Source of the DNA: Deuterostichococcus epilithicus
Taxonomy: Eukaryota; Chlorophyta; Trebouxiophyceae; Prasiolales; Stichococcaceae
Assembly: GCA_033439295.1 (NCBI GenBank)
Contig: JAVTLE010000007.1
Coordinates: 1,984,001-2,048,000, forward strand
Direction of reading: 5' to 3'
Length of the DNA: 64,000 bases
Below the pieces are notes generated by a model, which ran no database searches, had not been told where the DNA came from, and was given only the letters and a program-made list of their open reading frames with translations. Position 1 is the first letter of the stretch, and each line of letters starts with the position of its first letter. A program made the position numbers and the translations under genes. Positions 1 through 64,000 of the stretch are shown in pieces.

Positions 1-840
1 CCGCAGGGCCGCCAGGCGGCAGGTGAGGGGTCCGCTTCTCCACTTGTGAGCCGGTGCTTTCTCCTGCACGTGCAATGCCGGTCGTCGGCGTCGTCTGTGC
101 GTGGAACAGCGCCAGACGGCACGTCGCGCGAGTGTTTGGGGGAATGCACCTGCCGACAGAGTTTCCGGAGGGTCAGGCGCAGCTTGGCCTTTCGATTGCT
201 CGGCACTGCCCTTTCTTGTTGTAGGTCAGCTGCAGCACGCAGCATCGTCACTAGCTGGGGCAGATGTGAAGCAGCCCATGTGACCTGGGTCCCTGACCTC
301 TCACACTGTGCAGGCAGTCAGCACATCTTTTCGTCATCAAACTCGGCGCACCTGAGACTGTGGCGACCTTGCAGGGCAAGTCGGTACGAGGTCCGGCGCA
401 TGGAACCCCAGCATCCGGCCGTTTGACGCACAGCGCTCTGCAATTGGCGACCGGCGCTATCTGGGTGGCTTTGACGCCCGCTTCCACTCCACAAACGCGT
501 GCGCTTCTTGTGCTTGCGGCGGTGATGCACTCTTACTGGCCTGCGTATGCGATGTTGAAAGCCTGACTGTCAGCGCGAGCCAGCAGCCACTTGCTCTCCG
601 CGAGGTCTAGGCGGCCTGCAGGGGCGGTGCACGCACCGCAGACACGACTTGGTTTTCACGAAGGTCACTGTTCGTGCGGTGGCAAGGCAAGCACAAGTTC
701 CAGCTCGAGATGGGAACGACATCTGTGCAGCCCTCTGACGCTGCTGCTGGCTCCCGCTGTGGATGGCTGATGCTGCCGCGGCGCAACGCCAGGGAACACA
801 TCGGCGCTGCCGCGCATGTGTACCTGTTCCGCGCCAGCGG
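1..840. other. 5' flank, no gene assigned
   Basis: This stretch precedes the first recognisable exon of the histidine phosphatase gene. Short open frames occur on both strands, but none has a recognisable motif or joins in frame to a neighbour with good splice sites. It may hold the promoter and untranslated leader of the downstream gene, or the end of a gene lying outside the window. Confidence 0.4.
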
Positions 841-3800
841 ATGACAATGAGGTCATCCTGGGATGGACTTGCTGCGATGCAGCGGCCATGCCGGAGGGAC
901 ACTCAGGGGGCTGTCGCGCGAGATCGTCCTGGCGCCGCCGCAGGTCTCAGAAGGCACACTTCTGTCGCCCTGCAAGCTGGGGGGTGCCGGCTAACCACTG
1001 ACAGAATCCCCCCTCTGCGGGCCTGCAGCGGCGCCACGCCGGAGGACTTCAGGGTGCTGCCGCGCAAGATCATCCTGGTGCGGCACGCGGAGAGCGAGGG
1101 CAACGTTGACAACTTCGCCTACACCTACGTCCCCGACATGCAGGTCCCCCTGGTGAGACTGTGGCTTCCTCGGCGTGCAATGTCCCTCGAGTGCGGAAAC
1201 CTCCCTCCCCTCCCTCCTCTCCCTCCCTCCCTGGTCTCCCTGGTGCACGGGTCCGGCGGTCTGGGCGCCAGTCTCAGCATTGAGCCTGCTGCTCTGAACC
1301 GACCGGCTCGGCAATTCGACTGCCGACGTCAGGCTTCTGGGAATGCGGGTTTGCACCCGCTACACCTGTCCTGGCTGGGCCCCGCTCAGCTGCCGCACCC
1401 TCAGCCTGTTGCCGATACCCTCGCTGCCGCTGCTCCCCTCATGTGCACGGCTGTGTCGCAGCAGCCTCCATCTGACCCCGGCCGCCCGCCTCCACGCGGA
1501 TCCATGACATCCATCAGCCCCTGACATCCATCACGCCCGCACACGCATCAAACCCTGACCTCCTCCCGTCCTGTAAACCTTGCGCACAGACGGAGCGGGG
1601 CAAGGCGCAGGCGCGCAGCGCCGGGCGCAAGATCCGGCGCGTCATGGAGGCGGACCGCGCGCCCTACTCGCTGTTCTTTTACACCTCCCCCTACAAGCGC
1701 TCCAAGCAGACACACGAGGAGATCACCGCCGCGTTCGACTCCAAGCACCTGGTCGGCGCCCAGGAGGAGGTGCAGCTGCGGGAGCAGGTGCGGAAATAAG
1801 TAGGGGGAAACACGGGGCCATTCCATGATCTTACGACACCCTGCCGTTGCTGGCCGTTCCTCTCAAAGCGCCTTCCCCCCGAGATTTCATTCTGAGCCTG
1901 CTGCATTGCCTCCTGGTGTGGTCCTCGCGCGCCAGCTCATGCAGCACGCACGTTGAGGTTGAGCCCCTGCCGCCGCAGGACTTTGGAAACTTCCAGGACA
2001 TGGAGGGCAAGGAGCGGGAGAAGACAGAGCGGCTGCGCTTTGGCCGCTTCTTCTACCGCTTCCCCAACGGCGAGTCCGGCGCGGGTGCGGCGTTCGTGGG
2101 GCTCTGCGGCCACCCGGAGTACCCATCACTGCCGCAAGTGCAGCTTGCTTGCTCGTCCTGAGGCGCCTGTGAAGACTGGCGCATACAACGCTGCAAGAAC
2201 CACACGCCGTGCTGAGCCGCCCCAGACAGGCTGCCAAGCCGCGCCGGCGCCGCAAATGCATGCAATACCACATGACTGCATAGGGGAGCCGCTCAGAATG
2301 CAGCCGCAACACCGTAATCACGAACTGGTCTTCTGCAGACGTATACGACCGCATGACGATATTCGAGGACCACTTGGTGCGCGACATCAACGCGGGCCGC
2401 TTTTCCAAAAACACCTCGCTGGTGCTGGTCACCCACGGCCTCGCGCTGCGCATCTTCCTCATGCGGTGGGCCACCGCACCCGGCGCCTCGATGTCTTCAC
2501 CGTGCGCCTGGCTGCATCGCTGCTGCAAGGATGGATCGGCGCTCCCCCGGTGCTGCTGGCGGCTGTTGTGCCGCGTGAGGTGCTCCGCCTCGTGCCGTGA
2601 TCGCACGTCGACGCATCCCTGCACGGGCGGAACCCTTCCGAAACATGGGCGCGGCCTTGATTCGCTGACAAATAGCCATCTTTCCGGTACCTGTAGGTGG
2701 TTCCACTGGACGGTGGACCAGTTCCTCGAGGTGTACAACCCGCCAAACGCCGAGGTGGGGGCTTGGTGCAGCCCCACAGACATGGAATGAAAGGATGGTT
2801 CGAAGTGAATAAGTCAGCTGGACCCACTGGCCGGCGCATCCATGCCGCGCCCGTCTGCCTTTCGTGTGCCTGCATGTGCTGGGGCAGCTCTGCAGGGCTT
2901 CCTTCTTCCCATGCCTCAGCCCATGCCTCAGCTGGCTCAGGCAGTGGGTGCTGACGGGTGGCTGCTGTCCTGTGCCGCAGCCGCTGGTGCTGGAGAGGGT
3001 GCCAGGTGACACGGAGGCGCGCCAGGGCGGTCCGGCGTCCTGGATCCACACCAAGGTGTGTTGAATCCAGAAACCACCCTCTCAACCACACGCTTTCCTA
3101 GGCTCTCCCACCGTCAGCACGGGGCATGTGCAGCAGCAGCACAAGGGGGATTGGCGGGGGCAGCAGCTGACAGAGCGTCCAAAGGAGTAGACCAGTCTCT
3201 GTGCGCAGCCTGCACCCGACAGCCCTGGGCGCCAAGGCGCAGCGCCGCGCAGGCAGACGAACAGACAAGTGCTGCCGGCAGCACCGGCCTGCTGCCTGAT
3301 CTCACGGGCTCGCCCCCTCTCTCATCGGCCGCCCCTCCCACGTCACGCGGGCTCTGACACGGCTGCGTGTGCGCACCCCACGCCACGCAGGCGATGTACC
3401 GCGTGAGTGGGGAGTCAAGGGACCTGCTGCGCGGCTGTGCGACCTGCATGGCGGCGCAGCCGGTGGGCACGCTGCTGCCGGATCGGTCAGAGGAGCTGCA
3501 TGCGGCTGCGCTCCAGGGGGGGCGCCAGGGTGACCTGTCCGACGCGATGCAGCCGGGGTCAGCCGGCAGCCTGGCGCCCTGGGACGACCGCGAACACTCG
3601 CACGCGGGCGGCCGCGGCCCGGTTGCCTATGCTGCGGAGCACGAGTCAGATGGGGAGGAGCTGCACCCGCAGCCGCATGGGGACTCAGCGCAGCAGCACG
3701 GGGACTCGCCGCAGCAGCTCGGGGACCATGTGTACATAGACTGTGTGGACGACCCTCTGATCAGCGACCTGCACAGCCCGCGGGAGCTGGACCCGCCAGA

Positions 3801-4077
3801 GCTGTGGCTGCGGCCGGCGGCGGCGGCGGCGGCCGGGGGTGAGGGTCTAGCCGAGGCAGGGGGCAGGGGGGGAACGAGCAAGGCAGGGGGCGGGGACCCA
3901 GCGCTAGACGCAACGCCGCAACCCCAGGCGGCGGAGCCGCCGGCGCAGGGCGAAGCAGCTGCCCAGGGCGAAGCAGTCGCCCCACAGCAGGGCGGCGGGC
4001 AAAGCGACAGCAGGCGCAGGTACAGCAGCAACGTGGTGGTCGCGCCGCGCCGCGCGTTCTCCACCCTGAGCGGCTAA
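841..4077 (+). CDS. Histidine phosphatase (phosphoglycerate mutase-like) family protein
   Basis: This is a spliced gene for a histidine-phosphatase superfamily protein, a family whose members remove or move phosphate through a phospho-histidine. The RHG-type motif reads LVRHAESEGN and the second catalytic histidine lies in LVLVTHGLALRIFL. Exons read as 1029-1152, 1590-1787, 1979-2084, 2339-2465, 2697-2754, 2981-3055 and 3391-4077, and all phases agree. The first exon is uncertain: 841-851 (ATGACAATGAG) joins in frame to give MTMSGATPEDF, but its donor is weak. The order of conserved blocks (IPLTERGKAQA-like, LREQ then DFGNFQ, RFGRFFYRFPNGES, VYDRMTIF, WTVDQFLEVYN) matches plant and fungal cytosolic members. 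The last exon adds a long low-complexity tail rich in Ala, Gly, Gln and Pro. The substrate cannot be read from sequence. Confidence 0.82.
883..942 (+). repeat. Intronic echo of the RHG-motif exon start
   Basis: Directly after an AG at 881-882, about 60 bases resemble the start of the true exon at 1029-1086. Shared stretches include GCCGGAGG, TCAGGG, CGCG and the blocks around GAGATCGTCCTGG versus AAGATCATCCTGG. Both copies follow a TGCAG acceptor-like site. If the exon model is right, the copy lies in the first intron. Confidence 0.75.
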
Positions 4078-4313
4078 ATTCGACGAGCTAGACCGACCGA
4101 GACCCGCGGAAGTTTGGTGCAGCATCAGACGGACCAGCGAGGGCAGTCAACGTGACTGGGTGCACTCTTCTGTAGCACAACAGCAGCCACATTTAAGACC
4201 TAACCAATCCGGCAGTATCCACAGGAGCTTCAGACTAGTTTCTGATCTCCAGTGCTTTTAGACTTCAGATGCAACGAAATCTGACTATTTAGAGGACGCC
4301 ACCTCCCAATTCT

Positions 4314-4318
4314 TGTAA
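4314..4318 (+). terminator. Candidate polyadenylation signal TGTAA
   Basis: TGTAA, the usual green-algal polyadenylation signal, lies 237 bases after the stop of the histidine phosphatase gene. The short motif also occurs by chance, so only its position supports the call. Confidence 0.35.
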
Positions 4319-4370
4319 CACATTCCGCAAAGATGGCTGACGATGTGCGCCTGGCGTTCCTCCCCCACAG

Positions 4371-4476
4371 GCGCTGTATCGGCTGTCAGAGGAGAGCCGG
4401 GAGGTCGTGAAAGGTCTGCTGTTTCCCCTTCTTGCTCCATTTGCACAATTGGACATCCGTTTGGCGTCGTGACCAC
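4371..4476 (+). repeat. Second copy of the histidine phosphatase last-exon start
   Basis: After a clean acceptor (TCCCCCACAG) the sequence encodes ALYRLSEESREVVKG, a match to AMYRVSGESRDLLRG at the start of the true last exon (3391). Eight of fifteen residues are identical and most others are conservative. The frame stays open for 34 codons to a TGA at 4474-4476. It could be an alternative terminal exon, the remnant of a tandem duplication, or a decayed copy. Confidence 0.6.
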
Positions 4477-5241
4477 ATTTCATGCTGAGTATATGTACCC
4501 CCAATCTGGCATCCTGCCTCGCTTGTGCCGCCTCTGCCATCTTGGACCTGCAGGTGTTGCAAACCTCGCTGATGCACACCGATTTACAACGCCATTTCAC
4601 TGTCGACAGGCTGCTCCGAGGACATGTGCCAGACCAGCTGCCCCGCAATTGAGAACGGCGACGAATCCTGCGCCATTGCTTTTGCGGCGCTGCTGGCGGT
4701 TTCTGTGCACATTTGGGGCGCGCAGCTCAGCGCCTTTGCCTGAGGCTGGAGTTATAGACTTCGGCCCGATCATCTACCTAGAGGATCCGGACAAGCATCA
4801 TGCCACGGTCTTGAGGGCGCAGCAGTGGGCGGCCTCGATTTGGGATGCCCGCGACCCCCCAGCATGCTGGTGACCGCTGCCCGAGCGGGCACCTTGCCAG
4901 ACTAAACCCCTGCAGAGAGACCATCTGGAACGCCCCTTGAAATAGGCACCTTGCCTGGCATCCTAAGGCTCCATAAGGCTCGCCAGAACAATTCCTGAGA
5001 CGGAACCCGCACGTATTGATTGTTTGGTATTCAGAGTTGGAACAATGGATCCCTGGTCACCTACCCTATATATAATTTGTCTCGAAGGTACCACCTAGGT
5101 TTGTTTCACAGCGGGAAGAGCTGCAGACATTTGCAAGCACATTGGCACGGCAGCAGCACAGCTGGTATGTCTGGCCCAAGGGCATGCCAGCCCCGGTCAC
5201 CTTCATCACAGTCTGAAGCCCAGGGCCGCTGACACAATGTG
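4477..5241. other. Intergenic, short unassigned open frames
   Basis: Two short plus-strand frames look better than random. One, 4553-4652, starts after a TGCAG site and reads VLQTSLMHTDLQRHFTVDR before its stop. The other, ending near 4871, contains FGPIIYLEDPDKHHATVLRA. They may be remnants tied to the duplicated exon at 4371, but no family is recognised. The rest of the interval shows nothing. Confidence 0.3.
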
Positions 5242-6976
5242 TCAACATCTACGACTAGCTAATACGCCGGCTGCAGTACCGCCCACGCCAGCCACCGCCT
5301 GCAGGCTGATGACCACTGCGGCCGCTGCCCTCCGCATGCCGTGGAGCGCTGGGCTGCCCGGCGGAAGCGCGGCCCGCTCTGCGGCAGCGAAGGCTGCCGC
5401 CACAGTGCGCACCCAGGCTCGCAGCTCATGGCAGGGACGACCCTCTTGCAGTGCCGCTGGCTGCCGCGTCGCCTGCGCCGCAGGCTGCGGCGCAGTTGTC
5501 ACCGGCGCCAGGGCGGCAGCGGCGCGGCACCACTGCGGCAGCAGTTCTGCCGCCTGCATGGTGAGCTCCTGCAGCGCGGCCACCGCCACGGGAGGGCCGG
5601 CGGCGGGCACCACGATGGTGGCGACCGCCTGCTGCGCGGCGCTGCCTGGCTGCGCGGCGGGTCCTGACTGCTGAACTGCCCCAGCTTGCTGCTGGGATGC
5701 GCCTGCAGCCGGGCATGGCACACCGGCGCAGCTGGCAGCGCCCCCCACCATCGTGCCGCAGGTGAACGCTTCCAACAGTGCGGCTGCACTCTGACGCGTC
5801 ACCTCCTGTCTAGGAACGACATTGTGCCCTTCAGCACGGGGCTGCAGACTGACGCGCAGATCTGACGGGCGACTGTGTATGAGCCTTTGAGGAGTTTGGT
5901 CAGTTTGATCGACAAGTGGTTTGTTTGGGACGCGCTGCTCTGTGAATTGGTGAGAACTGCCTCTCTGCCGTCCGAACGCACCTGGTAGCTGTCCGTGTCA
6001 TTCCCAAGTATCGCTACGAGCATCCCGAATGCAGTGTTGGCCGGCTCGCACAGCCCTGCACCCGCCACAGACAATTAACAGCAAATCAGCAGACAGGCAG
6101 TGTCACATTTCTCATGAGGCCAGGACTCGTGTTCAAGTGTGTGCAAGTGTGTTGCAGGATAGGATTCACCTGCATTGGCATGCTCCAGCAGCGCCTGAAT
6201 CAGGTCATGCACCAGGTTCCTGCATGGATCACACAGCTGCTCGTGCACTGCCAGCAAGCCCCTGTACATTGCCGCCCCCATACTCGTGTCAGGCATCTTC
6301 TTGCACGAAGCCCCAGCAGACTGCAGGTGTAGGTCAATCCAAATGGATAATTGGCAACTTGGCAGCCGCAGCCGAAGCGACCTGCAGGCGGCCTGACGCT
6401 GCTCCGCAGCGGCGCTGCCTCCTATAAACTGCTGCACCTGCCGCGTTGCCTCCACCATGTCCTCACACAGGACGGCTGTGCTGCTGCGCGGCGCAGCACT
6501 TGCTGCGGCCGGGTCGCAGTCTTCGGTGGCCTCACAGGCGTCGACGGCAGCCTCACCGGCCGCACATTCCTGCACAACGAAGCCAGTGTTTCAGCACTCA
6601 TCCAGGATGAGAGCGCCCACACTGCCACTCGCATGCTTCTTTCAAATCTGGTGGCCACACTGGCTTGCTGTGAAAATCTGTTGAGCTTCGGAGTCAACTG
6701 GATTGCAAGGCCAGTGCAATGTGCAGTACCGTGTCGAGGACTACTCCTGCGCACCTTTTCTGCGACCTGCTGAACTGGCTCATCGTCTGCTGCAGCCTGC
6801 TGTCGCTCAGGCAGCCGGGGTCCGCCAGAGCACCCGCCAGTGCGTGCTCGCAGCCTCCTGCGGGCAGCAGCCACGGCCACAGCCAGACGGATTAGCTCAA
6901 TACTTCGCAACGCCTCGCACTCTGCTGCAGCTGACTGCAGCTGCTGGGATCTCGACATGGCTGCGACAGAACTCAT
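5242..6976 (-). CDS. Uncharacterised Ala-rich helical protein
   Basis: The family is not recognised. Minus-strand exons 6976-6755, 6569-6438, 6320-6170, 6055-5982 and 5937-5242 join in frame to a protein of about 424 residues. The most protein-like middle part reads MYRGLLAVHEQLCDPCRNLV, then LVHDLIQALLEHANA joined to GLCEPANTAFGMLVAILGN, and looks like paired helices of an alpha-solenoid. The N-terminal 70 residues are Arg- and Ala-rich; the last exon is Ala/Gln-rich, low in complexity, and could contain an unseen intron. The acceptor of the last exon was chosen as GCAGAG because it alone keeps the frame. Start 6976 (MSSVAAMSRS) has an in-frame alternative at 6958. It lies in tandem with the next minus-strand gene. 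Confidence 0.6.
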
Positions 6977-7424
6977 GTATGCAGCAGCCGCTGATGAAAA
7001 TTTTCCAATTTCACCAAATTTTCGGGTGAGGCAAACTACTCATCCATCCGCGTGGATCTGAATGAACAGGGAGGCCTTGGCGAGTTTGGGTACAGACAGC
7101 TGGGGTTCCTTTGTTGAGCGCAGATCATTGCAAAGCTGCCGCGCATTCAATTTGGCTTGCAGAGGCGCGCCCGTCAAGTAATGCCACACAATATGTGCAT
7201 ATTCGAGTGGCACCGGCAGGGCAACGTCAAGTTGTGGGGACGCATTTTGCGATGACGGGGTCTTGCAAGGAAGGCCCGGAGCCGTGGTTCGTCAAAGCCT
7301 GCACTTCTGACCAGGTGCTGACCCACCGCCAGTGCATTTAAACTCTCTTGGGCCCCACACACGATTGCAACTTCTCACTCTAGCCGGACTCCCAGTTGCT
7401 GGGCCAGGTGGCCAGCGGGAGGTG
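6977..7424. other. Intergenic between two minus-strand genes
   Basis: This 448-base gap holds the promoter of the 5242-6976 gene and the 3' region of the 7425-10526 gene. It contains an A/T-richer stretch with AATTTTCC repeats near 6995-7025. No coding signal is seen. Confidence 0.4.
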
Positions 7425-10400
7425 TCAGAATCCCGCCTCGCTGTCCGCAGGGGCTTCGCTGCCACCGGCCTCGGCGTCTGCAACAGCCTCGCCGCCGCCT
7501 GAATCGGCCTCCTCGGCCAGCAGAGCGTCCAGATCCACCTGCAGGAAAAGATGAGAGACATTCACCTTGATGTGGGCATCAAAAGCTGTATGAGCATGAC
7601 GAGGTATGCATTGCCGCATTGAAACTGCGTCCATCCCAGATGCCACCCTGCTGAAGATGACAGAAAGCACTTGTCGGCACATGACCAACTGTTGAGCGAC
7701 CGAGACGTGACCATATCTGCGGTCAATCAATCACATGCAGCGGAGGGCCCTGTGAGCCCCCGCTTTCACAGATACTGCAGACCTGGTCGATGTTGCCGAG
7801 GCCAGGAGGCGCGTCGTCGTCATCGTCGTCCACCTCAAAGCCGGACACCCCCGGCAGCGGCTCGTCTTCCTCCGCCGCCGTCTGGTCCATGTCGTTGTAC
7901 GCGGCGGCAGAGTACGTCTGTGGCGCCTCTGCCGGCTCCGCGCCAATGATGTCCTGCGGAAAGGATGGGTGCGATTGGGTTCCTTTGTTTGTGAGATGGA
8001 GAGCTATGGGAGTATGTCTGCGGCGCCTCCGCCGACTCCGCGCCGATGGTGTCCTGTAGTGTGGTGGTGTATTTTCCTGGTCTATTCCTACAGACAGTGA
8101 TGGGCAGTCATGAGCGGCAAGTCGGCATCAGACTGGACTCAAATGCTCTAGAAACGGGATGCAGGGGGTCGCAGCAGGCAATCACCCTCCCAAGGCACAG
8201 CAGAGCCTGGGCGCGTGCGCCAGCTCGGAGCAGAAACCACGAACGAGACCACAGTGCGAGGGGTTCCCAGTGGTGCACAAGCGCCCTCAACTGCAGGCAA
8301 CTCTGCCACAGACGGGCAGCCAGTGTGTGGAGTGGCAGGAGACAAAACGCACGTCCAGGTAGTTGAGAATGGTGTCCTGGCTATCGGAGCCGGGCAGGAT
8401 GTCGCCCATCGGTCGGTCCAGAGCATCACCCTTCTCCCGCTGACCGTCGCCCACCTGCCGGTGGAAAATCAGTGCCACTCGAAAAGTCGCTTTGCAGGCG
8501 GCAAGAGGCCTACGCTCGGGGGACCCTCCACAGCTCATCATGCCGTGGCTGACGTGCTTTTGCTGTGGTACAGGGCATGCGGAACAGCGCGCAAGGCGCC
8601 GAGCTGTGCATGACAGTGACAGGATGGGAGGCCCAACGCCCGAGGCAGCAGACTCGAGAGAGCTCTGGCGGACAGGCGCACACGTGCGGCTCCGTCAGGC
8701 GAGTCAGGAGCGCAAGACAGGGCAAGACGGAGGTCACCGAAACCTGCAACACGAGGCAGCATAGACGTAGACAGGACAGCTAGGTAAACACTGTTGACGC
8801 CGGCAAACGAGGCGCACCGTGGGGTGCAGGGAAGCGGGGTCCTCGCCGACACGCTGCTGCTCCAGCTCCGCCTCTAGGATGAAGTGCGCGCGGATCCAGG
8901 AGGGCACCCGGTCCTGGCCGTCACCCGCGTAGTAGTCGTGCCGCTCCAGCTCCTCCATTATCTCCCCCAGCCGCATCGCCATGTCATACCTGCGCGGGGT
9001 GGCATCCCAGGGTTTGCAGAGCCCGCCTCGAATCGCTGCATGGCAGGTGCGATGCATGCGAGTCAAATGCACGTCGTTCGTGCGCATTGAGGGCTGACAA
9101 CGAGGCTGAACGCCTGTGTGTGCTTTGCTTGGCAGCGCATGGCACAGAGCGGCGCTGTGGCCTGCTGCTGTGCCCGCGGCCAAGCTGGAAGAAGACTGAA
9201 ATGAAACTTTTTCTGATGCTGTGCGCACCTGCTGGACGCGGCCTCCATCTGGTCATGGTGCAGCGCCATGGCCTTGTCCTGCGCTTGCTCTATCTCCCAC
9301 TCGTCCTGCACCTCCTGGTCGCGCATTCGCTGCGCCGCACGAGACATGCGACCATCAGGGAGGGCGCGACGGTCCCGAGCCAGCCTGAGGTGACGTGACG
9401 GAGGCGACAGGGCCCCGCCGCATCAAGTGCTGCATGTGCAGTGCAGCATCAGTGGGGCACCATAAAGACAAAGCAGCAGCAGCAGCAGTCCGCGGTGATC
9501 ACGCAGCTGCAGTGAGAAAGTGAGGAGTTGTCGCAGAGCCGTCACCTGCAGCTCCTGCTGCTGCACCTCCGGCGGCAAGTCCTCCAAGCGCTCGTAATAA
9601 TCGACATCGTAGGCGCTAGGCCCACGGCCGTAGCTGCCGCTGCCGCCGCCAAACAGGTCGGTGCCCGTCATCAGATCATTGTAGGCATCCTGGAGTCGCC
9701 ACGAAGCAAGTCAGGTTTAGGGGCCGGAGGCAGCAGCGGATGGCTTTGCGAGCTCAGGGCTGACGGGGACATCAGGGCTGACGGGAAACAGCGGCAGTGG
9801 GCCCACCTGCATTCGGGGATCCGACGCCGAGGTCGGACCATTGGAGAACCCCCAGTTGCCGCTGTACGGTATGTCTGCAGAGGGAATGCAGCAACGGGTT
9901 GCCGGATCGTCCAGCAGGGCTTCGGCAGGGGAGTCGATGACAGGCCCTTCAAAGGAGGTTTTTGAAGTGGTGGGATGGCTTCGGTTGCATTGTGCGGGAA
10001 AAGGGGCTCGCCAGCAACCACAAGGATTGCTGGCTCGGCCAGGCAAGCTGCGGACGCGTCCGGCACTGCCTGGCGCAGCGCTACAGGTCCCGGGCATGGT
10101 GCCATGCTTGCTTTGCCAGGGATGTAACGGTACATTCGCAATGATCGTGCGAGGAACCTGACTTTCCCTGACGCCTGTCGGGTACAGCGCTGCCGGCCAG
10201 CGGTGCTGCAGCATGCCTCACCTGGTGCGAGCAGGTCGTCCTCGCCTTTTGGGTCCGGCATAAGCCTCGTGATGTCCCGCATCATCTCCCGATCAGTGCT
10301 GTCGCCCGCCTGCGGTGTCAAGACGCCGTTTGCCTTTCCGGTGGTGACTGCATATTTGCAGTATGCATGGTCGAGCATGCTGCGGATCGTGGCCACATCA

Positions 10401-10526
10401 TGCTCACCTTTGCGGCAACCGTGACATCTGCTGCTCGGCTCGCATAGCCGCGCCTCCTGCATTTGCGGCAGTCGCCAGGCCTGCGCCCACAGGCGGCTCG
10501 TCAGCTTCTGACGGCAAGTGCATCAT
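7425..10526 (-). CDS. Uncharacterised protein with acidic C-terminus
   Basis: The family is not recognised. Nine minus-strand exons (10526-10408, 10379-10222, 9874-9807, 9689-9546, 9329-9229, 8989-8818, 8454-8353, 7953-7783, 7538-7425) join in frame to 382 residues. Readable blocks are REMMRDITRLMPDPKGEDD, a Gly/Tyr-rich part with TGTDLFGGGSGSYGRG, a charged helical part with DEWEIEQAQDKAMALHHDQM, then LGEIMEELERHDYYAG, and an acidic tail with a run of six Asp. No signal peptide or membrane segment is seen. The first intron would be only 28 bases; alternatively translation starts at 10462 and reads straight through. The strong internal phase agreement makes the gene itself likely. Confidence 0.68.
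8010..8053 (-). repeat. Intronic echo of the exon that begins at 7953
   Basis: On the minus strand, after CTACAG, 44 bases encode DTIGAESAEAPQTYS; the true exon after CCGCAG encodes DIIGAEPAEAPQTYS. Thirty-eight of 44 bases match and all six differences are transitions, four of them silent. The copy lies about 100 bases upstream of the exon inside the preceding intron. Confidence 0.85.
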
Positions 10527-11632
10527 GGGAGCCCTTTTCAAGGCACATCCGCTAATGATGTGGCAACTCCTGCTTGGATACGACTTTGGCCCTCAAAGTC
10601 CCAACCTGTGGGCGGCGGGAGGCGGGGTGAAGGACCGCAAGCTGACGATGGGTTGGATGGAGTGCAGCCCGCGGGTTTGTGCGGCGAGGGGCGTCTGCGC
10701 CATGGCTGTTCGAGATGCACGACTGCGCCTGCCGGACAGATAGTTGGATGGGCTGAACAGCATCGCACAGCAATAATTGGCGTGCACCCCGTTTCGAAGC
10801 AAAGGGTCGTTGACGAAAAAGGGATTTCATGATTCATTGGCGACCCAATGCCAGCTGGCGGTGCAACGAAGTGCTTAGCAGTGTGAGCGAGTACGGGCGA
10901 CTGCGCACCTCCGTCTCGTCGCATCCGGTGACCTGGACGTGACGACTTGCAGCCGGCAGGTGCAGCGACCCCTTCGCACAGCAAGTCGGTTGTGCGACGG
11001 TTACCAGTAGGTTTAGAGCTTAGAGCGTCTTGTTGTACGCAGCATACCGATCCCACACCGGACGGCTTGTCGGAGATCCGACACGACCTCAAGGGGCCGC
11101 TTTTGACGTAAGGTCCGCAGCTGCAAGGGCGATCTGGCGGACAAGGTGAGATGATCGGCTTGCGCCTCATGGAGGTTCATCCAACGCCTGACTGCTTGGA
11201 GGCGTCGCACATGCGCCCGCGAACTGCTGCATATCTTCTCGCGCGTTGACGTGAGTCAGTGCGCGCACCAACGGGGGCGAACGCAAGCGCGACTCGAACT
11301 AATACGCACAATCTTGTTGCAGACACTCTCGCCGGCAGGCTCTGCAAGCATGGCGACCAGACAGTCATCGACCGCCTTGACAAATCGGCGTGGTGCGTAC
11401 TGTCATGAAACAAGCAGAGCTCGAATGATCTTGGGCACGCGATCCCACTCGCAAGTCATGCTCGAAAGGGCCCCATGCGACCATGTGGACTGGTCCAGAC
11501 TGCTGTCATGACATGTTGCCGTGGACGTAAAGCCGCAGAGCACACGGCTCCCAGGCGGTCTGCACGGGCCTACGATCAGGCGTCCACCAGACACAAGTGC
11601 GCTGATGTAAAGCCGCACGAGCGGCTGAGGCC
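10527..11632. other. Divergent intergenic region
   Basis: About 1.1 kb separates the minus-strand gene starting near 10526 from the plus-strand gene starting at 11633. Open frames here, including one of 210 codons on the minus strand, show no motif and no codon preference like the neighbours. The interval presumably holds both promoters. Confidence 0.4.
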
Positions 11633-14404
11633 ATGTTGCTCCCTTGTTGTGGCACGCTTGTTCGGTCTGCGCAACGGCACTCGACTCACCGTTTCGCTCG
11701 CTCGGCTGCTGACGTCCTTGCGTTCGCTCGCAGCAAATGGCGGGTCCTCTGTGGGTGTGCCGCGACCACAACGGTTTTGTTGTTTGGCGTTCTGCTGGCC
11801 ATGCACATGGTCAGCACGCCGGGCACATCTCTGCTGTCAAAGCGGCTGGCCAAGCGAGAGCTGGCCGCCGAGTATGACGCATCGACGCCACTCCTGCTGG
11901 ACCACCAGAGTGGCATTCAGCCGGTGAGCAAACTACCCATGCCTTGCTGGCAGCAATGCCCTTCTGGACGCGGCGGGGGTCCAGCCAGCATGAGGCAGGT
12001 CATCGTGCAGAATAGAGATCGTCCATGTCGTGTGCAGGGGCTGGATCCCAATGCCGCCGGGCTGGACCCTGCGTCCGAAGCAGCGGCAGATGCAGAGGAG
12101 GGGTCGGGTGCCATGGAGCAAGCCGACAATGCGGCTGCAGAGGTGGCTGACGCAGGAGAAGAAGCCGTGCAACTTGACGCGACTGAGAATGCCGAGACTG
12201 CCGAGGCAGCAATTGCCGCGGAAGGTGACGCAGCTGCCGACGACGGGGCGACCCCAGGAGAGGGCGACAGTCCACAGCAGGAGGCCGGCGACGAGCAGCA
12301 AGAGGCTGGCGACGAGCCGCTGGCGGCTGGCGGCGAGCAGCAAGAGGCTGGTGGCGAGCCGCAAGAGACCGGCGGTGAACCATTAGTGGCGGGCGACGAG
12401 CCGCTGGCGTCCGGCGGCGAGCAGCCTGAGGCAACCGACGAGCAGCAGGCGGCTGCGGCGGAGGGCGGCGCGGTGGCAAGCAGCAACCCGCATGATGCCG
12501 CGGAAGCAGACGCCTCGGGTTGGGACACGGCGGCGGACGGGGGCGCCAACGAAGACGGCGAGGCTACGCCGGCGACAGCTGCTGAAGGCGACGTTGCGGC
12601 AGCGCCCAGCACGGACGATGCTCCCGGGTCAGCGCCTGAGGCCGCCAAGGAGGCACTCGACGAGGGCGAGGCAGAGCTGTCCGCTCATGACGAGACCGCC
12701 GATGAGAAGCCGGCCGCAAGGTCCTCCATCTTTCAGAACTTGCTCAAGACCGCCAGGTGGGTGGTTTTGCGGCACTGCTGATGACCAACATTGCTTCGCA
12801 AAGTGGTCAAGCTCCATTATTTGCTCATGCCTGTCAGATATGAACCTACTGTATGTGGCATAGCAGCATGCTGCGCAGATCAGCTGCTGGATCTGGTAAT
12901 TCAACCTCAGCGCGACGACTTGCTGATTCCTTGTGCCGCACCCTGCGCCACCCTGCGCAGGTGGCGCAAGGATGTCACTCGGCCGGCTGACAACCCGCTG
13001 CTCAACGAAGAGGATTCCGCCGATTTCACCGAGCCAAACATCGACAAGTCCTTTGCCGCCGCCAGTGTTGCAGCTGACGAGTCGGACGCGCTCGAGGAGG
13101 CAGCCAAGCATGTGTCAGGCGCAGACGAGGCAGCAGAGTCCGTCGCCCTGGGCGATGAGCTGCCCGCAAACCTGGCGGCGGGCAGCTCGCAGCTGGGCGG
13201 CGACGAGCCAATCGGTGAGGTTGCCGCCGAGCAGTCGGCAGCAGCAGAGGATGGCAAGGAGGATGCTGAGACTGCATCGGCAGTCGGCAGCGCCGGTGGT
13301 GCAGCGGAGGCGGGGGACGAGCCGGCGGACGGGAGCGAAGCATCAGCCGGCGATGCCCAAACAGCCGGCGATGAGCCGGCAGACGGGAGCGAAGCATCAG
13401 CCGGCGATGCCCAAGCGGCCAACGACGAGCCGGCAGATGGGAGCGAAGCAACAGCCGGCGATGCCCAAGCGGCCGGCGACGAGCTGGTGGACGGGAGCGA
13501 AGCATCAGCCGGCGACGCCCAAGCGGCCAGCGACGAGCCGGCGGACGGGAGCGAAGCATCAGCTGGCGATGCCCAAGCGGCCGGCGACGAGCCGGCGGAC
13601 GGGAGCGAAGCATCAGCAGGCGATGCCCAAATGGCCGGCGACGAGCCGGCGGACGGGAGCGAAGCATCAGCCAGCGATGCCCAAGCGGCCAGCGATGAGC
13701 CGGCGGACGGAAGCGAGGAGCCGGCGGACGGGAGCGAAGCATCAGCTGGCGATGCCCAACTGGCTGGCGACGAGCCGGCGGACGGGAGCGAAGCATCAGC
13801 CAGCGATGCCCAACTGGCTGGCGACGAGCCGGCGGACGGGAGCGAAGCATCAGCTGGCGATGCCCAACTGGCTGGCGACGAGCCGGCGGACGGGAGCGAA
13901 GCATCAGCAGGCGATGCCCAACTGGCTGGCGAGGAGCCGGCGGACGGGAGCGAAGCATCAGCAGGCGATGCCCAAGCGGCCGGCGACGAGCAGGCCAGCG
14001 AGGCCGACACTGAGCAGTCGGCCGAGGCAGATGGCAAGGAGGATGCCGAGGTAGCGCTAGTCGAGGACATTGCCACCGATCAAGCGGGGGACAGTGATGG
14101 ATCATTGAACAACGAGCAAGCTGACGAGGGCATGCCTGAGCAGTCGGCAGATGTCAAGGTTGAGGATTCTGAGGTCCTGGACAACGAGCAGTTGGCGGAT
14201 GGCAAGGTTGAGGATGCTGAGGTCATGCCACTGGCTGAAGACAGTACTCGCGGCGAGGCAGAGGCTGGCGAGAGCGAAGCCTCAGCCGATGGTGCAGCGC
14301 TTGCCGAAGGCGGCGAGGAGGGTTCTGCTGCTGACGGCGGTGCTGAGGTACAACAAGTGGAGGGGGACAGCGCCGCTGATGCGCAGGACGACAGCGTCGA
14401 ATGA
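11633..14404 (+). CDS. Membrane-anchored acidic tandem-repeat protein
   Basis: Three exons (11633-11923, 12038-12756, 12961-14404) join in frame to 817 residues. Residues about 38-60 form one hydrophobic segment after an Arg/His-rich N-terminus, fitting a signal anchor with the acidic remainder on the other side of a membrane. The rest is almost only Ala, Glu, Asp, Gly, Ser, Pro and Gln and should be disordered. Around residues 175-235 there are about eight copies of a seven-residue unit such as EAGDEPL. Around 454-676 there are twelve copies of an 18-residue unit, DEPADGSEASAGDAQAAG. The first intron is 114 bases long, a multiple of three without stops, so its retention would keep the frame. 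No enzyme domain is seen; the function is unknown and could be an extracellular or plastid-surface coat. Confidence 0.72.
12271..12450 (+). repeat. 21-base coding repeat array
   Basis: About eight degenerate copies of a 21-base unit encode heptads such as EAGDEQQ, EAGDEPL, AAGGEQQ and EAGGEPQ. The period is visible in both DNA and protein and lies in the second exon of the acidic protein gene. Confidence 0.75.
13316..13984 (+). repeat. 54-base coding tandem array
   Basis: Twelve copies of a 54-base unit encode DEPADGSEASAGDAQAAG with variation mainly at the last three residues (TAG, AAN, AAS, MAG, LAG). One extra partial unit (DEPADGSE) is inserted after copy seven. Because the unit length is a multiple of three and few stop triplets occur in any frame, three other frames also stay open across the array. 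Confidence 0.93.
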
Positions 14405-14791
14405 ATGACTGAATGCTGCCGACTTGGACTTCAGAAGCTCCCAACACGATGTCGAAGCAGGCTGATGGACTGTCGTGACCCAGCCAGTCATGTCCTAACA
14501 AATTGGAATACCTCCTTGGCCGTCTCTTGGCACATTGGTGTACAGGTGACCACGAGATGTTAGGGTCCGCCGGGGTTTTTACACAGTGCCCTGTCTCTTC
14601 ATTTGCAAATGCCGTGTCTCAGCACGATGTTGTTCGTTGTTCATGGTTAAATGTGACTGGAGTGCTTTGCGCCTCGCACAGGGTTTGGTGTCGCAAGCCT
14701 GCTGCACGGAGCCAAAGCGCAGTGGCCTTCCAAACTCCGTCTCTCACTGCTGCTTCTCAGGGTACCTGTCATTGAACCAAGCAAGGACAAA
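14405..14791. other. Convergent 3' region
   Basis: These 387 bases separate the stop of the acidic-repeat gene from the stop of the minus-strand Tim17-family gene. Both 3' untranslated regions must lie here. No gene is seen. Confidence 0.45.
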
Positions 14792-15645
14792 TTAGTGTAC
14801 ATACGTCCTCGACTGCACTGGTGATGCAAGACATGTCGCTAAGCAGCATCGGGAGGAAGGTGGATTGGCAGACATGGCAGCCGGGACCAAGTGCGAGGGT
14901 GCGCACGGAAAGATCAGCCGCGGCGGCGTTGCGCCGTCATCAATCATCCCTGTGCCGCGCAGGCTGTTGCCGCTTAGATCGACCGCCAGGGAGCTAGCTG
15001 CCAGCAGCGCTGCGGCGCCGACGCCCACAGGCATGCGGCCAATGGCGGTGCCAAGCACAGCGCCTGCCGCGGCGCCGCCCAGCACCCCGTTCAGCGCATC
15101 CCTCTTGCCTGCTCACAGCCACGGGAGGGGTGGGTGTTGCCGCCGTCTGGCGCAGCCCGGCAGCATCGCGTTCACACTACGAGTTCTGCAGGCAGTCCTC
15201 GGGAAGACATGCAGTCGTGCAAGCACTGGTCGTTCAGAACACATACCTCGGAAGGACTCTGCCAGGCAGTCTGTGCCAGAGAAGGCCAGCCCCACAAAGC
15301 CGATGACCATGCCGTAGCTCCTCATGATGCCGCCTGCGTGCAGGTTCGGATTTCCGCTGAGCGACTGGTCGACCGGTGCATTTCTGGCAGCAAGGATCAG
15401 CAAGGATCCAGCACACTGCCAACTCACCAAGCAGGACAGTTGTGTGCACCATCGCCACATCACTCTTGTGCGCGGCAATGCACGGCGATGTCACCTGTCC
15501 TCTTCAGCGCCGGCCAGGCCTGGTTCCGCAGTACCACAGGTACATCGCCCCAGTTGGACAACACTGCTCCTCCGATCGCGCCAGCTGCTGCGCCGGTTGC
15601 GGTCGCATGCACCACCCGCGCTGTGCAGGCGTCGTCGGCGCCCAT
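14792..15645 (-). CDS. Tim17/Tim22/Tim23-family protein, OEP16-3 / complex I B14.7-like
   Basis: Three exons (15645-15495, 15333-15247, 15108-14792) give 184 residues. The family is a set of small four-helix membrane proteins; the plant member OEP16-3 is the B14.7 subunit of mitochondrial complex I. Matching blocks in order are GAIGGAVLSNWGDVPVVLRN with WPALKRTG, then GIMRSYGMVIGFVGLAFSG with TDCLAESFRGKRDALNGVLG, then Gly/Ala-rich helices (GGAAAGAVLGTAIGRM). The R-KRDA-NG signature between helices two and three is typical. The C-terminal 50 residues after LAVDLSG look unlike the family and may be a local extension. An acyl-lipid or amino-acid channel role as in OEP16-1 is the alternative. 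Confidence 0.85.
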
Positions 15646-16559
15646 GCTGGCTGCGTCACAGCCCTACGCATTGCCCAGGTGAGTTGGACGGTGAGTCACA
15701 AGAAAAGCTCATCTTGCAGCTCGCGAAGAGCTTTGTGCACACAAGCAGCCAGGCTGAGAGGCTCGGGGATACCTTTTGGACGTATCAAATCTGTGCTGCT
15801 CTTGCAAGCACCAAAAAGCCGCCAGACAGCGACCACGCGACTGAAACGCAGGCCGGCTGCTTCCTGGGCCGCTGTGACTGCTCCCCTCCCGGCTAGGAGA
15901 GGCTAGGTTGCCTTCAGTACTTGTGGATTGCTGGGTTTGGATCTGTGCCGTCTCGACTCCGCCGAATACTCGCTGCCTGACAGCTGGGACAGGTCGTCTT
16001 CAAGAAGTACACGGTCCTGCTGCGTGCAAGCTGGCTGTGTGTTCGCGAGTGCTTGATCAATCGGGACAGGGAGTGAGGAGCGACTTGTGCACAAGGGTTT
16101 TCGTGAGGCGCAGGGGCGCATAAAGTTCACACGATGAGCCCCAAGGGCGAAGGGCCCGAGCCCGCCTCCTGTAGCAGAGCCGCAGCACGACCAACAATAG
16201 TAGTCACCAGCAAGGATGTTGGCATGTTCCCTACATAGGACGGACCGTCTCTGACACAGCAGAGGCCTTTGCTGAAACGCGGCATCGGGTTGCTCGGTGT
16301 CAGACAGCGTTGCAGCTCAGCAACGCGGGGCGCTTGCACTTGAAAATCGGACCTTGTGTCTCTGACATCGCGTTGAGGTCCAGCCTGTGCAAAATCAAAA
16401 GACCGATCCGGCCGGCTGCTGTCAAATCGAGCCTGCGAAACGCCGCCGCAGCTGCCGAATGCTTGCAGTACCATGTAGCGCGCAACTCTGATGGCTTGAA
16501 GGTGTCACTTACGTGCCCGACCATACGTGCAGCAGCATCCGGCATCGCACGCGGGCCGG
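15646..16559. other. Divergent intergenic region
   Basis: About 0.9 kb lies between the Tim17-family gene start and the DUF3685 gene start. Open frames on both strands have no motif and no splice-consistent continuation. The promoters of both genes are expected here. Confidence 0.45.
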
Positions 16560-19500
16560 ATGGCGGGGCTGGTGCAGCCGTGGCGTCTTTGGCCTGCAAG
16601 GTGTCCGGTCGCTACCCCAGCACAGCAACTGCGGTGCAGTGCAGAGCTCGCCTGGCACACCTGAACACACCCAGCTCTCAGGTCGCTTCATGCAAGATCT
16701 CTGTTCGACAGGCCCGCCAGGAGGCGATCCCTGCCGCTGCTGGTGGCCGCTGCGCCGAGCGGAGGTACCAGGGCGGCGAGGGTTCCTCCTCGCCGCCCTG
16801 GTCCGTACCTGAACCTTGCCTTCAAGGGCTTGCAGCGTGCTGTCGCACAGCTGCTGGGCCCGGAGCCCCGCGAAGCCAGCGAGCAGAAGCAGCCGGCATC
16901 AGGCGCTGGGTGCGCACCTCTACAAGTGGCACAATTGCAGCCTGTTGCCTCGCCTCGATAACCAAGCGGCTGCCGCCAGAGCAGGGGCAAGTCTTAGCTG
17001 TGTACATGATGCGGTGACTTCGCATGAGGTTGTTTGTGCTGGCGCAGGACGGCACAGAATGGTGCGGCCAGGCCAGCAGGCAGCGAAGCGAATGTGCCCA
17101 CACAGCCCAGCAGTCCCCGGGCGTCACAGCCAGAGGCGGTTTGGACAACCGCCTGGCGCACTTTTGACGAGGTCGGTGCTGCCAAGCAGCCTGCAGCGCC
17201 AGGCAAAACGCAGCAAAGGAGCGGCAGGGCGCACAGGCAGCCGGCAGCAGAGGCGCATATAGCAGCACTGCAGACAGAACAGCCCGCCGATGGCGCGGAA
17301 CCCATGCAGCCGGCACAGATGGCTCTGCAGGTGTGTGGCGGTCAGATGATGTGCAGAGACCCTGCCAGCGCGGCTCGTCGTGATGCTGCTGGCGCCCGTG
17401 CCTGCACTGGGCACGTCTTTTCCTGTGCAAACAGTCACACACAGAGCTACCAAAATACATCACGAAACCCCTCTCTCTGCGCAGGGCATCGACGGCAAGG
17501 CGCAGGTGCAGCTCATGGCGCTGTCGCTGTCGGCTCTGGAGCAGCAGGTCGCCGCGCTGCCGGAGCAGGTGAGGCGGGGTGCACCGCAGTTGGAACACCC
17601 CTTCGCCCCTGAGAGCCGGACTGCCATGCCGCGAGGCTCGGCTGCCGCGCTGCACCGTGCCTGGTCATGGCCGGGTGTGACGCAGTCCTGCACGTGTGCA
17701 CACCCTTCACAAGCACCTTCTTCTTTCAATGCCCTGCCACGAGGCTGGCGAAGCTGCCCGACCAGAGGTCGCGACTGCGCCGCCACTGTGCCCGCAGGCG
17801 CGCGGCGCCAGCGAGGCGGAGTGGCGGCTGCTGTTGGCGGCGCTGCTGGCGTCCTGCAGCCTCGCCGCGGCGCGTGCCTGGCTCGGCTATGTGCCCGTCA
17901 ACCTGCAGCGCCAGGCGGCTCACATCATCAGCCAGCTCACAGCGGGTGGATTTCACAGTCTGGCACATGCAGCAGTGTTGCGGCGCGGACTCTATGTGCC
18001 CTGTGCATGTGCAAGCCTGCACAGTGCTGCATGCACGAACTGCGCCAGCAGCCGTATGGACTCTACCCAGGGAGCTTGGCACCGTTTCGCAGGTCTGTCA
18101 GCTTCCGCGGTCGAGGTGCTAGAGCGCAGCAAGGATGCGGCCAGTCCGGCGGCTGCCGCGGACGCACCGGCAGCCGCGGCGGACGACGTGTCGCTCTGGC
18201 CGGGTGCGGAAGCCCGTGCGGTGCTCCACGCCAGCGTCGTCAGGTGTGTGCGGTCGCTTCGGATGTGCCGCTGATGCCGCACTGATGCCGCGAGTTGGCA
18301 GCTGGCATGGCCAACCACTGGCTTCGATGTGGTTGGTCCACTACTGTGCAGCTGGAGGTGCCGGACTGCCGGGGCCTTCCCAGTAAGCCTCATATCGCAC
18401 CACCGCAGGTTTCTTAGATTTGGGCCGGTCCGGCCTCCAGCTCCAGCCACGCCTTCAGCAGCAGAAATGGCCCCACAGCGGACGGAAGCCGCAGGCCCAG
18501 CAGCGGTAGCAGCGCAGCCGACGGAGCAGGAGGCCCACCTCTCTGCAGTGCCGCAGGCCATGCGGCAGGCCGCGAGGCGGCGCCTGGATGCAGGTTCCAA
18601 CGGCATCAAGTGCGTCTCTTCGTCGCCGGTCGCAGGCATCACGCCAGCGTCTGCCTTGGACTCCCCAGCACATACAGCATTCGGAATTTTCTCCCGCAGC
18701 AGCCGTGTCCATGCGCCCTCAAGCGCGAACTTCGGGTGCAAGTGGGTCGTGCTCGCTGTTAACGGGCTGATGCTGACGCGTCCTCCACTCACCAGGGGCT
18801 GGCGGCATCACCACCTTGGGGAGGCGTGGCAGGGCAGCGCGGCATCAGTTGGCCCCAGCGTGGTGCACGACATGGCCGTGGCGGTCGCCGAGGCAGTCGC
18901 ATCGGCGTACCTTGCAGAGGTGCGCCGACCATTCCCCGCCCGTGTGAGCGAACCTCAGCCAGGTGAGGCGGCGGTGATTGGCGCAGCCGGGAGACTTGCC
19001 CTGTCAGGAAGTGCCGCTGTGCAGCTCCGCACACGCGAGGGCGAACAGACAGCCGCCAGGCCATGCCTGGCTGATATGTCGGTAGTAACCATGTTCACAT
19101 TCACAGGCCAGGGCGGGTCTGGCGGGCGGCCCCGTCAACAATGACCTGGTCCTCATGGAGGGCTGCTGGCCGGTCTTCCTGCAGCGCCGGCTGGCCAGCT
19201 CCCGGGCCCTGGAGCGCTTCCGCAACCAGGTGCCGCTCGTCACCGCTCTATTTCTGGTCATGCAGTGCTGCACTCCGCGCAATGTGTCGCCTCAGAGCGC
19301 TTCTGCACCCAATTCCTGCTCGTTCTTCGAGTGCAATGCCGCACTCCACATGACATGCCGCATCAAGACTTATCTTGTCGCAACGAATGCGGTGGCGCGC
19401 CGTGCAGCTGCAGCCTGTACTGACTCCTGTCTGAGGTTGATGGAGCAGGCGGCCATTCCTCGGCAGCAGCAGCACCCGTGCATGGTCACGATACCGTGCT

Positions 19501-20218
19501 GCCTTGAATGTCACCGCCTGCCTGCTGTGCAGCTGGTGTTCAAAGTGTGGCTGCAGGCAACCTCCTCCAAGGTCTGTCGTCCGCTGCGCAGCCGGCATTC
19601 AAGGCATGGCTGCAGGCGACCCACTGTGACAACATGTTGTCTGAGCCTGTCATATCGTCTGTTTGCACAGATGGCCTTCAAGGCATGGCTGCAGGCGACC
19701 TACTGGGATGTGGTAGCCATCTACGAGGACCGGCACGAGGTGGTCGTCCTCGGGCCCGGCGGCCGGCTCATGCGCAAGTCCATCCCCTTCAAGCGCACCA
19801 AGGTTCGGCGCGCCCTCTGCCGTCTCCAGGTCACCGACATGCTGTCAACGTTGCACATGTCTGCACCACCAGCCTTCCTGTGCCCGACCGATGCATGAAG
19901 CTTGGACGCGCACAGGTCGAAGGCCCTTTTCTGCGATCAAGGTCATGACATCTTCTGCATGGCGCACAGGAATTGGAGGCGCTCACAGGGTGGGGCAGCG
20001 CGATGTGCCTGCTGCTGGAGGTCAACGACGTGGCAGCGCCGCTGCTGCAGCGCTTGTTTGAGCGCGTGAGCGCCGCCGCGTCCTGGCTGCTGACGGCCCT
20101 GATAGGGCGCGGCCTGGGGCTCATCTTTCGCGGCGTGCGCCAGAGCTTCCGGTGGGAGAGGCGGCCCACTGCCGGCGGCGGCGGGGGCGCCTCGCAGGCG
20201 CCCCCGGCATTTGCATGA
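16560..20218 (+). CDS. DUF3685-domain chloroplast-type protein
   Basis: Eleven exons (16560-16600, 16682-16909, 17048-17330, 17485-17568, 17798-17945, 18093-18243, 18409-18609, 18796-18919, 19107-19229, 19671-19802, 19970-20218) join in frame to 587 residues. The first 55 residues are Arg/Ser/Ala-rich without acidic residues, as in plastid transit peptides. The C-terminal third fits DUF3685, a family shared by cyanobacteria and plastid-bearing eukaryotes: WLQATYWDVVAIYEDRHEVV, then an LTGW block followed by CLLLEVNDVAAPLLQRLFE, then LIGRGLGLIFRGVRQSFRW. The biochemical role of that family is unknown to me. The middle exons encode Ala-rich helices. Two upstream echoes of the penultimate exon lie in its intron. 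The family call rests on remembered C-terminal motifs. Confidence 0.75.
16767..16802. repeat. Perfect 15-base inverted repeat (hairpin)
   Basis: ACCAGGGCGGCGAGG at 16767-16781 is followed by the six-base loop GTTCCT and its exact reverse complement at 16788-16802. It lies inside the second exon of the DUF3685 gene, in the presumed transit-peptide region. With 15 GC-rich pairs it should form a stable RNA hairpin. Confidence 0.9.
19533..19570 (+). repeat. Echo A of the DUF3685 penultimate exon
   Basis: After TGTGCAG the sequence encodes LVFKVWLQAT, a copy of the true exon start MAFKAWLQAT at 19671. The distance to the true acceptor is 138 bases with no in-frame stop, so use of this acceptor would add 46 residues in frame. 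Confidence 0.85.
19592..19629 (+). repeat. Echo B of the DUF3685 penultimate exon
   Basis: After TGCGCAG, 33 of 38 bases match the true exon start at 19671-19708, including an unbroken block of 23 bases. Read from its acceptor it encodes PAFKAWLQATHCD against MAFKAWLQATYWD. It lies between echo A and the true exon. Confidence 0.9.
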
Positions 20219-20955
20219 GGACGTAGGAACTTTCCCGCATGCGGAAACCGTTGACGCAACCGGCAGAGTCACTGCCGAATATGCGCGTGCGACCTGTGTT
20301 CTGATAGAGGCAGTCGTTTGCGATTGGAGGTGCACTGATTACTCAGCTCAGTTGCCTGCCTGAGCGATCACGTAAAGCTTCCAAAGGATCTGTGCAAGTT
20401 GTTGTCTCGGACCCGCACTCACTGCACCAGAATGTGAGCATAAGTAGCGTGACCTGCCTGCACAGCTTATCGAGCTGGTGCCATTTTGACTGTCCCAGTC
20501 TGGGCTCCTGCACAGCGGGAAAATTCAAGATCGCTTACCAAAGGCTTTCGGAACCCTTCCTGACCACGACGATCATTGCAGTGCAAACGGCCTACCAGCG
20601 GGCTGCTTGTGACGCAGCTTTGGTCCGGATAGCCGCTCCAAACAGTGAGTCCGCGTGACACCCAGATTGCCTGCACGGTCGCCTGGCAAACTTCAGTGTG
20701 GTGCCGATGGTCGTTCCTGACGCAACAGCACGAGATCAAATCATCATGCACACCTGTCGTGTCTGTGCCGTGCGTACTTTTTTGCAGAGGGCGCTCACAG
20801 CTACACAACGAGCATCGTCCAGATGTGAACACAACATCCTCGCATTGTTTGTCGGAGACTCCTCAATCACTTCAGCGAGTCGTGACGATGGCTCTCACTT
20901 CCTGTGGGGCAGAGACCTGCGGCGGCGCGGTCGCGGGCGCAGCCGCACGGCAGCC
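20219..20955. other. Intergenic, presumed phospholipase D promoter
   Basis: The interval lies between two plus-strand genes. It holds only short open frames without motifs. It is slightly less GC-rich than the flanking exons. Confidence 0.4.
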
Positions 20956-23900
20956 ATGCCGTGGCTGCATGGCACGCTGTACGCCACCGTGCTGGAGGCG
21001 CGGGACCTGCCGGACGACAACAACCTGGGCATCAATGTCAAGACCAGCATTCCAGGCGCCAAGTCCAAGTTTGGCGGCATGCTCATGAAGGGCGTCAAGG
21101 CGGTGGAGGAGGGCGTCGGTGCGTTATGCTTTTCCCTGCTTCTGCCACTGCCTGAGGTCACGAGGCTTTGAACAGAGACGACTGGACTGGGTCGTGTCCC
21201 GACATACACGTGCAGGAAGCAAAGAGTCCAGCGCCACATGCTGGTCTGCCTGGTGGTCACTGCTGCTGTGCGGTCGGCTTCGCGTACCCTTCAAGGCTCT
21301 GCTCGTTTAGCATTGCAGCCGCGCAGCAGCAGCTCTGTGAAGATTCCCCACCTGACGTGAATCATTCCCGAGCCCTGGTGCTGTGGATCTTTGCTCGGGT
21401 CCCTGCGCATGAACAAAAGTGGACAGAGCGCCCGGCGCCCGGACAAAACTTTCATGCCGCCGCATGTGCGCCGCGGCCAAAGCAACCGATTGCGACTCGC
21501 AACGAGACATCGACCCAACGCTCCCTGCACACGCTGCAGCCAAGGCGACGCGGCTGGCGGGCAAGCCCGACTGCTACACTGTCATTGAGCTCGCGGGGGC
21601 GCGGGTGGCTCGCACGCGCATCGACCCAAAGACCAACAACCCCAAGTGGGGCGAGAAGTTCGTCATCGCGTGCGCCCACGACGTGGACGCCGTCATCGTG
21701 CGCGTGAAAGACAAGGACGCCGTTGGCTCCAAGACCATGGGCATGGTGCGTGCATATTCATGCGAGTGCATTCATACGGGTGTCAAGAGAAAAGGGGGGT
21801 GCTGTACTCCATCATTGGGTTGCTCTCAGCTTGGAAAGGGTCTGAGCCGGACAAACATACGGCGCTACAACTTGTAGCCGCGTGGTTTCTCAAAGGCAGT
21901 GTGGTCATGAGCCATCAAAGCAACCCACTGGCGGAACCTGCCGAGTTGCACGACAAGGCGTGAGCAGCGACGTCATCCACGAGAGGCGTGGTCCTCTCCA
22001 TGCGAGCGAGTCTCCAGCCCCTTGTGAATTTGCCAGAGACTGCTTGCCGCCGAAGTGTGGTCTCTGTCAGCCAGTGCAGCGCGGGCACGTGGACGGCTTG
22101 CCCCTGGACGCCGGGGCTGCGGCTCCTTTGATCATACATGGGCCACACTCCCGCTGGGACGGGTGTGCACACGCGGACGGCTTGCCACTGGACGCCGCAG
22201 CCGCAACTTCTTCTATCAATGGGCCACACTCCCGCTGAGGCGCACCCTGGCAGCAGCGGGGAGGGCTGGGTGCCAGCGCAGCAGCCGCTTGGCACTGGTT
22301 GCTGGGTGCTCCAGGGCGTCTGTCCTCCGCACTGCAGGGCGGCTTTATTATGGCGGGGCGGGGGCGGCCACTGGAGGGCTGCACCCAAGCACCACCTGCC
22401 TCATGCGAAACCCCGCTCCAGGGCCTCTGATTCTGACCGTTCCTCTCATAATCTCTCGCGCCAATGCCGCAGGCAACCTTCCCAGTGGACCAGCTGGAGC
22501 GGGGGCAGCTGCTGGAGGGCTGGTTCCCATTGACCGCCGAGGACGGCACCGCTATCACCAAGCACCGCCCCATGCTCAACGTGGTGCTGCAGTACCAGAG
22601 CGTCCTGCAGGTGCTGGATGTTCTCACCTTTGATGTCACCGTTACCTGCAGCAGGAAGCCATTGCCAGCTCCCAGCCTACTTGAACTCCGCCCCTGGTGT
22701 GTCGCCCCGTCCACTCGCTGCTTCGCCATGCGCGCTGACCAGCATTCATGCCGCTTGAATAAATTCGAGCCTTGGGCAACCTTCCGCGCCACAGCGCAGG
22801 GGGTTGTAAAGCTGTCTGAGGCCACCATGTGGCCCTGGCTGGTGTAAGGCAGGCTCCCGAATATGCCAGCATCCAGATCACATAACCAATGACAACCCCC
22901 CTTTCTGTGGTTCAGGATGCCAAGTACCAGCCGGGCGCACACTTCGGCGGCGTCACGCAAACATACTTCCCATGCCGCAGCGGCAACAGGGTGCGGCACC
23001 ACCATTCCCCCGCATTCGGGCACAAATGCTCGACCGAATGCTGTAGACACATCGTCAACCTGCATCTAGACTCACGCAAGCTCTCGAGACCCGCAGCCAC
23101 CTGGCCTCCCACAAAACAAGCTGGAACCACCATGCGCAGTATTGTCAACATCCGAGTGTGCTTCGTGCGCAGTTGACGATGTACAAGGACGCCCACTGCG
23201 GCGACATCCCCGACATCCCGCTGGCCAACGGATCCCTGTACAAGCCGGGCACCTGCTGGATCGACATCTACAACTCGATCCGCGAGGCACAGCACTTCAT
23301 CTACATCGCAGGCAAGCTGCTGTGTTGTTACTGATCCGCACCCTGTTCTGGCCCGCGGCTGCTGTGCACGTCAGCAGGTATGCCACACACGTCGTACTGC
23401 TGAGCCTCTGTACATTGGGCGGCGTGTGGATGTCATGCCAATAACTTGTGCTGCTGCGTCAAACATGATGTCGATCATCGTCAGCGCGCACCGCCGTTGG
23501 CAGTGCCGAGGACTGCCCTCACCGATGTGTCCAGACACTGCCAATGTCTCGAGGCTCGCATCAAGATGGCAGCGACACCAGCTTGAGTCATGCAGGCTGG
23601 AGTGTGTACACGGAGATAAAGCTGGTCCGGGACCCAACGCTGCCCAACAGCCAGACGCCATACCCCACCCTTGGCGAGCTGCTCAAGCAGAAGGCCGACG
23701 AGGGCGTCACCGTGCTGCTCATGGTGCGCTTTGGTCTCGGGACGCTGACGTCCACTGCCTCCACCTGGCGACTCGTGCGTCCTGATGTTGAACTTCCAGA
23801 TGCTCCAACACCAAGTTGGCTGCTCAGCCAGATGCCGGCGAGCGCATCGCCGTGCTGCTCATGAATTGCTTTGTTGGGGGTTTTCTTCTGGAACGCCAGC

Positions 23901-26900
23901 CTGCGCCTATTATGCGCTGTTTGAAATCGGTTTTCAATCCACAACGATGTTGAGCTGTGAGCGAGTCCGACACAGGGCTGGCGATAACGCGCTGCTCGGT
24001 CCTGCCCGAGGTTTCTGGAAGAAATGATTTTCCTGACAACCTCGCAACTGCCTCGCGCGGGTTAACTTGCAGACAGGCGGGCGCTCTCGTCGTGGTTTCA
24101 CTCAGGGACTCACATATGCTTTCCTTGCGAGCTCAGGTGTGGGATGACAGGACATCGGTGAACAGCATGAGCGGCATGATCAACACAGGTGCTGCTGCTT
24201 GCCCTGTACGAGAGGAATTGACGCGCCTCTTCGCCATGCATCATCCTGGAGTGCAGTCAGCAGTGCAGCATGACCACCACAGTGTCTGTGTCGGAGCAGT
24301 ATAAGGTGGGCGCAGTGTGATACACCTGACAATCGACCCCGCGCAGTCTTCAGCACAGCTGTGAATCTACGGTTCTCAACGAAACCTTTGTTGCACAAGG
24401 CGTCACCTGAAGGGGTCCTGACTCACGAGCTGCGCGCGCAGGGTGTGAACAGGTCACTATCTGCTCACACTCGAAATCGACATGATGCGCAGGCGGCGTG
24501 ATGGGGACACACGACGAGGAGACGCGGAAGTACTTCGAGAAGTCGCGCGTCAACTGCATCCTGTTTCCCCGGGAGGCCACGCACACCCAGGACAGCCTGG
24601 TGGGCCGCAACACTGCCGACCGCATCTTCACGCACCACCAGAAGACGGTGCGGCGCAGACGCCTTCAACCCCCGGTTCAGTGACCGCCTCGCTTGACGCC
24701 TCACATGCGTGCCCTGCCGCGGCATGGACAGGTGTCCTGCACACAGCAGCAGCTCGCGAGTGCTACGTTGACTCGTCCTGTCAACTGCTGGCTGCTGGCC
24801 CGTGAGCCTGGGAAGTGCCAAGCAGGTAAGCCCTATGTATGAAACCCTGACCTGCCCTGTTGCAGGTCATCCTCGACCAGCCGCCGCCGCCCGGCAGCGC
24901 CCACCCGCCGTCGGCGCGCGTCCTGGTGACCTACCTCGGCGGCATCGACCTGTGCAACGGGCGCTACGACGACGGGTCCCACTCCCTGTTCCGCACCCTC
25001 GGCACCGTGCACTCCGATGACATGCACCAGCCCTGCATCCCGGGCGCCGACATCAAATTTGGCGGTGCGGCTCCGTGCACCTCCACCCAGAAGGGCATCG
25101 ACCAGGAGGCGTCGCCGCACGCCCTTTCTGTTGGCCATGTGCGGAAATTAGGCCGTTCGTCATGAGCGCGCAGGGTGGCCAAGCCGCAATGCAGCTTCGG
25201 AAGGTGTTGACGTGACGTGTCATCATCTGCTGCGCCGCCTGGATGGCTGTCGCACCTGCGGTTCATAAGATCCCACGGCTCCCCACATGCGGCCACAGGG
25301 AGTGCTGGCAGCCAGCTCCATCGAAGCTTGAGCTCTGCATTTCGACACCCTCGAATGTGCGGATGCCTTCCAATGTGCTGACTGCCCACCCTGGCTGTGT
25401 GCGTCCAGGCCCGCGGGAGGCGTGGCACGACATCCACTGCCGCATCGAGGGGCCTGCAGGGTGGGACGTGCTGCTCAACTTCGAGCAGCGGTGGCGCAAG
25501 CAGTCCAAGAACCCCGGCCTGCTGCTCAACATGACTACGCAGGTGCAGCGCTGCGTCGACGTTGTTGCTGCACCGGATGTGCTTGTGAATGTGGCTGTGT
25601 CCGGTGTGGACTGCACGGAAAGGTCGCTGCCAAGTCGGCCAACTCAGTGGCAGCATCAAGGCGCAATGGAGCCTGCACCACCTCTGCACTGTGGCGACCA
25701 TGGTGGCTGCAGTTGCAGGACGGGGTCGTGCTTCTTCACGACAGGTCAGCTGCTTTGGTCCTGTGCGGCGCAGGTGCCAAACCTGGTGTTCGGGGGCGCG
25801 GGCCCGCCGGAGGGCGAGCCCAACACCATGGTGTCTAACCCGTCCGATCCCGAATCCTGGCATGTCCAGGTGGGTATGTACATACACGCAGCAGACCAAT
25901 CGCAGCCGCATCCTATCTGCGCCCCCCCCACCCAACCCCCCCCTTCCTCCCATGTTGCCATTACCATCTGGTGCCGCGGCATTTGTGGCTATTTGCGCGG
26001 CCGCTCAACGTCTCGCACAGTCCCAATTTGGTGCACCCCACAGCTCGGCACACAGCTTAGCCTTCCCACATGGTGCGAGGCCTGAGGTGCTCGGAGCCGC
26101 TCTGAAGAATTACTCGCCGCCGCAGATCCTGCGGTCCATCGACAGCGACTCGGCGGACGGCTTCCCGAGCCACCAGGCGGAGGCAATGCAGATGGGGCTG
26201 GACTCGGGCAAGGGCAAGATCATCGAGTACAGCATCCAGAAGGTGCTATCCTGCTGCCTCCCATTCGGTCTTGCACCCTGATGCAGCAGCAACGATTCCT
26301 GGTCAATTGCCAGCGCTGCCTCGCTGACCATGACTTTGCATCAGCAGCATTCAAGAGCCATGGCCCGCTGCCCTGCACCCACGAGAGTGCAATCCTGCGA
26401 GTGCACTGCCGGCGTCGGCGTCCCCCAACTGCCGCTGCGCAAGTGGTGCCTGCATGCTCAAGTTCACAAACGCTGTGCGGGCACATGCCTGAGACGTCCT
26501 GAACGCCGTTCCAGCTCACGACCTTGCCACCGCTGCCCTACATTCTAATGTAGGCATATATCACCGCCATCCGGCGCGCGCAGCACTTCATCTACATCGA
26601 GAACCAGTACTTCCTAGGCAGCTCGCACGTTTGGGCGCAGGACCGCCACGCAGGTGTGCCTGTTCCCGTGACGCTTCCTGTATATGCATGCTTACCTTGC
26701 AATAGGCATGTCAGTAGCGGCACTCGACCGCTGGCGGGGAACATTTGCACATGGTGCTGCCGCCACATCTGCAGAGAATGAGACTGTAGGAAAGGCACAA
26801 GGTTAGCACTTTTCAATGTACAACCCACCATCATGGACCCTCAGAAGGCGCAAGGGCCCATGATTCCAGCCATGTGTCTTCACCCCTATCTCTAGGCGCC

Positions 26901-29900
26901 ACGCACCTGGTGGCGGTGGAGCTGGCGCTCAAGATTGTGCAGAAGATCAACGCCGGGCAGCGATTCATGGCCTATGTCCTGCTGCCACTGTTCCCCGAGG
27001 GTGCGCTTTGAACCCCCATGGCACCCCAAGCATACTCTGAAAGTTACGCTCTAGGCCCCCGCGGCCGCTCCTGCCCTGGGTGGCATCACCCTTGCTGGCG
27101 CCTGCACACGCGCAGAGCCGCCGCCACTGCCGCCATCAGCCGCCCCCCCAGGCCGATGCGCCTGGCCTCAGCGCCCTCGTGCATTGCTGCTGCGCTGTGT
27201 TGGCGGTGAAGGTAGACCGAAGCAGTGACCAATCTCCAGAATGCATGCGGTCATCCGCTGCAGTGGAAAAACACTCCTATTTGGTCCCTGCAGGGCCACC
27301 GGAGAGCGGCGCAGTGCAGGAGATTCTGCACTGGCAGGCCAACACTGTGAGCATGATGTACAGCCTCATCGCCGACGCCATTAAGGCCAAGGGTGCGAAG
27401 CCTGTGGGACACGTCGTGCATGCACATTTTTAACCGATGCACGGCAGCATCTGGCTGCGCCGTCGGCTGTGTGAGCACTTTCTGCCTGCCTGTCGACAGC
27501 GAGCTAGAGAGTCCTCTGACCCACAGCGCCGCCACGAAACTGCAGCAGTGCAGCCTAATTCCGACAGCCGCTTGTGCGGCACATCGTTTCACTGCTGTGC
27601 TGAGCACCTCGCCGCTCAGCTGTCAGGACATCGACCTTTGACTACACAAAGTGGATGTCAGCCTACTCGCAGGCTGTCATTATGCCGCCAGGCCTGGTGG
27701 GCACACACCCGCAGGACGATTGGTCCGTGGACTCATGGTTCAGTGTATCGACAAGCCATACAACATTGCAACGATTTAAACCAGACCGTCACCACTTCGA
27801 CAGGCCTGGCGGGCGCGCACCCGCAGGACTACCTGCAATTTTTCGCGCCCGGGAATCGGGAGTCGGTGCTGCCCGGGGAGCCGCCTCCGGAAAAGAGGGC
27901 GCCCGGCGGCGGCGGCGCGGAGCTGGCGCAGCTGTCGCGCCGCTTCATGATCTACGTGCACTCCAAGATGCTCATCGTTGACGACGAAGTGGGCAGCTGA
28001 ACTCCTCACTGTCTCTGCCGCTCTGACCTCCGCACTGCTCTCCTCACCGTCTTTTCATTGCTGTCCTTGACTGAGCAGGCAGCCGTCGTCTGAGCGACGG
28101 CACCCTGCGGTCCGCCTGCTTTGCGAGTCTGACGCGGACAGTCTCATCAAGTACTGTGCGCTCCTGCGGTCTCACCTCGTGACAGATGACAGGCGCCGCG
28201 CTGCATGCGTCATACTCCCTGCAGCCAGTCTCGCCGTCACACTCCACTGGAGAGCAGCCATGTGCTTTCCTCCCAGCCCTCGTAGTTTCGAACCCACTTC
28301 CTCCGCTGCCCGCAGTACATCATCGTCGGCAGCGCCAACATCAACCAGCGGTCCATGGACGGCGCGCGCGACACCGAAATCGCCATGGGCGCCTTCCAGG
28401 CGGGGCACCGCGCCAGCGGCGAGTCCACGCCCGACGGCGACGTACGCCTTTTTGATTGTCTATCTGCTCACCCCTGCTGCTGCCGTTGCTTCCGGAGACA
28501 CCAGCGGCGAGCTTCACCCCCCGGCAGCGACGCGGGGTGCTCTGTTCTCCTCTTCTCATCTTCCGTCGCCATGGGCACCTTCCAGGCGGGGCATTGCGTC
28601 AGCGACGAGTCAGCTTTCCATATTCCTTTGCTGTTTTGGTCCTGCCCCGTAAACAGGCAAGGACTGTGCCGCCCCACCAACAGCGACGTGCGCCTTCCTC
28701 TGCAATTACCTTCAGTTTTTGCACCTGCCCATGTCGATGTTTCTGCAGACCCTTGTCATTAACCTTGCTCCTGTTGACTCTCTGGGCTTTGCCACGGCTG
28801 CCACTGCAGAGGAGCAGCTGTAAAGTTGACACGCCTGGGATGCACCATTCCTTGGGAGCGGCGGGCAGCTCCCCATCTCTGCGGTCCAGCCTGGCTGCCG
28901 CCGTGCCTGACGAATGCTGCAGGCGACCCCCCAGGCAGCCCCCCTTGTACTTCCTCTTCAGACTAGCTCCCCGAAGCTTCCCACTCCGCCTCCAGGTGCA
29001 CGGCTTTCGCGTGGCGCTGTGGGCGGAGCACACCGGCATCGTGTCGCCCAACTTCGCATTCCCCGCGGACCTGGACTGCGTGCGCGAGATGCGCCAGATC
29101 GGCCTCATCAACTGGAACGTGCGCATCTTGTCTGTCTGCCATCCTTCCACGTCAAGCCTGCTACTTATGCAGCGACCTTCCGAGGTCGCAGCCGCATCCG
29201 TGGTCGAAAAACAACCGGCTGGTGGCCCGCATCAGCCCCATCAAATGGTGTGCACGCGCTCAGGGGGAGCACCCTGCGTCACCCTGCCCCGACGTACATT
29301 TTTGCCATTGGAGGCGCAGCGGCAGCTGACCTGGGGGCTGAGCGTGCCCGCACCTGCCGTCCTGCAGCGCGCTCGCCCTCCCCGCGGGATGTATTGACCG
29401 GCGGCGCAGGTCTGAACGAAGCACCACTCTGCTGCCCTCGTCCCAGGGCTGGCCAGGACTGCAGAGCCCGTCAGCAGGCCGACTGGCTGTGGCGGCTCCA
29501 GCCGGATGCCAGTCATCCCCAGCCTCGAAGCCCCCTGAAGTCAACGCCGCGCCTGCGCAGGTGTTTGCGGCGCCAGATGTGCAGGACATGGCGGGCCACC
29601 TCATGCTGTACCCGTACCAGATCGACGAGAACGGCGGTGTCACCTACCTGGGCACTGAGATGATCCCCGACACCAAGACCGCCAAGGTACGCCCGGCTGG
29701 CAGCTTGCAACCCCGTCAGCTTTCCCTTTGGATCCTGGACTCGCCGGCTGCCTTTGGTCTGCTCAATGTGCCTGTTCCTTTGGGGGCAGCTACCCGTCAA
29801 GGTTGTCGCTGAGACGGTTCGCCGCCACGGTTTCACCATGCCCTCGTCCCACAGGTGCTTGGACAGAAGTCGGCGACGCTGCCGTGCCAACTGACGACAT

Positions 29901-29902
29901 GA
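20956..29902 (+). CDS. Phospholipase D, plant C2-PLD (alpha-like) type
   Basis: Phospholipase D cleaves phosphatidylcholine and related lipids to phosphatidic acid. Twenty exons (20956-21118, 21540-21745, 22473-22610, 22916-22990, 23173-23311, 23596-23723, 24137-24188, 24493-24647, 24866-25064, 25409-25542, 25774-25869, 26126-26242, 26554-26653, 26896-27000, 27294-27392, 27804-27988, 28316-28441, 28996-29118, 29561-29686, 29855-29902) join in frame to 837 residues, close to plant PLD-alpha. The N-terminus is a C2 domain starting [18 protein letters not shown], with acidic loop residues at [14 protein letters not shown] and KDKDAVGS. The first HKD motif is HQKTVILD, split by intron 8 after HQKT; the second is [14 protein letters not shown] and [12 protein letters not shown] are the other family blocks, and the end (LPCQLTT) matches the plant terminus. 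Intron 5 uses a GC donor. Confidence 0.95.
22091..22237 (+). repeat. Two-copy repeat in phospholipase D intron 2
   Basis: A unit of about 65 bases occurs at 22091-22156 and again at 22175-22237. Both begin GGACGGCTTGCC and end with TGGGCCACACTCCCGCTG. The unit does not match an exon of the gene. It lies in the longest intron. Confidence 0.85.
22252..22282 (+). repeat. Weak echo of phospholipase D exon 3
   Basis: GGCAGCAGCGGGGAGGGCTG at about 22250 resembles GGCAGCTGCTGGAGGGCTGG inside exon 3 (starting 22473). A second, shorter resemblance (CCACTGGAGGGCTGCACCCA) follows near 22369. Both lie upstream in intron 2, but similarity is modest and the composition is biased. Confidence 0.4.
27692..27720 (+). 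repeat. Echo of phospholipase D exon 16 start
   Basis: After CGCCAG, the first 26 bases match the true exon start (27804, after CGACAG) at 23 positions. All three differences are CpG to TpG or CpA changes. The copy sits 112 bases upstream of the true exon, inside intron 15. Confidence 0.9.
28567..28611 (+). repeat. Echo of phospholipase D exon 17 end
   Basis: Forty of 45 bases match exon 17 at 28381-28425, a fixed offset of 186 bases. All five changes in the copy are C to T or G to A. It lies downstream, in intron 17; a second match to the exon end and donor (AGCGACGTGCGCC versus GGCGACGTACGCC) follows near 28683. Confidence 0.9.
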
Positions 29903-30535
29903 GCACGCGCCTCCCCACACGACGCCGTGTGGCATCACTGCCCTCCCACGTGCCATCGGCTTCAGATCTGGAGTCGACATCGAACTCACAAGCCATTGGG
30001 CAATAGCGATGGCAGAGACAGGGACTGGTCCTGCTCCCCATAGTCTTCATGTGATCTGTATTCCACGCTTTCCCGTGCTTTTGCAACTGCATGTGTCAGG
30101 GGGTTCAGTAGGGTAGAGAGGCGCTAGAGCCTGAGCTCAGAGGAGTTGCGTTGGCTGATTCAATGTTGGATCATGCTCGAGACGTTGACATGACGCATCA
30201 CTGTCGCTGTTTCTAACTGGACGTACGAGTACAGCAGAGCTGCCACCACATTACCGATCTTCTACCTTCTGCCGAAACACTATGCCGCACATTTCAAAGG
30301 GAGGAGAATTTGTTCTGAAGTCAAGTGTACACTGTGTGATACACACTGCATTAAGCAAGTATTTTACAGTGTGCAATCCACAGCGGCCGGCTGTCGGCGG
30401 GCTGATTCTTGCACTGTCATTGAGTGCACTGTGTCGTGACTAGCTGGCGATGTCGCACAATGCGACAGGCGCAAGCTGCCTTGTGCAACATACAAAGACC
30501 AAACGGTCGATCGAGGTAGCGAGTCGTCAGTCAAA
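29903..30535. other. Convergent 3' region
   Basis: The interval separates the stops of phospholipase D (+) and the minus-strand gene at 30536. It is the most A/T-rich stretch of the left half and contains GTGT/ACAC-rich sequence near 30325-30375. No gene is seen. Confidence 0.45.
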
Positions 30536-32213
30536 TCAGTCCTTCAGCGCCCGCAACGTGACGTGGAGCGAGCCGTCGGCGAACCAGTCGTAGAGGCCCG
30601 GCAGCTCAGCGTCGACGCGGTCGCGAAACTTGCGCACCAGCGCCGGCAGCAGCGGCGCCGACAGCGCGTCGGGGCCGACAGCCGAAAACGCTGCCAGCTT
30701 GTGCACCAGCGTCGCCCCAATGTGGTTCCCTGAAGGGCGAACACCCCGGCATCAACACCACGGGCACCAAACTCCGAGTGGTGCTGTGAGGCAACCTTCT
30801 CCACGTAATGACGGCCGCAGACAGCCACACACGTCGATGTTGCAGGGCCACCAAGTGCCGGACCCCGTCTCTGGCACTTGTCCTGTCCTTCACACCTCCC
30901 TGTGGGCGCACACAGAGTCACTCACCTCGGTAGTGCGACGTGCGGTTGCCATCCCGGCTGGCGGCATACCAGTAGTCCTCATGGAACGCCTCTGCCACGA
31001 TGCCGTGCACCCGCTCCTGCACCGTCACCAATGGACGATCCTTGCGTCAGGACCACCTCAGCACCGGCTGCTACGAGCACACTGCAACATGCTCGAGGCG
31101 CAACTCCGCTGTCAGAAATCCACCTCCTCTCTGGCCGGTGAGTCAGGTGATGCAGAGTCCGGTGATGCCGTCCTTGGATTTACGCAATCCCATACATAAT
31201 ATACAAACCAGAAAATCTGTCCCACCTGCTCAGCGGGCTCCACGGGCCGCGGGTCCACCTCTGACGACATGAGCACCTCATGCGAGACCAAAGTGCGCTC
31301 CAGCGAGCGGCACTCGTATAGCATCACCGCCAGGCGGTCGATCCACACCTGCAGCAATGGCGTCCTCGTCTGTCAGCCTTCGTGGCTGCAGCCGGCGGAG
31401 CCGTGGTGGCAAGGCCGCGAGGGTGTTGCCCCGCATGAAGAAGCGCTGCAGCAGCGCTTTGCCAGCCGCCATTTGGTGCTGATGAGCACAGAGAAGGTAG
31501 CGCATGCCGAGCACATGCAGTGAGCTTGCTTGATGCAGAGGGCTGGCCACGCACCCTGAGCGCGTCCTTCACTCGGTCTGTCTCCACAAACGCCGCGCTC
31601 TCCTCTCTGCGCCCAGTCAAAGACTCGCTGGAGACGGGCCTCCGATAAGGCCCTCGATCCAAAGTCGCGCCAGCAGCAAGGCCCGGTCGGCACGAACCAT
31701 GTGTAGCACAGCACTGGCTGCAACCTGTGCGGTCGTGCAACCTAGCATATCCAAGGCCCACTTGCAGATAGCATTGAGCTGCTGCAGCTGCTCCGGCGTG
31801 AGCCGCACGCCGTCGCGCAGTGCCCCCAGCGTCGTCTTGGGCCACTTGGAGCCCGGGCTCTCCGCCGGAAGTGCCGGGCTGCTGGCCGCCAGTGCCGCTT
31901 TCAGGTCGATGAGAGCTTTCGGGAAGCCGCTGCACTTCGCACGCATGTCGCATGTCAGTGCGGCAAATTACGGTCAGTTGTCATGTGAATGCGGCGTGAG
32001 GCTGCTTGAAATCAAGGTGGCGTGGTGCAGGCTGGTGGCTGACCTGTGTGCGAGGGTCAGCACGCCCTGCCAGCTGACAAAGAAGCAATAGGGTTGGAGG
32101 AAGCTGGTTGGCGTCGCGGCGATCAGCTCCTCCAGCCCAGAGGGCGCCACAGCGACGGTACTGCGGGGCGTGTGCACAGCCTCCAGCGAGGCCACGCGGA
32201 GCTCTGTGCTCAT
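30536..32213 (-). CDS. Conserved uncharacterised protein, reading frame broken by one base
   Basis: Six minus-strand exons (32213-32044, 31929-31742, 31604-31555, 31348-31226, 31017-30926, 30729-30536) give about 271 residues. Readable blocks are SFLQPYCFFVSWQGVLTLA, SGFPKALIDLKAAL, then PGSKWPKTTLGALRDG, VRLTPEQLQQLNAICKWA, and at the end LYDWFADGSLHVTLRALKD. The SKWPKTTLGAL block suggests a conserved eukaryotic family that resembles 2H-phosphoesterase-like proteins, but this is a weak impression. In exon 5 the natural reading HEDYWYAA-SRDGNRTSHYRG needs removal of one base in a run of three C (30960-30962); otherwise the frame shifts before exon 6. This is either a sequencing error or a real lesion. 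Acceptor choice for exon 3 (GCAGAG) is by phase only. Confidence 0.68.
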
Positions 32214-32778
32214 GATGTGTTGCTAGATACTGGCAGGAGCTATCCTCTGCAAAGACCTCACGCTGAGTGCGAATTTGCCCCAGCAAAGGAAGCTCAGGAT
32301 CCAGCTTACGACCTTGGATCCATACAACACGGTGATGGATACTACAGACCGGCCCTCCGGGACAGAAACTCGATACTGCAACGATCTCGACTGCCGACAA
32401 CGATCCGAGACACCAGGCTCCGAATTGCCGATGCTAGAGCCTGCCCGGCACGCCGAGCTGCTTCCAGAACAATATTAGGCAGACGAAAGTTGCGGCAACG
32501 CTTTCCTGGGGCCGCAGGCGGTGCTGCACCTCGACAAGATGGCGGAGTAAAGCAGGTGAAGACTTTGTCGTCAGCAAGGAGTTCACTACGACTCTAGAAT
32601 TTAGAACGGCCGCAGAGCCGGGTTTCGGGCTTTCGGCAGTCAGGCGTGGATCATTGCGCCTCACAGCAACGTGCGTCAGGCGTCACACTGCCCCAGGCAC
32701 CGTCCCCAGACGCCCGTCAAGTTTCTGTGCCCGTTTTGCTAGGGTGCTATCGATCGGTGCGGCGTGACAGCAGCAGCA
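32214..32778. other. Divergent promoter region
   Basis: About 565 bases lie between two divergent start codons, those of the minus-strand gene at 32213 and plastid S6 at 32779. No coding signal is seen. Both promoters should lie here. Confidence 0.45.
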
Positions 32779-34045
32779 ATGGCGCTGGCTGGGCTCCTGC
32801 CTGCGGCTTCCTGTGTGCCGCTTGCCAGCCGCAGGCGGTGCGCCTGCCGGCCCATCTCCAGCAGCGCACAGTCGCAGCTGTCTCCCAGCCCCTCGGCAGC
32901 CGGCAGGCGCCAGCACAGCAGCCCAGCCCGGCGAGCAGTTGCTGCCAAGAGCAGCCTTTCGCAGGTTGGTACCGAGGCGACCCGATGCATGCAGGCCTTT
33001 GCGCAACGCCTCAAGCTGCTGAGCTGATCCAGTCGAAACCCGGCATGCGCTGACGTACGACGCTTTGTGATGCTTTGCAGCCGGTGGCCATCCAGGCCCT
33101 ATCACAGGAACTGGATGTTCCAGTGGGGCACCAGCGGTGAGCTTAGATCTTGCGTACTCTGCTTGCGCTACCTGAATGTGATCTCTTGAAGCCCGCATCT
33201 CACTGGCAAGCCCCTGGTCCATCGCAGGTATGAGACGATGATCGTCCTGCGGCCGGACCTCTCAGACGAAGACAGGTGCGGACGCTTGCACGATGGGGTT
33301 GCGATTTGGCAAAGCAACATTGTCGTGTCGCAAGAGCCGGTGTGAGGGCGCAGATCGGAGTGTAGATAGGCTGCAAGCCTTTTCTTTGCCATGCAAGCTG
33401 AGAATACGCTTCGCGTGCCATGCCGCAGCATAACATCCAGGCAGCATTGCTGTGCCCATCACAGGGACGTGGAGCTCGCGAAGTTTGAGGCGTTCCTGAG
33501 CAAGGAAGGTGGCGCGAACGTGAATGCCATGGTCCGCGGCCGGCAAAGGCTTGCCTACCCCATCAAGAAGTGAGTGCCAGCTTGCATCTCCTGCATTGGT
33601 TGTGCCTGCATGTACACTCGTTGCCTGGTAGCCTGTGGGCGCGGTGCAGGACGCACACAGACGGTGTGCTCAGGCTCATTTGGTGCTCAAAACATTGTGC
33701 CCGTGTGGTCCTCACTGGACAGGGTGGACCCCTGGGCTCACGCAAAACCCAAATGCCTGCCGCCGCAGGTTTTGGGACGGCATCTACGTGCTCTACGACT
33801 ACTCAGCACCGCGCAAGGCGTCGCAGGCAGTGCAGAAGTATTTGTCAACGCCAATTGTGGGCGCAGAGTTCAACATCCTCAGGTGGCCTTTGAACTGCTG
33901 TCATCTGTGCTTTCAAGATCGAAGGGCACCATCCTATCTGCCAAAAACCATCCTGCCGCTTCTCTCTAGTCTTCTATACTCCTCGTCCGGAACACTACCA
34001 ACGACTTTGGGTCTGGTGTGCAGGCACATGACCTTCAACCGGTAG
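32779..34045 (+). CDS. Plastid 30S ribosomal protein S6 (bS6c)
   Basis: Six exons (32779-32964, 33081-33136, 33228-33275, 33465-33569, 33769-33882, 34024-34045) join in frame to 176 residues. bS6 binds 16S rRNA with S18 in the small ribosomal subunit. The first 60 residues ([20 protein letters not shown] onward) are rich in Ala, Ser and Arg and lack acidic residues, fitting a chloroplast transit peptide. The mature part has the bS6 pattern: [16 protein letters not shown], then [34 protein letters not shown] and the last strand AEFNILRHMTFNR. The spacing of YETM, RRLAYPI and the final strand fits bacterial-type S6; a mitochondrial location is less likely but not excluded. Confidence 0.9.
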
Positions 34046-34376
34046 TGCGCTTGCTTGCGGCAATCACAGGGGAGCTTTGCCTTTAAAACTCATCTGCACT
34101 GGAACGCTTGGAGGGCAATGGATGGATCGCACTTCAAAGCACAGCTGGGGACCTTGCAATGCGCGAAAACAAAACGAACAACTGCGCTCTGTTGCCATAT
34201 CAGCTTCAGTCCAAGCGCGCCGATCAATGAGTTGTCACGGTTCTCAAGAGCTGTGTTTGATGAAATCTCACAACTGTCGCCGTTCACACTGACATCTAAC
34301 TGTAATACAGGCAGTTTTACTCTGCATGTCCATTGTCAGACTTCTTTGCTAGTATATGCGCTGCCACACACGGACT
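34046..34376. other. Convergent 3' region with TGTAA
   Basis: These 331 bases lie between the S6 stop and the stop of the minus-strand gene. A TGTAA at 34301-34305 on the plus strand is a candidate polyadenylation signal for S6. Nothing else is seen. Confidence 0.4.
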
Positions 34377-35570
34377 TCAGCTTGAGTCTGCCCCATGGTC
34401 TGCCTCCACGACTCGGTACCCCAGCTTCGCTAGGAGGTCGTTCGCCTTCTCGATGGTCTCAGTCTCCTGCATGCAAATAACACGAATCCATGAGGCTGCT
34501 CGTGTGCAAGTAAACTCGGTTGCAGTGGTGCACGAGCACAACGCTGCGCAACATACCATGCTGCCAAGGGTGTCGAGCTCCGTGCACGCCTCGCTTACAG
34601 CACGGCCCAGCGGAGTATTTGACGTGAGCGAATCCTTATAGCCGCCTGGCACCTGTTCACAGCCCGATTGTAGCAGGTCAGCCGGGAAGCGCAATGAGTT
34701 TCATACGAACGAATGCATACCTCACGGTCATGGCGTTCCTCCAGTGTGACCTGAAGCATCCATATGGCAACACGCACACCGTCCAGTCCTCCTCTTTTGT
34801 GAGGATCTCCTCCTCAACGTCCTGTGCAGATGCGGCGGCAGCTCGTCATGTGGTCTTTCCTCATTGAGCAGATTCAACATGTAACGTCAGCTGCGATCTC
34901 ACAATCTCAGCAGTCACCTCATCAGGGGGCGTGCTGCCGGCTGCCCTGCACGATTGTGCATGTGCTCGCCGCTTATGCCTGCAGACGCCGCCGGTTCCCC
35001 CAGTTCCCGTTATCTTGCGTGTGCGGCAAGATGACCGGAATGTCTGCAACTGTCTGTTTGAACACGACGCTTGCGCATTGCTGCAAGCGCGCTGCATCGG
35101 CGCATTGATGCACAGCAGATGTGCAGCCGAGGCCTGCATGCTGAATTGCAGATCGCCAGTACGACTGCAAGAGACGGCGCCGCGATGTTGAGTGGCACGT
35201 GCAGCTCTAGGATCACTTGAAGACAGGTCAAGCTAGCAGCTGCAGCTGCTAAGCATCAAACAGCGAAAGGGGGTTTTTGGCGTAACTCCGACACTGACAC
35301 CACCCGCGGCACCGCTCCCTCGCTGCGAAGTTGACAGAAATCTGTTGACCCACCTCTCAGCAGTGATTAGCGGATCTCGGAACGCTTTCAGACGGCGCTT
35401 CTTGCTGCATGCGCGAAGAGGCTTCCCGGACGATCGCCAAACCAGTGGCAGCATTCTCCCAGCCAAGTTAGACCTCTTGACGGCAGCTTACTCGGCTGGA
35501 TCTCTTCGCGGACTACCATTGTAGCCAGCCATGTGAGGCACGACATTGCCGCCACCACCGTGTCAATCAT
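34377..35570 (-). CDS. Conserved uncharacterised protein (exon chain incomplete)
   Basis: The family is not recognised. Four 3' exons join in frame: 34821-34780, 34750-34721, 34652-34557 and 34466-34377. They read DVEEEILTKEEDWT, VTLEERHDRE, VPGGYKDSLTSNTPLGRAVS with EACTELDTLGSM, and ETETIEKANDLLAKLGYRVV. The charged helical pattern and good codon use support a real protein. A likely first exon, 35570-35492, encodes MIDTVVAAMSCLTWLATMVV followed by REEIQP and could be a short hydrophobic anchor, but one or more exons between 35491 and 34822 were not found, so the link is inferred. The intron between the first two listed exons would be only 29 bases. The gene starts 123 bases from the divergent IDM1-like gene. 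Confidence 0.55.
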
Positions 35571-35693
35571 CGGTCAAATTTCGAATGACTTCGGCCGGCA
35601 TCCCGTGGCCCATGAGCCGTCGCTCAGCGGGTGCCTTCCCGTTGTGTGAGGTCCGCAAGTCATCGAGAAGATAGGCATATAGACAGCTCGAGC
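35571..35693. promoter_or_regulatory. Short candidate bidirectional promoter
   Basis: Only 123 bases separate the start codon of the plus-strand IDM1-like gene (35694) from the proposed start of the minus-strand gene (35570). If both starts are right, the two genes share one compact promoter and overlapping 5' untranslated regions. Confidence 0.4.
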
Positions 35694-38600
35694 ATGGCGC
35701 CACCGCAGCAGCCCAGCGCGCTCCAGAAGGTCATAGACGCGGGCCTGCTCGAGGACGGCGCCCTGCTCATGTACAGGGTGGGTTGCGGACGATGATGCGT
35801 CTGCCGAAGCACCTGGCATCCGTGCGGCGCACCACATGCTGCACGTTGCATCCCAGCCGTGCCACCGCCGATAAGTGTTTCGTGCGCCCATCCAGCCGAA
35901 AGGGGGCGAGATCAAGGCGGTCGGCAGAGCGCGGCGCGGCGGCGTGGAGGTGGACGGACACCCGAAGCTCATGAACTTTGGGGCCTTTGAGGCATACGCC
36001 GGCAGCTCGCTGCGGCGCGCGACTGGCAACATGTATGCGGTGAACGGGCGCACAGTGCAGGTGCGGTCCGGCACCCCACAGCTGGTCCTCCGAATGGCTG
36101 CGCTGCTGGGCTGCCGGACCAGCCGCCGCCTGCTTGACCCAGTGCAGAAGTTTGAGCAACGATATGGCGTGAGCTTGCTGATGCCACACGCAGTCTGCGC
36201 ACTGCAGGATCTCGTTTTCGAGGCCACAAGGGTGCTGGCTGCGCGGGAGGACGCTGCGGAGCCGCTGTCGCCTGACGGCAATGACGACCTGTGCTCTGTC
36301 TGCTGCCTCGGGGTGCGCCCTCCAGACGGCGTGCCGCTGGTCCTGCCTTGAGCTGTGCTCTGTCTGTGGCTTCCTCAGGTCGCATCCCTGATGCCCATTA
36401 TCAGGGTGACCTGACGCTTGCTCTGCCAGCACTGCAGGGGGACCTGCTGTGCTGCGAGACGTGCCCGGCGATCTTCCATCTGGAGTGCCTGGGACTGGGC
36501 CAGATGCCGGCGGACGAGCAGTGGTTCTGCCCAGCCTGCGTGTGCGCCGTCTGCGGCCGCCCCGGCTTTGGCGACGCCGTGCATCCGCTATGCCCGGTGC
36601 GCTGGACGCTGCATGCACCGCAAACTCACTGTTCTGCTTCGTTCTGCTAGGCTCTGAAGCTCGAGTGACAGGAGGCTGAAACGAGACGCAGAAGAGCAGG
36701 GGCATGACCGGCGGCAGGCAGGCGGTACTGCGCTCCGTTTTGCGGCGTCAGGATGGCGGAGGACATACACATACATACATGCTGCTGGTCAGCTGGACAG
36801 CTGTACCCTCGCAGGCGCACTGGATCATCACGCAGCCGCAGGTCGTTCCTGGCCATGTACCTGATGGGCCAGCCGCCAACGGTGTGCAGGTGAGGCTTGT
36901 TTGTAGGCCCAAGTTTGCGAGCCCACCTTTTGAGCAAGCAACGAATGTGCGGCAGAAACGAACCCCCCCCCAACCCACAGAGGCAGAGTGTAAGACAGGA
37001 CGCTGCACTGCAGGCTGAGCCAGGGTCCGACTGGGACGCACGCGTCAAGGCTGTGGCGAATCTCCCAAAGCTGGTGTGCCGCCTGCAACCTCGCTGCCAC
37101 CCTGCTGGCTTGGGTCTCAGAGCCCTGGCGTTGCTGACTGGCGCCGGGCCTTGCATGCACGGAAGCACAGCATTCAGAGCGGCGTCACGGTCTGCTCCGC
37201 ATCAGGAGAAGCACGAGGCCCCATCGTGCAGGCCTGCGTCAGCGGCATCATCCCAACGCAGCACAGCCCGGCGCCCGGCGCCCCCGACAGCAGGCAGCCG
37301 GGTGCGGCGGCGGCAGCGGACGACGCCTACGTGCGCAGCCCGCTCAGCGGCCGACGGTACCACCTGCAATGCCTGCCGCCGCAGGACCGAGAGCTGGTGC
37401 GGCGCTGCGACTGCATTATTTCTACCCTCACCGTGACTGGGGCTCGGCTGCCCTTCTGGCGTGCCGCTGACCTGGGTGGCATTGTCCTGTTGGTCCGATG
37501 GTCAGAATATGCGCCAGCCGCTAGTGCATGCCAGGGTCACAACATAGGATGCTGGCTTGTCAGCCTGCCCGAGGTCAGCCTGCTGGGCAGCAGGCCGGCT
37601 GGAGTCGAGGCAGCTTGCAGCGCTTTGGAAGCATGATGGCAACCAGTGCACCTGCAACACGGTGTGCCATGATATATGATGTCACTGTTGGTGCTCGTGC
37701 GGCAGCTGGCAGGCACCTCGGCGGTGTGGTTCCCCACGCCGGCGGAGCAGCAAGTCAGCCAGCGGCTGGCAGCGATGGCGGCGGCTGGCCTGCAGCTGGT
37801 GCACGGGCAGGCCTCCCTCGGCAGCCTCAACTGGCAGCTCATCCGTGGGGCGGCCGTCAAGCCGGCAGCAACCGCCTCGGTGCGGCGCGCCCCCAGCAGG
37901 GCTGCATCGTCTCGTGTTTGGGCTGACTGAGCAGCTGTCGGCGCCCGAGTGAGGCCTGGAGGTCTGCACGGCAAACCTGCCGACTGCCAATATGCGGCCT
38001 ACCCGAGTCCAGGCAGCAACTCTTCATCAAACAAATTTCCATGTAAGATATCCAAGGACAACAGCCGGAGGGATGCTGCACCGGCACCGTTGCATCGACC
38101 CCCATCAGCAGTCGCCTGGCAGCTACAGCCTGACTCTGCCGCCATACCCACCTCAGGCTGCCTTGCCGGCCCTGGGGATTCCAGCCGTGATTCGACGTGC
38201 TGGCATCCGGTGCAGGGGTGCCGCGGGTACGCACCCTCGTACACCGCAGGGCAGCAGGCGGAGCTGCAGCGGGTGCTGAACGCGGCGCGCATCGTCTTCG
38301 AGGAGGCGTTCGAGTCCGTTGTCGACCACAACACAGGTGATAACTCGCATCGTTGCACTTTCCCCTTGATGAAATGCGCTGAAGTCCCCGCACAGGCCGC
38401 ACGGTCCTGGCCAGCGGCGAGCTCGACCGGCGATGCCCGCCCGCCCGGGCAGCCACAGCTGCTGCACCGGCGGCGGCCATCTGCTCACCAGCTCCTCAAT
38501 GCCGTGCTTCACCTGCCCCCGCGGGCTGGGGCAGGTGATGTGGACAGTTGCGGCAGCCCTTCAGATGGGCGCGTTGATGCACGCCAGCTCTGTCCTGCGA

Positions 38601-40626
38601 ATGAATGCACCGGCACGCACTCACTCCAAGCAACATGACATACCACAAGCTTCTACCCAGATTTCTGGGTTACGCACTGCAGGCGCGGAGCTGCTGCCAC
38701 TGCTGCTGGGCGGGCACGCGGCGGCGGACGGTGGCGCCGACTTCTCGGGCTTCTACACGGCGCTGCTGTGGAGCGGCACGCATGTGGTGTCGGCGGCGCT
38801 CCTGCGCGCGTTTGGGCCCGCGCTGGCGGAGGTGCCCTTCCTCGCCACGCGGCCGCAGTCGCAGGTGCAGCCGCATATGTGCTCATCCTGATAGACCTGA
38901 AGACCCAAACAAGGGCCCCTGGCAAGAGGAACCCTCTCCGGGCGGAAATTGTCCCTCTGCATTCACTGCCGGAAGCTTGTCAAATCAAGCAGCGCCTTCC
39001 TCGAAGCAGGATTTCTGAAGAGATGGGCAGACGACATTAGACATGTCGCAACGCCTGCTCGAATCGAGACCACATTGTTCTTTCTTGAGGTGTGCGACTG
39101 CAGCCTGTGGCACAACTAAATATCAAAGCGTCATAGTTCGGCACAACAAATCACCCACACAGCATCGGACCCATCTTACAGGGCTGCGGCTACGCGCGGC
39201 TGCTGCTGGCATGTGTGGAGCAGGCGCTTTCACAGGCCGGCGTCGCCGCCGCGGTCATGCCCGCCTGGGTGACGGTGCGCACTTCAATTCAGCCTGCAGT
39301 CCGGCCCTAGGCCCTGAAGGTGCCTCCAACAGCAGGCAGCAGCTACATGCCTGCACATGCTGGGCTCGCCCTGTCAGCGGGGATCCTCCTTGCCCCATGA
39401 GTCGTCAGCCACAAGTCGCCCGTCAATGAAGTCGCCTCGAGAGGCGCTTGGTGTTTGAGGTTGCACACTCGTGCGTGACGTTGTCACACCTTGTAGCGCA
39501 GGCCGCAGCGGAGGCGGGCCTGGCAGCGGCAACGGGGACGGTCGTGGAGGCTGGGCGCCCCTGTTCCCCCTGGCCCGCCACCTGGGCTGCCTACGCCTGG
39601 CCCCGTAAGGCACGTACCATGCCAGCCTTAGGGTTTACTCGCCAGAGTGACCCGACAGCCAGGATCACGGGTACCAACCAGCGCTCCTTGGGGACAGTTC
39701 CTTGGTGCCAGCTGATGTGAAGATGTGGAAGATTGCCATGTTGGAGCGCATGCAAACCTGTCTACTCAGCACCTTCAACGGCTTCAACACCTTTCAAGGC
39801 CTTCAGCCTCCGCATGTGTCTGCAGATGGGCTACAAGCTGCCTGTGTCAGAGGAGCGACTGGCGGCCTGCAACTACCCGATCTTGCGCTCCCCGGCGACG
39901 CTGGTGCTCGCCAAGGCGCTGCCGCCGCCGCTGCCGCCGCCGCAGTCGCCGCTGCCGCTGCAGCAGCCAGCGCCGCAGCCGCCGGCACAGCAGTCCCAGA
40001 AGCCGCTGGCACAGCAGCCGGTCCTTGTTCAGCCGGCAATGCAGCAGCCGTCGCAACCGGCTGTGGGTGGCCAGGTGACACAACACCGGCTGCCACAGCA
40101 GGTTGCACAGCATCAAGCGCCGCAGCAGCCCTTGCAGCAAGCTGCACAGCATCAAGTCCCGCAGCAGCCCTCGCAGCCGGAACAGCAGCTGCCGCAAGGC
40201 GGGCCGCCACTCCTGCCGCAGCCGCGCCAGCAGGCGCAGCGAACCCCGCAGCAGTTGCCGCCGCCGCTGCAGCCGCTGCAAGCGCATGGCCAGCGCGCCC
40301 CCCACCAGCCGCCGATGCCGCGGCAGCACAAGCAGCGGCATCCGCCGGTGCTCCTGCAGCAGCCACAGCCGCAGTCGCCACGGCTTCAGGGTGAACATTA
40401 GTGCTGCCGAGCCGTGTTGCCTCAATTTATGAGCCAGCGCAATTCCTGAGACCAGGCCAGTAGTTCCCCTGTGCGCAACTTGGACCGGCTGCCGTCGAAT
40501 GGTCTGTCTCTTGCTCTTGCAGCGACCAGCGGTTCGCCACAGCACGCCTCCGCGCTGGCTGTGAGCGGCGCCCTCGCCAGCAACGGCTTTGAGCCTAGCG
40601 ACCTAAGGTCGCTCCCAACGCCTTAG
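35694..40626 (+). CDS. IDM1-like chromatin protein: TDBD, PHD finger and GNAT acetyltransferase
   Basis: The protein combines domains found in plant IDM1-type histone acetyltransferases. Exon 1 (35694-35777) encodes MAPPQQPSALQKVIDAGLLE. Exon 2 (35896-36060) fits the Tify/Jas-domain-binding TDBD fold (LMNFGAFEAYAGSSLRRATG). Exons 36208-36312 and 36438 to about 36578 make a canonical C4HC3 PHD finger: CSVC, GGDLLCCETCPAIFHLEC, then WFCPAC. A possible second zinc-finger part lies near 37210-37400 (RSPLSGRRYHLQCLPPQ). The GNAT core is read at 38216-38336, 38683-38864 (DFSGFYTALLWSGTHVV, EVPFLATR) and 39182-39274 (GCGYARLLLACVEQAL). The final exon (from 39826) starts MGYKLPVSEERLAACNYPIL and then becomes Pro/Gln-rich. 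It stops at 40401, or splices at 40387 to a terminal exon ending 40626. Several middle exons are unresolved. Confidence 0.8.
36350..36377 (+). repeat. Echo of the PHD-finger exon end
   Basis: GAGCTGTGCTCTGTCTGTGG copies the exon end GACCTGTGCTCTGTCTGCTG at 36286-36312 in the downstream intron. It encodes ELCSVCGFL against DLCSVCCLG. A short copy of the next exon start (GGTGACCTG after ATCAG at 36401-36404, versus GGGGACCTG after TGCAG) follows. Confidence 0.8.
39935..40395 (+). repeat. Pro/Gln-coding low-complexity region
   Basis: CCGCAGCAG-type triplets repeat through the C-terminal exon of the IDM1-like gene and encode a Pro- and Gln-rich tail of about 150 residues. A 45-base unit with CACAGCATCAAG occurs twice near 40106 and 40148. 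Such tails are typical of algal transcription-related proteins. Confidence 0.8.
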
Positions 40627-42116
40627 CGCCGGCGCCGCTGCCGCCCACGCGCCAGGTCTGGTACCTCACCTGTGCATGAGCGTGCTGGCGGTCTCGGTGT
40701 GTTCTTAGACGCTTGCTGCAGCGATCCGTTTGTGCAGTGTCTTCCCATGTGCTGCAGGCAGCCCGGTGTGCAATCCGCAGCGATCGCAATAGACCGCCGT
40801 GTGTACACAGGAGGACGGCGTGATTGCGCACCAGGAGCGCAATCGAACCACCCCGCCCCACCGCCCCTCAGATGCCATGGGCGCCGCCGGGGAGCCAGAG
40901 GCTGCCACCTGGCTGTGAGCACAAGAATTGCCGATATGTATTGGCTCATAGCGCAGCGGCGCTAGGCATGCGGTTAGACAGACGCGCATCTCGTGACAAG
41001 CACAGCTCATAGCAACAGCCACGCCGTGCGAAATTTTTGCTGTACAGCCGCATTTCACAAAGCTAAAACGCCGGTGTTCGTGTTTGTACTGGCATGATCA
41101 GTGAGCGTCTACCGTCAGCGCCGCCCAGTCCCGCACGCACCTAGCCAGGGGACGCGACCCAGTACTATTGGAGCTGTTGGATGTGTCACACTCCGCCGTG
41201 CAAAGCTCATCGCTTCAAGCCTGCTGTCGAGCACTCCTGCTTCTGTTTTCAGACTCTGAGGTGTGACAAAAGGCCTGCTGGCATGACAGGTGGAATGCGG
41301 CCCTGCCGTACAGGACCTCGTTTGCCAAAACCCTCTTATGGAACACGGGGCAGCCCACCAAACGCCCACTCGCTCAAGGGCCACCCTTCGCGCTGCCGTT
41401 TACACTGCCGTCAAAAGAAATCATCTCATTCCTCAGCTCTCGCAAGCCGTTGCCCCCTTTCACAGCGGTGGCACAGAGCCTCCCTTGCCGCAGACACACC
41501 CCCGGCGTTCCAGGCCACCAGCAGCGCTGCAGTCGCCCGGCAATCCTCCGGGCGTGTCTTTCGTGCTAGCCCTGCCCGCTGCAGCATTCAAGGCGCCGTC
41601 CGGTGGCGGCGTGCGTCTTTGCTCCTTGTCAGTTTACATAACCATTCACGCCTGTCCGACCGGCGCTAAGCTCCTTTGGGCCGGCGATTGCACATCCTTT
41701 GGAATAATTCTGGAGTCTGGCGGGCTGGCCAGCCCGGCAGTCCGCCACGCAGGCCCGACGTGCAGCATTTTTATTTGGATCTCCAAGTCGGCTAGACTGG
41801 GCTGGGCTGGCGTTGCTGCGATGTGCAAGTCGTCGCCTGCGGCAGCTCAAGCTGTCTTTGTTGTAGCTGGCCCTGCAGCGTAGCCCTCGGCGATTTGTTG
41901 CTGTGGCATCTAACACGCAGCCGGCTGGCATCTGCAGGCAACTCCGCCAGCAGCGCAGTGGCACCAAAACACAAGGGTATAGAGGCGCATCGCCGCACGG
42001 GCGTTGCTGGCTAGCCAGCTAGCTACCCGCAGCGGCGTTTACGGCAGAGTCTCATGGCCATGCACGTCCGACTGGGGCGACTGGGCCGCTGAGGAGCCTG
42101 TTGCAAGCGTCGAGCC
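40627..42116. other. Intergenic, no gene recognised
   Basis: About 1.5 kb lies between two plus-strand genes. A 197-codon open frame at 41290-41883 has no motif and average codon use, so it is not called. The promoter of the kinase gene should lie toward the right end. Confidence 0.4.
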
Positions 42117-45100
42117 ATGGGCTGCTCCTGCTTCGGGGGCCGCGGCGCCAGCCGCCGCAAGGACCCCACGGAAGATGAGCCAGTGCCCCGGCCCGCCAAG
42201 GTACTGCGCCACTCCTGTGCCGCACTGCCATCCCCAACCTGATGCTGTGACACGTGCATGCATGCCTCGAAAGGGCAACCTGTGCCATCCTGAAGTAGCT
42301 ATTCAACAAGATACCCACGCAATGTGCTGTGCAGCATGTATCGGCGGCGCCAGTAGAGCCGGAGACGCCGTTGGCTGCTGGCGCCGGCGAGGACAAAGCT
42401 GCGCATTCGTCACCGGCGGCACTGTCCCCCTTCCAGGCGGCGTCATTGACAGGCCCGGTGTCACAGGCAGACAGCGCGGCGCTCGATACGCCCGGCACAG
42501 CCACGTCACAGCCAAACAGAGCCGCAAAGCCGGCTGCCCGCAACGACTCGGCGGCGTTGCCAAGCCCTGCAACGGCGGCGGCCGCGGCGGCGCCGACCGC
42601 GGCAGACGGCGTGGAGCCCAGCAAAGCAGCGACTGGTGCCACCGCAGCGGTCATGGACTCCAAAGTCAGCCTCGAGTCCAAAGTCAGCAGCCAGGTACAG
42701 GGGCTGGACTGGACAGCCCGACCAGAGAGGATGCATGTTTGATATGTGGAGGGAACCAGCATGCGCGCGTGCTGCGGCCATTGGTCACTTTCATAGCAGC
42801 ATAGAGTGCTCGCTCAGGTGTGTTCCACAAATGAGTCCATCGCTGGTCAAGCTTGTGGCAGCTGGCGCCAACTGGAGCTGTTGCACCCTGGCCTGAGCAG
42901 GCCAGCATCGGCGAGCGGCGGGACACGGTGCCGGAGACGCTGCCGGCCAGCGGCGCCAGCAGCGGAAGAGGGGAACCGCCGCCTGCGCGCGGCGACACCC
43001 TGCAAGCGCGCTCCGACCTGTATGCCCGCCTGCCCGCGGTGCTGCGCACCCGTTCCGGCGGCCCGCTCGAGGTGTGTGCATTCCTTTGCCCCGGCAAGTC
43101 GGCAGCCGCTCACCGTAAATGTTGAATGACCTCGGAGGATACGGCGTCCCGTTGTGATCTGAGAGGTTGCGCAGGCCCTTACTCACTGCTCTAGCCCGCC
43201 CATGGCTGGAAGTGGCCTTTCTTGCGGCCAAGAGGAATTCACTCGAGCGGCGCTCCTAGTTCACGAGTCCTGCGGCCGCACCCAGGCCCCCGACTCTCTC
43301 AAAGCTGCATATGTGCGATCATGCTCCGGACATGCAAGCCTTGGCACGACACGAAATTTTTGCGCACAGCGCGCTGGTGCAGGCCGACCAGGCCCTGCAG
43401 TTGTCCAAAACCAACTGCTGCCTGCGGCTCAGGCCATCCGCCATCGCCGGCTGCGCGCGGCCCCCTCTAAGCGTGTCGTTGCCACACCCTCCAACATCTT
43501 ATATTCGTCTGTTTGTTTCCCTGTTCCAGGGCGTGGAGATTGGGCCACTGCTGGGCAAGGGCTCCTTCGGCTGCGTGTACAAGGGCCGCTGGAAGGGCGC
43601 CATGGTGGCCATCAAGGTCCTAGAGCACGCGCTCATCCTGCAGGACGACATCTCCCGCGAGACGCTGCTGTCGACCTCCATCGCGCACCCGGGCGTGGTG
43701 AGTTTGGTTCAGGGTGTAGAGGTTGATTGTCCAGCTGTGCGTGGCGTGTTTCCCAACTGCTTCCATGATGTGTCTCGCTGCTGTGGCGGTTGTGGCTGCA
43801 GAAGCAAGGCGCAACACTTGTAGAGCTGCTTCGGAGCTGATCGTGAATTGATGACTAGCAGCAGAAAGCGAGCCTGCCATCGTGGAGCGCCGCAATACTT
43901 CGCACTGAGCAACGTGCTGCCGACACACTCTCAGCTCTTACGCTCAGGGCTGATGCTCTCGCCAAAACCCTGCCCAGGTCATCACCTACCGCATCACCAC
44001 GGTGCGAGTGAACGACGAGCCGATGCGGGACTCCTCCGCGGAGGCGCAGCCGCCGAGCAAGGACTCGGCGTCCGGGAACAGCGGCGACCGCCCGGACGTG
44101 CCGCACGCGGCCGCCGGCTCGGCGGCGGCGCAGTCGGCGGCGGCGATGACCGCGGCAGCAGTTCTGACCGCGGAGGGGCAGCCGGCGGAGGACCCCGGGG
44201 CAGCAGCCGCCGCGGGGCCGGATGCGGAGCCGGCGGGAGCGCCGCAGTTCGAGGAGGCCAAGGAGGCCGATGCAGAGAAGCAGGCGGTAAGCGCGCGCCG
44301 CACCTGACGGCCACCGCAAGCTGGGCGCCGCACGCCCGCACTCGCATGTCTGTGGCCCCGCATCCGGGGCACCCGTGTCACGAAGCTGGGGCGCTGCTGG
44401 TGTGGGGGCGCCCCTGCCGCCACCGGCCTCGCAGCGGCAGGCTAGTGCTGGCGGGCCGCGCTTCGGACGGGCCTGCTGCCAGTGGCTGCACTGTAGCGCA
44501 AGGTCCTCTGCCGCTGGTGACTCTGCTGCGCCATCTGGCCGCCCCAGGACGACTGGAGACTCGGATGCTGCTGGAGAGTGCACCACTTCGCAAAGCCTGC
44601 AGCGACAATCTCCTCGCCTTTCTGCCTCGCTGCAGGGTGTGCCGGAGATGCGCATGCCGGTGGAGGCTGCGCCGCGCGGTGCAAAGTCTTGCTGTGCTGA
44701 CGTACTTGCCTCCGTTCTGCCCCGCCGCAGGATGTGCTGGAGACGTGGATGCTGCTGGAGTACTGCGACAGGGGCTCGCTGGCGCGCGCCATCGAGCGCG
44801 GCAAGCTGCAGTCGCGGGCGCCTGGGGGCGGCCCCGACCTGGTGTGCAGGACAGCAGCAATGGGCCAACAGTCATTCGCAGAGTCTCAGCAGTGAATCGT
44901 GGATCCGCATGCAGAGTCCACGCTTCGCTGTTCAGACACTGCTTTCCCCACGGATGGCCCTCTCGCCGTGCTTGGTAACGTCACAGCGATGCCGCCCGGC
45001 CATGCCGGCGGCTGCGGGCATTGGCTGCACGTCTTGCGCTGCTCATCATTGCCAATGTCAGGACTCACCTGCTTCGTTTGTGCTCTCGCAGATGCACGTG

Positions 45101-48100
45101 CTGATGTGCCTCATGGACATCGCATCGGCGATGGCGTACCTGCACTCTGTGGGCGTGCTTCACGGCGACCTCAAGTCCGCCAACGTGCTCCTCAAGTCCA
45201 CGGCCACCGACCTGCGCGGCTACGTCTGCAAGCTCGCCGACTTTGGGTGCGCGCTTGGCGCACAGAAAAGCTAACCGTCCCATCGCAGCCTTACCTGGAT
45301 TCAGCGTTTCTCGCTGATTTACAGTTCTGATTCTGATGCAGCACACCTGCTGCTGATTGATTGTGGCAAGCCACGGAGACAACAATCATGGCGCTGCCGC
45401 TGGGGCGTCAAGCGCTGTACGACGTTTTTGGGTCTTTCATAGTAAAGTCAAGGTCTGGAGGGTGCATCGACCTCGTGCCTGCAATACTTGCAGGCCGAGC
45501 CTGGTGCTTGAGGACAACACAGTGAATGTGACGAACTCCATCCTCGTGTGGTGTGTGGCATCGAGAGGCTTGCTGCCTGCACGGTTCATGACCCTGTGCT
45601 CCCTGTTGCCGACAGGCTGAGCCGGGTGCTGGCTGAGAACAAGACACACGTGTCGACGCACACCTACGGCACCATCTCCTACATGGCGCCGGAGCTGCTC
45701 AGCCTTGGCAAGTTCGCGCGCGCCGCCGACGTCTACTCCTTCGCCATCCTCAGTGAGTGGTCCATGACAGCCTGGGTAGTGTCACCCGCCCGAATCCTGA
45801 TTACATACACATGAGGTTTGGACGGACTGCGATGGCGGCTTGATTGACGGGCAGCCGGGATGTTTCGCCCACAGACATCAGCCAGCAGCCATGGTGCAGC
45901 ATGCTTGCGGTGCCCCTCGTGCTTCTGCCCCACGCAGACGAGGCCTGCTGTCGCCCCATGCCGAGACTGGAGGGGAGGCCAGTCTCCTGCCGTGGGAACA
46001 CCTTGTGACGTGCACAACAGCAGCAGGCCGGGCCGGCTGCCTCGGGTGGGCGCAGTCGCTTGCTGTCCGTGCCCCAGCCAGATGCGTCGGCGTTTGTGCA
46101 ACCCCCGAGTCCCCGTCTGCCGCGCCCCGCAGTGTGGGAGCTGTACAGCGGGGAGGCGCTGTACGAGGGCATGACGGTGGGACAGGTGCTGTATGCCGTG
46201 GTGTACGACTCCAAGCGGCCGCCGGTGCCCGACGGCTGCCCGCCAGAGTACGCCGCCCTCATGCGTGATTGCTGGCTGTCGGAGCCCGCCGAGCGGTGCG
46301 TCTTCCCCCATCTCTCGAGCGCCACGGCGGCGACTGCCTGCCTGCCCTGCTGCACGCCCCCCCCATGTGGGCCTTCCTCCTCCCCCGTGCAAGGCAGCAG
46401 CCGATGGTGCGCCAGCCCGGCTGTCAACTCCGCTTGCGCCGTGCAACCCGACCCAGGCTCTCTTCTTCGTCATGCAGGCCTCTCCCTGTCCAGGCCTCGT
46501 CCTATTCTTGTTCTTGCTGCATCCTATGAGGAGCTCCTGAGGCTTCCTGGGCTCTCTGGCGGCCGTACCAGTGGCCAAACTGGGTGGCCAAGCTGGATGG
46601 CCGGACTCCTCCCCAGTGGCCGTGCCCCCCGCACGCAGGCCGGACTTCGAGCAGGTGCTGGCGCGGCTGCAGCCGCTGCACGACGAGCTGCGCACGCGGC
46701 GGCGCACCGGCAGCAGCCTGGCGACCGCCTCCGCGCCCGGCGTCAGCCGCTCCCTGGCCTTGGGCCTGCTGCCCCGCACGCGCTCCTCAGACCTGCGCGA
46801 GCAGGCCGCCCAGGCGATGGCGGTGCGCCTTTTTGCCCGACGGCGCCATCCCAAACTCCCTTTGCACCCCTTGCCGCGGAAGGGCTGCTGGCGCGCACGA
46901 GCGCCCCCGACCTGCACCAGCAGGCTGCCATGGTGGCGTGCGTCGCCATCTCTCCACCATTCAATGCTGTGGATTTGACCCATCCTGATCCGGAAGGCCT
47001 GGTGTCGACAGGTGGCCGGCCACCACGCTGCTCTGGTCGCCCTGGGGTCGTTCTCACAAGCCTCGTCACAAGTCTTCCCGCGGAACATTGAAAGCCGACA
47101 GCAAAGGAGAGCGTTTCCATGCTTGCAGGCCCAGAGCCCGATGGCGCCGTCACCGCTGCGCCCGAGCGGCATGGCCCCCTCTCGGCCACAGCAGCCGCAA
47201 CCACAGCAGGTGGAATCCGATGCATGACTGGCATCCGAGGAGCTGTGCGTGCCTGCGTGTTGCTGCTGGTGCCATCTTTGAGAAGAAGNAGAGGGGGGGA
47301 GTGTGGATGGGCCGTAGCCCGGCACGCCACAAGTGCCCCTGAACCAAAGAGGGGGGCAGTGTCGATGTGCAGCTGCACGGCAGGCTGCTGCCCTTAAGCC
47401 CCCAAGAGCTCTTGTGTCTGCAGAGCAGGAAATGGTTCAAGCCTCTTTTGCACGGAAGCGTGTCTGAGTCTCCATTCGCGTCTCCACCCTGGCACCGCAG
47501 GCGCAGCCGCCGCAGGTGCAGGCACATCAGGCGTTGCATGCGGAGGTGGTATTGGCAGCCCGCCCCAGCGCCGTGCAGCCACAGCCGCAGCCGCCGCGGC
47601 CGGGCGCAGCGCGGCCGGCGCGGGCGCGCATTCCCGTCGTCAACCCCTTTGCGGCGGCGCAGCAGCGGATGCAGGTACCCCTGCCAGTCCACCCTCGAAT
47701 CGCCGCAGCATCGCGCTTGCAGCACTGGCGACGTAGCTGTCGTGACCCACAAGCGCCAGCTCAGTGGCTGTGTACACGTGTGTGTAAGAGTGACAATCCT
47801 CTGGATGCATGGTCCAGCACAGTTCCGCCCATGGCAGTGGTGCTTCGGCTCTGCCGCCGCATGACGCGCGGCGCCGCCGGTGCCCACAGGACTCGGGCGT
47901 CACGTCGCCGACTTCAGAGACGGCCGACCCCGTCGCCGCCGCCGGCGACGCCGGCGGCGGCGATGCCATGGCCGCCAAGAGCGAGGAGGACACCCTGTCT
48001 CCGCTGACCGGCATGCAGCTCAACCCCCGGGCCAGCCGGCTGGCGGCAATGCACGCCAACTCGCCGTCCGCGACGATGTCCTTCGCCAAGCTCGGCACAC

Positions 48101-49160
48101 GCTCCGAGGGCGGCTGGTCCGCGACCTCGCCCACGCCGGCGGGGCCCTCCCCGTACGCCGCCTCCCTGGCGTCAAAGGTGGGTCTGGGCTTCCTGGGGTG
48201 GATGGAGGAATTCACATGCGTGCACCTGATCATAAGGCTGGTTCCTATTCGAATGTGTTGCTCGAAGTCGTCACTCCTGGGGCTGCTTCCTTGTCACCGG
48301 GGGGTGGTCGCACATTTCTGCCGTTGGCGCACAAGGATGCAGCTGCGCCCCTGGAACATGCCTCTTTGTCCACCTGGCATCCGCATGCCGTCACGCCGCT
48401 CGCGTGCCTCCGCGCGCAGGTGCAGCTGCCGCCGCTGGCCTCGGCGCCGGGCAGCCGCGGCGCCTCAAACGCCTCGGCAGCCAACAGCGCCGTCGTCCCG
48501 CCCAGCAGCCGTGCTGCGACCGTGGCGACCGCCTTCGTCAACCCCTTCGCTGCGGCGCAGGCCAGCCGGCGCGGCAGCGCCGCAACGGCCTCGGGACGCA
48601 GTTCCCTGGGCGCGCCCTCGGCCAGCTCCATTGCCGCCGCGTTGGTCGGCGATGCCACCGGCAACGACGGCTTTGTGCGCTCGCAGGCGGGCTCGTCAGC
48701 GTCTGTGCGCTCAAATGCCGAGGCCGAGGCCGCCGCAAAGGTGCGCCCAAGGGAGTCTCCTCCCCGCAGCCAGCGCTCTGCGGTGTGGCGACCCCATGCC
48801 CCCGGAGCCGGAGGCACGACTCACAAGCGGCTTGCTGGTCCATGCCCTATGGGAACTGTTCCACCTCGTCTGCTGCTTCAAGAAGCTGCGGCGCGGCCTC
48901 CACATCACGTCACGTCCAGCTGGTTCTGACCGTGTAGTCAGCACTTTCGAATGCTTTTGACGGGCATGCTGCCATGCAGCCCGGGCCACCCGCCCAGAGT
49001 AATGCCCGCCTCGTGCTGTGCGCCGCAGGCGGCGCTGCGGAGAATTGCGGACCCGGACGCCCCAGAGCGGCCGGTGATGCCGCCCGCCAACGCGCCGCTG
49101 CTGCGCTTCCCGAAGCCAGAGCGGGAGGCTCCGGCGTTGCGCCGGTGCAACTCCACATGA
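42117..49160 (+). CDS. N-acylated Raf-like (TKL) protein kinase
   Basis: Fifteen exons (42117-42200, 42335-42694, 42901-43071, 43530-43697, 43978-44286, 44731-44841, 45092-45246, 45616-45752, 46133-46295, 46639-46822, 47129-47209, 47501-47674, 47890-48177, 48420-48740, 49029-49160) join in frame to 945 residues. It starts MGCSCFGGRG, an N-myristoylation site with nearby cysteines for palmitoylation. A low-complexity linker precedes the kinase domain: glycine loop GKGSFGCVYKG, VAIK lysine, catalytic loop LHGDLKSANVLL, DFG in KLADFG, and YMAPELL. The catalytic loop has HGD, so it is a non-RD kinase. A spacer of about 80 Ala/Glu-rich residues lies between VITYRITTVRV and WMLLEYCDRGSL, the region between strands four and five. 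The long C-terminal tail is disordered and carries VNPFAAAQ twice. Exons 6 and 8 have intronic echoes. Confidence 0.9.
44548..44580 (+). repeat. Echo A of kinase exon 6 start
   Basis: After CCCCAG the sequence GACGACTGGAGACTCGGATG continues with CTGCTGGAG and matches exon 6 (44731), which begins GATGTGCTGGAGACGTGGAT after CCGCAG. About 25 of 30 aligned bases agree with one gap. Confidence 0.8.
44636..44670 (+). repeat. Echo B of kinase exon 6 start
   Basis: After GCTGCAG the sequence GGTGTGCCGGAGATGCGCAT matches the exon 6 start at 23 of the first 30 bases without gaps. It lies between echo A and the true exon, giving three acceptor-plus-exon-start copies in a row. Confidence 0.75.
45494..45535 (+). 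repeat. Echo of kinase exon 8 start
   Basis: After CTTGCAG the sequence GCCGAGCCTGGTGCTT then GAGGACAACACAGTG resembles the exon 8 start at 45616, GCTGAGCCGGGTGCTGGCTG then AGAACAAGACACACG. Three bases are missing in the copy. It lies about 120 bases upstream in intron 7. Confidence 0.7.
47289..47289. other. Undetermined base (N)
   Basis: The only ambiguous base in the window lies in kinase intron 11, next to GAAG and a run of G. It does not touch an exon. Confidence 0.99.
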
Positions 49161-50014
49161 GTCTCCACCTGCGCGAAGCATGCCGCGCGATTGGCGGCAG
49201 GGCGAAGCATGCAAGCGGAGGCGGCGAGCAGGCCTGTCCGGCTTTGGCAGGTGGACCATTGGGCTGGAGCTGGCGGCTATGTCGCTTCACACATCGCCAG
49301 CAAGCGAGCCGGCAAAGTTAGCAGGCGCTACGCGAAGTTTCTCATCACAAGTGGCGCACGGCAGATGTTTGGCGCCGGCTGCGCCAAGAAAGCAGCTGGT
49401 CAGGTAAAAACCATTCGATGAACCATGGCGGCAGAGCACGGGCAAGTGCTGGCATGGAGTTGTCTCTTCTCATTATATTGGGCGGCGGACGGGACGCCGG
49501 CTCTAGGATAGCTTGGCAACGCACATTTTGGGTCTGACGGGTCCGTGGGGAGGTTGGTGCCACATCACACAGGCAGACTTGTCTTGGCAACAGGGATTTG
49601 GTGCACCTCCCCTTCTTGCTTCGGTTTTGGTTTGGTTGTGGCGGAACAGCACCTGGGTGGCGTGAAGTTGGCATGCCGAATGCTGGGGCCAGATCCTGTA
49701 GGTGGCGCGCCGAGCCGCAGGGCGTGTAGGTACCTTGATTTGGATTATGTTGAGACATCGATAGCAGAGGGACACACAGGATGAATTGAACCACTCTTCG
49801 CTGGCTGCCGAACTGTTCAATCACCCTGCCGATATTGCGAATATTCACCACTGCACTGCAGACAATGCGCAACTCTGCACAAAAGCACTACCTTTAAGTG
49901 TTGGTGATTGTGCACACATGCATTTCCCAATGAAACTCTAGAGTATCATCATGCAATGTGATGATTTCGATATCTCCCTTCGCCCAAAAGTATGGGCAAT
50001 GCCCGATCTCTATT
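49161..50014. other. Convergent 3' region
   Basis: The interval lies between the stops of the kinase (+) and MOCS3 (-). A 76-codon plus-strand frame at 49191-49421 rich in Ala and Arg has no motif. The rest shows no coding signal and is the 3' untranslated sequence of both genes. Confidence 0.4.
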
Positions 50015-53000
50015 TCAGTATACCGGAAAGGCGGAGTTCGGCAGTCTTCCACAGGCGTTCAGTCCGTCTGCAAGGTCGACTGCCGGAATGTTGGCGGTCT
50101 TGAGCCGTCGCACCGCCTCCTGCGAGGGCAAAGAGTACGGAGGTCACCATGACAACCTCAGGTTGAGGTGCGCTGCGCGCAGGCCAGTGCCAAGTTTGGC
50201 ATGCGTGGCAGCAAGCTTGCTGGTTCACCGGCAGCGACGGCAGCTGCCGGCATGTATTCCACGCTGAGCACAGCACCGAGCCTGCACACACGAGTGCGAG
50301 CACCGCACCTGTGAGTCGTTACCGCGCCTGCAGAGCACGACCAGGGGGCCGCCTCCATGCCCGCCTGGCGTGCCGTCGCCCAGGTCCCGGACCTCGTCCA
50401 GGCGGCCCTGCAGCTCCTCGAAGGGGATGTTGACCGAACCTGTGGGGTGAGTGCAGATCAGCCTTGGGGCCTGCGCTCAGGGTGCACTCGTGCTGCACCA
50501 TGTGCTTCGAAAATGCTGCGCATTGCCACAACCGGAAGCAGCTCTCCGAGTGTGAAAAGCAAACACTTCACCACCTAAGTTGCTGCCCACCCAATGCTGC
50601 ACCGTCATGCTAAGGCCGGGAAAGGCAACTCAACTTTGCCAGGTTGCGTTCAGGCTCCGACTCACGGCGCAGCAGGTACACCTTGGAGCACCCACCGGGC
50701 AGGTGACACATGTCGAACTGGTCTGCCGGCCGCACATCCAGCAGGCGCGGCAGCTGCGCTCCACTGCTGTTCGCTGCCGTCTTATCTGGACCATCCTCTG
50801 AACGGACGCCGCCGCTGCAGCTGCCGCCGTGCGAGTCTGCGGCCATGCCGGCGAGCTGCGCCGCCGACACGCGGTCGTGCGGGCCCAGCAACTGCACAGC
50901 TGGCGCCGCATCGTCGGCCGCCTGCCCCGTGAAGCCCGCATAGTCGATGGCCGCCAGGCTGGCTGCAGTGATAGAGGGGGAGTCACCACAGGCCGCGCAT
51001 GCAGCGCTCCTGCAATGGAACGGCGCCGCGAGATTAGCGTTGCACCGAAGCTGAGAACGAAAGTATAGGGAGCCCCATCGCACAATCCCCACCATGCTGC
51101 AGACGCCCTACGGTTTCTGGTGCTCAATCGCCAGCTCAGGGACAGTTGACGCGCCCGCAGGCGTCCCCTCCCCTTTGAGCAAGACTTCCGCAGCTCCTCC
51201 TGCAGCTCCTTCCGCTGTGCACTGGACTACGTGCGCTTCCGTTCTCGTGCGCTTCGTTCTTATGCCAGAGCGCGCACCGGCACCGCAGCTGCACGGTGCT
51301 GAAGCGGCCGGCCAGCGCGTCCGCAATGAGAAGCCGCCTAGCGAGCGGCTTGCCGATGCCCGTCACCAGCTTGACCACCTCCATCGCCTGCATCGCACAG
51401 AACGAAACCTCAAATTTCGATAGACACATTCGACTTGCATGCCTCTGCTGCGCAGGCGACTAACTGTTGGGCTGCCTGCCGGCCCCCCTCTGACTTTGCG
51501 CCGCACCAACTGTTTCCCCTGGCCCATGCTACCAGTGCATAGCTCGAACCCAGGGCCTGGCGGGTGGGACGGATGCTGTGCTGGCGCCTGCACGAGGGTG
51601 TTTGGTGCCGACCTGTAAGCAGCCGATGAATCCGGGCACGGGGCCGAGCACCCCGGCATCGGAGCAGCGGCTGCACGCGTCCGCGCGGGGCGCCACCGGA
51701 TACAGGCACCGGTAGCACGGGCCTGTGCGGGTGGCGGGGCAGGAGACGTCGTGCCCATGCCAGTTTTGTCGTCACATGCAGAGTTTGTCGTCACACACAG
51801 AACCATGTGCGATTCAACAAGCCTGTATCGACCCAACGGGCGCAGTCCCATTCTGAGCCATGAAATGCTAACAGGTGGCGCCGTCCGGCGGCAGAGCGTG
51901 ACAGACGGCTGCCTCGGCGCATCATCCTGCACTACACGATCAGCCCCACAGGTACATGCAAGTACATGCGCGCACCGTCGAGTCCACTGTTGTACACGGT
52001 GAGCTGGCCGTCAGCGCCGAGGGCGGCCCCCGACACCAGCGGCCGCCCCGCGACAACGCAGGCGTCGCTGGCCAGGTAGCGCGTCGGCGCGTTGTCGCTG
52101 GCGTCCACTACCACGTCGTACCCCCGCACCAGGCCCAGCGCGTTGCGCGGCGTCAGGCCGTCCCGGTGCACGTCCACCTGCGACGAGCGCGGTGGAGCCG
52201 GTCTCAGCGCCAAGGCGCCTCGGCAGCCCTATCTGACAGTATTGCAGCCCGCCCCAGTCTGATAGGCAGCTCTGCCTGATGAGCCCCGTCTTTCATCCCT
52301 GCTTCTCGAAGCGAATCAGGCAGAACGCTTACCCGCCCGCCGTCGCCCCATCCTGTAAGTCCGCATCAGCGCACCTGGATGCTGCTGTTGAGGGCACGCG
52401 CAGCCGCTGCCGCGGAGTCGGCCTTGTGCCTGCCCACCGCCGCCTCGGGGTGGGCCACCTGGCGGTGGATGTTGCTCAGCTCGACTGCGTCCCTGTGAAT
52501 GGTTCAAGCACGGGACGCCCTCAGCCCATTTGCGGTGTAGGTGTGCAAGGAGGGCGCATGAGCAGTCGGCATGGCGTGCTCCTGCCCAATTGCATGTGCG
52601 TGCTGGTTGCGAAGCAGAAACAGGGAACCCCCATATTCTGAAGCACCGCTACTGCATGTTTCAGGGGCTCGTCACTGGAGTTGTGCAACGACCCTGCGGA
52701 TCCTGTCTGCACCTGTCTACAATGCCTAGCTGACCAATGCCGGCAGCCGCAAGGTACAGTATGGCGGGACAGCCCAGCCCGCCAGCCCCAATCACCAACA
52801 CCGACGCCGCCTTCAGACGCTGCTGGCCTGCAGGGCAGCATTCGCTTCCATTCTTGCACGTTTCTGAAGCGTGGGGCGCCGCCAGCCAGTGCAGCGTGCA
52901 TGCCTGGCAGCACTCTCCACCCTGGCGCGCTCCCACTCGCATGCAAAGGGTGTGAGGGCATGCTCTCTGTGAGAAAAACAGGGGTTCGGCTGGAATGGTA

Positions 53001-53432
53001 CAGGGCGCGCACCCGGCACGCCCAAGGCTGGAAGTATCAGCTGCCGACTGTAGCGCTCAATGTCGGCGCGGGTGAGCGAGTGGCCGCTGCTCTCCCACTC
53101 GAACAGAGGAGCGGCTGCTCCGTTCTGACAGGAATCGGTGCGGACAGCCCCGATGGCAGAATTTGGCGCGCCGTCTGTCTCTGCGGATGCAAATGCACCT
53201 GCAGTGCGCCAGGACCGTCATCATGCACCGTGCAGCACGGCAGCCAATGCGCCCAGGCTACTTGACTCGCAGGCCGCTTGGTACCTGACACTTTTCCTCG
53301 TGGCTGCACACCTGTGGCAGCCGACGCTTCCGACGAGCGCTTCCGGAGTGTCTCGATCTCGAGCTTCAGTGCCGCGTTCTCCGCCAACAGCTCTGCGACG
53401 TTGGGGCCGGCCGGTACGAACATGATGCTCAT
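50015..53432 (-). CDS. MOCS3: MOCS3/Uba4: adenylyltransferase-sulfurtransferase
   Basis: MOCS3 (Uba4, plant CNX5) activates small sulfur-carrier proteins for molybdopterin synthesis and for tRNA wobble thiolation. Ten exons (53432-53312, 53114-53013, 52827-52713, 52492-52375, 52177-51976, 51722-51613, 51387-51284, 51009-50696, 50439-50309, 50119-50015) join in frame to 473 residues, the usual family size. A short N-terminal coiled coil ([17 protein letters not shown]) precedes the ThiF-type E1 domain: [15 protein letters not shown], the ATP-binding [38 protein letters not shown], and paired zinc cysteines CYRC with [17 protein letters not shown] is the E1 cysteine region. The C-terminal rhodanese domain has [17 protein letters not shown] and the active-site loop LCRRGNDSQ. 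The end FPVY is typical. It is cytosolic by family. Confidence 0.95.
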
Positions 53433-53879
53433 CTATGGCAACGCATGTGATGTTGGTAGCATTCTGTATGGAAAAGGGTTCAAAATGCCTACTGGTGTTT
53501 GAGTTTCGCAAAGCATGTTGCAGCATTGAGCATCGCTTCGTGTTTGCAACCTTTGTGTTTGTAACATACAACTTCTGTGTTTCAAATTTCATCGTTCGTA
53601 TCACCACCTAGCTTAGCCAGCAATTCAGTCGCTGCGAGGTTGCTGTGTCAGGGCGGTTCAAAACATGCTGCATCTGAAGCCGCTGCACACTTGCACAAGG
53701 GCTTCGAGCGCTGTGCTCGTCTCAAAGTACATCACATCAGAAAATCACCCTCCCTACGCCACGCATTCGTCGCCCCTGTTCAGACACCAAGCATACGCAG
53801 TCAGCGCGCCCCAACTCAGCTGCAGCCATGCACGGCAGGCCAGTGCCGGCTGCGACAGCATGCTCGATAACACTTATCG
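53433..53879. other. Divergent promoter region
   Basis: About 450 bases lie between the divergent starts of MOCS3 and the membrane protein gene. The sequence is less GC-rich than the exons, and no coding signal is seen. Both promoters should lie here. Confidence 0.4.
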
Positions 53880-55480
53880 ATGCGCGTTTCACTTTCACGC
53901 ACACCGCTGTTGACTATTCGAAAAGTCGAATGTGTGCCGCAGGTGCGGGTGCACAGCGCTTACGGCAATGACGGTGCCAACCTGCACGGCGACGAAAAGG
54001 ACCCGCCCTTCGGATCCCCGGAATGGCGCAAGCGGCCCGCCACGGTGAGGTGCCACTTGTGACCAGCATTCATGATGTGATGTGGCTTCACCAACCCCAG
54101 TCACGTCACATTTGTGCAATCTGGCGCGCAATGGACATAGCATTGCCTGCACAAGGTGGAATGCCGAACCGGCTGTGCCATGCGCCCGTCACGCTGCTGC
54201 GTTCGACGCCGCAGATCTCGCTGCCGGCGTCAGTGCGCGCCCCGGGCGTCTGGTTCGTGCTGGCCGGCTTCGTGAAGGTTGCGGCGCTGACGATGTCGAT
54301 GGGCACATCCCCGTTCGGTGAGCGTCACGCAGCAGATGGCGTACGTCCACATGGCATTTGCAGCTGGCCCTCCCAGTGGTCGTTGGTAGCCAGGCTAGCA
54401 GCGCTTGCCGATTGCCGATGTGCTGAGTCGTGTGGCGAGCGCAGGCGGTTATTCCGACTTTCTCGTCGTGCTGCCAGTCGCCATTGGTGAGTTCGGCACT
54501 GCCTCCCATGCTCTGCATCATCAACACCCGTGCACCGCGCTACGACTGACTGCATGCCAACGTACTTCCGAAGTCAAGTTTGCCGACGAGTGCACTGCTT
54601 TGCCATGCAGGCCTGAGTTTGGTGGCCAGATGGGTGGTGCAGAACAACCTAATGCAGAGGTGCGGTCCTGGGCTCAAAGGCCAACCTCCTGTCAAGCTTC
54701 CCGCGGCTTCTGACACCCCAGGCCGCCCAGATCGAAATGGCTGTGCTGTGAACGCTGTAGACCAATCAACTCAACGGACCCATCACATCAGCCACGTCAG
54801 AAGCGTCTGGTGTGATGCTGGGCGCAGGAAGTGGTTTGCGCGCGGCTTGGTGGTGGCCACCCTCCTCTTCCTGTACTTGAGCAGCCTCGCCTACCAGAGG
54901 TGCCCTGCTGACCAATGCTGACGGTCTGTGCCAGGCTGCTGACGCAACACAGCCATCACCGCTCATGATCCACTTGCGCGTTGCCGGGCCGCAGCGTCAT
55001 TTTCCTCGACCTGCTGCCATCTAACACTCGGTACCGTGAGGGTTGGGTCCAGGACCGTCACAGCACAATTCTGCTGAAGCGTCGCAGAAGCTGGCATGCG
55101 GCAGCCATCTGCCATCTAGGAAGGAGCGGACAAGCGCCCTTGTTGCAATGCGGCGTCTGCGGGCTTGCCTCGCAACCCCAGCTCTTGAAGCACACTTCTG
55201 GACCCCAACTGCGGACTGCGCATTTCACCCCAGCACCCTTAAGAGGAGGTACGAGCGGGCGCGCGCAGCGGGCGGCGAGCCGCAGGCGGCGCGCGTCGCG
55301 CCTGCGCGGCCGGCGGCGCAACAGCCTGCGCGGCGGCGGCTGCCGACCGCCGCAGATGCCGAGGCGCTGGGCGTGCAGTGGGACGCGCCGACGCAGGAGC
55401 GGCGGTGCGCTCCGGCCCGAGCGGTGCCCAATGCGCCGTGCGGAGCTTCTGGCAGCATTGCAGAGCGCGCCAGTAATTGA
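53880..55480 (+). CDS. Small membrane protein, family not recognised
   Basis: Six exons (53880-54044, 54215-54317, 54445-54486, 54611-54659, 54828-54899, 55246-55480) join in frame to 221 residues. Three hydrophobic segments are visible: VWFVLAGFVKVAALTMSM, DFLVVLPVAIGLSLVARWVV, and RGLVVATLLFLYLSSLAY, each spanning exon borders sensibly. The N-terminal 60 residues include HSAYGNDGANLHGDEKDPPF, a hydrophilic part with a WRKRP motif just before the first helix. The C-terminal 75 residues are Arg/Ala/Pro-rich and look disordered. No family is recognised; the size and three-helix layout would fit an organelle membrane subunit, but this is a guess. The last acceptor (TTAAGAG) is weak. Confidence 0.65.
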
Positions 55481-56607
55481 AGATCTGCAATTACTCGTCC
55501 AGGCGTCGGCTCGGCTTCTGCAGCTGGCCCCATTTGGCCTGCATGCTGCTGTGAACGAGCAGCAATGCGCACACATACCAACAGGCTTGGAGAACAGGGC
55601 AAGTTTACATCGTGCGGGGGAAGGGCGACGAGCAGAGCAGCCCTGCTGGCAAACTTTCAGCAGTGGAGCAGTGTAAAAGGTGACAAGTGCGCCAATCGTG
55701 TTTGCAGGCGGGGGAAGCAGTGAGGCAGGGCGTGGGCAGGAACCCTGGGCACGGCCTCTTGCATGGGCCCCCGCTGGCGGGGGGATGGTCTCCGTCACCG
55801 CCGTGGCCTCCGGGACCGCTGCTCCTTGGGCCATTGCCGGCGTGGGGCCGGGTATCGTGTTGGACCTGGTCTTTGCGGACTGGTTCATCGTAAGCCCAAT
55901 CGTCGTGATGGCAGCAAGAGGCGCCTGGTGATCGGTGCGCAGCATCAGTCGACGCCAAGATGCCGCTGCTGGGTCGTGGCGGCATTGAGCACCTAGCGAC
56001 AGCTGGGCAATAAGGGCGTCAATGGGGGCCCACTGTCCTGGCAGATGGATGGAGGTCCTGGTTGGAAGCCCTGCTAGCGGCACTGCTGGCGGCACTGCCA
56101 GCGCCTGTCCAGGATGCATTTGGCCAACGAAGGTTTGCTGGGATGTTGTGCACATTCGGCAACTGACCTGGTCTTTGATCTAACAGTGCTGGTGCCTGCG
56201 CATCAGAGTCTGGCGTTTCGCTGTCAGTCGCCAGGTCTGACCTTTTCTTGGTGCCGGCCAAAATCGTTCTGACACGGCTGTCACTGGAAGTGGCATACAT
56301 CACCTGATCATGCGGTGCCGATGAGTGCATGTGTGCTTCTGCGTGGTCAGGGGTTCTACGATCATGCACCCACGAAGATTCTCTTGGACGGGCCTTGTGC
56401 ATCACAGATTTACAGCACCGTGATGAACGTTGTTCTCCAGGCTCACTGCACAGAGAACGTGCAGGTGCAAGACGAGAAGACCATCGCACTCTCGTGCCAC
56501 GGACGGCCCGAAGCAGTGGTGGTGCTGAAGCTGCGTCAAACCAAACCTTGTCTGCTCGCATCTTCTGAAAACGCTCAATTGAAGGCCCAGATAGGTAGCA
56601 CGAGTCA
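55481..56607. other. Intergenic, unassigned
   Basis: A plus-strand open frame at about 55680-55931 follows a TTTGCAG site and has two hydrophobic stretches (MVSVTAVASGTAAPWAI and LVFADWFIVSPIVVMAA). It joins to neither flanking gene and has no start, so it is left unassigned. The remainder shows no coding signal. Confidence 0.35.
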
Positions 56608-57922
56608 ATGCCTCGTAGAGAGTCGACAGGAGGCATGGAGCTTAAGGGCAGCTGCCACTGCGGGAGCGTGAAGTTCACCGTGAAGAGCCACACGCCGGTG
56701 CCGTATCAGTATTGCTACTGTGAGTGCCTGCAGGCCAATGTTAGCGATCCAAAGATGCGTTATGCTTCCTCTTCTGCGCCTTGGCACCATCCTCGTGGCT
56801 GTCTGCAGCGCCAGCAGTGATGCCAGTGACGCTGGTGCGCAGCGATGTCAGCATGCCTGACGGACACTAATGTCTGTGCGCAGGCTCTATCTGCCGCAAA
56901 ACGCAAGGATCTGCTGGTGCGGCGATCAATCTGGGCGCAATTGCAACGACTCTGAAGGTGCGCCGGTCATGCGCCGCACGGCGACACCCTGCAGCATACA
57001 CGAGAGTGGCACAGCGCAACTGCATGAGCGGAAGAGAGGGCTCGCCATCAGAGGTGCTGTGCAACCTGTGCAGCGGGACCGCGGTCAGGCAGCAGTCCGT
57101 ACCTTGCATGAGCTGTTCAGCTGTTTCGAATTGCAGGGAATCCGCGAGAGGGCGCCATGAATTTTGGCATGTGCCAATTGACACTTGAATAACACGTATC
57201 ATGCAGGTGGAGGGCGAGACGGCTATCTACAACGCCAAACTGGATGGCGGTCAGGTCAGCATTGCTGAGCGCCACTTCTGCAAGGAATGCGGTGAGTCCT
57301 AACACCGGTTGTCCGGTCAAGCTTTGCAGTGCATGGTCACGCCGTGGTTGCGCTGGCGGATCGCCAAACAGGTCTGTTGCTGGATGCCCGCTCAGTAGTT
57401 TCTCAGCGAAACTTGAAATTTGAATCTGATTATCGTAGCAAGTGCCTTTCTGCATAGGGTCGCACCTGTGGCTCTTCGATTCGCGCTGGCCAGAGCTCAT
57501 CCACCCTCACGTGCGTCCGATTTGATGCAACCGCTGGCATTGTGCAGACGCTTCGTGCCGATGTACCTAGCGACTACTGCTGCAGTGCAGTAAGCATATT
57601 GCAGCGCATGCAACGGGATGACTCCTGTTTATCGGCTGCCTTTGCAAGAGCCTGCAGCGTGTGTCCGTATAGCTACTGCAATGCCTAGTGCAACAGGCGC
57701 CTCGTGCTGCGCTGTGCAGTCAGAATTCTGAACCCTTGTTCTGCTTAGGCGGGAGCCATCGACACGCCACTGCCCAAGCCGCGCTCACTGGCGGCCATGA
57801 TGCTGAAGAGCAAGCCCGGATGGGTGTTGCCGCTGACAGACCCACCGGCAGAAGCCTTCAGAGAGTACCCCAAGCTGAGCCTTGTGGACTGGCACAAGGC
57901 CCATGGCGCATGGGTGGAGTGA
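56608..57922 (+). CDS. GFA-domain protein (Mss4-like fold, former DUF636)
   Basis: Five exons (56608-56719, 56884-56957, 57207-57291, 57458-57510, 57749-57922) join in frame to 165 residues. The GFA family carries zinc sites in an Mss4-like fold; some members were described as glutathione-dependent formaldehyde-activating enzymes, but most have no proven substrate. The family cysteines are all present: KGSCHCGSVKF, then YCYCSICRKTQGSAGAAI, then HFCKECGSHLWLFD, and the length is complete. Translation may start at 56608 (MPRRESTGGM) or at the more usual in-frame Met at 56638 (MELKGSCHCG). The last exon ends with LSLVDWHKAHGAWVE, a common tail in algal and fungal members. The family is frequent in bacteria and fungi. 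Confidence 0.92.
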
Positions 57923-58597
57923 ATGCAGTAAGTTTCCCAAGCCACACAGGCGCTTCCATGCTGGGGGCCAATGCGTTGCGGTCATGGGTGTGGGATGCAG
58001 ATGGGACGAGGGAGTATCAGAGATAGGGGTGGTCCGTCTGGGAACAGCTACATACGGACGCTGCTTGACAAATTTCGCAGTGTATTCTATGAGGGTGTGT
58101 GCATGGGCAAGGTGCCTGCTGCCTTTGACGCCGTAAACCAACAGTTGCTGACGGACCTCAGATGTGTTCTTCAATGTGCTTTTAAACCAGTGGCAACGCA
58201 TACACACCCAATACACAAATGTGGCACAACGTGAAGAAAGAATAAGGTGTCGCCCCTACGAGACGGGGCACTGCACCTGTTAGATGCTTCAGCAGAGGGA
58301 CTCATTTTGAGTACATGGCAATGGGCTGCTTCAGCAGCCTTCCCTCCAGTTCGTCAACTTCAAACCAGAAGTGCAATCTGCGCCGCATTGGCGCTGCCGA
58401 TGGCAGCCGGCGCCGAGGCCTGTGAAAAGGGTGGTCTGGCCCTAGAAGTGGCCATCCCTCTATCCTTGCCTGAAGTCTGACTTCCTTTGCTTGGGGCGAC
58501 AGCGGCGGCAGACTTTGCTGGGGGGAAGCCCTCCCTCTGTCACCCTGTCGCCTGCTGCACCACAGTCGCTGCAGTGCAGAGCGCCTTCCCCGCCAGC
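57923..58597. other. Convergent 3' region
   Basis: These 675 bases separate the stops of the GFA gene (+) and the Mpv17-family gene (-). Open frames on both strands are short and carry no motif. No gene is called. Confidence 0.4.
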
Positions 58598-60652
58598 TTA
58601 GCGGCTGATGCAAGCCGCCATCCGGTGCGCCATGCTGTAGGGACTGAAGGTGAAAGGCAGGGGCAGTCCACACCGCGGCTCTGCCACCGAGAACGCCTTC
58701 GGCTCGGCTGGCGACGACGCCTTCGGCTTGCCACGGCGACCGGCTGCTGCATCCTCCTCCACCGCTACCACCGCGCTCGGTGGTAGCAGCTTGTGCGCTG
58801 GGTTGGCCGGCGCGACGGCCGGCGGCGTGACGGCCTCCGCCGGCGGGAAGACCGTGTCGGCCACTGCCGTGGCTGCCGGAACCGTCCCCTGCGGCCGAAC
58901 AATGCGATGATCAATTGAGAAAACCAGCGCACATGAAATAGTGGCCCGAGCTCCTGCGATAGCTCAACAAAATTGGCACACAGGCACTGTTCCCCTCTCT
59001 ACCCTCTCCGATCGTACATAGAAGGTGTCATTCCATTGCCTGCAGACACGCATGTGCCTGAACGCAATCGAATCCTTACCGGGATGCCGGCGTGGATCTG
59101 CATGGCGGCAAAGTGCGCCGACGCCCTATCGTCGGTCGGCTGGCCGGCAATGCCCTCGAGCTCGCCGTCAAAGCGCCCTTGCATCAGGCTGAGGATGACG
59201 GTCCACACCGCCGATGTCATGGCAACTGCGTAGCAGGCGCCAGAATCAAACCATGCCATGCCCTGCTGGCCCTTCGGCAACAGTTTTTGCCATATCGAGT
59301 GCCTTCAGTCGTGGGTGCACGGCTGCCCTGCTACACAGAAGCCCTGCAAGAATTCCCCCAGCACAGCCATGCTGCTCAGTGCACCAATGTGCTGCGGATG
59401 GAGAGCAAAGGTGTCGCGCACCCCAAGGGACGCGGAAGTGGCGCGGCACGAAGGCGAAGTTGATGAGCTGCGACGGCACCCACACGCTCCACAGCGCCTT
59501 CAGGCTGTCCCACAGCTCGTTCCTGTACTTGTCCCACTGCACCGGCAGGCGACCTCGTCTCGAAAGCGAGGCAGGACGTTGCAATACCTCCTTGGTACGT
59601 CTTCTAGTTTGTGAAGGGGGCTGCTCAAACCAGGCGCGCATGTGTTTTCCGAAGTCGCTCAAGTCCGGCACGGCACTGCACACACTGCAGGAGGAGTGTA
59701 GCCAGCTACCAGCACGAGGGTCCCAGCACGGGGTCTCAGCACGAGGGCCATGGCTGCCATCGGCTGGAGGCTGGAGGTTGGAGGCACAGCACTAAAATCC
59801 ACGCAGAGACGCACCGCGTAGCTCATTGGCTTTTGCTCGACAGCAGCCTTCATGGAGTAGAACACGGGAAAGTAGAGGAATGGGTGGCTGCATGGGCACG
59901 ATGTGGATCAGTGGCCGCATTGGATGTAATTGGCCAAGCAATTGCCGCACGACCAATGCACGCCAAAGTCGCTCCCCGCGTCATGCATTGTGCCCGCCCC
60001 GCATTGTGCCGATAGGTAGAGCGCCAGTGTGCATGCCAGCAGGCATGGACCCCCGGTCATGACATACGCAGAAGGTGGAGATACGCACTGTATCGCCTGG
60101 TCCAGGAAGACCTTGATGGGCGCGGTGGCAGTGTGTCCCACGCGACTTGAGATGGGTGCGCACCACTGCACGTGGATGCACCGGGTCAATTTTGGGTCCA
60201 AGTTTCCTGATGCACAAGCATGTGAAGCAGCACGCTCTAGACGCGACAAGTGAGCGTATGCGAGGCACCTGGACGAATTTCACGTTGTACAGATAGTATT
60301 GGAAGCAGCCCAGGTACCCAAAGCCGAAGGCGCAAAACAGCAGATGCCGTTTGACGTCAAGCTCCTCCTTCCCCTCTATTACCTGCGGCAGCACCATAGC
60401 TGGTGAGGCCCAGGTTGTCTCGTGACGAGACCATCATCCATGCATACACCAGTGCTATACGTCCACACCGTCGGCGTCGTCCAGACAGATTGCAAGAGCA
60501 CTTGCCTTTTGAGCAAACAGGTCTGCGGCGCTGGTTTTGACGCCAGAGGTGAGGATCGCAGTCACCACCGGGTGCTGCTTCGCGCAGTTGGTGTACCATT
60601 TTGCAATGCTGGTGAATGGCAGCGCCGCATAGCGCAGCGGCGACGGGTTCAT
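58598..60652 (-). CDS. Mpv17/PMP22-family membrane protein with C-terminal extension
   Basis: Seven exons (60652-60506, 60382-60269, 60165-60089, 59887-59815, 59536-59422, 59225-59080, 58888-58598) join in frame to 320 residues. Mpv17/PMP22 proteins are small four-helix proteins of inner mitochondrial, peroxisomal or plastid membranes. Family blocks in order are YTNCAKQHPVVTAILTSGV, KRHLLFCAFGFGYLGCFQYY, KVFLDQAIHHPFLYFPVFYS, and the signature LWSVWVPSQLINFAFVPRHF followed by RVPW. The usual family length is about 180-240, so the last exon is an extra tail of about 97 residues, Ala/Pro-rich and probably disordered. An in-frame Met at 60736 would add 28 residues. Intron 1 uses a GC donor (AAAAG then GCAAGT). 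Confidence 0.9.
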
Positions 60653-61415
60653 GGCCGCTTGCACGGTCCAACTGCCAGCTAGGTTCGATCGCTTTCGCCT
60701 CGAGCTCACATCTGCCGCACGATCATTCAGAGACACCGCCGTGGCGCGCGCTTCTAAACTTTGAGAGGTCCAGATCCAGCAAAGATCTGTCTATAACAGC
60801 AATCAAAATTGAGCCGGACTGTCTTGTGCAAATACAATTCAGCTGCGATCTGTAACGATATGCCGCCAGATATACGCGCAGCACTGCAAACGCTGGCCGA
60901 GACTTGCCTGACAGTCAGCTTTGCGTTTGTATCGTCCACTCTCTGTGGCTGAATACGACTGGGCTTCGCCTCAGTGCGTGGCTCATGGTCGCTTGAGAGT
61001 AAACCCTAATCTGGCCCCACGGTTAGCTAACCCGTACGTAACATTGTGAAAAACTCAAAAGCTCAGACCGACCTGTTGACACTTGCCGGCAGGTTCAAGT
61101 GCTGTATTTGCGCGGTCGACTGTGCAAAGGTCACAGCTTTAGATAGGTGCAGCTTTCAGCCCTGTTCGTCGGCGGTTTGGCACCCTCACAGGGTGTCTCA
61201 GACCCATTTCGAGTTTACAGCCTTGTCCGCCTTTCACTGTTCGCAGCTCACTCGGAGATATAGCCGCTTGGAACATGCCGGGGCAGTAGCTGAATGAGAG
61301 GTTGAGGTCGGTATTCCGTGTGCGTTATGATCGAGTCCGAGGGCCCCTGGCACGGACCGGGCGCTTGGGGTTGCGATATGTGCTGATCGCTGAAGAAAGG
61401 CAGTGACACATCAAC
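60653..61415. promoter_or_regulatory. Divergent promoter region with a telo-box
   Basis: The interval separates the divergent Mpv17-family and 61416 genes. AAACCCTAA at 61001-61009 matches the plant telo-box, an element often found upstream of growth and translation genes. Whether it works in this alga is unknown. No coding signal is seen. Confidence 0.4.
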
Positions 61416-64000
61416 ATGGCTGTGGACACCGATGTACCAGGCGAGTGAGCACTTCCTGCACAGTGATGCGCTGCGCTGCGCACGCTGTGAGCTTGCACAC
61501 ACTGAACTCGCACCATCGCAATCTGAGCTGCCGACGCCTTCACTTCAAATAATTGAATCGGCATCTCCTGACGTGCAGACTTCGATCTCCTGGGCGACCT
61601 CAGCGCATTCGCTCCAGCACCGGTCATGGTGCCAACGGCACCGGTGAGTGCCTCGGCGGCACCGCAGACCGCGGCACAGGGCAACGCCTCGCCGGGTCCA
61701 GCCGCTCCCCGGCCGGTCATTCGGCTGCCCAGCTTCTCGGCGACAGCCATCAAGCCGGCGGCGTCACGCAGCGGCCACATTGGCAGCGCAACAGGCATGG
61801 CTGCCCTGCCGCCGCTGCACTCGCTGGATGTCAATAGCAGCGGCGACAGAGGCGGCGACGGCGACGGCGGCAACGCCTTCAGCTTGCACAGCGGGCGGCC
61901 AGCCGCAGGGTCCATCAAGGCCTTCAGGCCGCTGCGGCTGCAGGCCCGCGGCCTGTGCCCACCCGGTGCGGCTTCACGGCTGGGGCCCGACAGCAGCGCG
62001 ACTGGGGCCCGCGGCGCGCCGAATCACGGCTTGGCCTATGCTGGCAGCGACGCGGAACGGCATCCTGCTGCACAAGGGGCGTCTGCGGATCAGGGAGCTC
62101 CGCTGCACGGCGACGGCTCCGCCAGATCCGGCGCTCCCATGCCGGGCCGTGTTGCGCTGCCCCAGCCAGCGTTGCCAGACAGCACAGCTGCAGTGTCTCA
62201 GGCCGCGTCTTTCCGGCGGCAGTCGCTGTCCCAAGAGCTGCATGACAGCTGGCCTGGACAGATCGAGGTGCCCGGCGTGGAGCTGCCAGAGCCGCACAGG
62301 CAGGTTGATGCGCGGCCTGCGGTGCTCTCGACGCCACGGCCTGACGCTGCCTCCAAGCGGCCAGGTGAACCTCTTCTGGCAGCTGATCCGAAACGTGCAC
62401 CAGAGACTGAGGAGGAAGAGTGTCGACGCTGCGGAGACTGGCAGAAGTACAGCGCGACTTCATGACCAAAGCTTGGTAAACTGCTCAATGCGTCCGCGTA
62501 GCAGCTACAGGGAGCAGCCCGGCCGCAGGCTTCGCATGGCTCCGCCAAGTTGGTGGCCCTAGCAAACCTGGGCGGCCACCCTGCTCGTCGTCCGCTGGCA
62601 GCGAAGGCTTGCCCTGCGCCTGCGCAGACTCGACCTCGAAGACTGGCAGCAGGCGCACGTCCAGCGGCAAGCGGCGCCAGATGGTGCGGCAGTACACCGA
62701 CAAGGACCCTCTGGAGCCGCCGGCGCCGGAGCCCGACTGGGAGGAACGCATGCTGCTGGTGCGGCGCTGCAAGCCATCTGTGTGTCATCCTGACATCCGA
62801 TATGCTGTTGAGTTGAGGCAGTTCAACAGTGCCGCAATGCCGGCTGTGGTGCAGGAGACACCCATGCATTGCGTCCCATAAGCCAACCTTATTTACTAGT
62901 GCCTCGAGCTGAGCCCTGGCCTTGGCCCTGCGCTTGCGCTTCCCCTCGCAGTCTCGAGTTCCCATCAGCTGCGCACATGGCCGCAGGACTCGCCACACAC
63001 TGATGGTCTGTGCACGAACGGACAAGGTTCTCCTTGCGTGTTTCGTACTTTCAATGCTATCTCACATCAGGTGTGCGACATCCGCAGGAAGCAGACCTGC
63101 CGCAGTCGGAGCGCACGCCACTGCCAGCAGTTGCTGCGGCGTCGCCGCCGCGCCAGGGTCCGCCCACCTCCCCTGCTGCCTGCATTCGTGGATGCGTTGC
63201 AGTGTAGCCCTTGAGGGAGGGGCCTGCAGCACGCCTGCACCTCCGTGCCTACAGCTTGGGGTCGCATTTCGTGTGGTGGTGCACCACCTTGAGTCGCGCA
63301 GCGCCTGACGACGCATGGGGACATCATGTATGGCAGATGAAGCCTGTGAGGCAGTCCCGGCGGAAGCGGCAGAGGCGCCGCGCCGCTTCAAGCGTCTGTG
63401 CAAGGCGGGCTCGGCGCCACAGCGGCACGGCCCGGCGGAGCAACCGCGATTGGCGCCTCCCAGCGCGCCTGGCGGTGATGGTCCAGCGGGACGATTAACC
63501 GGTGGGGATGCAGCTTCGGCCCGTACTGGACCTTTGGATCGCAGTGAGCGCTTCCAGCCTGTTATGCCCATGCATGCAGCTTGTAGTGATTCCTCCAATG
63601 GGGGACAGTTGCCACCTTCGGTTGGACACCGCACCTGCCTACCCGCATACCAGCTTGGCGTCATCACATGCGTGTTCAGGCCAAACAACACGAGCCGCTC
63701 AGTAAGCGGGCTCCGCGGTCGGCTTGCAGGTGGACAGCGTGCCCCAGCGGAGACACCGCTGCCGGTCAGCAGGCCCCGCCAGAATCCCTTTGCAACCTCC
63801 TCCAGGCGGAAGGCAAGTGTTGGCGTTTCGGAGTTTCCGAAAGGCACCCCGCCTTGGAGCGACGCCTGCAGCTGCGTGATTCTGTGTTGGCTTGGTGACG
63901 GGCCTCCCGACCTTGCGAGGTCGCTGCTGACAGCATGCTGCACATGCTGCAGGCGGCAAACCCGGTGCGGCTGCGGCAGGAGGCGCCCGCGGCTTCACTG
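61416..64000 (+). CDS. Uncharacterised disordered protein, partial at right end
   Basis: A proposed first exon 61416-61440 (MAVDTDVP) uses a GC donor and joins in frame to 61579-62364, which begins DFDLLGDLSAFAPAPV and continues as a Ser/Ala/Pro-rich region. This joins in frame to 62628-62758 (TGSRRTSSGKRRQMVRQYTD, then DPLEPPAPEPDWEERMLL), whose third codon positions are almost all G or C. A further exon after CATCAG at 63070 and a final high-GC3 stretch, 63944-64000 (SMLHMLQAANPVRLRQEAPA), suggest the gene runs off the window. Exons between 62759 and 63943 are not settled. No family is recognised. DFDLL-type acidic-hydrophobic motifs resemble clathrin-adaptor-binding motifs, which is only an analogy. 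Confidence 0.5.

Follow-up and report, generated by a model that had tools for sequence, protein, structure and literature searches.

Duplications within genes that involve splice sites can create introns while the coding copies are kept (internal gene duplication with intron creation); the copies described here likewise involve splice sites within genes, but decay as intron. Closest otherwise, as far as the available parts of the source papers go, are intron gain by tandem genomic duplication of an exon segment bearing AGGT (PMC3443670), the small tandem duplications arising when break ends are filled in by CST and polymerase alpha-primase, a complex that works at telomeres too (PMC8355091), and introners, a process adding intron sequence in many genes (PMC9860276). 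With the first of these they share that exon sequence, duplicated locally and in direct orientation, comes to lie within an intron; however, here an existing intron seems to be lengthened, and what is copied is an exon edge, placed near the border it came from but separated from it by unrelated sequence. Like the CST/polymerase alpha-primase duplications, the copies are short, local and direct, yet they strongly prefer exon edges and usually leave the intron flanks uncopied, a tie to exons that does not appear in the available part of PMC8355091. Introners, as described in the available part of PMC9860276, similarly add intron sequence across many genes, but no shared element was seen here. 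Exon-edge echoes in introns, as we call these copies, were not found reported in the open-access part of the literature that was searched.

Results

The sample covered 194 kb, in which a self-trained gene model, run without RNA, predicted 52 genes with 345 introns. The sequence-only reading of the window, a stretch of 64,000 nucleotides from Deuterostichococcus epilithicus, had claimed that introns hold diverged copies of adjacent exon edges, and a comparison of each 60-base exon edge with its own intron bore this out: at a score of at least 18, own-intron matches occurred for 21 of 314 acceptor edges and 19 of 313 donor edges, far above length-matched foreign introns (0.10 and 0.05 per set, respectively) and the reverse complement (0 and 0). 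After removal of low-complexity matches, exons matched their adjacent introns in 40 direct and 0 inverted cases, against 10 direct and 12 inverted in the non-adjacent comparison with about five times the search space, so that the direct local copies expected of small tandem duplication at staggered breaks were indeed found. Echo-bearing introns are longer than the others (median 441.5, n = 28, vs 240, n = 317), and several hold two or three echoes each. By eye, intron lengths form no clear quantised peaks. About one in ten of the sampled introns carries a worn copy of the neighbouring exon's edge, far beyond chance; the count of 36 introns in the scan that included the new piece L021 omits echoes modelled as exons, such as that at 8010.

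In the window itself (Table 1), nine of the ten sites named earlier (883, 8010-8053, 19533, 19592, 27692, 28567, 44548, 44636 and 45494) beat random intron stretches, and since this null may include the same intron, the site p values are conservative. The tenth, at 36350, did not rise above the null. The gene model had mistaken 8027-8053, part of the echo there, for a mini-exon. Rfam gave no match within the window at gathering scores.

Table 1. Echoes and related copies in the window (d, spacing).
Feature	Position	Strand	Evidence
Second, farther echo of start of exon 1029-1152	773..816	+	44 bp, 75% to 1023-1066
Echo of start of exon 1029-1152 (histidine phosphatase gene)	883..938	+	CAG before; 52 columns, 85%, p 0.0005
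Echo of minus-strand exon start, edge 7910-7953	8010..8056	-	47 bp, 87%, d=100; edge test 8010-8053: 44 columns, 86%
Far echo, start of exon 19671-19802 (DUF3685 gene)	19530..19566	+	78% to 19668-19704; edge test 19533: 33 columns, 79%
Near echo, start of exon 19671-19802	19585..19629	+	45 bp, 87%, d=79; exon-like part after GCAG; edge test 19592: 36 columns, 92%
Weak short copy of exon 22473-22640, off its edge	22355..22381	+	27 bp, 85%, starts 23 bp inside exon
Donor-side echo, end of exon 23596-23723 (phospholipase D gene)	23819..23873	+	56 columns, 79%, d=141
Echo of exon 27804-27988 start with about 22 bp of intron	27670..27717	+	48 bp, 77%, d=112; edge test 27692: 26 columns, 88%
Donor-side echo of exon 28316-28441, ending 16 bp before donor	28566..28611	+	46 bp, 89%, d=186
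Probable continuation of the 28566..28611 duplication (exon end, donor, intron start) past about 60 inserted bases	28677..28750	+	gapped alignment, score 15
Earlier-named site, unconfirmed	36350..36390	+	score 8 vs null mean 8.1
Far echo, start of kinase exon 44731-44841	44539..44576	+	85%, d=183; edge test 44548: 24 columns, 92%
Near echo, start of kinase exon 44731-44841, with 19 bp of intron tail	44617..44665	+	80%, d=95; edge test 44636: 34 columns, 79%
Weak echo, start of exon 45616-45752; end approximate	45494..45524	+	28 columns, 86%, p 0.0015; lowest score of nine confirmed
Donor-side echo of exon 46639-46822, ending 12 bp before donor	46882..46929	+	48 bp, 79%, d=119

The copies are anchored at splice borders. 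The facing exon edge lies within 8 bases of the copy end in 25 of 40 cases, where 4.0 were expected and 12 was the maximum in 5000 placements, and the other exon edge does so in 2 of 40. Echoes are roughly 25-85 bases long and mostly extend 1-12 bases past the splice border; all 16 exon-intron pairs with an identity of at least 84% end no more than 14 bases beyond it. The earlier claim that the repeats respect splice borders therefore stands as a strong tendency but not as an absolute rule, as 7 of 49 pairs reach beyond the border by more than 15 intron bases and the 28380/28566 copy resembles a longer duplication interrupted by about 60 inserted bases. In the spacing list of 47 pairs, which omits two ending more than 60 bases inside the exon, d is at most 160 in 33 pairs (mostly 80-150; median 113 among pairs up to 160, with percentiles taken over 32 pairs in that range) and 169-393 in the remaining 14, some of which are second echoes; the new piece L021 gave 112, 119, 135 and 141. 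No repeat of the target-site duplication kind was seen at the ends of 23 echoes (longest shared word 4.0 vs 3.7 by chance).

Ordinary random tandem duplication might produce such a picture through survivorship, in that duplications crossing a border would stay visible longest since their exon copy is constrained. The scan behind this comparison yielded 88 pairs, among them 49 exon-intron pairs (at least three donor outliers, kept in the counts, resemble gene-model errors), 9 intron-intron pairs (at least three read as echo-echo, one as a simple repeat array) and 1 intergenic pair, after leaving out spacings below 45 or of 700 bases and more, scores below 19, low-complexity pairs and pairs overlapped by a better one of similar spacing. 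Random duplication simulated on these gene structures gave 1.32-1.54 intron-intron and 0.59-0.67 intergenic pairs per exon-intron pair, against 9/49 and 1/49 observed, and kept 29-60% of copies within 15 bases past the border, against 42 of 49 observed; for the pairs of at least 84% identity, where all 16 end by 14 bases, the simulated share within 15 was only 22-60%. Some of the set does fit: the pair at 19393/19497 on C1 is a plain tandem duplication that includes intron, as the 28380 region appears to be, filler and the echo's outer flank reached a score of 12 in 6 of 42 pairs where 0.8 were expected (fillers of 20-160 bases only; pairs whose ends were strongly negative are left out), and 9 of 35 anchored flanks had p of 0.1 or less against 3.5 expected. 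In profiles, the intron side past the splice core is mostly at null or consensus level, with the second five intron bases above null (acceptor.38 vs.28; donor.60 vs.27, from only 5 donors). Taken together, this homology beyond chance in fillers, flanks and profiles indicates that part of the set consists of plain tandem duplications. As the C1 duplication takes in about 99 intron bases and is still visible at 81%, copied flanks are detectable, and this case together with the simulation disfavours the idea that introns evolve too fast to show them. By itself, plain random tandem duplication over the border falls short: young pairs, too, usually lack a copy of the intron side, and too few duplications lie wholly within introns. 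As an account of the whole set we consider it unlikely.

RNA might instead set the borders, either as an exon-limited RNA:DNA hybrid or as a template, with the copy landing in the nearby intron. Such guidance would suit a source that is nearly always exon and an intron side that mostly falls to consensus level past the splice core. However, a spliced template should carry the copy on into the neighbouring exon, which 30 anchored echoes on average do not show, the strict adjacency and narrow spacing resemble a process at the DNA level, and a minority of copies extend into the intron, so that RNA-guided copying appears possible but doubtful. Insertion of spliced cDNA was rejected on the same lack of continuation.

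The sequence-only reading had offered, as its second explanation, decoy splice sites kept for regulation, to which alternative exons may be added. The AG is kept in 13 of 18 acceptor echoes (by eye, small alignment shifts allowed), yet about 12.5 would be expected if a copied AG decayed neutrally, and AG/GT retention in echoes, again counted by eye, is close to the neutral expectation. The CTRAY branch-point motif lies upstream of 1 of 18 echo AGs, compared with frequencies of 23% at true sites and 8% in intron body, mismatch rates by codon position are nearly even (.20/.19/.27 in 38 exon-echo pairs), and the spacing is divisible by three in 9 of 33. Neither frame nor splice-motif constraint was thus found on the copies, and the echoes diverge like unconstrained DNA. 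With codon positions mutating near-evenly and AG/GT at neutral level, regulated decoys are unsupported and seem very improbable. Recombination between alleles or paralogues with unrelated introns is disfavoured, given that exon and echo do not differ mainly at third codon positions and that eS19, among the best echo cases, occurs once in the genome.

The echoes could also be what is left of intron gains in which AGGT-holding exon segments were tandemly duplicated. Where the window has the intron with the 44548 and 44636 echoes, the kinase paralogues on C13 and C19 continue without interruption, which means that this intron was gained here or lost elsewhere. That mode of gain (PMC3443670, in its available part) would place the downstream exon's echo at the donor end, with both borders AG|GT-like; by contrast, the distance from the donor to the start of the echo is 100-609 bases in 22 of 24 acceptor-side cases, and 2 of 24 begin with GT. 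We therefore judge this origin quite unlikely.

Fillers point to no common element. Among 29, the mean best local score nearby was 11.9 against 11.6 by chance, three standing out, one of which contains another echo, and two echo regions had no second copy in a genome search whose first look was loose. No inserted sequence common to many introns was seen in these comparisons, and an introner family is not supported. Telomere-like filler was seen by eye in 2 of the 4 pairs with at least 91% identity over 40 bases, a likeness to the telomere-active complex described in the available part of PMC8355091; resting on two pairs, it was not adopted as a general rule. Among 11 hand-picked multi-echo introns, one too short for comparison, the exon is at least as close to the echoes as these are to each other in 9 of 10, which supports the exon as their common source. 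An outer-is-older order in echo arrays was inconsistent and was dropped.

Echoes are unevenly spread. Four more cases came from L021, a further 10 kb on the same chromosome as the window, while 102 introns sampled from three other chromosomes were almost free of them, with at most one weak match.

Discussion

Based on these findings, in which the copies exceed chance and are poorly explained by random duplication, introns seem to grow here by local copying that favours exon edges. The earlier proposal of growth by repeated local duplication across splice sites is upheld by the exclusively direct orientation, the adjacency, the multiple echoes and the longer introns, but not in its simplest form, as plain tandem duplication is insufficient. 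Direct orientation, adjacency, border anchoring, the spacing range and unconstrained decay are properties of the copies themselves. As the process behind them, we propose that breaks were repaired time and again by local duplication centred on exon edges, the copies then decaying neutrally, a reading whose chances we put at about even.

The break-repair step, the reason for the exon preference and the choice of the splice site used are what we infer, and they might run as follows. Local DNA break repair or template switching would act mainly on exon edges. At a transcribed exon, a staggered break or stalled synthesis could cause the exon edge to be copied twice, with unrelated or filler sequence between. 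The survivors would be copies that leave the mRNA unchanged, perhaps with the splice site nearest the exon body staying in use, and they would then decay as ordinary intron DNA, while repeated events at one border would lengthen the intron. A bolder version, which we advance tentatively and regard as rather unlikely, is a DNA duplication process that recognises borders, probably via exon-limited RNA:DNA hybrids, and sends copies of exon edges outward within a narrow range of spacings; much of the intron sequence would stem from it, on certain chromosomes far more than elsewhere.

In conclusion, how introns lengthen without a mobile element is an old open question, and here about a tenth of the sampled introns reveal where part of their sequence came from, at many ages, so that the rate of intron growth, its source and its borders become directly measurable. 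If the copying truly follows splice borders, splicing or its RNA would be linked to change in the DNA.

Exon-edge echoes in adjacent introns

Exon-edge echoes, diverged direct copies of an exon start (acceptor echo) or exon end (donor echo) in the adjacent intron, are real. The sequence-only reading had proposed that such copies recur in the window, and nine of its ten sites were confirmed, while the one at 36350 failed. Its general claim was borne out when exon edges were compared with their own introns, as 21 of 314 acceptor and 19 of 313 donor edges reached a score of at least 18, against 0.10 and 0.05 expected from the foreign-intron control and 0 in reverse complement. Counted by pairs, echoes were present in 36 of 345 introns, which belong to 17 of the 50 intron-containing gene models. 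In the window, direct repeats less than 600 bases apart numbered 37 at a score of at least 22 and inverted ones 0, low-complexity arrays being counted in.

Genes were predicted, independently of annotation and RNA, by a simple two-strand model trained on 194 kb of the sequence itself (the window, C1:500001-600000 and three 10-kb pieces), which yielded 52 genes and 345 introns (median 247 bases; exon median 115 bases) with GTGCG/GTGAG donors and YGCAG acceptors. All seven submitted models or model pieces had a Pfam match (histidine phosphatase, DUF3685, phospholipase D, ribosomal S6, S19e, kinase and Mpv17), predicted proteins matched eukaryotic families, and the best matches of ribosomal protein eS19 (C1) were eS19 chains, presumably of plant ribosomes. 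The source is probably a green alga. The models err in detail: a piece of the echo at 8010-8053 was modelled as a mini-exon, and a few donors are apparently misplaced. One window model contains long in-frame tandem repeats (see the table). The assembly, in which the window is C6:1984001-2048000, comprises 46.8 Mb in 21 contigs, with CCCTAAA telomere repeats, among the matches listed, at the ends of C1, C3 and C5.

Source, border and spacing

Echoes come from the adjacent exon. Exon matches in adjacent introns were 40 direct and 0 inverted, whereas non-adjacent introns of the same gene gave 10 direct and 12 inverted with about 5x the search space (136.6 vs 25.6). Of the 40 copies, 25 ended at most 8 bases from the facing exon edge (4.0 expected), and in pairs spaced at most 160 bases apart the run past the border had a median of 5 bases (quartiles 1-11, 5-95% range -26 to 33). 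Echo-exon spacing was at most 160 bases in 33 of 47, with a median of 113 and a 5-95% range of 85-146 in the 32 measured; the remaining 14 spacings, second echoes among them, were 169-393. The clearest single echo, that of eS19 on C1, covers 58 bases at 93%, ends four bases past the donor and is followed by unrelated sequence.

Ungapped profiles were made of 15 pairs with an identity of 82% or more. Over the first 30 bases, identity on the exon side was 60-96%; the intron side mostly matched splice-consensus expectation but exceeded it in the second five bases. Gapped alignment found some flank continuation in 9 of 35 flanks (3.5 expected) and filler resembling the outer flank of the echo in 6 of 42 (0.8 expected). 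On average, the sequence between echo and exon matched nothing nearby. The filler of two of the youngest pairs is like worn telomere repeat.

Neutral decay

Echoes undergo neutral decay. Mismatch rates at the three codon positions were 0.20, 0.19 and 0.27 in 38 border-anchored pairs, as would be seen if the echo changed at all positions and the exon chiefly at third ones. Counted by eye, AG was retained in 13 of 18 acceptor echoes (about 12.5 expected from identities, on the assumption that every copy included it); of 15 donor echoes, 8 retained GT (about 9.9 expected). A CTRAY branch-point motif preceded 1 of 18 echo AGs, compared with 23% of true acceptors and 8% in intron body.

Comparison with random tandem duplication

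Random tandem duplication is not enough to explain the echoes. A simulation of neutral tandem duplications on the structures of the modelled genes, run under six settings and with a score threshold matched to that of the observed pairs, gave 1.32-1.54 intron-intron and 0.59-0.67 intergenic pairs per exon-intron pair. The 88 observed pairs comprised 49 exon-intron, 9 intron-intron, 1 intergenic and 29 exon-exon, many of the last being protein repeats or model errors. Moreover, all 16 exon-intron pairs of at least 84% identity end at most 14 bases past the border, while 22-60% of such simulated pairs lay within 15 bases past it. Plain tandem duplications also occur, and therefore the process is mixed. 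Two duplications lying within modelled introns are included in the table.

Coordinates of the kinase intron comparison and of further observations (L-numbers, pieces sampled outside the window)
Feature	Location	Observation
Kinase intron comparison	window 44287-44730; L015 1430-1522; L016 1440-1514	paralogues read through, own intron few codons further on
In-frame tandem repeats	window 11807-14404	units of 54 and 21/42 bases
Intronic duplication	window 22086-22161 / 22170-22242	clear, wholly in modelled intron; 80%, 84 bases apart; rare intron-intron class
Intronic tandem array	C1 block 87750-87892 (L010)	recent, near-perfect
Telomere-like filler	L009 8457-8479; L005 5933-5964	CCCTAAA / TTTAGGG

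Distribution among chromosomes and paralogues

Echoes were frequent in the C1, C3 and C6 samples, present on C16 and nearly absent from the C12, C13 and C19 samples. Outside the training sequence, a 10-kb piece from another part of C6 (L021, C6:600001-610000; 15 introns) gave four exon-intron direct pairs, spaced 112, 119, 135 and 141 bases, besides one exon-exon and no inverted pair. Four pieces of C19, C13 and C12, likewise outside the training sequence, gave 0 adjacent matches in 76 introns, with exon-exon pairs (nine direct, five inverted) and a single intron-intron pair; including C12:500001 and two 3-kb kinase loci, 102 introns of these chromosomes gave 0 exon-intron pairs, although a separate comparison showed one weak C12 match (score 19, 30 bases from the edge). 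Between L021 and the C12, C13 and C19 introns echo frequency was uneven, and chromosomes or gene sets seemingly differ in it; the unevenness may also reflect chance or gene-to-gene clustering.

The window intron with the 44548 and 44636 echoes has no counterpart at its site in kinase paralogues on C13 and C19, which read through there; the presence of an echo-bearing intron thus varies between paralogues in at least one case. Intron positions differ among the kinase paralogues of the window, L015 and L016.

Possible mechanism

Fill-in at breaks is reported to yield small tandem duplications (PMC8355091), and tandem duplication has been reviewed as a route of intron gain (PMC3443670); the echo pattern seen here is described in the consulted parts of neither paper, and searches of one open-access library found no published report of it. 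In 9 of 10 informative multi-echo introns, the similarity of the echoes to the exon equalled or exceeded that to one another; by this comparison the exon looks like the source of each echo, although slow exon change favours such similarity. Direct orientation, adjacency and narrow spacing suggest that a local DNA process, e.g. staggered-break fill-in or template switching, makes the echoes, and the exon preference and sharp border suggest some exon-marking factor, for which RNA:DNA hybrids would be a candidate rather than a finding.
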